Shown here in pieces: positions 1-64,000 of a DNA stretch of 64,000 bases. The notes under the pieces were generated by a model. That model made no database searches and was not told the origin of the DNA. It was given only the letters and a program-made list of their open reading frames with translations. A program made the position numbers and the translations under genes. The stretch covers positions 372,001-436,000 of the forward strand of contig ML133458.1 in NCBI GenBank assembly GCA_003864495.1, given 5' to 3'. The DNA is from Nemopilema nomurai. Its lineage: Eukaryota; Cnidaria; Scyphozoa; Rhizostomeae; Rhizostomatidae. The first letter of the stretch is position 1. Every line of letters begins with the position of its first letter.

Positions 1-2827
1 AATCCGGCATCCTAGGAGATGAAATGTGCTTTAAAATGATCATTGTTGTCATAAAACATTTAGTTGAAATATGGCTAGTCAGTGGAACCTGCATTTCTTA
101 TCTGTTCGTTTACATTTTCCGTAAAAGTCCTAATCAAGCAAAGGTGACTAGCATACTGTTGCAAAAAGCAAAATCAATTGCAGCATTAAAGGGTCACACG
201 TAACAGATTCCTGTGACTCATTGTGAGGTTTTAGGCCTAAGCTACTGCATATCACTGATTGCCAATATAACCCGATCTGTGTAGAATTCCCGATGGAAAC
301 AATAAGGGTCTACAAGGTTTCACTAACATTCATTGAACTCTAAGACTGCAAGATAGGGTCGACGCTAGAGCGCTCGGATGTGAATCTTAGCTTGTCTGGA
401 CACAACAAGGAAGCACTATCGTATTCGAACCAGCTTCTTTCAAGACTCTAAGAACCTTTAGAGGAACCTATATGAGCAGCATCCATGATTGACTGCGGGT
501 CCCACTTTAAATATCAGCAGTTTTCCAATCTTTAGCATTCTATACAGTTATTTCAACCGCTACACAGGGTAACAAGAAGAGTGGCGGTGAGCCAAGAAGA
601 GTCAAGTGTATTTGCATTTAATGTAGCTGACAAAAGGCTTGCTCTAAATAAGTTATCGTAATAGCGTTAAGATGATATTATAATCATCCGCTTTAAGAAT
701 TTCGATTCTGCTCTTGTCCAAAAGACAAACTGCTCGTTCCTAATCATGGACATTCTTAATTATACCCTATCTTATTGGTGCGTGCATCGTCGTTGAGGGT
801 GCCCCCATTTAAGTTGACGACGCCCGCTACTATTTGTTAAACAAGCTGCATACGTCACATTGAAGCAAACTCGCCAACCGAAGCTTCGTTTCGAAAAAGT
901 TTAAGAAAGAGCAAAGAAGTGGGAATGATCGTGAGTGAATGAAAACATAGTATTTTAGGTAAACCATAGCACAACTCATATGTTTGTATGTTTAAAAGAC
1001 TGGACCTGCGTATGACTTTGTAAATTTTAACTTTTGACCCCGCAATGGCTGCAAATAGTTTCATAAAAGATAATTAATTGCTTTATTAGAAAATAGGCTG
1101 CTTTCATTCCCCATGTTGAATCGTTAATTTTGATAAATTTATTCTATGATATTTTCAGTAAAAACGGATTCTACTTTTCATTGGAAGAAAACAGCAAAAT
1201 CAACACTCGGTGTCGCCATGATCTGAAATCTGCAAAAGGGTATGCTCCTCTCTCGTGTCTATGATAAGCTGGCGTTTCGGTCTGCTATTTCCAGAATTGG
1301 ACGCCGTTATGTAATACCAAACACCACCACCTGAAGATGAACAGGAATTGTAGCTAGAAACAATGGACCAAAGACCAGCCTACCCAATTACAATGGGCTC
1401 AAGGAAATAGCAATCAGTGCGTGTTTGATTGATAACCATGGACTGTAGCAAGATATGAAAGATCCTTCGTGAAAAGTCTTCCTGTGCTTCAGTGACGCAA
1501 TTCAATTCAAACATTTCGTGTTATCGTGCACTGTTCGAGCCACTTGTTTCATGGCCAGAAAATCTAAAAACACTTGAAGCTGGTAGTGTGGAAAACAAAT
1601 CAAAATACTAAGACACTTCAACCACCGCTTATTAGGTCTAGGTCTAACTACAAAAAGTCAAAAGTCTTACACCTGCATTAAACTAAACAGGCTGTTATAC
1701 GAAGTTTTTTATCATACGCAGAACAAGGCTTGCAATTCAGCATTCTGTGTCTACAAGATGATAGGTTAATCATAGAAAGTAACGCAGGATTTGGTCATTA
1801 TTCTTTGGATTTTCTAAATTGCCATTCTTAGTTTCTCAAGAAATCACCAGTCTTTTTTTCCACTGAGATGGAAATATTCTTGGTCATCGCCTTTATAATC
1901 GATAAATTTGCACTGACAATACAAGATATATTGGAAGTTCTAAACAAGTCTTTGCTTTTTATAACAAGTTGTTACAGATCGCTAAATCAAAGTGATCAAG
2001 TGCTCAACTTGATTTACTGGCTCATTGCACAGGGAATGTAACTCTTAAGAAAGAAATTCTTCCGACTACCTCTTTTAAAACTTAAATGCTTGGATGAGCA
2101 ATATGCTTAAACTATTCTAACATTTCTCTGAACTACAGTTGACATCGCCTGATGTTGGTGCGTTTTGTTACTGCGGTAAATTTTTTAACCCAACATGAAG
2201 CCTTGTTGAAAGCTTTGTCGTGGCCAGGTAGCAACCTCTCCTTTCCCCCTACACATGTTTACAGTGGTACAAATTCACCCGATATAGGAGATAGTTAAAA
2301 TGTTTTGTAACATGAAACTGCAAATAAACTAGGGGAAGTTTTGTGACAGGGGGTCCCAACAAGCTTCTGCTTGATGTTGCACATGAATATCAAGATTGTC
2401 CATACCATCATGACAGGCTGATGCATGATACATGATTATGAGACACGAGTTTTATGAAGCACTAAGTTCAAGAATGGGTAGAGCATATTACGTAAATTGC
2501 TGATAGGCATTATGTGTAATATCATATATGTGATATAATATATGATACAGCAGTGCTTAATATGTCCGTCGCGTCAACATTCTGCTGCATAATGACATCA
2601 TTCCAATTTGGGATCGAGGATCGACGGAACGCCTGGGGTTGATCGGGTCTTACCACTATATCCGTTACTTTTCAACGCGGCAGTTCTAAACGGGAAATGG
2701 CTGTTCAGCACATAAGGCATAAATACCGATGTTTTACGCTATTTGTGAATTTCACTAATTTCTGATATCTATCATACCTCTATGATACAATATAAATCTA
2801 GCATTAACCAATCTGTTCGCAGTCACT
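1..2827. other. intergenic, no gene recognised
   Basis: No exon, RNA gene or transposon with recognisable features was found on either strand. The open frames here are short and have no family-like composition. The right part should contain the 3' untranslated region of the acetylcholine receptor gene that ends at 2828 on the minus strand, but I saw no clear AATAAA for it close by. Confidence 0.5.
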
Positions 2828-5800
2828 TCATAGGTGAACAGCTGGTGGAATAAGAAGCACAGCTCCAAGAGTCGCAACAACAACAACTGAGAATACAAAG
2901 TGCAGGATCTTATTAATCACCCAAGCCAATTGTTGCCGCTCATTTGACATTTCAGCATTTCTATTATCTTCCTCTGACTGCCTACTCATATCTGTGAGCA
3001 ATTCAAGAAATTCGTCTTTAAATTTACTCGATAAATTTGGCAGAGATGGAGTCGTATTTTGTGTTTCCTCCGTCTCCTCGCTGCAACTCAATATATCCAG
3101 GGGGCTGTCTCGCAAAAATTCCTTTGGTCTCTTTTCTTCAATAAATTGACTCTCGATAGCCTCGTCTTGGTCTTCCTGCTTGTACTTCAACGAGTCATTT
3201 GCGCATGCGTCACCTACTTTGCGGCTTTTCCTGATCCCAGGATTGAGGCCTAACAGCCATGCAAGCCAGGAACATAAGAAAACTCGAACAAACCTCGGCG
3301 GGAGGGACGTCTTTCCTTCGACATCAATGACAAGACAAATAAGCATGATGGCTACGCTGATTTCACCCAAGATCGCAATCATGAATTTACTGAAGAGAGG
3401 TGTGCCCTCGGGGTTTTCTGGCGCCATGTCCGAAACCATGAGGGAGTAGACTGTGAGAGACAGCAGGGATGTTATCAATAGGTTGACCCTTTCGCCATAC
3501 TTGTAGGGCAAACAGAACGCCAGCACCGACAGCACGGTGATGACGACACTTGGAACCATGAAGCTATAGATGTAGAACATCGACCTCCTCCGCACTTGCA
3601 GCGTGTACGTCACACTGGGGTACGGTTCAGGGCAGCAGCTGTAGTAAACCACGTTGCGCACAGCTCTGAAGTCTGGAAAAAGAATTCTGCTTTGTATATG
3701 TCGTTCTAGTGATGCAAAAAGAGCAAAAGCAGTAGAATGGTTGTTATATTACCAACGAAACTAGGCATCTACATATATTTTCAGCTTAAGTTATTACTGC
3801 ATAGTTACCAGAAACAAAAGGCTTTTTAATTTTTCGAGTACTTAATTCACTATTATAGCAATAATTTCCTGAATATCGTTTTTCATTTAGTTCTTCAAAA
3901 GAGGCTTTAAAAATATATGTGTCTTCCTTTAAGTAATTTATATCCTCTTCGCTAAGATGGAGGTCACTGTGGAACATAGACTCGTATCATGGTAAAACCA
4001 GATGATACAGTTAAGAAAGGATTTGACGCTCACCGTTCAAACACCAGTTTGGAGACACATTACTGCTAGCTAATGTTATGGAAAAATGATAAGAACAACG
4101 CAGCAAAGACAATTGGTTTCTCCAAAGCCACCTAGACCTTGATAACTGTTCAATACGAAATGGCATACACTTAATACTTGAATATAGACATTTTAATAAA
4201 GAAATCCTAGCTTTCTCTGTTAAAATAGTCCTATGTACATAGTATATCACATACAAAAATTTGATACTTCCTTGGATGTGTAAAGCTTTTTGGCAATTGA
4301 CGGCTACGCTTATTTTGTGCTTACTCACCTACTGTATGCCATTCCCCATTTGGAGAGGCCATACTCAAGTCCCCATATGGGCGAATGAGGGTCAGATTCA
4401 AATGGTTGCCCGTGTAACTCCAAGACCCAAACTGCAAAGGACAATGCTGCTCGTCGAACGGAAAATACCTCACACTGAAAATGCACGTGGACCGAATGAC
4501 GAGTTGTATGGACCAGCTGACTGTGCCACTGGGTCGCACAAACACGCCATCTTCTATGTCGTGGTCGAATCCACGGTAATTTTCTTGTGCACTGAAAAAG
4601 AATTGAATCATGTCTATGCAAATCTAATAGTTAATTATACATGATGAAAACGTTTCACGTAGACGAATTATCTTTTGCCATTGTGTTGCAGCACTGATTG
4701 CTTCAGAGCAGTGGCGGGTGGCTATGTTTTCTTTGGGGTACAAAGTCTACTTTTGTACCCCTTTCTACATATTGTGGCTACATATTACAAACAAATATTG
4801 CAAATAAACAATTTTGGTGCCCCCACATCACTAACTGTGCCCCTAACTGCTTCAGAGAACAGATTTGATAAAGAAAGTCTTGTGAAAATAAAGAAAATAG
4901 CCCTTTCAAGTAGCCCTTATAAAGTTTGACAAATAATAGCTCATGGAAAGACAAAAAAAGCCAATTTAAAAATACCTTTAACAGAGAAGTGACCAGTTAC
5001 CTAATGATTGTATTAAAAGTTGGATTTTAAATGAAAATGGATTAGTTCATTATAGCACTTGTAAAGTTTGATAATCACTATGTGACGTTACTGATCACAC
5101 AGCCTGCTCTGAGAAAATCACTTTGTACCATTTACAAAAATGCTAAGTTTTACACAGAATAGCTGTAGTGTAAAACAGCTTAAAGGAGGAAAATCACCTC
5201 TTGCAAATCGAGACAACTCGCACTGCCATGTTGCGTCCACCGGCTATTTTCTCAAAACAGACAAACCAGCTTATCTTTTCGGCATGTTATAAAAAAACTA
5301 GACGCGGAAACACACGAGTTTACAGCACGAGATGCCTCGATTCCGCAAACACCTCCAGTGGCTTGCAGTTCATCGTGTTAAAATAACAAGAAAAAGTCAG
5401 ATGATGAAAGTAGGAAAGAAAATACCCAGCAATTTTAACCTGATGCAAAAAGTATATTTACTTCCGAATTGGCATGTTTCTATACCATAAAGGGAAAATC
5501 TCCTATTCAGAACAGAGGGAGATCATGTCAAAATTTAAATTCTACAGCTATGTTTAGGAAACTTTCTTTACTTGTTTCAAGGTTTTTAGAAACAAGCAAA
5601 CAAATATTTTTAAAGCTTCACGCGATAATTTTCAACTCACGTGTAGATATGAAGCAATGGAAAAGAATACATCGAAATACTTCACGTTTGCAACTTAAGT
5701 TAAGTAGAGCTAAAGTGTGTCTTGGAGAACTTTAAGGATTTGATGGAAAGCAGCAAAAAAGAATAAAGGTGTACATCAAAGTAAGCTGTCGATATAGGGA

Positions 5801-8800
5801 AACCGTAAATTTTAACAGCATTGCATGGGATCTAATTTCAAAACGTATATGAATGTAAAGGAGGAATAAAAATTTTCTTACTTATTGTAAAGATAAATAT
5901 CAGGAACCCAGACTGTGGTGGGGTTCAGTACGAGCCAATCTACGGCATACTCGCTCTGGTTCCATTTAAGTCTAAAATCACTCCACGTCTAAGGCGAAAA
6001 TCACTTGCTTTACCATCAACTTGATCTTACCTAAGAATGAGGTTTACCTAAGAACTGTTTCTTAGAATTTTTGTCTTCAATTTAGACAATAAAGCTCAGA
6101 ATACGCGAGTAACAAACGACCCAGCCCATTTGCAAGTGGGGTACAGCGGTGAGAAGGCATCCTAGTTCGACATCTCTTGTCATTGCCTTTCACTAATTCA
6201 TAACTTCGGTCCACTGTCACATACTTTTAAACTGTGTTATCCTTTTCTTTTGATTCTTATATTATGACAAGTGAAAGAAGCCTCAAAGACCTATTTAAAA
6301 TCTTATTTTTAAAAAATTATCATGAAAAAATTTTCAAACATGTTAAGAAAAAGAATTTCTAGGTCTAGATATGAATGAATGATAAAATCTTTTGAAGAGG
6401 CTTTACATACTTGTCTGACCCACACATTCCAGGTGACAACTTGGTTTTTTTCGTCCTAAAAACAAAAGACGATTTAGCAAAAATTGACTGGCCGATTGGT
6501 CGATTGGTCGATTGGTCGATTGGTCAATCTTTGATTGATCGATTGGTCGATTAGTGGATCATTCGACACAGTGAAACTAAATGTTTCATATTTAATGGGT
6601 GAAACTAATAACTAATTATATTTTAATAGTTAAAAGATAATTAGTACCAAATGACAATCTAGACAAAGACAAAGTAATTATTAGAACTTGAAAAACCTAA
6701 AGAAACACCGTTCCTGAAAAACTTCTATCCAGGTATTTGGACGTATAAATTTGGCACAGAAAATGGTCCTCAATTAGATGAAACGGGAAACCAATCAAGA
6801 GAACTATCACTTGTATCACTCTCAACCCCACTTAAATGCATTTGCTACGAAATTGCTTGTCAACCGGTGCAGAGTGTCCCATCTGCAAGCAGTGCATTTC
6901 CCAACAGCAAGCCAAAAACCAGTACTCCGCAATATCGAGTCCACCAATTTTCAAGTTGTGACGAGGGTAACAAATTAATATATATTATTGACATATTCTA
7001 GCATTATTTTAGGACTATCGCTCTCATTTCCACTGAATCAGAAAATTGATGACAAAGATTGAAAATTCTTTCTAGCTACAAATTCAAACACTTTTTAGCC
7101 AAATTTTGGCAGCTTCAGATTTTGCATTGCAAAGGGCTTTGATTACCAACTCCTTTTTCAACTTGAGCAGTATTTTTTTCAAATAACAATAAAACCGAGA
7201 TTACTTACAAAATCCATGACTTGTCTTAGTGCGATATCGAAAGATACTTGGACCGGTGACGTAGGTGTTTGAGCTGGGCGCATGCCTCTCTTGTAGGTGG
7301 TAAGCAGCTTGTTGATCAACCTTGATTCATCCGAAGGATTCGCTGTCGTTGTTGCTGCGAGAAGAAATTGTCGAAGGAATTATATCACTGGATTTTGGCA
7401 GAAGGAATTTAGCAGAAGAAAACACGAGAAAATCATTCAGTAGGGGAGGGCTGAAGAGAATCAAAAGTATGCAATGTTGGGAAGTTCCAATCTATTAAGT
7501 GCACATTGCCTGGTTATTGCAATAGTCGTTATGCTCCAGCCTTGTTCTAGAGAGGGGTTGAAAGCGGGGGTGGGGTCTTAAGGGGCACAGCATTTGATCA
7601 TCGAAAGCATTATTAGCAGCTGTAAAGCTATCAAAGCCAATTGCAGCTCCTTTATCTTTAGATAACCTAAGTACAGATACTTCTTAAACATGAAAGCATG
7701 GAAGGTATTTATCAAAATCATACTAAGAAAAATCATTGAATAACCAGATCTTGATGCACAACGCTGCTACATCCAGTTCTGGTCCATCCATCTTCGTGGG
7801 AAAGATTCTTAGTTAATTATTTGCTAAATCGACGGCAAGGAAACGAAAGGATTTATTTCAGGCCATTCAAATTTCAGTATAGCGACAACTCCCTCTTTTA
7901 TGGAAAGGGATCGACTGAAATTGAAAATATAGCGGAAAGTACCGAAAACACCTTTGAAATTCGGCTGCATTTGAAAAGAAGACCAAGACAATCGCACTTC
8001 AAAAGTACCTATGTACATTTTTCAAAACTTTGACGACAGCTTTAGTTTGTTTTCGAACATTTCTCGGTTTTTTCTTTATCAAAATAGGCATTTTCAATCA
8101 CTATCCTTTACCTAATGCTACGCTTTGTCTTTACTCTCTTTAAAAAGTTGCTTTATTTTCTGAAGCGAATTCTTTGGGGCTGGAATGCATTGTTCAATGG
8201 GTCTATCTGCCATTATCGCCTTTATTGTTAGAGCATTAAAAAACATTTCCAAAGACACAATGAAGTCAGGCAGATAGATGTAACTGATGAAGTCGTTCAG
8301 CCAAGGCTTCAAACGCTGGCCGCTTAAAAAGTGACATTTTTAGAACCTTGAAACTATCAAAGGTATATGTCGGAAATTAATAAGATTATATAAGGCGTTA
8401 CCGCTAGACCAAAGTTACGTATAAAACAAAAATAAACTCTGTTGTTGACAGCAAGTGAATCGTTAATAACGAATATCAAAATGTAACATGAATTTTTGGA
8501 GATGACCAATCAAGGTATGAAAGAGACTAATTTTTGACAAGAGTCACTTTAACAGGATCGGATTTAATGGTGAAAAGCTGAAGAATTTTTATGTTGTTTC
8601 GTATGCGATTTTAGTGGCATTTCCTCGTCGGCTAGCAGACGCGTGTCGGTGTTGCTATTTTTGAGTAGAAACTGCCCTAGATTGTTGATACCCGAGCAGA
8701 TATTCCAAGCCATAACCATCAGCTGGATTTTAGATGGCTCTAGATAGTCGGATGGAGACGTGCGGCCTGCTTCAAGTTCAAACATGTGAAAAGAATGTTT

Positions 8801-8873
8801 AGAGAAAAAGCTTACCAAACTTGACTGTGACAGCCAAGAAAACAAGTGCTCTTAGTGGAAACCAAAGGAGCAT
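2828..8873 (-). CDS. nicotinic acetylcholine receptor, alpha-type subunit
   Basis: Ligand-gated cation channel subunit of the Cys-loop family, plasma membrane. Exons in transcript order: 8873-8816, 7354-7209, 6455-6411, 5988-5882, 4591-4329, 3672-2828. All joints are GT-AG and in phase, giving 487 aa, the usual family length. Visible landmarks: signal peptide (MLLWFPLRALVFLAV), loop A in WVPDIYLYNN (about residues 110-119), Cys-loop C155-C169 with FPFD inside, loop B Trp176 (GSWSYTG), loop C vicinal cysteines C219-C220 in YYSCCPEPYP, which define an alpha subunit, then M1-M3, a long cytoplasmic loop and M4 near the C-terminus. GE before M2 (ERVNLLITSLLSLTVYSLMV) predicts cation selectivity. 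The start is the only Met giving a signal peptide with a consensus donor. Which alpha subtype it equals cannot be decided here. Confidence 0.93.
6488..6552. repeat. 8-bp tandem repeat GATTGGTC
   Basis: Four perfect copies of gattggtc start at 6494 and are followed by degenerate copies up to about 6552. The repeat lies in the intron between receptor exons 2 and 3, close to the 45-bp exon. Confidence 0.85.
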
Positions 8874-10721
8874 CTCCAGCAATTGAAATCACGGTGCCTT
8901 GGTATTTACATGTAGCTTTATTGTTAACTCTCATCCAGTTGTAACATGATACTTCAACGTCGATCGTGTAATGGACTCGCAGGCTTATGACCGGACAAAG
9001 TGAAGTTGCTAAGCAACATGATCTGAACTGTCAATAATAATAGCCCTTTGTTACAAGGCTACATGTAGTTAAACATCCCTCGTTGACCATTAGCTGGACA
9101 TTGTCTTATGCAAAGCGCGTTAGAAAGCCGAGCTTATTTATCAGATTTAATCACAGTGAAAAGAAACCGCCTTAGTGAAGTAAGATGAAGATTGGTCAAA
9201 ATTGTGGATGGATCGAAACGACATTTCTGCAGTGACAATGCACCTGTGCATCTTATTTGCCTTTCGTCGTCTCCTCTTCAATCCAGTAATATAATCACAG
9301 GTAACAAAGGACGATTTTTCACTTGAAATAAGGAGTTGTCAAAATGGCTTTACACAACACTAGCAGCGGGCTTGAAAACAACTACTTAAGCCAGATAACC
9401 AGACAAGTCTTGTTCAAAGCCATTGACCAGAGACTGATATTTGCAAAGCCTCTTAGCAGACAGGAACATGACCGGTGATCAGCAATTTGATTAAGGTCGA
9501 TTCTGCCAGTCGTTTCTTTGACTAATCATAGAGAGTGCGGAAAGATAATGTTGCCTTTGGTGAGAACGTAAGAAATCCTGTTGCCTATGACACTTTCTTT
9601 GACTGTTGTGATGCTGAACCGGTTTTTTAGGCTAACCTGAAACAACTTGATTTGTCAAGCCGCCAATATCCAACAGCGATTTCAGCAACAAAAGGCGACT
9701 TAATCTGCCGGGATATGAACTGTAAACTTTTATGCTTTAATGCCCCTTCGGAACATCTTTCTACAAAACTAGTCGCAAGACAATCCTTGTATAATGCTTA
9801 TTGCAAAAACATACATGTCATTACTTCAGAGTTTCGTAAACAAAGAAAGCTTGATAAGCGAGTAAGATTCTGCTTTGATCACAAACGATTCAAAACTTTT
9901 ATCGAAGTCCTTGTCCCTCGATCTTTACGCTTCACGCTCACTTGCCGTCTCTAAATGCTACGCAGCAGAGCCCTGTTTGCTACGCAGCAATCGCAAAGCC
10001 AATGGGAAAACATTCCCGGCATTCAATCGTTCGGGACGAGAAACTCTTTTGAAAAGCATAGGCTTTAAAACAATCATACATGCAAGTCGCAAAAATAATG
10101 TTACCAAAAATAGAGTAATCTTCACTTTTAGCTTAAAAATGTAACATAGACGTCATATTTTTTCCCGAACTCTACATTCTGTTCTGTATTTACCTACAAA
10201 TGCATCGATACAATAGTGGCTGAGAGATTCAAAGTAGCTAGTTGGAACAAACGGTTGTGCAGAAGGGTGTGGAGAAAGCTTTGAAGCTTTATTCTACAGA
10301 ATGCTCATCCATCTCTTCCTATACGTTGTATGTCAAGGCTCAAAACATCAATGTTCATATATACAATAGGTGTCTCTTTTGGTATGTCACCTGACATTTT
10401 TTATAACAGTGCTTTGGCATGGAGGGGCAGTTGCACTTTGTGGAGGGGTTCAGTCTTTGAAGTGAGGCAGCCAGTTTGCTTCAGACCATAAGCACCAAGG
10501 CCCAGCTAGCTCAATGTTATCTTGAGAAAGTCGCCTGTTCCAGTACAAAACGCAAAAGTGACTCCTTGAAACCCACTGTGACATCTTCCATCACCTATCA
10601 GACTGGTCAAAACAAACCCAATGTTTCTTGGCATCCGTTGAATTGTCCTACGGCTCGATATAACACCATTCACGGGTTTAAATCCTTCACCACAGGTTAA
10701 AATCTTCTGCAAGCCCAACTT
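8874..10721. other. intergenic between receptor 5' end and NELF-C/D 3' end
   Basis: Both neighbours are on the minus strand, so this interval should hold the receptor promoter and the NELF-C/D 3' untranslated region. Open frames on the plus strand at 9652-9954 and 9875-10144 have no recognisable family features. The only functional site I can suggest is the poly(A) signal at 10288-10293. Confidence 0.5.
10288..10293 (-). other. candidate poly(A) signal for NELF-C/D
   Basis: The minus strand reads AATAAA here, about 430 bases after the proposed NELF-C/D stop codon at 10722. It is the first clear AATAAA that I noticed in this direction. No transcript end was available to confirm it. Confidence 0.4.
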
Positions 10722-13700
10722 TCAACCTTTAGCACAATGTACTGAAAGAGGAGAGTAGAAGACCACTGTTAGATTACGATTAGATGCTGGCAGAGATTAA
10801 AGTGTTATTAAAGCACAGGTCGCAGGAAGATACTTCTGATATAGAGGATAGTCCCAGGGATAAACCGGATAGTCCCAGGGATAAACCGGAAAGTCCCAGG
10901 GATAAACATGTTCGAAACTTTTAATCAAATTTCGATTATTAATCAAAACATCTATGTTTCGGAGCGTTTGCATATCCGATAATTGCGTTTACATGGCCGC
11001 TACACACCAGTGTAAACCGAAGTACTTTTCACACCGCAAACTCAAATTCATGCCGGATAGCTTTGGTTTTCTCGAACAGAAGCCAATTCCTAAACTCAAA
11101 TTTTTACTTATATTAACAACTTTGTACAGTTTTGTATTAAATTGAGAAAATCGTAATCAAACTTGAAAGACAAAAAACAGACAAACAATTTAAAAAGAAT
11201 CTAGATGCACGAATGTAGCTTGCAGCTCTCAAAAGGACTGGACAGTCGTGTTTAGCGACCTGAATAAATGCTCTCATATCAATGCACTCTTAATATTACC
11301 CTATTCCAAGCAATAATATTTGGAGGCAAAAATTCGCTGTTTTCGAGGAAGAGAAAGGCGTGCTGCTTTCGAAAGCTTTTGTCAGGCATTTGCCATCCAA
11401 ATCCATTAGTTAGATTTCTTATGTTATGGCTTATCGAAAAATGCTGGAAATCAGGTCGATAGAAACAGCAGCACACACGAATAATTAGTCCGCAAATATT
11501 TTGTTTGGCCGTCCGCTAGAATAAATCCAATTATTCACTGCGATTCTGAGTGTAAGTACCAGCCGAGAAAGCAGCTAGCAAACAAAGCGGATAGATTTTG
11601 CCTAACATGCAATCTACGCTTCTAATCCCTTTGAGTAGCATTGAGTCAAAGAGCCGCATACATTTCTTAAATCATTGAAACAATTTAGAAAAAATCATTT
11701 AAGAAATGTTCAAAGGACTTACAGAGAAACCTCGAAACGTCATCATTTTTGTCTGCAGTTTTTAAAATACCAGTAATGGACTCATTTTTCACGATTGGCA
11801 GAAAAATGTCGATGAACTCTCGGGAATACGGGGGTGCAATCATTTCAAGCACCTAAAAGGTAATATAAGAGGTCGAGTCAGCTTAGATGACAGCTTACGT
11901 CAACTTCATGAAGTTGTAGACAACAATATAAAATGATGGATGCATAAATTTATCCAGCATAAAGTCTGCTTAAGTGAATGCAAGCATATAGGAAATGTTA
12001 GATGAATGCACCTCCTTCAATCAAATAAAAAAATTCGTCCCTATCCTTGAACTTCCCAAATTTTAGGCTATAGATACTATAATGAATCGATTGCCTTCCA
12101 AACAAACGTTTTTTCAATCATAAAACTTTTGCTCCTCAAAAAATTAAATGACTCTTGCTCTCCGTCAAAAGACTTTCGTCGACTTGGCCCTGGTGCAAAT
12201 GCATATCACGAAAGTTTGCTAGAAGATTCAGAATCACGGCTAAATTTATCAAAGGTCAATACGAAGAAAGCGAATACAGTCCAATCGGGTATTCCCATAA
12301 ATTTCGAACAAAGATAATTATACGCTTGAACATCGTTATAAGCATTAAAATGGTATCACTAAGATACTGATCAAGCAAAAGGTAACGGGTTTATATCGAA
12401 GAGAACAAAGTGGAGCATACCTCTATAACAAAATGCCTGATTAGTGAAATGTCAGTTAATTGGCTGTCCATACAGTTTCTTATAAACTGCACCACGGGAA
12501 TGACGTAACCACGGCTAAGCATATGTACCAGCCGGTCCAAAATCGTCTTTTTGAACTCCAGCTATGATAACAAAAATGCACGTTCAGGAAATAATGGGCG
12601 TTAACCAATTTAACAATACTATACTTTGCAAATTGGAAAAGCAGAAAATAATTGAATGAATATTTCCCGTAAAATTTTTGAGACCATGTTCGCAAAGAGT
12701 AACATTGCAGCACAATTGAAATATAGAAAAGCCGGGTTATAGATAGAATGACAATTTAGTATTGATAACTAGTACAAACTTAGTCGGAGAAAAAATGAGA
12801 CATTTTGAATAGCTCAAAAGTGGATTAAGCTAAAGAACATCAGCAGGAAAAATTCAACTAGGTCCGAAGGAATACAAAAAAGCCAACATGGATAAAAAGT
12901 TAATATTTTCTGAAGAGCATATTCTAGAGAGCATTTACCTCAACGAGTGTTTCTAGTCCTGGGTAACTCGCCGAAAATAGTTTGATTAGCAACTTCAATA
13001 CAAGTGGATGCTGTAAAGCATGACAAGTGCTGACCTAGAAAGTACAAACGATATTAACTAAGACGAAATACAGTAAGCAAAAATATAAAGATTTCCAAGC
13101 TAAGCAGTTTTCAACACTTCGAGACACATTTACCATCTAGCAGATTTCAGTATGGGGAAAACATAAGTACACAAAAAAGAGCATATATACATATATGACT
13201 TATGGGTAGTAGAGATGTTTAAAGGGCATAAATTTTTTGACATTGACATGTTTGACGATTGTACTTCATTACGCCCAGCATTTTCTGCGCATGGGAAAGA
13301 AGCAGCTGGGGAATAACCTGGTGGGGAACAAATCGTGGAATGCCAATGCTATGCTTCATGCCTCGTCACAAATTTTTTATTCCTGGTACTAAATTTTACG
13401 CGCAAGTAACAAATTACCTCTCATTACTTTAACCTAAAAACACAGTCAAACCACCCAACTCTCGAAAAAACCTCCAAGGCTTGACGGAGCCATCGTGCTA
13501 CTGTCAAGTGCTAGAAAGACATGCCACATTTCGCTTCAAGAAACGCATGACACATTGGAAGATTCATAAATATCTTCTGTACCTCATCAAGAAGAACCAG
13601 ATGAAGTGGAGTTGAATCTGTCATAACTTTTAGATAATTGTTTCCTGAAAGGCATTCTTCGACCCACCGTAGGATTCCCATGGCAACAACAGGGTACCTA

Positions 13701-16700
13701 AAAGAAGACTCGGTGAAGTTATAGTAAAACACGGTGCAGGTTGGTTATTTCTACATTAAAACTTGATTAAAGGATTAAATAAAGTTGATCAGAAGCTGGC
13801 TTAATCCAATATTTACATTCAATACGAAGAATCAAGGAGTACTTTCCAACATTGGACTACTGTCATGGATCAGAATAGAAATATGACAGAAGAATTGAAT
13901 ATATTGATGCAGTGAAAATATAGACCTTAATTGTTCTGATTTTTGAAACAATGACTTACAATGATTTACAATGATGATTTACAATCATTACAAACAATGA
14001 TTTACAAAAACAATAACATCATTTTCAACGATCATGCTACTGTAGACGATCGGATTGCTATCATAATCATGAAAAAGATGATTAGAAATGATTAATGATT
14101 ATGATTTCTACAGAGATGGAACTTTATTACTGATTATGATTACCAATAATTATGCTTTTTGTTAACTATGGAGAGAATGAACATTTTCTTCTCTTCACAT
14201 TACATACCATTCCCATTGACAAACTGACTGTTGAAGTTCCCGTGATACTAAAAACTAGCATGGATGCATTTGTTCTCTCGTGTAGATAAACGGATAATCA
14301 ATTCGTTCTAGGCATTTATACGCATACATGCATTCTGAGACACGAATATGTTGTCCTCAACTAACCTGATACATTGGTACAGCATGCCAACTTCCGATGA
14401 CAACTGCAGCGTCCCCCCGATTTCTCGGCTGCACACAGAGTGAACCCTGTCTATGGCCTGCACTGTGCCTTTCAGCTCGTCCTTGCAAACGGATAGGCGC
14501 ACACCGTTCTTCCAGTTCTCGTACACCGAAGCGCTATAGCCAAGAATGTACGTGTATTTTGACTTGTGCTCGGGATTTATGTGTGATCCGGGCTTGAACA
14601 GACCGTCAACGAGCAGACCTAGGGTGCGACGTCATCAAGCAATCATCAAGCAATCATCAAGCAATCATCAAGCGATCACCAAGCAATCATCAAGCAATCA
14701 TCAAAAAATATATATATCTTTAAATTCTAAGACCCTTAAAAAGTCCTACATTTTCTGCTTAGTCTTTTTGTCAAGCGATAGCTACAAGTGAAGAATAGGC
14801 TCTTAATTAGCAATTCCAACAAGCTCTTCAGGGTAGTTTAGGAGTGGTCGAAATTGACTAGCTCTATTGCTTTTAAAGGATACAGTAACTCTGATGTTGT
14901 GCTGGCTATCAGCTAAAAGAATGATAAAAAAAACTGCAATTCAGATCATAATTGCCTGACTATTATCACAAGTGAGTTGGTATTTACCTAGAAATGTTGG
15001 AACTCTTATCAGCTCGACGGAAGGGGCATCTTGGCTTGAATATGACTTGTATAGCTGAAAAGACGAGAATAATGTAAAGAACATAAATTGATGATCAATT
15101 AAGCTTAGTAAAAATTCATTGACACCAAACCAGAATGAAAAGAACCATTTCTTTGATTGAGCTTAAACAAAAATTAAACAAGACAAGTGTACATTCGATA
15201 TGCACTAACAAAATAGTTGAACTGTTTCAAAGGGTCCATTTAATTTTCAGAGCATACCGTTGTAATGTCCCCTGGATTCAACTGCTTCCTTGAAAGCATA
15301 GAGATGAGCGATGCTGCTACTGCGGGGTATGCAGAGCCGCCGTTCAATGACATTGTTATGTTCCAAACGTCGCGTCCGCTGCGAAGGAGCAAGATGAAGA
15401 TATTATCGATGCAGTCAAATAAAGCAACATACTGGTAAAGCCTAAAGCGAAGACAGATTTTTCTAAGAGCATGGTAGCATTGAAATAGGTATTAGCATAG
15501 CAACTCAGTGCAGATCAAAATCTCACGAGCAATTTTTCAGGCTCGTGCAGAGTGAAGAAAATATTTTCAAACTAAGCTTAAGTAGCAATGATGCAGCTAA
15601 ACTACAGCATATGTAAGGAGCTGCTACAGTAAATTGCGTATTAACACATTCTTTGAGACATAATAGCTTTGCCAGGTAACTGGCGTCTAACTGGAAAATG
15701 ACCTTCCACACCATCCGTTCAACTGAGCAAATAAATGGTATAAAGTGCTTAGTTAGGCGTGGTATCCATCATTGTCATAGCAAAATCAGCACTTGTCAAT
15801 AGCATTATTTTTGGGTATCATAATTAGTTGATCAAATAATGCACATGCAAAAAATTAGTTCGTCGTTTGCATCAAACAAACATTGAAGTTAACTGACGAT
15901 AAAATGTGGTTCTGAACAAACCTTTGAACGGCAGCCTCCTGCAGTTCTTGACACAGCCTCTTAAGGCAAATGCCATTTTTGGTTGTGCGAGAAAGATAAT
16001 TCAACAGGTATTGGGTGAAAAGATAAGTGTGCTTTCCGTGACATGCAGCTCTCTGTTTTAAATAAAAGCAGCCCATTACTTTAATGAAACGAAGCAAATA
16101 AACAATGAATGGCTATATTACAGGCCCAGCAACAAAAATCAATGTAACAACCCTTCAGTTGTGTCCTCTATAACAGTTTGCTGTCATATATTACAGACAA
16201 AGGGAGAATGATACCAACTTGACATTAAATTAGTCCACCAGATATGAGCGATATAGGCCACCAGGACTTTTTCTACCTCTAGTTGTTCCTAGCATGACTA
16301 GAGCTCGTGTTGAAAAATAAAAGGTACAACGAAAAAAGCAAAAATGTTTGCATAATTTAGCACTTTTTCCTACCACACAGTTTGAAAACATCGGGAAACG
16401 ACCAAATCTAAAAAAACTTCTAGCAAGTTCCGGATTTAAAAAACACTACAAAGTTGAGAGAAGAGGTCGTGTTTAGCTACCTAATTGAAATACGGAGTGG
16501 AGGTTAAACTGGCTTTCTACCTGTGCTTCTGTCCATTAGCAGACTTGAACTTCAGCATCCAAATTTGCTTGCTATATTCCTTAGCTAGCATGTGCGTTTA
16601 ACGGTCACGTGCCACGTTAGATCTCCACCACGTGGGTTATACCTTTGAGTTCAGTTCACATGAACATGAAAATGATATTACAAGATTACACAAAGAAAGC

Positions 16701-19665
16701 TTACAGCGATTTCCTCAACAGTGTTGTCGCTGTCATCTCTCCTGTGCACGTAATTCATCACCAGAGTCTTCAGGACTCTTGCAAACACGTCAATTTGGTT
16801 GCAGGCTGAAGACATGCTGCCTATTTCAGTTTGATAGCCAGCATCGGATATAAGCTATGTGGAAGTGTGTATAAAATATATAAGGTTTTATGCAATCATA
16901 TTCAAAGTTATACCATAAGCTACAAAATAGATGAGAAATGTATAAAAATAAATAGGTATAAAATATCCACATTAGCTTTGTGAATATTTTCTTAAATCTT
17001 AAAAGATACTTTAAGCAGAGAAACATTCCAACAAGACAAATTAAGAAGCATCACTCAGAAGCACCAACCTTGATTGCAAAGTTTAGTAGAAGACAATCTG
17101 GATTCTTTGCAGCCAGCTCATAGAAAAGTTTTCTCCAAGGTGGATGGGCAATCATTCCTTCAATCCAGTCAGGTGTCTAAACAAAATGATGCTTTATACT
17201 AATGTAGAACATTTGAATAAGCAAACCAATGTGCAATATTGCAAAAATGTATTGCAAGAACATTTTCTTTATCTGTGATAAATTTTACCATTTTTCTGTT
17301 TAGCCAGCAGTAGTAGTTATAAGTCCCAAATATAGGCCCAACAGAAAATTATATGTTTCTATTATCAAACTATTGATAATTTTTCAATGCACACAGACAT
17401 AAATGTGCATAACCACAAAATTCTTAAGACTTGAATCCAAATACGAAAAACACAACTGAAAAGGAAGAAGTCAGCACTGCAAAGATAAAAGCCATAAGTA
17501 GACATTTTTGCACTAAAATATAAGTTACCTGTCCAGCAGCTATAAATATGGAATCTGCCTTTTTTGGATCAAAGTGCTTTAGGATCATGTCTTTCAAATG
17601 CTGCTCTACAACATCTTGAACTTCACTAACATCACAACCTGCGAAAAATTCCCAAAACAACCTATTACAAAAATATGATCTTGGGTTAAAATTACATATT
17701 AAGATGCTAATTGAAGATTTGTAAGGCATGTAAGGCATATTTGTGTAATTGATAATAGCTTTATTAACAAATTGTGAATTACAATAAGAAAGACTCAGAG
17801 GACTTTCTAATTTAGATGGTGAACAGTGTTGGCATCTAATTTAAAAAGTACCCATTAGTTTAAATTGTCTAATAGCATCAATAGAACCTTTTGAGTCTAA
17901 GTAAAGTTTATCATTCATCTAACCTGCCACAATCAACCAGTCAGCCAAAAGATTTGCTGTCTGAGCTGTTCCAGTGTAGTTGTCTGCCAGTAGCTGAACA
18001 AACTCCTCTGGCGGCCCAGAGGCTTCCAAGAATCTACAAAAAGAAACAAAACACATTAAATTTAAAAAATACATTTCTAGGTATTCAGTATAAAATACCT
18101 TAGGCACAGTATAAAACTCAAACTTTATACTAAAAAGGCAAGTGACTTACTTTTTAACAAATTCATGAACAACTGGCTCCATAATGCAATCTTTGGCACC
18201 AAAAATATTTTTGCATTCTTGTAACACATTTTGTTGATCTTCAAATGTAAAATCTTCATTTGATTGCTGAAAAGAAATGAACCCATTATTATGCATCAAC
18301 TCCATCAAAGCAGTTGGTAGATAAATATACAAATCTTGGCTCAATGATTGCAAATCTTAGTGTAAAGTAGCTTTATGCATCATTGTTACCACTTATCTTC
18401 CAGACATTGTTACAATAGTACCAAATCTATGGACTGGTGGACTATATTTTTCAAAACCTTTTTCAAACAACACTGGCTATAGATTTTTGTGGAAAGAGCT
18501 TTGAATATTCTGTGGTCGAAAATTCATTTTTCATGTGTGTCTAAAGGACCAACCCAGCTTGCCTTGCCACACCAGAGAAGCTAATTTACAGCATTGCTTC
18601 AGCCCAATAGAAAGGCAAACAATTTACTGCTGTTGTTGTTGTTACTGTTTCAATTGTTGTTGTACTATAAGCAATAGGTTACCCATGGCAACATGAGAAG
18701 TATTGATCTGGAGAGGGCTAGAAGTTTTTTGAAACAAGAAAATCTTTGTGTCAAAGCTGCCATATATTTGAAACAGTGTTTGATAGTGAAAAGCAAAAAT
18801 AAGCCCCTTGAATAGGTAGCTCTCCACATTCCTTAACATTTGCCAATACAAGAATAAATGCACTTCCCCTTGACTTAACTAAGGTATATGCCTATATTGC
18901 AACAATCTTTGAAAGCTTGTTGCATCAAAAGTACTGCCTTCACACTTTGAATTGTTTAGAGCATATGGAGTTCTCTCTAAAGCAATACTGAAAATATTGC
19001 TGCACATGCTTGTTTTCAATATTAGTTGGTTATTTCGTGGTGACCAAGATTAGGTGTCTATCAACTTCACCATTCATTGAATCCACCTTTCCCAGTTTGC
19101 CTTATGTTAGAAGGTCAAGAAACATGTCTGATGTAGGAGCAACATGGATGGAATGCACATGTGTCATATGTCATTAGCTATATCACTGTTGAAAACCAGA
19201 CTAAATGCTGTCAACAGCATTATATGTTTTCATTTCATACATTTTTGCGTATTAGATTTTATGTTCGAGTTCTTTTAACGGTTTTCAGCTCACTGATAAG
19301 TGTGTCATTTTCACTTGATAGTATACATAGTTCTGGAATCAACGTTCAACGAGTTAAGAAAAATCGACTCTTATTATAACTTCATAAAGTTCTGGCGTGA
19401 TTATAGATACAGTTTACCTCTTTTCAATCGAGAAGATAAGGAAACTTGTACGATTTTTATAGACATTCTCTCTTCGCGCCACAGTCTTGTGTTAAGCAGA
19501 ATACGTTTTCGGGAAAAATACATCGATATTATAGAACTTGGACATCTAATAATAGAAGAGGTAGGAAAGAGAGTAATGATTATAACTTATGAAACATAAA
19601 GCTCTGGTGTACTTTACCAAGTAATCATCCTCCCAGCTGCCTTCAGGAGACGACATGGACGCCAT
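10722..19665 (-). CDS. NELFCD: negative elongation factor C/D (TH1-like)
   Basis: Subunit of the NELF complex, which holds RNA polymerase II in promoter-proximal pausing; nuclear. Fifteen exons: 19665-19618, 18266-18151, 18033-17924, 17638-17529, 17176-17069, 16854-16705, 16052-15922, 15378-15258, 15054-14988, 14618-14366, 13697-13583, 13034-12939, 12561-12421, 11852-11723, 10741-10722. All joints are GT-AG and in phase; the product is 571 aa, close to the human length. Family-typical stretches include KHFDPKKADSIF, PDWIEGMIAHPPWRKLFYEL, ACHGKHTYLF, VELIRVPTFL, FKPGSHINPEHKSKYTYIL, YPVVAMGILRWVEE and LDRLVHMLSRGYVIPVVQFI, in the same order as in known NELF-C/D. The start has a good context (aagATGg). 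The last coding exon is only 20 nt and is the least certain one; it adds LLHCAKG, resembling the human IAHCKSN before the end. Gene identity is very secure. Confidence 0.95.
10846..10906. repeat. 21-bp tandem repeat, three copies
   Basis: Three near-identical copies of a unit reading gatagtcccagggataaacc lie in the last intron of the NELF-C/D gene, a little upstream (in transcript sense) of the 20-nt terminal exon. Confidence 0.85.
14633..14706. repeat. 11-bp tandem repeat ATCAAGCAATC
   Basis: About six and a half copies of atcaagcaatc, one with point changes, lie just upstream of the acceptor of NELF-C/D exon 10 (exon begins at 14618 on the minus strand). The repeat may occupy the region where the branch point is expected. 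Confidence 0.85.
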
Positions 19666-22511
19666 CTTTTGGTCTGCCCTGTTGGGTATTATTTTGCATA
19701 GCCTCGTTTTCGAAACCTCGTTTACCTAATCTTTTGTTGATTGTAGAAAAAGTCTTTTCACAAAGAGTGCGCATACAAGAAGGAATATTTAAATTATTGG
19801 GTATCATCGGCTTGTTTATTTAGGATCACTGAAAATTATTTAAATGCAGAAAATTATGTCTATCATTTGTTTTAATGCTGGTCAAATTAAACCTTATTTA
19901 CCTAGCTAAATCTTATACAACCTAGGCATGATCTTATTCAACTCAAATTGTACCGAATTTGCTTTCCCGAAAGATTTCAATCTAGACGCCTGTTAACTTT
20001 TGTCATGTAAGAAATCTTTGTAATTTCCTAATTAATAATGAATGCAGGAATGTGCAACACTCCTACCAGCTTTCATCGACTTTTAAGAAAGAGCCTACTA
20101 ACTGCAGAATTTTTCGTATTTAGAAATGATTTTTCTCTACCTGGCTGGCCAGAAGTTCCGCAATTTACACAGCTGACGCTCTTCATTGCAGTTCAAAAAA
20201 GAGATCTGGTCTTCAAATGATTAGTTTACCAGCAATGACTCGGTAAACATCTTTTCAAACCATTCTATTCTGTGATTAATTGCAGTCAGTAGCCTATATT
20301 TGAAAAAAACCTGCTCATATCTTTAGGATGTCATTCCCAATGAAAATATGTTATGATTGTTCAAGAGCTACCTGCTTCCCGTCTGCTCCAAACATACTCG
20401 AATAAACTGCATATCAAATGGAGTCTCGAGAAGTATACTATCCAACGAAAGTCAAAAGACGTAGTCAACCTTTTATGATTTAACACTTGTGTAGCGACGT
20501 GTTTTCTTGCGCTAAGCCCTTTAACTGATGAACTGATGCATGAGCCGGGGGGGGGGGGGGCAGTGGGCCATGTAAAACAAAGCAAGAGTCCCCATGTGAG
20601 ACGTGCCCCTTCCAAATAAAATGGAAGTTGTCATGTGCCCTTTTTTGATTTGCTCTGCAATGCGTCGAACTGCACATCAGCTGGGCATGGCTTTGCTTTT
20701 TTGTGCAACTCGGGGTAGATGTGTGCACTGTTCTGTTGGGATTTGCTTAAGATTTGCGGTATTCTTTATTATCAATGTAAGGATTAATGTTGGGTTTTTG
20801 ATGAACAGTTATCAAGCGATCGCATTTCAAAACATGCCATTGGCTAAAGTAAATTCATTAAGTCTCGGAGAAGGGCTAATGGGGATTGCAAAGTTTTCTG
20901 AATTTGTCTCAATGGCGAGCCTAGATTAGCAGACGTTATTTGGAAAGCTATTTTGAGGGGAATATATGAAAATATCTACAACACAAAACACGTGTTTGAT
21001 AAATTTGGAGATGACGCCTTGAATTATGCTTCTTCAAATAGAACTCTTGCTTCTAAAGGTTCCTATCACAAATTTCAAATCAAAGCGAATACATTAGCGC
21101 ATACAAAACGAATTTATTAACTTAGGTTCTTGATTTCGGTCAGAACCGGAGGACTGGAGGGACTAGAAAGGCTGGAACCCCCCCCTCAAATAATTGTCGA
21201 ACTGCAGTATGTTTCCTCTTTGAAAGTGTACGGACTGAGAATGATAACAGTGGGCAGCCCCCTCCCCTCCCAACTTGTGCGCTTGCTTATGGATTTAAAC
21301 GGGATAAATAGAATTAATTCAAGCTGAGTAGCTCATTTCAACTAATATATCTTGGGTCAACAACCAAGGCAGCGAAAGTACCCTTCAAAAGTGGCATTCA
21401 CTTTGTCGAAAAGAATACCTTCAAAGATAGTAGATGTATAAAACGTCTTGAAAAGTCATCTTCATACAGCTCCCCCTTCACGTTAGAACGTAAGAAACAT
21501 CTAAAAAGCAGGGTGCCAGTTCAAATAGGGGCATACGACCACTTTACGATTTGCAAGGAGAACTTTTTTGCCCCGCAAGTGCAGTATTGGGCTTGGAAGG
21601 GACACTTTTGCATGTTTTACCAAAGTGAGGGGCCATGGCTGGCTCCGCTGGCTCCTTCGTTAATGCCCTAACCGCATTGATGCACACTTTACAATGGGAG
21701 TTGTTTGAAATCAAGGATCAGAAAAAGGGCGTTTCCCAGTTACCTATCAGATTGTCGAATGATTGCCAAAGCAGAAGCTGGTATAAAGCATTCGCGTTGT
21801 AGCGAAATCTAATAATTATGCTATAATTTTCAACTATGGAAAATGTATAGGTGGCGAAAGATTTGAACAATAATTTACGCCACCTGTTGGACGCCAGGGG
21901 ACGCATTGAGAGGATCAAAGCATGCGTACGGTCATGCATTCATGGCCGATTTCAAAGTTGCACGATCATATGTCATGTGACCATGATTTGACCAATCAAT
22001 AGCGACCAAAACAAGGCCACATGATCGAAGGGAAAACACGAGAAGGCGAGATAAACACACGTACAAGTTCTTTTTCAAAGGAAGTTTTCGTAAAGTTTTT
22101 GCGGAAAAGTATCGAGATTTTTAACCTAGTGTATAGCTTTAAACGTTCCAAGGAAAGATCTGATTCATCCTGCAATAGTTTGCTTATCTTGTGTGGCTGG
22201 AGGCCACTTGATTAAAGGATAAATTTGGAAAACCTTGGCCTAGTTATTGTTTGTTATTGTAGTACGCACGCGGATTTTCGTGGTTGTTCAAGTAAACTGT
22301 AGCTTCTGGATAAAGGGTTGGCAAAAAACTCTGTCAAGAAGGCATTGCGAAGAAGTTGTTGTAAGGAAGGCGCTGTAGTGTTCAGGACAAATAAGGCCTG
22401 ACCGATTGCATGTGCCGTGGATAGCTGCAATTAAAGCGTCATCCTCTTCAGCAAGACCAACACCGTTGCGGCAAAGGAAGGCAAATTGTGGTTGGAATCT
22501 GAATATTGCAG
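19666..22511. other. intergenic between divergent NELF-C/D and PDCD4
   Basis: The two genes are transcribed away from each other, so both promoters should lie here. I recognised no coding exon. A run of G at about 20548-20561 and a C-run near 21180-21186 are simple-sequence features. The right end (up to 22511) may be a noncoding first exon of PDCD4. Confidence 0.5.
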
Positions 22512-22744
22512 GTAAAGAGCTAGCGCAATTTTATCTTGTAATGATAGCAGCCCATTTCATTTGCGGGATTGCTTAGACAAAATTGTTTTTCGAGGCGACC
22601 TTTGTGCGCATCGTTCCCACCTTCCCCTCCTCCCTTGACGGCCCATGTCGTGAAGCACATGGTGGCCGTGCAGTACTGGCTCATGGCTGATTTGGGGGTA
22701 TTCGCTTTTATTTAAGTGCCACTGTTTGATTTATTTGCCTCTAG
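22512..22744 (+). other. possible intron in the PDCD4 5' untranslated region
   Basis: A consensus donor (attgcag followed by gtaaag at 22512) and a pyrimidine-rich acceptor (tttgcctctag ending at 22744) would splice a noncoding first exon to the exon carrying the start codon at 22760. This rests on splice motifs only; the 5' leader could equally be unspliced. Confidence 0.4.
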
Positions 22745-22759
22745 CTCGTTGAACCCAAC

Positions 22760-25700
22760 ATGGATGTAGACGGAAGCAGCACTGTCCCTACTGCATCAGT
22801 GGGAATGTTGAAGTCTAAAGGCTTGAACGGAACAGCGTTTGGGAACAACAAGCATGGGAGGTCTGAACATGGACGGCGTCACCGAAGCAAAAGCGAGGGC
22901 TACGATTTGATCCATGCACCAGACGTGAGTGATATTCTAAAGGAAGGGGTGGCGAAGCCTTCTAAAGACAAGACCCACGACCGGAAGCCCAGGAATAGCA
23001 AAGGCAGAGGTCAACCTAAGAAAGGTGAGACGAACTGCGGTCAGGACATTCAACAATCAATTGCTCTACTCTTTGAAGGAAATTATTCATATCCACAAAA
23101 CAATTTGAATATGTATTGTTTAATTGAAAAACGTGAGATAATGCACAATCGCTTTCAATTATCCTCACCAAGCTGGTTACCCTTTGCTAGAATAATAGTG
23201 GATAACTTCTGAAGACATTTCTGCTAATCGCTACGTGACAATAGTAAGCATGATTTTGATTTTCGTAGTAAGCAGCCTTCAGTATATTCAGTTTGAACCC
23301 AGTTGCATTGCACAATTCTCAAGTTAATTTTCTCAGTTTAACTGAATGCGTGTGAAAGTTTATTTTTCAATTTTTTACGAAGGGTGACTTTCTATAGAAC
23401 AATTCTGTTGAAGTTAGATTTCAGCAGGTACATTTTAAAAGAGTTTTTTGTCCTTTGTTTACATCCAGCCATTATAGGAATGCATACAATGACCTGTTGC
23501 AAGGAACTTGTGCCACATTGTTTTGGCTTATGTGAAGCAGTGCTTTTGAAGTCAAGGACAATAATGCTAACTGGAGTGTTTCTTATGTTTTATGATTCTG
23601 TAAACTTTAGCATGTTACCAGCATCTCTTTATTCTGCACACCTTACATTAAGATTTATCCTCCTTCAAGTAAGTTATAATAGTTTTAGTAGACTCAGTGA
23701 TATAAATAATGTTTATGTAGGTGGGGCTGGTGGAAAAGGCACATGGGGCAAAGTTGGGGAAATCTATGAGGAGTTTGGGGATCTTGACCATAATGATCCC
23801 AATTATGACTCAGGAAATGAGGTATATTTATGTTTGTATTGAAAATATTGGTCTTAATGCTACATGTAGAATTGGAAAATTGAATTCATGGTTATTCTTA
23901 TTGTTTTTAATTGGTCAGGATTTGGATCTTGATGCAAGTTTACATCTTGTAGGAATGCATCTTGGAACAAGTGACACCTGAATTGCACAATGATGAATTT
24001 GTAAGGCAGATGGAACCATTATTGGAGGTGAATTGACCAATATCCTGTTGCATACCATCAACATCATTAACACTATCGATCATTATCAACAATTTTCAAA
24101 TTACCTCAATTCTTAGACATGAATTCCATTTTCCAGGAATATTTTTGTCATGGAGACACAAAGGAGGTTGCTGTGAGTATACTGCTACTTTGGTTGATTC
24201 TCGTACAATTGTAGGCAAAGCTAGGAATGGCCTGCAATCGCACACTCATTGCTCAGAAGTGCAGTTTATCCTATGCCTCAAATAATCTGAACACTTCATT
24301 CTAAAGTGATAAATACTGCCAAAGGTTGTTTTTTTATATTAATCCAACAATCAATGAATGGCTCTAATCACAGAATTGTTTCTATTTCACTGGGAGTTTG
24401 GAGAATGTTTTTGTTTGCTTAAAAGCAGGATAGTCACTACCTTTCTGATTCTTAACACAAATTACGACAATCTTGAACTGCTGATTTTGGTTTCTGCACA
24501 GTAATTTAAAAGTGATCAGTTTTGATGGATGGTTATTTTTTGCCATTTTTGACACTGTCACACACAAGAAGTGTGATTCTTCATACCCCTACCATTTCAT
24601 TCCCAGCATTGTCTGGATTGTTTCCCTACAGTTTTAATTTCAATTTAACTCCATTAGAGTCTGAAACTTCAATTGTCAAGCATAATCCAAATATCTTTTC
24701 AGGACATAATTTCTGGCTGGAACATTTCTCATCTGAAGCACCAAGTTAGTTGTTTATAGTTATGAATATATACATTCATATGCAGCTTTTAGTTTTCGTT
24801 TTCTTTGATGATCTATTTTGTCTATCAAACATTTTTATCCAAATCTTTATCTTTTCTGCTAGATTACCTCCTTTACCATCACAAAGGCCATGGACAAGAA
24901 GGTAATTGCTGTTAAATTGCCATTTTGCTTTCTTATGATCAACTTTTGTACCAAACTTTCTAAAGCAAGCTTTGCTGTAGCAAAGCAAGGTATGTGATAA
25001 GTTAGTTAAGCCAAATGTTGCTGCCTGCTTTGCAACAGTGAATGGGCTAATCATAGTTAAGGCTCTGTTGCCATACACTTAACATTTTTTGGGGAGAGTT
25101 CTTGAAATACTGACTGTCATAATTTTCTTGCTACTATCTTGATAGCCTCCAATGCCCAGCTGCACAGTTTTTAACCCTTTTGTGGAAATTGAATTGCCCC
25201 TTAAAATCTACCCCTAAAACAAATTTGGCAGACAAGTTTTGGAAAGACAAAAGCCTGGCATCAAGACCTAAAAATTAGGTCCTCCACAAACTTGAAAGGA
25301 GCAGACACTAGAAGAAAACACTGTCAACAAATTGATTCAAAGAAAACAATTGTCATTCTTTGCATGCATCGCTCCCATTTTTGTGAAAAGAAGGGAAAGC
25401 TCCCTTCCATTCTAGCAATTGTCCCAGGAGTTAGAGTGATACACAAAGGAAGAAATAGCCATTAATATTTGTCAAATCGTTTTCAAGGCACCTCAAAGGG
25501 AGATGACTTCAAGATTGCTGTCAGATCTTTATGGTCACAAGATTCTACATGAAGATGAAGTTGAGCAAGGTAGGAAACATAGGTCACCCATTTGCAAATA
25601 TGCAATTTTGGTACTTCTTTCTTCAGCTCTCTTAAGTAATCACATGTAAATTTTTACAAAGAGAAGTCATCTTACTATTTCAAAAGGAGTTTTCAGTTTT

Positions 25701-28655
25701 CGGCTATAGAATGACTTTGCATCCAGAATTATCTGAGTTTAGTTAAATGCATTCAACAGTGCATTTGCTTTTATACTGTTTGCTCTGTCCTTAATTTGAA
25801 ATTTGATCATTTTCAATAAGAGTATGAATTTTCTTGTCAGGTTTCCAAGTGCTGATGAATGCTTTGTCTGATTTGACTCTGGATACTCCAGATGCACCAA
25901 AGGTACTCCATTTGACAAATCATTTAATGAACAGTTCTATTTGATAATCCATTCTATTTTTGTGTATACTTAAGCTGAGTATATATACTTAAAATGGTTT
26001 TGATTGTACCTTTGCCTGTAAGTTAATGTATGCATGTATATGAATATATATATTGATGGAAAATGTTTGTACATCAATTATAGATTCTTGGTCAATTTAT
26101 GGCTAGAGCAATTGCTGATGATATTTTGAATCCAAACTTTGTCTCTGAATTTGAACACCCAACAGATCTTGGAAGGTAAAACTTTTTTGCATTTTCATTG
26201 CCTCAGTCTAACATTAATTTCATTGCCTCTACCTAACACTAAGATCTTCCATTATTGGTTCTGTTTGTACATAGTTGTTCTCATAGTGGTTAAATTGAAA
26301 TTTTAAATTTATTCAAATTGCAATCAATAATTAAATTCATGTTTTTACTAGAACTTGTATCAGATGTCTTCTTTCTGAGCAATCTTTCTTATGTTTCTGA
26401 TGGTTTTTGCCTCTAGGACAGCCATGTTTTAATTCAATAAGACAATCACTATATTTATTCATGAAGCAACGTTATATTAACAGACAATTGAACTGGTGAA
26501 ACTATAGCTCCCTATTAATGATATTTCCAGACCTTTTGACAACTTGACAGATGATGCTTTAGCGTATGGATTTCTTACAAAGAGTAAACAACTTGAACTA
26601 TGTTTCTAGGCAAGCTGTTGAGAAAACAAATGCTCTTTTGAAGATGAAGCATGGCATTGTCCGATTGGATAATGTTTGGGGGATTGGGGGTGGTTTGAGA
26701 CCTGTCAAGATTTTATCGAAGAAGGTTGGAACATAAATTTTAAAACATAACATTTGTGTTTTACGTTGATCCAGTCTTGCCCTTTTTACGAGCTTTGCAA
26801 ATGAATTTAGATATTAGGTCTTGCTATGCTGGGGCTTTTATGGATTTCAGAAGCAAACTGAATTGAATGTGCTTCTGATAATTTGAAAGCCCTGTTTTTA
26901 ATCAAGTGAAGTCATCCATATAGTTATCCAAGCCAGTCTTGCTTCTTATCGTCAAGTGCATCTCTCAAGTTCTTCTTTCTTTTGACTTGAAACTTTGGAC
27001 TGTGCGCTTTTAGCTACCAAGTAATAATGTAGCCTACTTTTTTATTTCTTTAGAAGGCCAATATATGTTCATTTGTTTCATGTTCATTCATTTGTGTAGT
27101 TCATTCACTTATTGCCTTTATTCTTTCCATGTTGATAGATAATCTTGCTGCTTAAAGAGTATTTGTGCTCAAAGGATTCCAAAGAGGTGATGATTAAAAG
27201 TGAATTAATTTGTCATTTTATAAAAATTTTCAATTTTTTATTCTTTTACAAACATTGAGCATATCTTCAATGTTCCCTATTTGGCATTTCATTGTATATT
27301 AAATATAAATATACATTAAGATGTATATACATTTGGAATTATTTATATAGGTTTTTAAATATTTCTCTCATTTCTTCAGGCTCTGAGATGTGTGCATGAC
27401 CTAGATGTTCCACATTTCCATCATGAAATTGTTTATGAGGTAAGTTCTTTCCTACTCTGCTTTTTCAATATATATATATATAATCCCTAGTTGTAACCTA
27501 TATATATATAACCTCCTAGTGTCTAAATGGTATTTTTTTCCTTGCAAGGCAATCCTACTTGTACTGGAATCAGGCTCTGAAAGTGTTATGGATTCCATCA
27601 TCCAGCTTCTCAAGGAATTTGCAGACAGTGCTTTGATAACAAAGAATCAACTTATAAATGTATGTGAATTATTTTGTAGTCCTTTCTTGACATCCAGAAT
27701 GTTTTTGCCACACCTTCATCAAAATCTTGAGATATGACTTCCATTTTGATTTTATGAATTACTTGCTGGTTTGATGAATTATTTTCATATAATTCAATAC
27801 TTATGATGTCTGGTTACAAACTTTTGTAGAACCATCAATATGTAAGGAAAAATGCCTGTATCATAATCAAACTCTAAGGTTATCAATCTTAAATATTTCC
27901 TGGACAGCACAATGTCATGATTTGATCCGCTTGCTAATATGGTCACACTTCAACTTTCCATCAGGGTTTTCAACGTGCATACAACGCAATGGATGATATT
28001 GTTTTGGACATTCCTCATGCTTACCAAACACTCCATGCGTTTGTTGACCGGTGTGCCAGAGCAAGAGTTGTTTCACTGTCTCTCAGGGATCAAGCACCCT
28101 CAAGGTACCTTTGTGTTTAATCTCTAGGTTCAGCCTCTTGATATATATACATGTTACCCAATTTACATAGAGAAGTACCCAGCGATAAAAATTGCTACCT
28201 CAGATTTAGAGACTTCAATTGAAAATGCACAGGCCCTTCTTTTTCTACTTGTTGAAAATTGTTGAAAAGTTAGATATTTATAATAAAATATATTCTTATT
28301 TATATATTAGAATTGACAACCAATGTTGTGGAAATACAATTTTTGTACCCTCTTTGTGCAACTGCCTCCCCTGCTCAAAATTGTATTTCACAGCCCTAGA
28401 TTAGCATGGCACAACTCATATCTAAACAGAGTTTTATTCTTTGGAAATTAAAATTTTGAAGCATATAACTATTGCCATTAAGACATTTGAATCACACGTA
28501 AGCAGCTATAAATTATATGTAGCTAATACTTTCAGGGTTATTGTCATAATATGTCTCCTAACATGTTTCCTATTTATTGTTGTTTTAGAGGACGCAAACG
28601 TTTTGTCAGTGAAGGAGATGGTGGATCCATGAAGTTTCAGGCATTCAAGATCTAG
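22760..28655 (+). CDS. PDCD4: programmed cell death protein 4
   Basis: Translation repressor that binds the eIF4A helicase through MA3 domains. Fifteen exons: 22760-23024, 23721-23821, 23953-24027, 24137-24172, 24703-24744, 24863-24901, 25488-25569, 25841-25902, 26084-26175, 26610-26724, 27139-27186, 27380-27439, 27549-27659, 27965-28104, 28589-28655. All joints are GT-AG and in phase; the product is 444 aa (human 469). Landmarks: a basic N-terminus, GRGQPKKGGAGGKGTWG across the exon 1/2 joint, first MA3 about residues 137-250 (EYFCHGDTKEVA; REMTSRLLSDLYG), second MA3 about 304-415 (VPHFHHEIVYEAILLVLES; LDIPHAY), and the tail GRKRFVSEGDGG. The start codon has good context (aacATGg). Exons 5 and 6 (42 and 39 nt) encode a poorly conserved part of MA3-1 and are slightly less certain. 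Confidence 0.95.
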
Positions 28656-28753
28656 CAACAACTCACCTTATGTCAGTTTAGGCTTGATGGTCTTTCATTA
28701 AGTTAACAAATGGTGAAATCTTGGCTGTGCAATTTGATGCTTGGCTAAAGTGA

Positions 28754-28759
28754 AATAAA
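28754..28759 (+). other. candidate poly(A) signal for PDCD4
   Basis: AATAAA lies about 100 bases after the PDCD4 stop codon at 28653-28655. Position and strand fit a short 3' untranslated region. Confidence 0.5.
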
Positions 28760-29773
28760 CAGAAATCATAATTAGCAGTCATTTTCAAGATGCAGTTGGT
28801 TTCAAGTATTTTTAAAATTTTACAAATCTTTAATCTAACATTCCTGCATGTCACATTGGCTTGCAGGTAGTTTAACATAATCATATTTTTACTTAAGTAT
28901 GACATTTTGCTACAAATCACAGGTTAGATACATCAAAATATGAAGATTCCTCTCTTTTTATACAGAACTATAAGGTGAAACAATGATAACTTTTGATGAC
29001 ATTTGGGCTTAGTTTCATGAAATTCTAATCAGCAACTAGGGACTAAGTTATTCTTTATCATAGGATTACAGTTGAATTGCAAGATTATACGTTTCTGTAG
29101 TACCCACATGAATGCAGTTTCTCGAAATGCCACTGTAAATAGACGTTTGATTGTCTAAACAACACCATTATGTACTCCTATCATTTGTTGTCATTCTCTT
29201 GTCTTACTGAGTTCTGCCCACACCATTACACAATTGTTGCAAAGTTTTGGAGAGGATAAACAGTACCAAACAGTCTTATTCAATGCTCTCATTTATTTAT
29301 GTTAAAGTTTCTTCTGTTAATGAAATATTCTGTTAATGACTCCAGTATTGATGCCCACCTTTGTATTACCAAGAAAGTGTTGAGATATTTGGGTTTGATG
29401 CCTAACAATCGCACTGTCAGTTAAGAATACATTAAACTTTGATCAATTTTCATTATCCCTTGTTGTAAATTCAGGGAATTTGAGCAATACGATAATACCA
29501 GATAGAAAAACGAATTCACTAGTAAGATATTATCGAAAAAAGTTTGGTTTTCATTCAACTCAATTCAGCAGCTCGGCACCAGGGCGGTTGCATTTCCCAT
29601 GTACCCGCCCAACCAATCACAATCAACATGGTGAGGTAATGATTTGCTCGACTCTATATACCTGGACAATATACTGATGACAGTCTACTTTGATCTGAGC
29701 AAACGCTCACTTATTCGTGATATGACTTTATAAATCAGATAGAAGCTATGGTCAAGGATTATGCTTGGGGTAA

Positions 29774-29940
29774 CATGCACCGCGGAGCGTTGAGAAAAGT
29801 GAGGGGGGGTCTAAAAGATATGGGGGGGGGCTAAAACCATTTAAAAAGGCTTTATTGGTAGTTTATTACTTGTTATTTGGCATTTCTTGCAAAACTGGGG
29901 GGGTCAAAGCCCCCTCAGCCCCCCTGCTCCGCGGTGCCTG
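29774..29940. mobile_element. short nonautonomous element with inverted terminal repeats
   Basis: The left end reads catgcaccgcggagc and the right end, read in reverse complement, caggcaccgcggagc: 15-bp termini differing at one base. The interior is G-rich on the left and C-rich on the right, as in many small hAT-like elements of marine invertebrates. It is 167 bp long with no coding capacity. I could not find a matching 8-bp target duplication, so the family assignment is tentative. Confidence 0.6.
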
Positions 29941-32357
29941 GGAAAGCCTTTTTGTCGCAGGAATCTGCAAATATCTGAAAAGGAGGAATATGCAAAGTTG
30001 TGTTATCCTTCGAGGCTATTCTTAGGCTATCCTTGCTAAAGGATGCTACAAATTGGCATGTTTTTAGCATGCCACTGCGAATAAATTATACAAGGGTAGG
30101 TAGTTTATAAATGTGCCACCGTTGTTCATGTTTAAAGAGAAAAACGTAGATACCCTTAAGCTGCAAATTTGGTAAATTATCGCAAGATTCCAATGTAGGC
30201 CGGATGCTAAATTTTTCAAAATGCGGGTAAATATAAAATTTCAATTTACGCTAACAGAGTGAATTTTCCAAGCGAACGAAAAAGGAAGGGTTAAATCGTA
30301 AATATTATATATTCAATAATTTCAAACTTTCATATAATCTAAAACAACGGCCTAGAATATATGGCAATCGGGAAATCAAGAGGATATCTTTGCAGCCCAT
30401 CCAGCCTTTCCAACTGTCTATGGGTATCAAAACAGAAGTATTCTGAAAATAGATTTTTGTGACGTGACTGTTTTAAAAGCCGGGAGAAGAGCGCCGATAC
30501 AAGCAGCCGGAACAACAATTATTGGTTACCTGGCCTCACAGTTGCCAATAAAAAAGTATCAAATTTCCTGGACTAAAGTTAGATCTAGATCAGTTTGCTT
30601 CTAGATAAGTTTGCTTCTTTTTGATATGGGAAATTTTATATCAAGCATAACACGACTACATATTTCAAGGCCTGCATCCGAAGCAATTCTTAAATGGTTT
30701 ACATAAAAAAGTATCCACGAAGACATATTGCCTTGCACCAAAATTGCTTGCAAAGCCTTAACTTGTACATAATTTCAATAAAAAATATGGGAGTCGTTTA
30801 TTTGCATGAGAGTATAGCAAAATCTTCAGGACACAATGTCTAAGCTAGTTAGCTGGAATAAATGTATATATAAAAGCAGTGATGTGCCTAGACCATTTAG
30901 ATTGGAGAGGAGTTTAGAAAAAAATTGACCAACTATATTTTTTTAACCAACTTTTCATCCACAGAATATTTGTTTAACAGTTTCAAACTTGAACAAAGCT
31001 CCCAATTAACGTTCGTGACACGCCCCCCATCGGCACATCCCTGATAAAAGTTTGATGATAAATTCTAAAGTTTAATAATATAGTTCTTTTATATATGCAT
31101 AAATGCTTTCTTTTTGATAGAGGATATAAACATGTTACGCATGCGTGTATATAAACATGTTACCCAGGACCCACGGTTTGGTCAATGCTATGTTGCTCCG
31201 ACCGCATTGCCCAGATAGTGTCACAGGCGAGTTTTATGCTGCACTTCTGAGTATACTTTTCTATTCACGTATATAATTAGTTAGTAATTAAAATTGCCAG
31301 TTACTTAGGTCAGACCCATATCTTCTTCGGGTAAATGGATCTTCCATTTAAGTTAAGATAAATTTATTTATTAACACGTATTTTCTTTTAAGAAACTAGA
31401 GATCCGGTGCTATGATGCAGATTCTTGAATTTTCCGGCCATTTTTCTATCAAGGTTCCTTTCTCTTCTCAAAGCGTGCTTCAAGGGCAACGTAAGTAGCT
31501 CACTCACATTCAGATATGAGGTAATATACGTAACGGCTAATTCGAAGAATGATTAAAAATGTCTTTTTTAGTCCCCAAACAACTTTGCTTCAAACAACTG
31601 CAAGTCAAGTGTAGTGTTGCAATATATGTGAAGTCTACTCAGGGCCGTAAATCTATATTGCCAATTGAGGGGTGGTCAGCCGAACCAATGAAGACAAATT
31701 ATGCAGTGCTTGGTAGCAAACCGCTTGAAAAAACAATTGTGTGAGAATTGTTGAACTTAAGAGGATTTTTCAGCTTTTTGGATTTATGTGGATTTGTCGT
31801 AATCCATCAAGACATATTCAATTCTTTTCTTACAGATCTATTAAGATTTACGCAAGATTTTTGAAATTTTCTAGGGATTCGCCCTCTAGACCTAGTCACC
31901 AGTTGAAAATTTGGCGAAAAAGAGGTTTGCGGCAACTTTGTAACTTTGGTTGCATTGTAGTTTGTAGAAAACCTAAGCTTTCAAAAAAAGCCATTAAGAA
32001 AAGCAACTTCTTTAACTTGATTGACCCAGATTATGAGTTTACAAAAAAAGAATCGAAACAGTTCAAGAATCAAACGACGAGACGCGCTAATCGACTGTTT
32101 CCACATGAAGCTCTCAGATTATTTTCGAAAATGACCTCTAACTGACAGCGTTCGTAGCACGGCTAACATAAATGATTTGCAATGCTTTGCTTGCGTGAAT
32201 TTTGAACCTTTTTACACCCCATGAATGGTTTGAGATCCTCAAGTCCACTTCTGCAATTGAGATCTTGAGCAGCAAGGTACTGCAAATCCATTTTAAGGTC
32301 AAAGCTCCTTTCCAGCTTCTTCCAGTTTTCCGTTGGATGCCTTTAATAACATTTCTT

Positions 32358-32900
32358 CTATTTGTAGTTTGTAGGAATCGTATTGCTCAACCTTTCTGTT
32401 ATTGTTTCTATTTCAAGGTCTTGAGCTTCAAAATACATAGGCTTGTAGAACTCTCTTGAAAAAAAGGAAAGTGGAGATTGCTGCTGTACCATAATATGTG
32501 ATCGTGCTAGGTCGACTTCTTTTCCTAGAAACTGTTGCTTCATCTGTGTCATAGCAGTTGCTCAACGGTATCATAAAACAGTTCGAACGAGGTATCATTC
32601 ATTCCGGTCCCGTTTCAGCGTGTTTACTCTGTCAATAGCAAGATCATATGATTCAAGTGCGGACAGATTTGGGTCTTGCAGAGTTTAGCTGAACTTGTCA
32701 ACCTGCTTCATTATCATACAACTTAGCTTGCAACCGAACAGATACGTAAACTTGCTCGTGCTAGCTTTTAGACCTGTCGCTTTGATCCTTTGCTCACCAT
32801 CAGTGATGCAATTTTCGTCTCTTAAGAGACTTTGGATCTCTTCAAAGTTATCAAGGATGCCTTCAAGAGCCTGTCCCGTACCGTCAATCTTGTTGGGCAT
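32358..32900 (-). pseudogene. decayed hAT/ZMYM1-like transposase fragment
   Basis: Two open stretches on the minus strand, 32900-32685 and 32552-32358, are separated by stops and frame changes. The first (with EEIQSLLRDENCITDGEQRI, then KASTSKFTYLFGC) and the second (SFFSREFYKPMYFEAQDLEI) resemble, in order, the middle and later parts of hAT-type DUF4371/ZMYM1-like transposase proteins. Stops between them show it is not functional. The family call is from memory of the domain pattern, not from a search. Confidence 0.45.
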
Positions 32901-33076
32901 AAGTCATGCAGTCCAGCATATGGACATATCGACAAAGTGGCCACAGCAGCATAGGCTTTTGATCAACGGTAACTAGTCAACAGCAAGCATCAGAGTAGCA
33001 TTTAACAGAAGATGTTTTTACCTTTGATAGTTACATCTGACGTTGCGATGGCAATACCGGCTTTGTTCTCCGGCTT

Positions 33077-34324
33077 TGTTACTGAAGTTCTGTTACTTGA
33101 GTTGGTTTCTGTCCTGCACAATTAAAGACATAAGGGAATCAGTGTCTTGTGCAAGAGGTATCAGCCACAAAGTTACAAGTCAGTTTGTTCTTGATGCCAC
33201 ATTGCTGTTGTCCTTGGACGAAAGGCACGAAAGTTAGTGAAACATTAGCAATCAATTTCCACAAGGCAGATGGCTACTGACAAATTCATTTATCGGATCG
33301 CACACAAAGATGACTCCGCTATAATCGAGAGATTCATGACTGATCATTTCTTTCCATGCGAACCAATATCAAAAGCAATGAAAGTAGCTGAAATCCCATC
33401 GGATGTGGACAGTGCTTTGACTTTAGTCACTCGCTGTCTCGCTGAGCCCATAAGTATTTTGACTTTCGATCAGGATGACAAGATTGTCGGCGTGTGCCTG
33501 AATGTCCCTTACGAAGGACCAACGGAGATAGCAGACCATCACTTGGCAAAACAAAAGTATGTTCCGGTAGGGCTGTTCGGGTTTGCCGTTCTTAGAGTCT
33601 TCTTTGGGATGATAGAAAAAGGCCTTGATGAGGCACTTGCCACAAAAATGTCTTACAGCAAACCTGTGTTCCTTCATTTTCTGTGTGTGGATAAGAAGTA
33701 CAAAGGACATGGTCTCGCAATCAAGCTGATAGACTATGCAATGAAGAATGCACAACGGCGAGGTTATGATTCTGCCATATCTATTGCAACTGCCAAGGCA
33801 ACGCAAATCATGTCCAAGAGAAATGGGTTTGATGTTCTGAGCCTGGTCAAACACGAAGATTTTCTAGACGAAAATGGCACCCGGCTGCTGAACTGCGACG
33901 ATGGCACAGACGAGGCGCAAGTCGTTTACAAGCGGTTCTTACCTGCACAAGAGCTTTTGGCAGAACTACTGATTCAAGTCTAAGCTAGCCTTTGGTATGA
34001 CCAATTGACAATTGCCGTTCAAGCTGTGAAAGTCAAAATACGCGAATTTATTTTATAGCAAAGACGTTATAAGAAACGGTAGGAGAAGTTTTCGAAAGTT
34101 AGAATATAACCCTTCAAACTTTTATAATTTGCAATTTTAATTCTCCGAAACCGTCTTTGTCAAGTACCGGAGTCTGGACCCTCACGGACATTAACCTATT
34201 TAAATATAATCCCTTTTGCATTCATTCAGTATCACACGTTCCGCAACCTACGCTTTCTACGTTTTCACGTGTATCGTTCTAAGAATATGACAAGTTTATA
34301 GCCATGAATCATTGTCTCTCTCTG
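33077..34324. repeat. left arm of a large inverted duplication
   Basis: This 1248-bp arm is the near-identical reverse complement of 35390-36677. Identity extends well beyond the acetyltransferase coding region on both sides, covering the upstream flank and about 340 bp downstream of the stop. Relative to the other arm it lacks 40 bp: a 37-bp segment bounded by a shared tgtgca, and 3 bp nearby. Confidence 0.92.
33270..33983 (+). CDS. GNAT-family N-acetyltransferase, arylalkylamine-type, copy 1
   Basis: Intronless gene for a 237-aa protein resembling dopamine/arylalkylamine N-acetyltransferases, enzymes that transfer acetyl from acetyl-CoA to amines. The opening IYRIAHKDDSAIIERFM is typical of the family. 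The acetyl-CoA loop is K143-Y-K-G146-H-G148, a K-variant of the Q/RxxGxG/A motif, after VFLHFLCVDKKY. The start at MATDKF is supported by good context (ggcagATGg) and by an in-frame TAG eight codons upstream in this copy. No secretion or membrane signal is seen, so it is probably cytosolic. It has an inverted twin at 35731-36477 with nine amino-acid differences. The actual substrate cannot be told from sequence. Confidence 0.9.
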   Translation: MATDKFIYRIAHKDDSAIIERFMTDHFFPCEPISKAMKVAEIPSDVDSALTLVTRCLAEPISILTFDQDDKIVGVCLNVPYEGPTEIADHHLAKQKYVPVGLFGFAVLRVFFGMIEKGLDEALATKMSYSKPVFLHFLCVDKKYKGHGLAIKLIDYAMKNAQRRGYDSAISIATAKATQIMSKRNGFDVLSLVKHEDFLDENGTRLLNCDDGTDEAQVVYKRFLPAQELLAELLIQV

Positions 34325-34786
34325 AGCATAGCGGACAAATCTTGATTGGTTGTTGGCGAGATCCCCTTCTTGGGAATCCTCCAGGCAATACACCAATCAC
34401 GTTGCGAGAATCAACCTCAGAAGGCCAAATTTCAGCATTTTAACCACTTCTCGTTTAAAAAACCCGGTGTAAAATTTGCTGGCATGTTTTGGTTACTTTT
34501 TCCGACTAAACTACTCTTGCTCGATCTTTCACGCGAACATTTGCTCGATCTTTCTTGGTTGAAGAAATATCGCTATTCAAATATAGTGCAAGTTGTACTT
34601 ACCACTCCCTCGACATTATCCACCCTCTTTATTGAAATTTCTGTTGAAATTGTACCAATTTTTTGGAAATAAGATGCTTTTGCATTTGCCACTGGACTAG
34701 AATTTAATCAATGGCGACAGCACGTAACTCATCAGCGGAAAGTGGCGGGAAAATATCACGTGCTATCGCCTCTTTTTATACTGGTT

Positions 34787-34941
34787 CAGGGGTGCAACTA
34801 GGATATTTTAAGGGCAGGGGCTTCGTGGTATAAATGGGGCATAAAGATATTGGATTTCCATGGGAATAGGGAAAAATTCATTTCCTTGCCAAAAGGGCAG
34901 GGGTTGTAACCCCCACAGCCCCCCCCTTAGATGCGCCCCTG
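34787..34941. mobile_element. hAT-like MITE with CAGGGG termini
   Basis: The left end reads caggggtgcaactagg and the right end, reverse complemented, caggggcgcatctaagg. These imperfect inverted termini starting CAGGGG are typical of hAT-superfamily elements. It is 155 bp, noncoding, and G/C-run rich near its right end. The 8 bases outside each end do not match, so a target duplication is absent or eroded. Confidence 0.6.
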
Positions 34942-34988
34942 TGATTGCCTTCTTTGACCTCGTGGCGTGGCCCTCATGATACGGTTTG

Positions 34989-35360
34989 TCAAGAAGAAAA
35001 ATAATTTGTTTTAAACTGAAGTACGCTTATGAACTTGGCTGCCTTCAGTTTGAGGATTTCCATATCTGTTCTTTTCAAATCTGTCTTTCTGGGCTTTGCA
35101 AAAATTGATTCAAAATCAGATGATGTTGTTTTGAATGCATCAAGTGCTTTCGCCTTTTCACACAGGGTGTCCCAACTGTCACAGTGCCGAGTTGATGCTC
35201 TCAAAATAGAATGAAAGTTTTCCACTGGATATTCATCAATTACATTTAAATGATCAAGAATGAGCTGAAAAAGTGGATGACCTATTTGTTTTAAAAGTTG
35301 CTTAGACGTCTTCAACATGATTAATTCAACGAGATGCGAATATGGGTAAGAATAACCCAA
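34989..35360 (-). pseudogene. fragment of an uncharacterised repetitive-element protein
   Basis: A 123-codon open frame, open to its upstream end, contains VIDEYPVENFHSILRASTRH followed by a KAKALDAF helix and a Lys-rich end (LKRTDMEILKLKAAKF). The E-N-F-H-S-x-x-R pattern recalls multi-copy, transposon-associated proteins seen in cnidarian genomes, but I cannot name the family with confidence. It ends 30 bp before the right arm of the inverted duplication, and looks truncated. Confidence 0.35.
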
Positions 35361-35389
35361 TCCTGGTCACGGCACCAAAATGTGAAGCA

Positions 35390-36677
35390 CAGAGAGAGAC
35401 AATGATTCATGGCTATAAACTTGTCATATTCTTAGAACGATACACGTGAACACGTAGAAAGCGTAGGTTGCGGAACGTGTGATACTGAATGAATGCAAAA
35501 GGGATTATATTTAAATAGGTTAATGTCCGTTAGGGTCCAGACTCCGGTACTTGACAAAGACGGTTTCGGAGAATTAAAATTGCAAATTATAAAAGTTTGA
35601 AGGGCTATATTCTAACTTTCGAAAACTACTCCTACCGTTTCTTATAACGTCTTTGCTATAAAATAAATTCGCGTATTTTGACTTTCACAGCTTGAACGGC
35701 AATTGTCAATTGGTCATACCAAAGGCTAGCTTAGACTTGAATCAGTAGTTCTGCCAAAAGCTCTTGTGCAGGTAAGAACCGCTTGTAAACGACTTGCGCC
35801 TCGTCTGTGCCATCGTCGCAGTTCAGCAGCCGGGTGCCATTTTCGTCTAGAAAATCTTCGTGTTTGACCAGGCTCAGAACATCAAACCCACTTCTCTTGA
35901 ACAGGATTTGCGATGCCTTGGCAGTTGCAATAGATATAGCAGAATCATAACCTCGCCTTTGTGCATTCTTCATTGCATAGTCTATCATCTTGATTCCGAG
36001 ACCATGTCCTTTGTACTTCTTATCCACACACAGAAAATGAAGGAACACAGGTTTGCTGTAAGACATTTTTGTGGCAAGTGCCTCATCAAGGCCTTTTTCT
36101 ATCATCCCAAAGAAGACTCTAAGAACGGCAAACCCGAACAGCCCTACCGGAACATACTTTTGTTTTGCCAAGTGATGGTCAGCTATCTCCGTTGGTCCTT
36201 CGTAAGGGACATTCAGGCACACGCCGACAATCTTGTCATCCTGATCGAAAGTCAAAATACTTATGGGCTCAGCGAGACAGTGAGTGACAGAAGTCAAAGC
36301 ACTGTCCACATCCGATGGGATTTCAGCTACATTCATTGCTTTTGATATTGGTTCGCATGGAAAGAAATGATCAGTCATGAATCTCTCGATTATAGCGGAG
36401 TCATCTTTGTGTGCGATCCGATAAATGAATTTGTCAGTAGCCATCTGCCTTGTGGAAATTGATTGCTGATGTTTCACTAACTTTCGTGCCTTTCGTCCAA
36501 GGACAACAGCAATGTGGCATCAAGAACAAACTGACTTGTAACTTTGTGACTGGTTCCTCTTACACAAGACACTGATTCCCTTATGTCTTTAATTGTGCAA
36601 ACTACCGAGTCTCAAGTTAATCCATTGGAATGTGCAGGACAGAAACCAAGTTCTCAAGTAACAGAGCTTCAGTAACA
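35390..36677. repeat. right arm of a large inverted duplication
   Basis: Reverse-complement partner of 33077-34324 (1288 bp). Identity begins at the cagagagagac at 35390 and ends near 36677, after which the two flanks are unrelated. This arm keeps the 37-bp segment missing from the left arm. Confidence 0.92.
35731..36477 (-). CDS. GNAT-family N-acetyltransferase, arylalkylamine-type, copy 2
   Basis: Inverted twin of the gene at 33270-33983. The conserved start is the Met at 36444 (MATDKF); the open frame extends eleven codons further to 36477 only because the TAG found upstream in copy 1 is CAG here, so the longer start is probably not used. The coding frame is intact at 237 aa from the conserved start. 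Differences from copy 1: K38N, L52S, R55H, A150G, L153M, T178S, M181L, S182F, N185S. The acetyl-CoA loop is unchanged. Two of the changes sit just after it and four lie at 178-185. Both copies look functional. Confidence 0.9.
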   Translation of the reverse strand: MKHQQSISTRQMATDKFIYRIAHKDDSAIIERFMTDHFFPCEPISKAMNVAEIPSDVDSALTSVTHCLAEPISILTFDQDDKIVGVCLNVPYEGPTEIADHHLAKQKYVPVGLFGFAVLRVFFGMIEKGLDEALATKMSYSKPVFLHFLCVDKKYKGHGLGIKMIDYAMKNAQRRGYDSAISIATAKASQILFKRSGFDVLSLVKHEDFLDENGTRLLNCDDGTDEAQVVYKRFLPAQELLAELLIQV

Positions 36678-38932
36678 GCTTGGCAAACTTTCAGTATATG
36701 CGAATGAAAAAGAATTTAAATCTCATCTTGGAAGCTGTGGCACCAACTCTGGTAAAAATTGCAATCTTCAGAAAGCCGATAACACCAAAAGAATTTCTAT
36801 CAAGTTATCACGTAATATTTAACATTATTATGAAAAAGTTTGAGCTTTAAATATTAGTATTTTGAGAATTAATTTATCCAGGGTTTATGGATGGTTAAGC
36901 CTAATTCTTCTCTTTCTTCTCACTGTCGTCTTTTCTGAGTTGTCTTCTAGAGGTTCTTTCACGATTCCTTTCCAAAGGAAGGCTCCATTCCCATTTCGAC
37001 CGGGCTTCGCAGGGAAGTGCAGGAGCGTACAACGACTTGTATTTCTTTCCATATCGCTTCCTTCAAAGGGGTTTCCGAAAATAAATGCCCGTGCTAACAT
37101 TTTTCTTCCGGCCATCGTGACCTAATTTGCAAATGGGGCCATTTCGAAAGGAACTAATCCATTATATCTTATATTCGAAGGACTTTTGAAGCAACACTGT
37201 AACATTCCATAAACCTGTTTAAAAGTTATGTAGCTAAGTTTATCATAATTTCGTTTCAGCAAGATACATATAAATATCAACATCAATATCAATTCTTTGT
37301 GTATGTAGTAATTTTAATTTCTATCATTAGATGTGTTTATCATAAAACAATATTGCGTCATCGTAAGTTTTCATGAGCGTTTGGATGCTTTGTTGGTTGT
37401 TTTTGATGTGAGATTCGGCTGATTTAACTAAATATGACAAGTCATGTGACATAAATATAATCAATTAAGCCGTAAAACCAAAACTCACAATATTCCGAGG
37501 CCACTTTATACCAACTTTGCAGCTCTTCATACGATGCTAAACTAGTTTCTGCTCTCTACCTTGCACTTCGTCATTCCATATCCATCCACAGTCGGTAAAT
37601 GTTCTCTGAGATGCAGGTTCCAAAAAAATTCTGATTCAAATCTATCCCCAACGCTCAAAAACAACTATAATATATTTTCACAAAGTCAGGATACTTGAGA
37701 ATGATGCACAAAATTGGGCAGCCCCTTTTGATACTCCATTACTTGCAGTAGAATGCAATGCCAACACGTTTGCGTGACATTGGCTTTGGCGGGTATTTTA
37801 CGCAATGCATGCTGGTCCTGCACGCTTTCACACTTGACAACTTGTGAAATGACAAACGACCGGTCTGTTTTCCAGAAAAAGTGAAACAATTCTGAACAAT
37901 GCAGTTCTTTGACGAAATGATTTTGCATACTCCAATTCAACAGAAATCCAATGTAGGCCTAATGTTTACTTTTACCACACAAAAATTCTGTCACTTTTTG
38001 CGCGTTCCTTCGTAGTTGCTTTGCACATAAGTTCAAAGGGCGAAGGTAAAGAATCCGGTTAACCTCGTGTCATACACGTCGAGGATTTTTTTGGACTGCA
38101 TCAACGAATCACAGGTCGCTTAGGGTCAGGAAACGCTCTACTAAATATGTGGCATCTAGCAAAACATGGTACTTCTCCGGATTATTCATGTCCTCCAGTT
38201 CATAGTTTGCGCATGGGGAAATTGGCTTTTCAAATGGTCAAAAAGCGGGTGTTGGAGTTGTAGACGAATACATCAAGCGCTGCTTGAAAGACCAATTGAA
38301 AGACGCATTGCCAAATACGGCCTAGTTCGACCTCATGTAAAAATAACCTCAACAATATAGCAGAGGATGAGCGATAAGGAGAGACAACTATTTTGGCTAG
38401 ATATTTCACCGCGGCATGAAAAAATTCCTCAGGGGAAGATAAGAATCAAATCGGGCTAGGGTTTGCCACCGGTTGGTAGGCACAGTTTCTTGTAAGAGAG
38501 AACTTGCTCTAGAGAACGTTTTAAAAACATAAGGTGTGCAAAAGCAAACTGGGATATTTTTAAAGATGTCCCCCGTAACCGAAATACTGTTGCCATAATA
38601 TGTAGAAAGGATGATTTCGAGTTTCTTTGAAAGGAGACTCGAACAAGGCATGCTGTGACGTTCTAACAATCTTTTACCATGCTATATGAACAGGAGGGAT
38701 GGCTTCAAGTTCAAACTGACATTCGCCGCTGCGTGCAGTTTCATGGCATAGCTTTGTTAAGACACAGAAAAGACGAAATTGTAATACTTCAATTCATGCT
38801 TCAATCCCTTTGGCATTGTTACCATTCTTCAATCTCAATTTAATGTTTTCAACAGCGCAGAGCCATCAAACGAAATATGCAGTTATGAATACAAATAGAA
38901 ATCTTTAAAGGTTTCCAATAAAAATTTTCTCT

Positions 38933-38947
38933 TTTATTTACTTTATT
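38933..38947 (-). other. candidate poly(A) signals of the receptor gene
   Basis: Two AATAAA hexamers on the minus strand (38947-38942 and 38938-38933) lie about 500 bases after the receptor stop codon at 39446-39444. Position and strand fit a 3' end. Confidence 0.4.
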
Positions 38948-39104
38948 ATTTGCTTATCATTTGAAAAATGAAGGTTAAAAGATAAATTATAGTTCGGGTA
39001 AACGGAGACTTCCTTCATTTTGAAGGGACACGTCATCTATTAACTCAAATTTGTAAGTACTCAGTCAACATGTTTTACAGTTAGTGCTCAGTTGACTTTG
39101 AGAG

Positions 39105-39160
39105 ATATATAGATAGCTCGTTCGACACTCTCATCTAATATATAGATAGCTCGTTCGACA
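39105..39160. repeat. 23-bp direct duplication
   Basis: The sequence tatagatagctcgttcgaca with a few leading bases occurs twice, separated by about 10 bp. It is a simple local duplication in the presumed 3' flank of the receptor gene. Confidence 0.8.
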
Positions 39161-39443
39161 AACGTGAGAAAGCTGGGCTCCTAACGGTCCCAGGGAATAG
39201 TTAACAGCCTTCCCAGATCAACAAAACGATTCAAGCTTTAGCCTTGCTCTCAATTTAACAGAATTAAATCAAGGCGATATAAAAAAGGTTCTGAGGCGAT
39301 ACCCTATAATAAAAAAGTACTATATACACGATTCATCAATGTATTGCACTTAAAATGAAACATTCTCCATCTATGAATGCCTTTCCAGTCTGAAGTTGTC
39401 AAAATGTAAGTTTGAAAATATTTCAAGAGGATGGAAATCATGA

Positions 39444-39694
39444 TTATATTTCACTCTCGCCCATCTCATGATTCGACAGTTTCTGCTTCGACTCATTACG
39501 CTTTCCGAAAGGAGGAGGGTGCACGTGAAATGGGTACTTCCGGGCTAAAAGCCGTTTGTAGCTTGTTTTCATTCGTACGAGTTCAAGGTATTGTGACTGA
39601 TGTTTGACTTGCAAATGATCGACTGTTTCTTGCAGCTTGCTTTCAAACTCCGCGATGCTATGATCAAAGGCTGCAAGTTGCGTAACAAGATCCG
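39444..39694 (-). other. receptor exon 33: cytosolic C-terminal tail
   Basis: Terminal coding exon, entered in phase 1 after an acceptor at 39695-39696. It encodes 83 residues: a helical, heptad-like segment (AEFESKLQETVDHLQVKHQ), a basic run (KTSYKRLLARKY), a proline stretch (HVHPPPFGKR) and a stop at 39446-39444. It follows the last membrane segment and is therefore intracellular. No PDZ-binding end is apparent. Confidence 0.8.
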
Positions 39695-42600
39695 CTGTAA
39701 AAGAAATTTCAGAGGGTTATTTTGGTTCACATTACTGTCAGATAGATTGTAACAGGCGTGTAGACCTTCAGAAAAGATTTGGCAAGAGCTACACTCAGTT
39801 TCATGTCGTTCAAATTAAAGAAATGGTTATGAATGAAGATCACAGTTTGTGGGGGGCAGTTAAGATTTAAGCCTTCTGTAAAACATTCATGTTCAGAAAT
39901 GTTCATAAATTACATAAATTTTCATAAATAACATAAATGTTCATTGTCATGTTATTCGGTGAGACATTGGGAAAGAATAACATCTAGAAAATTAAGATTT
40001 TTTTGTCCAGAAAAATCAACAATTACAAACTGAAAGTCAATTAATCAGAGTATATATTATGTCAAAGAGCCCGTGTTGACATTGTTGCCAATAGTGGCCT
40101 ATGCTCATTCGTGACACGTGACGCCACGTGACATGTGACTGAAGCAAATCATACCAGGCTATACCCACTACTGTTAACGGTTTTCAGCCAGTTCTATCTA
40201 TATTATTATCGAAGGCCCGCCACTAATATGGCTCAGCCTTACTGATCCTGTCCTGTAGAGCGAGTGGCTAGCAATCCTTTACAACTAAATATGGCATCTG
40301 TAAAAGGTAGGGGGTACTCTTCCGTGAGTGAACAGCTATCTACCTGGAGATGATGTGTTGATTGGACGGGGAGAATACCTCGAGGAAAAGCAACGGGTAA
40401 CCACCCTTACCCAATCGTTCCCTACATTTAAATACGTAAATCAAAAGAAGATACCTAAACACACGGCTATATTTATGACACAATCGCCTCAGTGGAAATA
40501 GGTAGGCTAATTCATCAGATGCAACAACTTACCACTTGCAGGATTAACAGCCATCTTCCTTCTTCTAGCTCTGAACATTGATAAAAGTATACCAAGGATC
40601 GAAAAAATCAGCAGGACAATGCTCTCTGTCGCCACCATATCCCAGAACATTTTTGTTGAAGGGTCAAAGAGAAGGGGGACTGCCTCCTCTTTTTTCTTTG
40701 TGGACTGAAATGAACATATGGAACGAAAATCAGGCCTAGCTTCGGTGACCGAGAACGAGTCAGATGGAAGTAAGTATAATGATCATGGTCATCCTGTGGT
40801 CAGATGGGGGCAAGTATAAAGTATCTGTGATCAGATGGGGGCAAGTATAAAGTATCTGGCTTTATGGTACATCTGCAGACACAGAAAATGTAAGGTCAAC
40901 ACCGCCTAGCTATTTCATTGCTTCTCGGACGTGTTTGAAAGCCGATTACTATAATGACAAATAACCACACCCAGTCATGTTAAGATTTGAACATAGTTTG
41001 GATGACATCTGTAGGCTGCATGAGACAGGCATCCAACGTAGGAAAGTCCGTAAAAATAAACAGCATTGAAATTGTTTTGACTTGACGATATTTCAAATTA
41101 TTTCTTCTTGCTTGTTGGAGATTCTTCAATAAGCAATATAAAACATTTGCCTAAAGAGAATGTCTATTGAAATAAGATCTTCCTACGTTTAACATCAATC
41201 AAATCTCACTTATAAATACCACAAACGCTCATGAAAATACACTAAGAATCATGCAGGAAATTATCCTATTGCATTAAAATCGTTCTTTTACCGTTACCTC
41301 TTAATGTTGATCATGCAGTACCTATGAAATAAATCTAACACATTAAAAGCGATAAGCAACTGGAGATCTGATTAAATTTCACTTACATAGAGCTTTTCGG
41401 TCATATTTGTGCGGAAGCTTGATATCTTGTAACTCTGCGATGAGATGTAGCTTCTAAAATCGCTCTCCATTCGTACAAACTCGCGAGATAGGACAACACC
41501 GTACCCTGCTTTGGTGTCAATGAGCTTTGAAACCTTTAGACTCTTTTTCACCAGCTCTTCCGCCAATGCTGCAACCGTGAATGCATCAAGCAAGGCAATT
41601 TCAACCTCTTCGTTCTTCACCGCGTCAAGCACCTCTTCGTATGTCTGGTAACTTCGCTCTGAGTAACATCGTTAATGAAAAGCATTGTCAATATGAATTT
41701 TTTTAATGGAAATAATGGAAATTCTCTGGCACCATTTTCTACAATAACAATGTACATCTTTGACAGGGAAAAAAGGGGAACAAAAAAGAAAAACTTAGTA
41801 CAAAAGCCGTTCTAGAATGAGGAATCAATATCTCGTGTAAGAAGAAAGAATTAAGTGCATTTCAAACTGTGCATTGCATTTCGACTTATTCAACAGATTT
41901 CAAACCTGTAATGCTGTAAATTAGATGAGGATGGAATGTCAGGGCTACTAAACATTTCAGGGACAGTTTTAGAGTTTAAAGTAAGGAAAGGTGTGATGAC
42001 TTCAAATCATATGTCTGACATGCAAAAAGGCATTCCTTCATTAACATAAAAATAAAAACGAAACCCACTCTTGTTTACTTTACTATTTCTTCTGACTCCA
42101 AGAAAGTATTCAAAAGAGTTGTTGACAGCAGCGCACTGTAATTGAGAAATGGGAATATGTTGGTGATAATGTGGCCTATTCTTAGGAATTATGCTCTTTA
42201 CATAAGTGATTAAAATTCAGCTATCAACAACAGATGATGTGTTTATCAAACTTTAGCCTGTTGGTAAAAAGGAAAGCCGATCTTCTTGTCAAATGCCTCA
42301 GGTAAAAGTGAGCAAAAATAAATACAATGTCGACTTTGTACACGACTATAGGTACAACATTCCCAATATAACTCAGTTAATAGTCACTGGTTAGACTGGC
42401 TGCAGCTAGACTAAGGTAGGCTGGTACCACAATGATCCGCTTGCACATAGCTGCATCTTTCCGCTCTACAGCCGGTTCCATACCACGATTAGGTGCATGA
42501 TCACTATGCGAAAAGGTACGTGTTGTCTCGCAACCATATAGAATGGGGAGTGCTTTCTTTCGCAGTTCGAGGCAAAGAAATGCTTCTGTTACAATAGTAT

Positions 42601-45600
42601 GATAGAGTTTACAAAAGCCAAGAGCTGGACGATTTTTATACATTTTGGATCAGGCATTCTGGAACTGTTCAAATAAAAAACCTTAACGCTGATTTTGGGC
42701 AAACCTTACCTGAGCATCATAGAGAGTTACAGCAGGGGGTATCGTCATTGAGGTTACAGAGGAGGTGAGCGCACCGGTAAGGATGCCAGTCAGAACTAGG
42801 CCCGCCAACGTCCATAAAATGGCAACAACTCTACCTTGAACTGTTCTGGGGGTAATGTCACCATACCTGAAGAAAGATGATTCGATTCAACCGTTTAGAA
42901 AGTGCCACTGCTTGTTTGCTTGCTTACATGGAGTGGCAAAAGCTGAGTCAGAGGAAATTACTTCCTTTGTCAGTAAAAGCAAAGACAACAGAAACCAAAA
43001 CTAGTATAGTCAATTTTTGATATATATAAAACTTTCAGATATTCACAATTACGGCAAAAGTCTGGTTGACAACTTAGAATCGAAGAACCGTCCTTAGAAT
43101 CGAACAACAAGCGTATAGGTCTTTGTCTTCACAGAATGGATGTCAGATAGTAAACTTAAAATGTAAAAAATTTGGAAAATGAAATCTTGTATGGCTGGAG
43201 ATTATACAGCAAATGGTCATAGAAGCAGAATAATTCATACCCAACAGTCGTCATGGAAATGAAGGCCCACCAAAATCCTTGCAAGGCTCCATGGATGAAT
43301 CTTTCTTTCGTGAACTCTTCGTTGTCTCCGCGTTCCTTCATTAAAACCAATATAATAGTTTAGGTTCACGTCTCATCGCTGATCTAATCTAAATTATGGC
43401 TTATAATCAATTTGTAATAATTCTTGACCTTCAACCATCAAGAACATCAAGAACATCTTCAGGCGAGAACCGATTTGGCTCAACGAACGGCCAACTGCAA
43501 CGTAATATCAACGTTGATATCGCCAGCAGGTAATCAACACCCCCGTCTCCTAATTAAGCTTACTTTCTATACCGTACATTGCTTAATAACCCTTTATTCA
43601 ATCCACATTAAGAATCTCCCCAAGTTAGGAACATTAAATAACATCCCCATGGTCGCCCTAGTTATGACCGGCTCATCCATTGGCTTCCCGGCACCCCCTT
43701 GTTGGATACTTGAAACAGAAGTCAATAAAACCCACGGTGCAACCCAACTGAGAGTGCAAGAAGAGTATGGCTACATAAATCCCATATTGCTTACCATCAC
43801 CCAAACAATCACTCCCACCAAGAGAGTCATGCAGACAACAAGAAGGTACATCGGCCATAAGTTGGTAATAGACTTCAAAACACTCAAAGTCTTGGCACTG
43901 TAGTCTATTTGGCTCTTAACGATGCTGGCACTTCCAGATGACTTGATGAGCAAAGCGAAAACATTGTTGTCCATATACTTCGTATTGCTGCCGTACCCGA
44001 ATATGGGGAAGGAGAGCTGGTACTCGCTGCCAATGGCCCTTCGCACACCCAGTTCGTTTTTCTTCAGCGAGCTCTCCCCCGACAGACTTTGGTACCAGCT
44101 TATGCGTGATGCAACGCCACTGCATTTGCCACATGAAGTCTTGATCATGTCATTTACGAGATCTGCCATTATACCGGACACTTTACTTCCGGGTTCTTGC
44201 TGGACGTAGGGCGGGTTTGAAAACCAGTTTAAGAAAATGCGCCTCGGACATTTACAAGTAGCTAAAAATAGCACCATATGTTGAGAAAGATTGGTAAGAA
44301 CAGCAAAAATTAGAACATGAGTATTATTTGCAATGGAAGAAGCACCAAATTAAGCGCTTGCTAAAGTGACTGGTAATGCTGATTGCATCTTCAAAGATTC
44401 TGGAAATAAGATATCAGGCTGCCAATAAGATGCTACATAGTTAGGCTGTTCACAAGTTCTTTCAACTGAATAACGGAAATAGCGGTAGCTTTGTGCTGCT
44501 ATGTTTCCAGAACTCTGTAAGCTAAGCCTCGTTCGCAATAAACCTCGCTTTCAGCTTGACAAGAGAAAAATAGTTAAGATTAGTAATGATAAACAGTTCC
44601 ACTCCAAGGAGCCATAAGGATGCAATATCGGCACTACGCATCTAGCAATCCAACCCTCGTTTGAATACAAGAGGGCATTTATGTGAATATGACAAATGCA
44701 ACAAATTCAACGTACTTTCAGGGATAGCCTCGCTGTAAGGCCCATCACCAGCTGAGGTATAACCGGCCACGCTGACGGAATACGTTGTGTAGCTCTGCAA
44801 GCGGTCTATTTTGTATCGAAATGTAAACTTATCCAGTTCGACTACTTTGGTTATTGGTGCTCCGACGAACAACTCGTTCGAAATGCGAGTGATCGTGTAC
44901 TTCAGCTTGTACCCAAGCAGAATACCATTTAGTAGGTCGTCAGGAATCTTGTTCCATGTGAACACCAATGATGCGATGGATGTTTCGTCACGCTGCGATG
45001 CAAATTTAGGCGGTGGAACAGCAGGGACTAGAACGATAGGCCCGATTTCGATTAGAATCGAACTAAGTCAAGAAAATGCGAATCAATGCATGTAGGATTC
45101 ATCAACATGAAAATAGCTTAGACCGAACGAACGAAAGTAATCACGTTGCAAATCAAGAAACAGAGACCGTACGTACGTACCTCCCTCCGGTGTCTTCAGG
45201 ATGATTGAGGCTGGAGGTCCATAGCCTGCCCCTGAAAACGCCAGTAGATCAAAGTCATACAAAGTGAATGGCTTCAGGTCATCAACCACTGTTTCTGTGC
45301 TGATCTTGGTGACATGTTTTTCCTCGTAAGCGGTATCAAAGTACTTTTTGTATCGTATGGCATATCCAAGCGGCCTTCCGTTAAAATCCGCGTCTGTTAT
45401 TCCAAGCCATGTGAGATAGATTTGGGACGGGGAAATGTCTCTGCCGGTGAAATTCTTCGGCGAGATTTTTGGCACTAGAAAGGAGTTATAGAAATTCGTT
45501 AAAACGAAGAACTGCTAAATCCTTTGAAAGTAAAGTAAAGATCAGTTTAAAATTTACCAAGGTATAATGAGAATTATTCGACACATAAGCCGCAAAGATA

Positions 45601-48600
45601 CCTTTATAGATGAATACAATCTAAATGGACCTGTGACAAATCCTTTGAGAAAATAATAGAACCAATGTAACGCGAAGCAATATTTAGAAGCAAACCTCCT
45701 TCTAACGTGCTGTTTATTGCTTCATTAGAGGCAGGCCCGTTGCCAGTCGTAACCGCCAAAGTCATTCTGAACCGATACTTTGTGACTGGCTTCAAGTCCC
45801 GCAAAGTGAACGATGTACTGTTCAACTGAGGTACGCCCTGAACGTTCCAACTCCCAACCGTGCTACTGTACTCCCGGTAGAAAATGTAGTAGCCGTACGT
45901 GTCATTCAACAAGTGGTAATTGTCAGGGGGTGCCCATGTTAAAAGCATGGTCCTTTCACTGTAAGACACAGCTGATACGTTTTCAGGTGGATTGACAACA
46001 ACTGCAAGTAAGAAGGATTCCGTTGATTAGACGCCCGTCCTTTAAATAGCTATTATTAGGTCTATATGTGTTTAAGTATTAAATACCCATTATTGGGTGT
46101 ATTCACCTAAGATGCATTTCCTTGCTGCGCTTAACAGTTGCTGCTTTCGAAATGGCATCGTCGATAAATTGATTTATCTAAATATGGTTTCATCATGTAG
46201 AAAATCAAGCCTATTTAAGATTACAGCAGAAAATTCCAAAACGAAATGGTTGTCCTTATTATCTCTTCTCAGCAATTGTACCACCAGCTCTAGCATAAAT
46301 GCCGAATATCCGCCTATTTAGTTTATTTCAAAGAACCAATTACGTAATATAGCCTAAAGCGTAACCTCAAAGATCAAAGGTCAATAGGTGAAAGTATCAA
46401 CCTGTCAGTATAAAAATGAAACAATATATTTTTAATATAATTTATTGAAGTTCTTTACCTTTCAAGGGTGTCACCACTTGTACAACCGTTGACAAATTGT
46501 ACAATTTGCCAGTTGTGTCAACAAAATCTTGAAGTAGCAAAACTTCACCCTGGCTCGCCTGTGCGTAGTACACTGTGAAGTTAGCAATGACGCTGCCTCT
46601 CCTAGTAGAGAAAGAAAACAATTACAACTGTATCTTTTAGGTCAGCTTTGAGTGGTGAATATCTCCTAAGCACTAGCTTTTTCAATGGTGTGAAAATGAG
46701 TATTGAAAACATTTAAGTTTCCTGTTGAACTTAGAAATATATAAAGAATGCCCTGTAATCTAACATCGTTCAGTGCGAATCTCACTAGAATATAGCTAAA
46801 TATTTGTAGAACCAGATCTGGAATCAAATGATTTAGGCTGCATTTACACCGGACCGGACCATACCCGAATAGGTACGGGTAAGCCTTTCGTTAACAGGGG
46901 AAATGATGGAACAGTTCCAAACAGAACCATCAGCCGTACCCAAACGGGTCCATCTAGAAAGTAGGTACCGTATAGAACCGTAATGAAAAGTTCTCGTGTG
47001 GACAACCAGAACGGTCCTCGCCAGTGAAGCTTATAAACGAGGCAAGAGGAAATTCGACTGGAGGCAATTCGCCATGTGTGAATGGAAAAAAAGACATAGC
47101 TCTGCACAGTATGGTTCCACAGACATCGTGTAAACGCAGCCTTATTTCTAAAGATTTAATGCTCCCAATAACACCTTAACAGTCTTTAGGCTGAAAACTA
47201 AACATTCTGTTCCTGCAATGACCTTAATAAAATAATTGCTTGTATGAAACATTTATACTCACTTAAAATTTATGATTTTGATGTGACTCAAAACAGAAGA
47301 GTAATTATAGACAGCTTTGACCTGCAATTCAGACAAAATTCTCTCAAACAAATCAATTAGATTTAGGGAGTCAAGCAGCAAGATTTAAGTATGCGACAAT
47401 GCAATTTTAACTCCTACGATACCTTTGAAACTAAAGACAAGAATCTCTTAAAAAGAGGCAAATGTTTAAAATTGAAAATAACATTGAAAACTTGTAAAAC
47501 ATTTGTCATAACATTTTTAATAACATTTGTAAAAACATTGAAAATATAATAGTCAACGGGAATTAAATAAAAAAGCTATTAAACACTAGCGACTCTTCAT
47601 AGTTTCAGGTAATGCATAAGTAAGACCATCAAAAGTAAAAAACCAAAGAACACAATAGAACCATTTAACAACAAAATCAAAGATTAATATAAGCTAGCGA
47701 CAATTTTACTCACACTTTCAATGACTTGCTGGCTAAGCTCAACTGTTTTCGGGTGGGTCTCATACACCAGCTTAAAGTCCCATACAAAGTCGACCAGCTT
47801 AACAGTAAACAGAACCGAAACGTCTGAAATACAATTAGAAGTGCGTTCAAAGCCAACAAGATACGGCTACATTGAAAATTATACCCTTGTCTTACTCTGA
47901 TGCAACATTGTTATGGATGTGGAATCTTCAAGCTTCTTTGCTTATTAGTGTTTGGCAAAGGTATGCGAGGATTGAAGTTGGATAGGCCTTGAGAGGATTT
48001 AAGATGGGAGGATTGAAGTTGGATAGGCCTTGAGAGGATTGAAGATGGGAGATTGAAGTTGGATAGGCCTTGAGAGGATTGAAGATGGGAGGATTGAAGT
48101 TGGATAGGCCTTGAGAGGATTTAAGATGGGAGGATTGAAGTTGGATAGGCCTTGAGAGGATTGAAGATGGGAGGATTGAAGTTGGATAGGCCTTGAGAGG
48201 ATTTAAGATGGGAGGATTGAATTGGATAGGCCTTGAGAGGATTTAAGATGGGAGGATTGAATTGGATAGGCCTTGAGAGGATTGAAGATGGGAGGATTGA
48301 ATTGGATAGGCCTTGAGAGGATTGAAGATGGGAGGATTGAAGTTGGATAGGCCTTGAGAGGATTGAAGATGGGAGGATTGAATTTGGATAGGCCTTGAGA
48401 GGATTTAAGATGGGAGAATTGAATTTGGATAGGCCTTGAGAGGATTGAAGATGGGAGGATTGAATTTGGATAGGCCTTGAGAGGATTGAAGATGGGAGAT
48501 TGAATTGGATAGGCCTTGAGAGGATTGAAGATGGGAGGATTGAAGTTGGATAGGCCTTGAGAGGATTTAAGATGGGAGGATTGAATTGGATAGGCCTTGA

Positions 48601-51600
48601 GAGGATTTAAGATGGGAGGATTGAAGTTGGATAGGCCTTGAGAGGATTGAAGATGGAGGATTGAATTTGGATAGGCCTTGAGAGGATTGAAGATGGGAGG
48701 ATTGAAGTTGGATAGGCCTTGAGAGGATTGAAGATGGGAGGATTGAAGTCGGATAGGCCTTGAGAGGATTGAAGATGGGAGGATTGAATTTGGATAGGCC
48801 TTGAGAGGATTTAAGATGGGAGAATTGAATTTGGATAGGCCTTGAGAGGATTGAAGATGGGAGGATTGAAGTTGGATAGGCCTTGAGAGGATTGAAGATG
48901 GGAGGATTGAATTTGGATAGGCCTTGAGAGGATTGAAGATGGGAGGATTGAAGTTGGATAGGCCTTGAGAGGATTGAAGATGGGAGGATTGAAGTCGGAT
49001 AGGCCTTGAGAGGATTTAAGATGGAGGATTGAAGTTGGATAGGCCTTGAGAGGATTGAAGATGGGAGGATTGAAGTTGGATAGGCCTTGAGAGGATTTAA
49101 GATGGGAGGATTGAAGTTGGATAGGCCTTGAGAGGATTGAAGATGGGAGGATTGAAGTTGGATAGGCACTGTGTGTTCTGAAAATAGTGGAAGTGAAAAT
49201 GCACCTCGGAATAGGTTCAAAAGATCCCTAAAGACCTAGAATATTCTGAAAAAATTGCATGATAAATATTCTTCTGATGACAGAGTGTTGAAGGAGTGTT
49301 TATGGAGAATCCATAAAAATCTGGGACCTAGGGCTCAGTATTATAACGTGGGGGGAGTAAACTTTCGTCTTTGTTCTTCTTTCGTCACAGAAGGTAAATG
49401 AGAGCTCGAAACTTTGGTTACGGGAAAGAACCCAAATTTTCATTGGAACTAACTAGCTTTTGGAGAGTTTAGAGACTAAAGTTCCGAGAGAAACTAAAGC
49501 AGGGGTATGATACGGGTGTTCGAACGGTGTAAAGAACGAAATTTCAGTTCCTTGGGCTGTCAGTTTGGTGTGCCCTGCATTGCATTCCTCCTCTGCCGCG
49601 AGGTTCATCGGTTTATTAGTATAGACTCTAAAACAAAATCATCACATTCATTGGAATTGTTCAACTAACCTGAGCATGCATGCAGGTTACAAGGTTGGGA
49701 TTCGACACTTGGACCTTCGCAATATTTTCCCTCGTACTTCGGCGAAGGGTTTTCACAATATCGCTTGCGCAGCAATTTTCCTCCTCCGCAGGGCTGATCA
49801 CAGAGCTGCCAGTCACTCCACGATGTCCAACCGCCATGAACTGCAAAGGATAATACTCCCTATCACTGTCAAAAACAACGATAATGAATACCGCTTGCAT
49901 ACCAATATTCAATCTTGTTACTAGGTTCGATATGTCAAGTGTTGTAAAGTTATCCACATCAAACTGTCTGGAGAATCAGATGTCTATTTTAGCTACAAAT
50001 TCGAAATAATCAGAAAATCATACATATCTTCTAGACAATTCAAAATCATCCTTCGTAATGCAGTCATTGATCCTTATACCATTAGGTAAATCTTGGTTGA
50101 ATGTTGGATAATTTAATAGGGTGGATTCTATATCTTATCATGCGACGGCTATTTGCAAGGCCCAGGCTTGCTCTAGTGGGCTCAGCCTCCTTATGAAGAT
50201 TGCAAGAGATTTCACTTTTTAGCATTCCCCTGCTGCCTTTTAAGAGAAAGCCGCTCTTGCTAAGAAAGCTGCAACTCAACCCAAACAAAATTGCAACGGG
50301 ACATACCTGGACACTTTTGGACATTACACTCGGGAATGTAATCGACCGCTGACCCATAACAGTCTTTGCCATTGTGATTCACAGCAGGGTTGTCGCATTT
50401 TCGATAGCGATGTTGGTAGCCATACCCGCACGTCTTGTTGCAAGGGGTCACCTCGGACCAAGCTCCCCAGTTGCCATCAACTTCACCACAAAAAAGCAAA
50501 ACTGATGATGAACGTTGGGACAAGGGAACCAAAACCCAGCAGTGATAAACATTGATCAAAGAAAGGAGATTTTAACATTAAAAAAGGCTCAAGTCTATCG
50601 CACTGGAATTAAATAGAACATTCCAGGTCAGATCTGGGAAGTTGCAGTTAAAAGAAAACTATTGGCAATGTCCTAAATTGGTATTCATAATGCCAGGTTA
50701 GTGAATACATTACCGGGACAGGGCTTGGTATTGCATTCGAATGATTGCACGTTGACTCCGGACTCGCAAATGCTCATAGAACAAGTTCGCCTTCTGTTCT
50801 GGATTCCTCCTCCACAGAATTCCTTTGAGCAAAGGCTCCACGGCGCCCACTCATCACAACCACAATCAACTGCAAAATGGTAGACGCTATTCTTAACACA
50901 CTTGTCTTGGAATCTTGACAATTTATCAGGTTGAAAAATAAAAAAGCTAGAATAGAGAAGAACCGAGGAGATTTAGTTGTGAATGGAAAGTGAATGTAAG
51001 TGGTTTAAGTTTTGCATCTGTAAATAGATAGTTTTGCATCGGTATTAAACTTACGACGATAGAACTCATTCACTTCTGGTTACTTCGACAGTGAGCCGAG
51101 AGGGGGACTTTTACATATTGTTCTGCATAGCACCTAGCATCTCATTAAGACTTAATAACAAACAAATCTCAGCTAAGATGACGTCACAAAAGTAATCCTG
51201 CCCCAGGCTGTAACAGAGCTCATTGTGAGCTCGCATTGTTTATGAAATTTTACCCATACGAAACAATGCACCAGAAGTAAAGGTTCAAGAAAGCAGAGTT
51301 TCGTTACCAGGACTGAGACAGTTGCACAACCGGATCGTCTTTCCATCGCCTGGAGGTGGCTCTTTGCAGTTGACTTCCTGAGGAACACGTTGGAAGCCTT
51401 GGCAGCTTTTGGAGTCCTTGACGTAGCTTGGGTGAAACTGTTCCTTGTAGGTGGGGTTGGTCGTGGAGTCTAGACATTGGTAGTCAAGATCTTCGTAGAT
51501 CTTTGTTTTGTTTGACAAGCTGAAGACGGGGTTACAGTACATTCTATAATTCTTGCAGGCCTGTACGCAGCTCTCACCGAGATTGCCAAACAAAGGTCCT

Positions 51601-54600
51601 AGCAAAAAGGAAAGTATTAGACGTTGACTAAAACGTACAACTACACTGTAAAAAATCTGAAATCACCAGCAATACAAAGCAGCCAGTAGCAGCCTACCAT
51701 ATAAGACAGCAATCAAACTTGAAGCAGAGATAACACTATTCAGAATGCATTCTCGAAGCCAAGGTATGAAAGACTTAAGGACGCCTTTCAATCATACCCA
51801 ATATATGTTTGACAATTTTTGAGCTAGAGCCTCTCAAACGATCGCGCAAAAGCAGATAGCTTACCACTGCAACCAAATGTATTACAGGCTGCACTATCCG
51901 TTGCGCTGCCAGTGCAGTTATCTCCTCCACTGAACGGAGCAGGATTATCACATGTGCGCTTGCGAATTTTTGTTCCATTTCCACAAGATCTACTACAGAA
52001 GCCCCACCGTCCCCAAGTGGTCCAGTTGCCATGTTCTGTTAAGAAAGTATTGAATTTCTGCGTCAATTAAAGTTAAAATGATAGCAACCTTTTCGGGTAC
52101 GGATCAAAGCATCAGCTTCGCAGAAAATAGATCATACTGACGTCATAACATTAATTTTGACTCTTTGATTTTGAGTATTTTCTACAGAACGCCAACGATT
52201 TCGAAAAAAATAAGTAAGACCGATTACAGATTGGCTTGGAATTACAGAGACTAGACAAGGAAATCATATTGAGCTACAAAAAAGTACTTTGAATTGATTA
52301 ACGCAGTTGTCCATCAAGATTAAGATACAGGGATAAAATCTGTGCCCAGTTGGCTGCATCTGGGAAAACGTCTGGGATATTTCAATAGATCACATAAAAT
52401 TGTTAGGATTGGTAAATTATTCCTTGAATGAGATTATGACAGCATACAAGTCTTTCCTTACAAAGCAAAATCGTTTGATCTCATTCCAAACCCCTGTTAG
52501 ATAAGAGCAAAAAAATGCAAGACTTACTGAAATCTCCCGTTTCAATTAGAATCAGGCTGGAGTTCACACCAATGCCCTTCGAGGTGAAAGCAGCTATCTT
52601 GTACGTGTAGTTGGATTTCAAGTTCAAGAAATCAATTATCATGAATTTCTCAGGTGGGTACTGGGTTGTCCTCTGTGAATGGAAGTATGCACCACCTGGC
52701 TCTACTCCATTCAACAAGGCATTCAGCTGGTAAAATACCACGTATCCTAAAATGATCCCTTGTCGATATGGCGGTGGAACATCCTGCCACTCTGATCGAA
52801 AGCTCCTGCCAGTGACAGCGACTGACTTCGTCACGTTCGGTGCTGCAGTAGGAACTAGGGACAACAATAGGCATTCAACGTCCACGTGTCCAGATATGCA
52901 AGTAAGCGAAGCAAGAGAATAAACCAGCCGAGAAAAGACCAGTTAAAAAAGGCCAATTAAAAGAGGGCCAATTTAAATAAAAGGCCAATTACAGGTCAAA
53001 TCACAACATCTATCTTCCTCTATCTATGTGAATTTACGTTTTAGTTCCAAGTTCTGCCCTGAGCTAAAGAAAAAACAAGGAATGATAACAACAGTTGAAA
53101 TCATCATACCTGATTCATCAGTCTGGAATGATACATTGCGGCAAGGTCCATAACCAACTGATGTCTTAGCGCAAACTTCACATCGGTACCACGTGAATGG
53201 ATCTAGGTCTTCAATGGCATGATAAAACATGTTCGCTCCGACGTCACCGACCGAAAAACTTGTTGTATTTTCAGGTGGTACTCTGATGCAGTCTTCGGCA
53301 AGGGGATGCCCTTTCAATCTTTGATACTCACAGTCCTTCATCCATCTGATCCTATAACCAGTGATAATGCCTTGTCTTTCCATTATTGGAAGCTCTCTCC
53401 AAGTTACATTCAAAGACGTAGAGGTTCTTTGATAATTGGAGTGTATCTCAGGTGAAGAAGATGGTTCTGAAATACAAAGGTCGCATTTTCATATATGCAA
53501 AAGGTCTCCAATTTAACAATTTTGTGCAAAGAGCTGCCGTTAGGGCCTTTTTATTGGACAACTGGCCGAGGTTGATGCCCTCGCCCTTTGATGCAGGTCA
53601 GTCGAAATGTATCGGCAGAAAAAGGGCAGGTGAAAAACAACTTACTTTCCTCTGCTGTCTGAGTCACTGTGGAGGCGGCAGGCCCACACCCAATCACGGT
53701 ACACGTTGCAATGCTTATGTTGTAGTAGGTGTAGGAGAGAAGTCCTTTCAGCGTTACAGCAAAACTGTCTGAAACAACTGAAAAATTCACTGCATTTTGT
53801 TGGTGACCAGTGTCAAAAGTTGCTTTTGCTTGAACGATTCCACTGCTGTTCTGCGATTGCTGCTGATTGCTGGGGCTAGGGCTCTGGCTCTCTAAAAAAC
53901 CAAGCAGCAGAATAGAGGATTGTGACATTACACGTCAGGAAAAGAGTTAACAAAAAACAGTACCCTAAGAACATTCACCCGAAGATTAGTTAAAGCCTAT
54001 TTTTATTTCTGTATTACTGTATGGAAAAGTTGAAAATTGTATTTTTGCATGTCGTACTCTTCAATTTGAATTCTGTTGTTGAAAAGTTGTTTAGTTTTGA
54101 TTTCAGAAGTTGAATGGTGCCAAGATCATTTGAGACTTGAAGTGTAATTCCATCTAGGACACAGGTTCATATATGAACCATGCATAAGGCATTCATGATT
54201 ATAAAAGGCCTCTGAATGTACTCATATTTCAAATTCTGAATGGAGAAGAGTATATGTCCTTGCATACAGTTTCACTCTTAGTCATTCATTATAATTAATC
54301 ATGAAAAACAGAAAATGAAGGCAGAGTGAATTATTTCTACCTGAAACCGCGTAGAAAGCGTATTCATTTATGATGTTATCAAGACGATTTTCTGTTATTG
54401 TAACATTGAAGCGTAGGAATATTCCATTTAGATGCGATTTCTCAGTCTGTTCAAACAACGAGGCGAAACTGCTCGAAGATACATTGCCGACAGTCAAATT
54501 TCTTGGCGGTGCTGACGGAGCTGCAAAACAGACGAGGTACAGCAATGATAATAACTGATGGCATGAAAGTTCCGGGGTATTGGTAATCGCGAGAAACAAC

Positions 54601-57600
54601 ATGAGTACAACATCGGTCATTAGCGTCTTTTACCAACTGGCATGGACTCTGTTGTGACAATAGCAATCGTTTTCCACAAGCAAATTGAAATTCAGCACTC
54701 ATTTTAATGACAAGAGCACTGTTTGGCTTGCGCAGCCTTGAAGCGCTGATATTTAGATTTGTTTCAAAAATTAGAAACTTGAAACAGGAGAAACAAGTCT
54801 AGAGAATGGTACCTCCTCTTTTTAAAAAATTATCGCGCAATAAATAGGAGTTGTAAAAGCAGCTTCTACAAGCTCTTATGAAATTTTATGAAAACTTCGA
54901 TGAAACTTATGAAAAAGGCAGCAAAACTTACCATCCTGCAATGTTTTTACTTGCTGAGATGGTGATTTTGGTCCATCCCCAATAGAGGTATAGGCCAAGG
55001 CTTGTAGAGCATACAAAGTGAACTCTTTGAGGTCATTGATGACCCCTTCAGTGACAGTTTCGTCTTCTCGTTTGAAGTCGGCAGTCATATTTTGACCTAT
55101 CGTCTCGCCTAACACATTTATCTCCTGGTAAAACACACGATAGCCTCTGATGATGCCATTAATAACGTCTGCAGAGGGAACTTCCAGTTTAACACGGATA
55201 CTTTGACTGGACTTGGCCGATACGTTGAACACGGCAGGTGGACCATTAGGCTCTGAGGATGACAAAAATATAAATATTTTGCAATGATAAAAAACAGTTA
55301 GCATTGCATAAGAAAGGTTTGACTTGAGTACTATTTCTAGGCTAAAGCAGGAGGCTATAGCAATAAAGTAGGGTGGTGTTTCCAAATTTACGGTTTTGAC
55401 GGTAAGAGGCTTGGAATGGTGGCAAAGGAGAATCTTGGGGAATGAGACTCTTGTTAAAACATATCAAAATTGTAGCTGGCTTTGAAAAAGACATTGAAAA
55501 CTCCTAACTATAACCCTACACCACGAACGAGATTTATTGAAAATGATGCAAGCATAATGCGAGTTCATACCATCCTCTGCCGTGTATTCGCATGTTTTAT
55601 TCGAAGTTGGTCCACGACCTTTTGCGTTAACAGCTTGCACGAAGACGCAGTACTTCTGATACTTCTTCAATCCTGAAATCTCTGATGTGGTGCTCGTGGA
55701 ATTCTTGTAATATTTACTTGTTACATTCGATGCTGGATCAAAAAAGGGCCAACAGGACGAGTGGTTGAAACACTCACTACCCGTCAGGTCGCGTTCTAAC
55801 GAGATGAAGATATTATAAGGAAACAAAACGCCATGTGAACAGTGAAGCTCTAGCTTATTCCACGCCAATGTCATTGCTGTCGAGGAGGCATTGTGGAATA
55901 CGGTGATGTTAGGTGGGCACGTGGGCGCATGCTCGTCAGTCGTAACATATAGCGGGTCGTTGTACGGTCCGCACCCCTTTACCGTGCACGCGGCAGATTG
56001 AATACTGTAGTTGGTCCAGAACCGTAGATCGTAGACTGAGTAGCTGATGACATCTGACGTTCTCCTGAGCTCCGTATGATTACTGCTGCAGTTGCGGGCA
56101 GTAAGGCGTGATTGGTACCTAGCACTGTCCAAACCACGGTCGTAGCAGGCCGAGGAAGCATTCACGGAGCAGTTTATTTGCAGACAGCGATGTGGCAATA
56201 TGTCAGCTCGATAATACACTGTTTCATTTGTATCCAAGATCATTGCCGATATGTTATAGTAGATGATTTCTCCATTCTCGCTGTTCAGGTATAGGCAGCC
56301 AGTCGTGTAATTCAGCGATGAGAAATCGACTCCTGTGATGTTGGCAATCCGCGGGGAAGCGTTTGGTACTAGAAGAAGCAGAACAGTGTCAAAGGCTACA
56401 ATTAAACCTGTTTATTTTTAAGCTTAATAATTCCAACAGTAATCACCCTATACCACATGGATATTATGCAGCTTTTATTGTCTTTGCTTTTATGATATTG
56501 TGGCTAGCTACAAGAAGCTGCTTCATTATGGTTTATTATAAAGGTGAGGCAAATTATAACTTTCAACGAACAAGAGAATACACAACGATCACAAATGTTT
56601 TCAAACGTAAAGTTTCAATATCAATTCTCCCCAGATGACCTCATAAACCCTAAAGAAAGTCCAATTGAAAAAGCAAGATGTAATAGAGACACGCTTGAAC
56701 TTCATGTTAACATACCATCTTGATCTGTCCGTACGCAGAAACTAGAGAAGACCCCCGCGCGGGACTCGACATTGCCGGCAATCGAGATCTTATACTCCCT
56801 TGCAGCTTCCAAAGGGCCAATGAGTAAGCTGGTTGCGTTCGGTGCTACCACCACCCGAGTAGCCATATAGGGTTGGAAAACCGCTGGAACGCTATACTCC
56901 TGGTACTCTACAGTGTAATTCGACAAATACCAGCCGTTCAAGAGCTCAATGTCTGTTGTTAGTGGTGACCAAGTTGCAAAGAGATGTGAACTGTTCACCA
57001 CGCTGATATTGAAATCTGGAGTGTATACTTCGGGTTCTATAACAGAGAGAAATAAAGCTTTTACGTGGTATCATGCTTTCGATCGAGCATGGCTGGGAGT
57101 ACAAAATCAGCATTAAAATGACTAAAAACTTCTAGGGCTAGCACCATACTTGCTATTGGATTAAACAAATGAACAGCTTGATGTATCAATGTGCAAAGAT
57201 TCAAGGAGCAAGGCATGAAATTCTGATAGTTTTAACTTCAAACATAGGTTGTGCATATAGATTCAAGGGTCAAGGAGCACTAGGCATGTTAAAAAATTCT
57301 GATAGTTTTAACTTCAATTTCTATATCCTTTTCGGTTGCATATACTCATAAACGCATATATCTGTAATTCAAACAAGGGTTGTGCAAAGATTCAAGGGAG
57401 CGCTAGGCATGTTAAAAAATTCTGATAGTTTTAACTTGAATTTCTATATCCTTTTCGGTTGCATATACTCATAAACGCATATATCTGTAATTCAAACAAG
57501 GGTTGTGCAAAGATTCAAGGGAGCACTAGGCATGTTAAAAAATTCTGATAGTTTTAACTTGAATTTCTATATCCTTTTCGGTTGCATATACTCATAAACG

Positions 57601-60600
57601 CATATATCTGTAATTCAAACAAGGGTTGTGCAAAGATTCAAGGGAGCACTAGGCATGTTAAAAAATTCTGATAGTTTTAACTTGAATTTCTATATCCTTT
57701 TCGGTTGCATATACTCATAAACGCATATATCTGTAATTCAAACAAGGGTTGTGCAAAGATTCAAGGGAGCACTAGGCATGTTAAAAAATTCTGATAGTTT
57801 TAACTTGAATTTCTATATCCTTTTCGGTTGCATATACTCATAAACGCATATATCTGTAATTCAAACAAGGGTTGTGCAAAGATTAAAGGAGCACTAGGCA
57901 TGTTAAAAAATTCTGATAGTTTTAACTTGAATTTCTATATCCTTTTCGGTTGCATATACTCATAAACGCATATATCTGTAATTCAAACAAGGGTTGTGCA
58001 AATATTCAAGGGAGCTAGGCATGTTAAAAAATTCTGATAGTTTTAACTTGAATTTCTATATCCTTTTCGGTTGCATATACTCATAAACGCATATATCTGT
58101 AATTCAAACAAGGGTTGTGCAAATATTCAAGGGAGCGCTAGGCATGTTAAAAAATTCTGATAGTTTTAACTTAATTTCTATATCCTTTTCGGTTGCATAT
58201 ACTCATAAACGCATGTATCTGTAATTCAAACAAGGGTTGTGCAAAGATTCAAGGGAGCACTAGGCATGTTAAAAAATTCTGATAGTTTTAACTTGAATTT
58301 CTATATCCTTTTCGGTTGCATATACTCATAAACGCATATATCTGTAATTCAAACAAGGGTGTGTGCAAAGATTCAAGGGAGCACTAGGCATGTTAAAAAA
58401 TTCTGATAGTTTTAACTTGAATTTCTATATCCTTTTCGGTTGCATATACTCATAAACGCATATATCTGTAATTCAAACAAGGGTTGTGCAAAGATTCAAG
58501 GGAGCACTAGGCATGTTAAAAATTCTGATATTTTAACTTGAATTTCTATATCCTTTTCGGTTGCATATACTCATAAACGCATATATCTGTAATTCAAACA
58601 AGGGTTGTGCAAAGATTCAAGGGAGCACTAGGCATGTTAAAAAATTCTGATAGTTTTAACTTGAATTTCTATATCCTTTTCGGTTGCATATACTCATAAA
58701 CGCATATATCTGTAATTCAAACAAGGGTTGTGCAAAGATTCAAGGGAGCACTAGGCATGTTAAAAAATTCTGATAGTTTTAACTTGAATTTCTATATCCT
58801 TTTCGGTTGCATATACTTATAAACGCATATATCTGTAATTCAAACAAGGGTTGTGCAAAGATTCAAGGGAGCACTAGGCATGTTAAAAAATTCTGATAGT
58901 TTTAACTTGAATTTCTATATCCTTTTCGGTTGCATATACTCATAAACGCATATATCTGTAATTCAAACAAGGGTTGTGCAAATATTCAAGGGAGCACTAG
59001 GCATGTTAAAAAATTCTGATAGTTTTAACTTGAATTTCTATATCCTTTTCGGTTGCATATACTCATAAACGCATATATCTGTAATTCAAACAAGGGTTGT
59101 GCAAAGATTCAAGGGAGCGCTAGGCATGTTAAAAAATTCTGATAGTTTTAACTTGAATTTCTATATCCTTTTCGGTTGCATATACTCATAAACGCATATA
59201 TCTGTAATTCAAACAAGGGTTGTGCAAAGATTAAAGGGAGCACTAGGCATGTTAAAAAATTCTGATAGTTTTAACTTGAATTTCTATATCCTTTTCGGTT
59301 GCATATACTCATAAACGCATATATCTCAAACACTTTTTCAGACAAAACCTCCTTACTATGCAAATGTACTAGAGAATTTCTAAGCATCTGCCATCGAGTA
59401 ACTTCAGTACAAAATGAGCATTTAACTATTGCATGCATCCAAATTCTGTCGTTCTCCAACGTTTTTGAATATTGGGTCATTTTCCTACGTTCTCTCCTCA
59501 ACGTTGTCTTGTCAAATCCTTATTGTGTTTAAACAAGCAACTAAGAGAGTAATTAACATCTGTTGGGAGAGCAACAAAGATCAACCTATCAATGAATCAA
59601 AGCCAACCTACATACCTCCTTGATTGGTTCTCCAAAATATTTGCGCCAGTGGTCCGATTCCTTTGCTGTTGTACGCACCGATTATTAGGGAATAGTTTGT
59701 AAAGACTTCAAGTCCTGGTAAGATTTGAAGGGCACTGAGATCACTGCTATTTGTCTCAAAGTTGACGTATGCCGGATGAGTGAGCTCAACATCTGTAAGG
59801 TTCCTCAAATCCACTTCTGAATCCATTTTCAACAACGACTGGTAATAGACTCTGTATCCGAGTAGAAAGCCATTACAGTTAACTGAATTTATTTCCGTTA
59901 TGTTGAGACTAACGTTGTGCCTGTTGCTAGTCACCACAGCAATTGAAGGTGCTGCATCTGGTACTAGGAGAGAAGACGTAATTGTCAAAATATGCTTCCA
60001 ATGCAACCAGCCTGGCCCAAACTTCCCAGCAAATAAGAGAGCATGTTTTATGATACCGGACTTCACAACTGCGAGAAACAACAGAAACAACATTTGGCAT
60101 ACTTAAGTACTCTTTCATCTGAGACTCCTCGGGGTTTGCTGACGTCCGAAAATAACCAAAAGCTAATAAATCCGTGGCTGGTAAATATTCTATCATCTTT
60201 TGGTCGTTTTCAGACGATTGCATACTCTGGAGGGGGAAGAAACTTGACCGACGTAACCTCGCAGGCATCTCCAGTCAGCTAATACTATTTGTATTTGTTA
60301 ATGTATTTATGTTAATGTCATTTGTTATTCATTAGACACTCCTAAACATCTAGATACATAGTTTCTTGTGCACGCGCATTAAATACTTACTCTCTTCGTC
60401 AGTCTGAAATTCTACTGTGAACGCATTCCCAACACCTTGGAGGTACAACTGTTGTATGTGACATGTATAGTTGAAACTGGGCAGCAGATCTCTTATGACG
60501 AACTGGTTTCCCTCTCTTAACTGCACAATCTTGTAAAATATGCGTGAATTGGCAGCAATCTTTGAGACTCCGATAACCGAGACGTTGAAACCAGCCGGTG

Positions 60601-63600
60601 CTGCAAATGTTGCTTTTTTCAAGGGATGACTTCGGATTGTGGCCGTCCGTCCAGTGACATTAAGAACCACAGCCATTTGGGGCGTAAACATTACTGTAGA
60701 TGAAACCGAAAAAGCTCTGCATTTGAGTAGTGGAATAAAAGCATTCGCAGAAAGTAGCAACAGCTTAAAGAGGTCACTTAGGTTAAAGAGGTTAAACGCC
60801 CATGTGTTGTTCGAGAAATACTGCCAAGCCTAGAGAATCTTCTCTGGGGTGTAAAGCCATGATAAACATCAAGTTGACTTTGGATGTGGTTAGACCAGGG
60901 GCTAACAATATTGGTACATAACATGATCGGGAAGTTTTTATCGGTCGGAAAGTTTTCCACCGTGCATAAGCCTACTTCTAGTTTCTCTCGACTGAAAAAG
61001 TGAAAAAACTTCAAAATGAATAATAGATAGCGAGGAAAGGAAGCCAAAAGTCTCACCACCAACAGCATTTTGTGCTGTGGTCAATGTGCACGAGATTCCT
61101 CCGCAGTCTGTTACTTCGCCACTGAATACTTTTGGAAACAGCAACCCCCTGATTTCTTCATCAACGTTGGCAAAGAACAGGCGGGCTCCGACTTTGAAAT
61201 GGCATTTCTTCATTAAATCTACGTCACATTCATCCTTTCTGAAGAAAAAGATGTGATAAATTAAGCGACAAAATAATGACATGTGATAAATTAAGCGTAC
61301 CTCGTGTATTGATTTATCAATTAATTAAAGGCACGTCGCTTGCACGACATCACCAATAGTTTCACTGGCTTCACGTGATAGCAGCGAAATCTAGGATTTT
61401 CTGTTTTGTAAAGGAAATAATTGAACTTACTCGATACTCTTGCATTGAAATCTTCGATAATTAACATTGCCAGCCAGACGCTGTGCCATCTAACAAAAGG
61501 GAAACATTCTCATCAGAAATCATCTATGCTGTTTTAGCACACCTCAACGCAAGGGAGGCCTAAAACTCATGATGATATGGCAAAAAGGTGTTAACTTGTC
61601 ATTATCATTTAAAACTATCGATAAAAATTGGCAAGCTCTCACTTCTAGGCGCAGCCTTTCACAGAAGAAAGCAAACTCTATGCTGGCAATCTTTGACATT
61701 TCATCATTCCATTTGGGAAAACGAAGATGGAACACGGCGAAGATGTCGACGTTTACATCCATTGAATCTGGAAAAAGTAGCAAATCACGTTATTTTCATG
61801 ACTTCTTATGTATTTTCTCTTTTACCTTACTACGCATTTTACACTTCCATGCCACGACATCATAGTGTATAAAACACTGCAAACAATAATGTATCTGACT
61901 TTCGACAGAGGAAAGGTGTAACTGTGGCAAAAGTCACTCGAATGTACCAATTACCTGCACTGGTGCTATTCCACGTCAAGAAATGATTTGGAATGTTCTT
62001 GATCGGGCTTACTAAAGAAAACAAGAACGACAAAGTTTTGAGCGTATGAAAATGGACAGAGAAGTAGCAAAAAGAACTCTTTTTGTCTTCGTGAAGAATT
62101 TTCCTTCGATCCTAATTAATATACAATACACAAAACAAACAATGGAAAAAACACTTGGATTTTGTGCAAAATTTAATTCACAAACAGCAAGCATTGCTTT
62201 CGCTCCATGACAAATACCTGCAAATGTTTTGTGTATTCTGAACCCTCTCTCCTTCGCATCCGTCTCTCTTTCTCCCTATCTCCTCTCCCTTATCCATACC
62301 TCTCTCTTCCTGTCTTTTCTTTGACCTCATTTTTCCTTACTCTCTCCATTCGCTTTTTTTCAAACCTCCACAATTGCAAGAAACAGCGGAACTTCTACAT
62401 ACATAAAGTACTTGTTCGTCCAAAAATCCTCTGTGTACGCAAACGTCGGAAATTGACCAAAAACTGTCAAAATAAATAGGCAGATCTGCAACTGGTTCCG
62501 CTGTTTCTCGCAATTGTGATTGATGCCATAAAACATTCGTTCGCTTTTTCAATCCCTTCCTTCTTTCTTCGTTCATTTCGCTCTGTCCTTGCTCTGCTCA
62601 CCCTTCTTCATCTTCTAAAAGCAGTGCACCAGTTGAACATATAAGTTACATTCATACATTTGTGCTACCAAGATAATCTTTATCCAGACTAGGATAATCT
62701 TTACCTAGCTATATTGGTAGCATGACCTCGTATTTTCATGGTAAAGAGATTTAAGAGTAGGACTGAAAGTCAAGATAAGCTTGCCTGTGATAAAATCAAA
62801 TTCTGCACAGTCATTGCCATAAGCGTCGTCCTTGATAAAATCACTGGAGCCGATCTTTGCGCATGATGTGCTTGTTTTCGATGTTGTTATTCGACCATCT
62901 TTTTCAAGTCGAATCTTGCTCTCTAGATCACAAGAATTGTCCACTGTCGTCTCACTGTTAGTGAATTTTAGAAATTGATCCAGGGTAGGTTTACGGAAAC
63001 AGCCTTGCTTGGAACGGAAAAGCAGATTCAGACAGCGGCTTTGAGACGTGACTTTGAATTCTGGGTCAGCCATATAGAGACACTTCGTATCGTCAGCACC
63101 GCCTGGCCTCGTTATCAGAAATGGCTGATCTATGAAAAGTAAGAAGACAATTAACAGGTGGGCGATCAGGACGCTAAATAAAGAGACGCAGCATGCTGAA
63201 TATCGCAAATTCAACCAACTTAGCACTTTAAGGAATGGTCGGTAAACATTATCGACTTTCAGCTGATGCGTAACTTGACTTCATAAAGTAACTACAAAAT
63301 AAAAAATTCAAGGAAAATTTGTGGTAGGAAATATTACACATGGATAGCACGTGGAGGGATCTCATAATAGTTGCAAAAACAAGCTCCGCTATTTCTTGCC
63401 ATTGTGAAGTTTTGTACCGCCAAGCACTTGTTCAAATATCATAATGCTAAAACAGTTAACATTTACAATATAAAACTGTAAGATAAGTTATAAATTGCAA
63501 GAGTTGAAATTCTGTCTAAAAATTCACCCATTTTGAAACACCACACCCCACTCCTAATCATCAGGGTACGCCCCTAAATACAAAATGCCTCAACTTATAT

Positions 63601-64000
63601 GATATGTGATATATATAAAATGTATTTATATAAGGTGCAAATGGCTTCCTAGCTCGATCAAAGCTATTCCATTGAAAACTGATCACAATATAAAAGACAG
63701 AAATGAACTTAAAGGCATCAAGACCTCAGTTATTCAACAACTGTTCAAGTCCAGATATATGCTTTCAATTGATCACTGACCGTGCAAATGCTGATAATCA
63801 ATTTCCCCATTGATCTTGACTCCAGCTACCAATCCATTCAGTACCACAAGGTTGGTGAAGGAATCGCTGTAGTTTTGTCCTGATTTTACTGTCCCCCATC
63901 TGTTAGATTTCAATTTCAGTACTTCTTTCGTTTCTTTATCAATTGCAAACGGCGGCCAGTAATTGCCGGTCGCAATTGCGGATATTTTTTTGTCAGCTAG
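39444..64000 (-). CDS. FN3/TSP1/SEA receptor fused to a K+-type glutamate-receptor-like channel (5' partial)
   Basis: One gene of at least 33 exons, about 2613 codons in the window, running off the right edge. Domain order: unknown N-terminal part; about nine FN3; TSP1, Cys-rich exon, three TSP1; SEA; three FN3; split ligand-binding domain with a channel whose filter is TTVGYGD; cytosolic tail. It is a predicted cell-surface membrane protein. Every proposed joint is in phase, almost all ectodomain exons are phase 1-1, and every donor is GT except one GC donor at 62784-62783. The FN3-to-channel joint (44716 to 44261) is phase 1 with consensus sites on both sides and no start codon or signal peptide in front of the channel, so I read it as one gene. 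Two adjacent genes remain the alternative. The entries below give the exons block by block. I know of no named gene with this architecture. Confidence 0.8.
40533..40704 (-). other. receptor exon 32: end of ligand-binding lobe and last membrane segment
   Basis: Encodes FDPSTKMFWDM, the last transmembrane helix (VATESIVLLIFSILGILLSM) and a basic stop-transfer run (RARRRKM). This corresponds to M4 of eukaryotic glutamate receptors, which bacterial GluR0 lacks. The exon is phase 0 in, phase 1 out. Confidence 0.85.
40757..40862. repeat. 32-bp direct duplication plus partial third copy
   Basis: The phrase gtcagatgggggcaagtata occurs around 40799 and, as gatcagatgggggcaagtat, around 40830, each followed by aagtatctg. 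A diverged copy lies near 40759. It sits in the intron just upstream (in transcript sense) of exon 32. Confidence 0.8.
41387..42135 (-). other. receptor exons 30-31: S2 half of the ligand-binding domain
   Basis: Exon 30 is 42135 to 42084 (or 42079) and exon 31 is 41658 (or 41656) to 41387. They encode VNNSFEYFLGVRRN, then EVEIALLDAFTVAALAEELV and the typical GYGVVLSREF segment. This is the pattern of lobe S2 of glutamate receptors, with Asp in LLDAFT at the place of the usual acidic ligand contact. Two donor and two acceptor choices keep the frame in matched pairs. Confidence 0.75.
42710..43335 (-). other. receptor exons 28-29: potassium-type pore and M3
   Basis: Exon 28 (43335-43241) encodes ERGDNEEFTKERFI followed by FWWAFISMTTVG. 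Exon 29 (42866-42710) continues YGDITPRTVQGRVVAILWTL and a hydrophobic helix ending LTGALTSSVTSM. The joined filter T-T-V-G-Y-G-D is the hallmark of K+ channels and differs from glutamate-receptor pore loops. The intron splits the codon of the first filter Gly (GG|G). The helix after the pore takes the place of M3. Confidence 0.88.
43795..44261 (-). other. receptor exon 27: S1 half of the ligand-binding domain and first membrane segment
   Basis: Entered in phase 1 directly from the last FN3 exon. It encodes NPPYVQQ at the start of lobe S1, GIMADLVNDMI, SEYQLSFPIFGYG (equivalent of the family DFSKPF region), FALLIKSSGSASIV, and the first transmembrane helix (LWPMYLLVVCMTLLVGVIVW). The family motif with Pro-Leu-Thr and a ligand-binding Arg is not clearly present, so the ligand is uncertain. 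Confidence 0.8.
44716..46001 (-). other. receptor exons 24-26: three membrane-proximal FN3 domains
   Basis: Exons 46001-45696, 45474-45181 and 45027-44716, each one FN3 domain and each phase 1-1. Typical FN3 features: MLLTWAPPDN with YYIFYREY and LRDLKPVTKYRFRM; IYLTWLGI with LGYAIRYKKY and LKPFTLYDFDL; FTWNKIPDD with GYKLKYTI and LQSYTTYSVSVAGY. They lie between the SEA domain and the channel. Confidence 0.88.
46459..47823 (-). other. receptor exons 21-23: SEA domain
   Basis: Exons 47823-47714, 47321-47263 and 46601-46459 together encode about 104 residues beginning VSVLFTVKLVDFVWDF and containing FKRGSVIANFTVYYA across the exon 22/23 joint. The G-S-V followed by alternating hydrophobic residues is the SEA pattern, and G/S is where cleaving SEA domains self-cut. 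Entry phase 1, exit phase 1, so it is a shufflable unit made of three exons. Confidence 0.75.
46836..47141. mobile_element. Harbinger-like MITE with TTA target duplication
   Basis: The left terminus ggctgcatttacac and the right terminus, reverse complemented, ggctgcgtttacac are inverted 14-bp repeats with one difference. Both are flanked directly by TTA, a 3-bp target duplication as made by PIF/Harbinger transposases. It is 306 bp, has no transposase, and lies in the intron between SEA exons 22 and 23. Confidence 0.75.
47968..49167. repeat. 41-bp minisatellite, about 29 copies
   Basis: Tandem array of a unit reading ttggataggccttgagagga followed by ttgaagatgggaggattgaag; about 1.2 kb, with units differing by single bases and 1-2 bp indels. 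The word aggattgaag occurs twice in each unit. It fills most of the intron between receptor exons 20 and 21. It creates a long open frame on the minus strand (48567-49220) that is not a gene. Confidence 0.97.
49670..52035 (-). other. receptor exons 16-20: four TSP1 repeats and a cysteine-rich domain
   Basis: Exons 52035-51865 (GNWTTWGRWGFCSRSCGNGT), 51598-51308 (cysteine-rich, not TSP1), 50869-50714 (DEWAPWSLCSKEFCGGG), 50480-50307 (GNWGAWSEVTPCNKTCGYG) and 49840-49670 (GGWTSWSDWQLCDQPCGGG). The WxxW and CxxxCGxG patterns and the terminal Cys pair show type 1 thrombospondin repeats. All exons are phase 1-1. The Cys-rich exon has GESCVQACKNYRMYC and ends with LCNCLSP; I do not recognise its family. 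Confidence 0.9.
52528..54520 (-). other. receptor exons 12-15: three FN3 domains
   Basis: Exons 54520-54341 and 53891-53646 each carry half of one FN3 domain (APSAPPRNLTVGNV, then LLSYTYYNISIATCTVIGCG). Exons 53466-53110 (LNVTWRELPIMERQGIITGY; LDPFTWYRCEVCAKTSVGYG) and 52854-52528 (GIILGYVVFYQ; LKSNYTYKIAAFTSKGIG) hold one domain each. All are phase 1-1, including the two half-domain exons. N-glycosylation sequons are frequent. Confidence 0.85.
54932..57036 (-). other. receptor exons 9-11: four FN3 domains
   Basis: Exons 57036-56716 (SHLFATWSPLTTDIELLNGW), 56368-55571 (798 nt, two FN3 units: FWTNYSIQSAACTVKGCGPY and MTLAWNKLELHC with KYCVFVQAVNAKGRGP) and 55252-54932 (IIRGYRVFYQEINVLGE; FTLYALQALAYTSIGDGP). 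Phase 1-1 throughout. The large exon lacks an intron between its two domains and is rich in cysteine and in N-x-S/T sites. Confidence 0.85.
57180..59328. repeat. 123-bp minisatellite, about 17 copies
   Basis: Tandem array with a regular 123-bp period: the word tctgtaattc recurs at 57361, 57484, 57607, 57730 and so on. Units are nearly identical, with single-base and 1-4 bp differences; the first unit is diverged. Each holds an inverted pair gttaaaa...ttttaac. It lies in the intron between receptor exons 8 and 9 and leaves only about 290 bp of non-repeat sequence before exon 8. Confidence 0.97.
59616..60693 (-). other. receptor exons 7-8: two FN3 domains
   Basis: Exons 60693-60391 (FTPQMAVVLNVTGRTATI; LLPSFNYTCHIQQLYLQGVG) and 59963-59616 (VPDAAPSIAVVTSNRHNVSL; GFLLGYRVYYQSLL; VFTNYSLIIGAYNSKGIGP). 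Both are phase 1-1 and end in the usual short acidic linker. The first is the most divergent of the series and lacks the typical FN3 Trp, so it is FN3-like only. Confidence 0.75.
61057..64000 (-). other. receptor exons 1-6: unrecognised N-terminal part (5' incomplete)
   Basis: Exons: 64000-63781 (open at the window edge), 63129-62785, 62011-61955, 61767-61643, 61489-61431, 61238-61057. They are in phase, but the exon 2 donor is GC (CAG|GCAAGC). Peptide landmarks: WPPFAIDKETKEV, DTKCLYMADPEF, SRCLNLLFRSKQGCF, DVDLMKKCHFKVGARLFFAN, TDCGGISCTLTTAQNAVG. Several paired cysteines point to an extracellular fold. I do not recognise any domain. The signal peptide must lie beyond the window. Confidence 0.65.

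Follow-up and report, generated by a model that had tools for sequence, protein, structure and literature searches.

The locus studied here raises the question of whether a long array of adhesion modules and a K+-type channel of the ionotropic glutamate receptor (iGluR) fold belong to a single gene, and, if they do, what such a receptor could be for. The window analysed is a stretch of 64,000 nt of Nemopilema nomurai contig ML133458.1 (positions 372,001-436,000), and all coordinates are given in its numbering. Exons were modelled with a splice-site/codon dynamic programme followed by hand curation, the C-terminal exons being set manually. In this gene model 33 minus-strand exons overlap the window, from 64003-63781 to 39694-39444, in one open frame to the stop (Table 1), and the module order over 64003-39444 is FN3-TSP1-SEA-FN3x3 followed by S1-M1-pore-M3-S2-M4-tail. 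The initial annotation, made from the letters of the window, had described the same in-phase chain of 33 exons on one strand, and our model reproduced the count in a check that was not blind, the stop at 39444 having been adopted from that annotation. The small S2 exon was corrected to 42135-42069, followed by 41658-41387, by comparison with the homologue P0071. Pfam calls fn3, TSP_1, Lig_chan and Ion_trans_2 in the joined protein.

The single chain to the stop stands, but the gene is larger than the window and its start lies outside: tblastn homology to P0071 reaches about 82.9 kb, placing the start near 82-83 kb, and the 5' part beyond the window encodes LamG_3, fn2 and MAM modules (Pfam) that had been overlooked. 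All introns of the whole model are GT-AG (51/51), and phase 1 is found in 24/32 of those in the window and 38/51 of those in the whole model, as in shuffled modules. The size of the whole model, ~52 exons and ~4145 aa, is only approximate because it lacks P0071-homologous stretches (82914-82651, 82201-82088, 68042-67866 and about 65370-65171), and a signal peptide was not located in its 5' part (incomplete over 82-60 kb). The neighbouring gene upstream, also on the minus strand, encodes a protein-kinase domain.

Table 1. Features of the receptor gene in the window.
Feature	Position	Strand	Basis
Stretch without confident module call, between upstream LamG part and FN3 array	60391..64000	-	Gene model; inside one block of 41% identity to P0071
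Exons of that stretch	64003-63781 (3 bases beyond the window), 63129-62956, 62011-61955, 61767-61643, 61489-61431, 61238-61057, 60693-60391	-	Gene model
FN3 array	52528..59957	-	Pfam fn3 E 1e-41 for the piece ending 53110, 4 stretches pass alone; tblastn collinearity
Exons of FN3 array	59957-59616, 57036-56716, 56368-55571, 55252-54932, 54520-54341, 53891-53646, 53466-53110, 52842-52528	-	Gene model
Four TSP1 exons	52035-51865, 50869-50714, 50480-50307, 49840-49670	-	TSP_1 E 1.3e-37, 4 stretches
Cys-rich exon among TSP1 exons (region 49670..52035)	51598-51308	-	Weakly like C-terminal part of Glyco_transf_18
SEA-like module, 3 exons (46459..47823)	47823-47714, 47321-47263, 46601-46459	-	Homologue alignment; profile match to ADGRF1 SEA, E 0.0019
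Three membrane-proximal FN3 modules (44716..46001)	46001-45696, 45474-45181, 45027-44716	-	Pfam fn3, 3 stretches in piece 52842-44716; conserved in P0071, P0073, P0077
S1 half of ligand-binding domain and M1	43795..44261	-	Gene model; 54-56% identity to P0071
M1-pore linker, pore helix, first filter part (..FWWAFISMTTVG)	43241..43335	-	
Rest of filter (YGDITPRT) and M3 helix	42710..42866	-	Channel piece: Ion_trans_2 58.6 bits, Lig_chan 43.0 bits
S2, first exon (CAAVNNSFEYFLGVRRNSKVNK)	42069..42135	-	Boundary from comparison with P0071
S2, second exon, with conserved acidic residue (IALLDAF)	41387..41658	-	
M4 membrane helix exon	40533..40704	-	TM-like segment; helix after S2 in both homologue models
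Cytoplasmic tail and stop codon	39444..39694	-	Gene model; tail helical in P0077 model

The chain could, in principle, be two adjacent genes, one for an FN3/TSP1 adhesion protein and one for a channel, that have been wrongly joined. The one-gene model is a prediction from genomic sequence, and when the programme ran unconstrained it split this region into six short genes, ending one at 45604 and beginning another at 44169; the single chain was obtained when the programme was forced to one gene, so the joining of the exons rests on homologues and not on ab initio scores. A homologue search with three query lengths, to which the candidates are length-bound (70, 6 and 12 rows), gave 87 different proteins. 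Five of these, of 3949-4987 aa, carry both adhesion modules and the channel: P0071 and P0072 from EukProt, P0073 from Rhopilema esculentum (Scyphozoa), the nearest named homologue with 43% identity over the channel, and P0074 and P0075 from Dendronephthya gigantea (Octocorallia). FN3, Lig_chan and the K+ filter thus occur together in other cnidarian proteins, which contradicts the notion that the FN3 part and the channel are always separate genes elsewhere. On the N. nomurai sequence, tblastn HSPs of P0071, P0072 and P0073 fall on the strand of the gene (57, 49 and 51) and never on the other (0, 0 and 0), and form collinear chains of 39 (3162 bits, far beyond chance), 24 and 25 HSPs, respectively. 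P0077 is an uninterrupted 894-aa ORF on a 4678-base contig, which corresponds by alignment to model residues 3246-4141 (SEA to tail) and spans what are 12 introns in the N. nomurai gene; to judge from this, the contig looks like a cDNA contig. FN3 and channel are also found in one ORF in P0078, and in P0002, which does not reach the SEA module, the end of an FN3 is visible by alignment, not by Pfam. P0080 (Stylophora), with its channel in mid-protein, looks like a scrambled or merged prediction and was used for FN3/SEA content only.

The same order recurs within the genome. A six-frame search with the channel query gave at least 90 matches, from which we took 24 S1-type matches (one per locus) and 30 pore-type matches judged non-Kv, and related their positions to those of the best 150 FN3 matches and of 26 TSP1 matches picked by eye from 150; the neighbour counts are therefore lower bounds. 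FN3 lies upstream on the same strand at at least 23 of the 24 S1 loci within 12 kb and at least 26 of the 30 pore loci within 15 kb, and of the best 150 FN3 matches 76 are located upstream of such channels at a distance of 15 kb or less. As a control for FN3, only 1/49 Lig_chan matches has one of these FN3 matches within 15 kb; three of the 49, the positive one included, overlap the list of K+-type pores, and the other 46 gave 0. At the one S1 locus without an FN3 call (C122:1957915), the FN3 portion of the query finds matches at 1.3 and 2.3 kb upstream. TSP1 was found within 25 kb upstream at at least 11/24 S1 loci. Against a wrong joining, then, stand the five long homologues, the shared ORFs, the paralogue order and the S1 exon itself, in which no start with a signal peptide is seen by eye; one common error would be needed in all those homologue models. 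Despite the ab initio split we reject the two-gene model, to which we leave only a very slight chance. The homologues, the 894-aa ORF and the paralogues agree on the fused receptor proposed initially, and confirm, as far as predicted sequence can, that the locus is one giant membrane receptor gene in which adhesion modules are joined to a channel.

The pore reads FWWAFISMTTVGYGD, with a TTVGYGD filter and a K+-type pore helix, and an intron splits the codon of the first filter glycine, between the exons 43241..43335 and 42710..42866. Besides Ion_trans_2 (Table 1), this region matches TOK and Kv pores. The gene model and the structure models of homologues give the iGluR topology, S1-M1-P-M3-S2-M4, and M1, M3 and M4 are the only TM-like segments of the model. 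Structures were predicted for the FN3-bearing P0077 and for a second member without FN3, and in the channel part of both Foldseek recognized the iGluR fold, with amino-acid-binding periplasmic proteins as top matches and modest TM-scores (0.33-0.46 by query). FN3-type chains filled the 50 listed matches of the first Foldseek run, made with the FN3-bearing model; the member lacking FN3 was modelled and searched next. The TTVGYGD filter and this fold bear out the K+-type pore on an iGluR scaffold described initially, and the pore is predicted to be K+-selective. The filter pattern is kept in 38/38 family members, a count subject to ascertainment. An LIVBP-like amino-terminal domain was not detected: ANF_receptor and related domains were matched neither by five pieces that together span all but about 120 residues of the model (E 0.01), nor by one piece taken from the missing 5' stretches. 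An origin from a voltage-gated K+ channel was also considered, since the pore alone best matches TOK/Kv, and was rejected: in the homologue models the channel part as a whole has the iGluR fold, and in the four loci of Kv type that were read (L035, L036, L039 and L040) the filter is not split at that glycine. The split is seen in the family where readable, as the 5' half in L051, L017 and L034, and as the 3' half in L016, L031, L037 and further loci.

One possible function for this protein would be that of an ordinary ligand-gated K+ channel, in which a free small molecule binds the clamshell ligand-binding domain (LBD), as in GluR0 and AvGluR1, while the ectodomain only anchors or localises it. 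The full LBD fold of the homologue models, with the top matches named above, speaks for it, as does the acidic amino-group-binding residue kept in S2 (IALLDAF, matched by sequence only with bacterial ..YDAP). Relatives without any adhesion module called exist as well, such as Clytia P0013 and Nematostella P0014, the latter a minimal form with a leader, the LBD, the pore and M4. An adhesion module is therefore dispensable for the channel. However, the canonical agonist-arginine motif, which fixes the ligand's backbone, is by eye absent from S1 (SFPIFGYGSNTKYM), and it is absent in 33 of the 34 family members whose S1 is long enough for the test, the sole match (1/34) being incidental, versus its presence in 20/23 testable bacterial relatives; two of the three bacterial exceptions still show the Arg. 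In the FN3-bearing clade FP[IV]FG has replaced the S1 loop sequence, and a Lys or Arg is found about two positions or less from where the arginine would be expected. It is possible that amino acids are bound with this nearby basic residue standing in for the arginine, and we regard ligand gating of the ordinary kind as rather unlikely.

A different input is suggested by the SEA-like module between the TSP1 modules and the last FN3 modules, whose last exon carries the motif KRGSVIANF. PF01390 was not called by Pfam in the SEA piece of the N. nomurai protein; it matches 5/9 members, the N. nomurai protein not among them. In contrast to the ADGRF1 match (Table 1), Mucin-1 scored only E 1.2-1.6 and was outranked by an unrelated chain (0.32), and in the P0077 model confidence over the SEA region is low (pLDDT about 35-65). 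According to the available part of one study, SEA domains are cut in this loop by autoproteolysis or furin and stay associated until force separates them, GSVVV and GSIVA being named as autoproteolytic motifs (PMC6954182). The cleavage loop of the present family has such sites: GS[VI][IV][VA] is found in the N. nomurai gene (as GSVIA), in P0071, P0074, P0075, P0077, P0078 and P0080, and in paralogues L051 and L052, the two read (further SEA-exon matches lie at C122, C84 and C24:1341313). P0072 and P0073 have lost the GS and carry a furin-like insert, SKRTRR and SKRKRR, at the same alignment column, and P0079 has FN3 and neither motif. Cleavage of the SEA module is thus predicted from motifs, and the cut may matter for function because the site is kept by two different means, the strongest hint available.

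The relationships of these channels were analysed in a maximum-likelihood tree of 43 channel regions (the N. nomurai gene, 34/38 family members and 8/24 of the bacterial type), with supports read by split. The FN3-bearing proteins form one clade together with Acropora P0003, whose N-terminus is missing (SH-aLRT 98.3, UFBoot 99). Within it the N. nomurai gene groups with P0071 and P0077 (91.5/98), and these three with P0072 and P0073 (100/100). The EGF-C1q and EGF-TNF forms pair outside the FN3 clade (99.8/100), and the placement of the Ig-CUB form P0001 and two short proteins as its sister is unsupported (40.8/22). Because of this topology, the tree suggests that one FN3 fusion preceded the split of octocorals, stony corals and medusozoans, and that ectodomains were gained separately elsewhere. 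The claim of a distinct class is upheld by this well-supported clade of cnidarian proteins and by its many loci in the genome; the initial account was right about a fused K+-type class, and overlooked the absent arginine motif, the SEA cleavage site and the extent of the family. Related loci form arrays on contigs C60 and C73; these, and the very different ectodomains of the relatives (FN3/TSP1, Ig-CUB, EGF-C1q and EGF-TNF), resemble recognition repertoires, and the protein might accordingly serve adhesion or recognition, of self and non-self or of prey, with the channel as a vestigial membrane anchor. Yet conservation is highest in the channel (54% identity to P0071, versus 41% over the long alignment including it, 51% in one LamG block and 29-30% in two other N-terminal blocks), and its filter has been retained throughout the members collected, which makes a vestigial channel quite improbable.

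We lean towards a cleaved adhesion receptor, one of an expanded family in Cnidaria, in which engagement or shedding of the ectodomain would gate K+ flow through an iGluR-type channel. The basis of this mechanism is the module order in the homologues, the fold of the homologue models, the K+ signature, the absent arginine motif, the cleavage motifs and the size of the family. The extracellular chain of >3.6 kaa (LamG, FN2, MAM, FN3 array, TSP1 array, SEA and three FN3) would bind matrix, neighbouring cells or other surfaces. Its SEA module would be cut during maturation, at GSV by autoproteolysis in N. nomurai and, in Rhopilema and a close relative, by a furin-type protease, the halves staying together as a non-covalent pair. 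The membrane-proximal part (half SEA, three FN3 and the clamshell LBD) would sit on a pore with a K+ filter; tetramer, K+ selectivity and the gate opener are presumed here. Engagement, pulling or loss of the outer half could then change the strain on the LBD and the M3 gate and alter K+ current, so that contact would make the cell less excitable, or more excitable if the channel is normally open. More tentatively, the family might be a superfamily of adhesion-gated cnidarian K+ channels that lost amino-acid sensing, came under control of contact or force through a SEA joint cleaved by two mechanisms, and repeatedly exchanged ectodomains (FN3/TSP1, Ig-CUB, EGF-C1q/TNF) on one K+ channel core.

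The family is large and apparently undescribed. No title on K+-type iGluRs of cnidarians was found among the open-access PMC matches listed, which leave most subscription literature outside, so an earlier description is possible; nor did the listed matches of this literature contain the adhesion-channel combination, the missing arginine motif or the family size. In the available parts of two papers on iGluR evolution, 'fibronectin' and 'GYG' do not occur in the text of PMC12226733, nor 'potassium' and 'fibronectin' in that of PMC6307864. The K+-type glutamate receptors that these partial sources describe are the bacterial form and one rotifer receptor called highly atypical (PMC12332018, PMC12226733), in agreement with the initial annotation, which had named GluR0 and AvGluR1 as receptors with K+ signatures. 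The present locus adds a multigene K+-type iGluR family in Cnidaria, the sister group of Bilateria, joined to giant adhesion chains and devoid of the canonical anchor for amino acids. Should the pore be gated by the ectodomain, this would be a new cellular route from contact to electrical inhibition or excitation, would carry the principle of cleaved adhesion receptors (adhesion GPCRs, Notch) over to ion channels, and would be a natural example of the modular assembly of pore and sensor by which iGluRs are proposed to have evolved in the part of PMC12332018 available.

Among known systems, animal iGluRs (AKDF, NMDA, Epsilon and Lambda) share the LBD and membrane fold with the cnidarian protein, whereas they have a Q/R/N-site pore and an LIVBP-like amino-terminal domain in place of its K+ filter and FN3/TSP1/SEA modules, and it lacks the arginine motif. 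GluR0-type bacterial K+ glutamate receptors, PF00497-bearing proteins of which some are named bacterial, are the only other proteins with LBD and pore among the matches listed, and have the same split LBD around a K+-type pore with a TTVGYGD filter. They differ in that most are about 350-390 aa long, in the arginine motif they mostly keep (20/23 testable) and, in the two sequences read (P0026 and P0044), in the lack of M4 and of any adhesion module. The polycystin-1 family likewise combines a giant modular ectodomain, a cleavable module and a channel-like membrane part, which is TRP-like and linked to different modules. Notch and MUC1 are single-pass proteins and have no channel. Their cut SEA-fold module is thought, in the available part of PMC6954182, to separate under force. 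The same source describes, for the SEA-bearing adhesion GPCRs ADGRF1 and GPR126, a SEA that is or can be autoproteolysed or furin-cut in the same loop; they too have a long modular ectodomain, but their membrane part is 7TM instead of an ion channel. AvGluR1 of the rotifer Adineta vaga, compared by description, resembles our protein in joining animal iGluR architecture to a K+ signature (PMC12332018, PMC12226733), and differs in being amino-acid-activated (PMC12226733), with no adhesion ectodomain mentioned in the available parts of these papers. K+-type iGluRs and cleavable adhesion receptors are therefore already known, each singly.

Within the selectivity filter, an intron interrupts the codon of the first glycine, both in the receptor gene and in six further loci of the same genome (L016, L017, L031, L034, L037 and L051), and this intron is common to all family loci in which the position could be read. 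None of the four Kv-like loci read has an intron in this codon. The filter-glycine intron is usable as a marker of descent for the family loci.

Arrays of loci in the same genome are given in the table. Several matches in the two FN3 plus channel arrays, on contigs C60 and C73, have identical scores, and recent duplication of these loci is therefore likely; no TSP1 was found near either array among the matches listed. Identical scores also recur in several matches of the Lig_chan array on contig C19, a separate and apparently recent expansion of iGluR-type genes. As for the neighbours of the receptor gene, the upstream protein-kinase gene may be PERK-like.

Features of the receptor gene, its neighbours and arrays of loci in the same genome (window numbering unless a contig is named)
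Feature	Position	Strand	Remarks
Filter-glycine intron	43241/42866		receptor gene
Cys-rich exon	51598-51308		between TSP1 exons of receptor gene; weakly like C-terminal part of Glyco_transf_18
Intronic tandem array	47963-49167		41-base unit, about 30 copies
Intronic tandem array	57270-59326		123-base unit, about 17 copies
GNAT-type acetyltransferase ORF	36444-35731	minus	single exon, 237 aa; downstream of receptor gene
Protein-kinase-domain gene (L009-L012)	about 98.6-82.6 kb	as receptor gene	upstream neighbour
FN3 + K+-type channel array	G000 C60:789516-965157
FN3 + K+-type channel array	G000 C73:38112-333835
Lig_chan array	G000 C19:6228506-6373930		17 matches; open frames of at least 152 aa

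In the alignment of the SEA region, the homologues P0072 (EukProt) and P0073 (Rhopilema esculentum) have a furin-like polybasic insert in the same column, in place of the autoproteolytic GS site, so that the cleavage mechanism appears to have been swapped at a conserved place. Stretches matching the Cys-rich exon are found in P0071 (EukProt) and P0073, and P0075 (Dendronephthya gigantea) receives the same weak Pfam Glyco_transf_18 call as this exon. The K+ channel core of the receptor family also carries other ectodomains, namely CUB and Ig in P0001 of Hydractinia, and EGF with TNF-like or C1q-like domains in the homologues P0081 and P0082, respectively.
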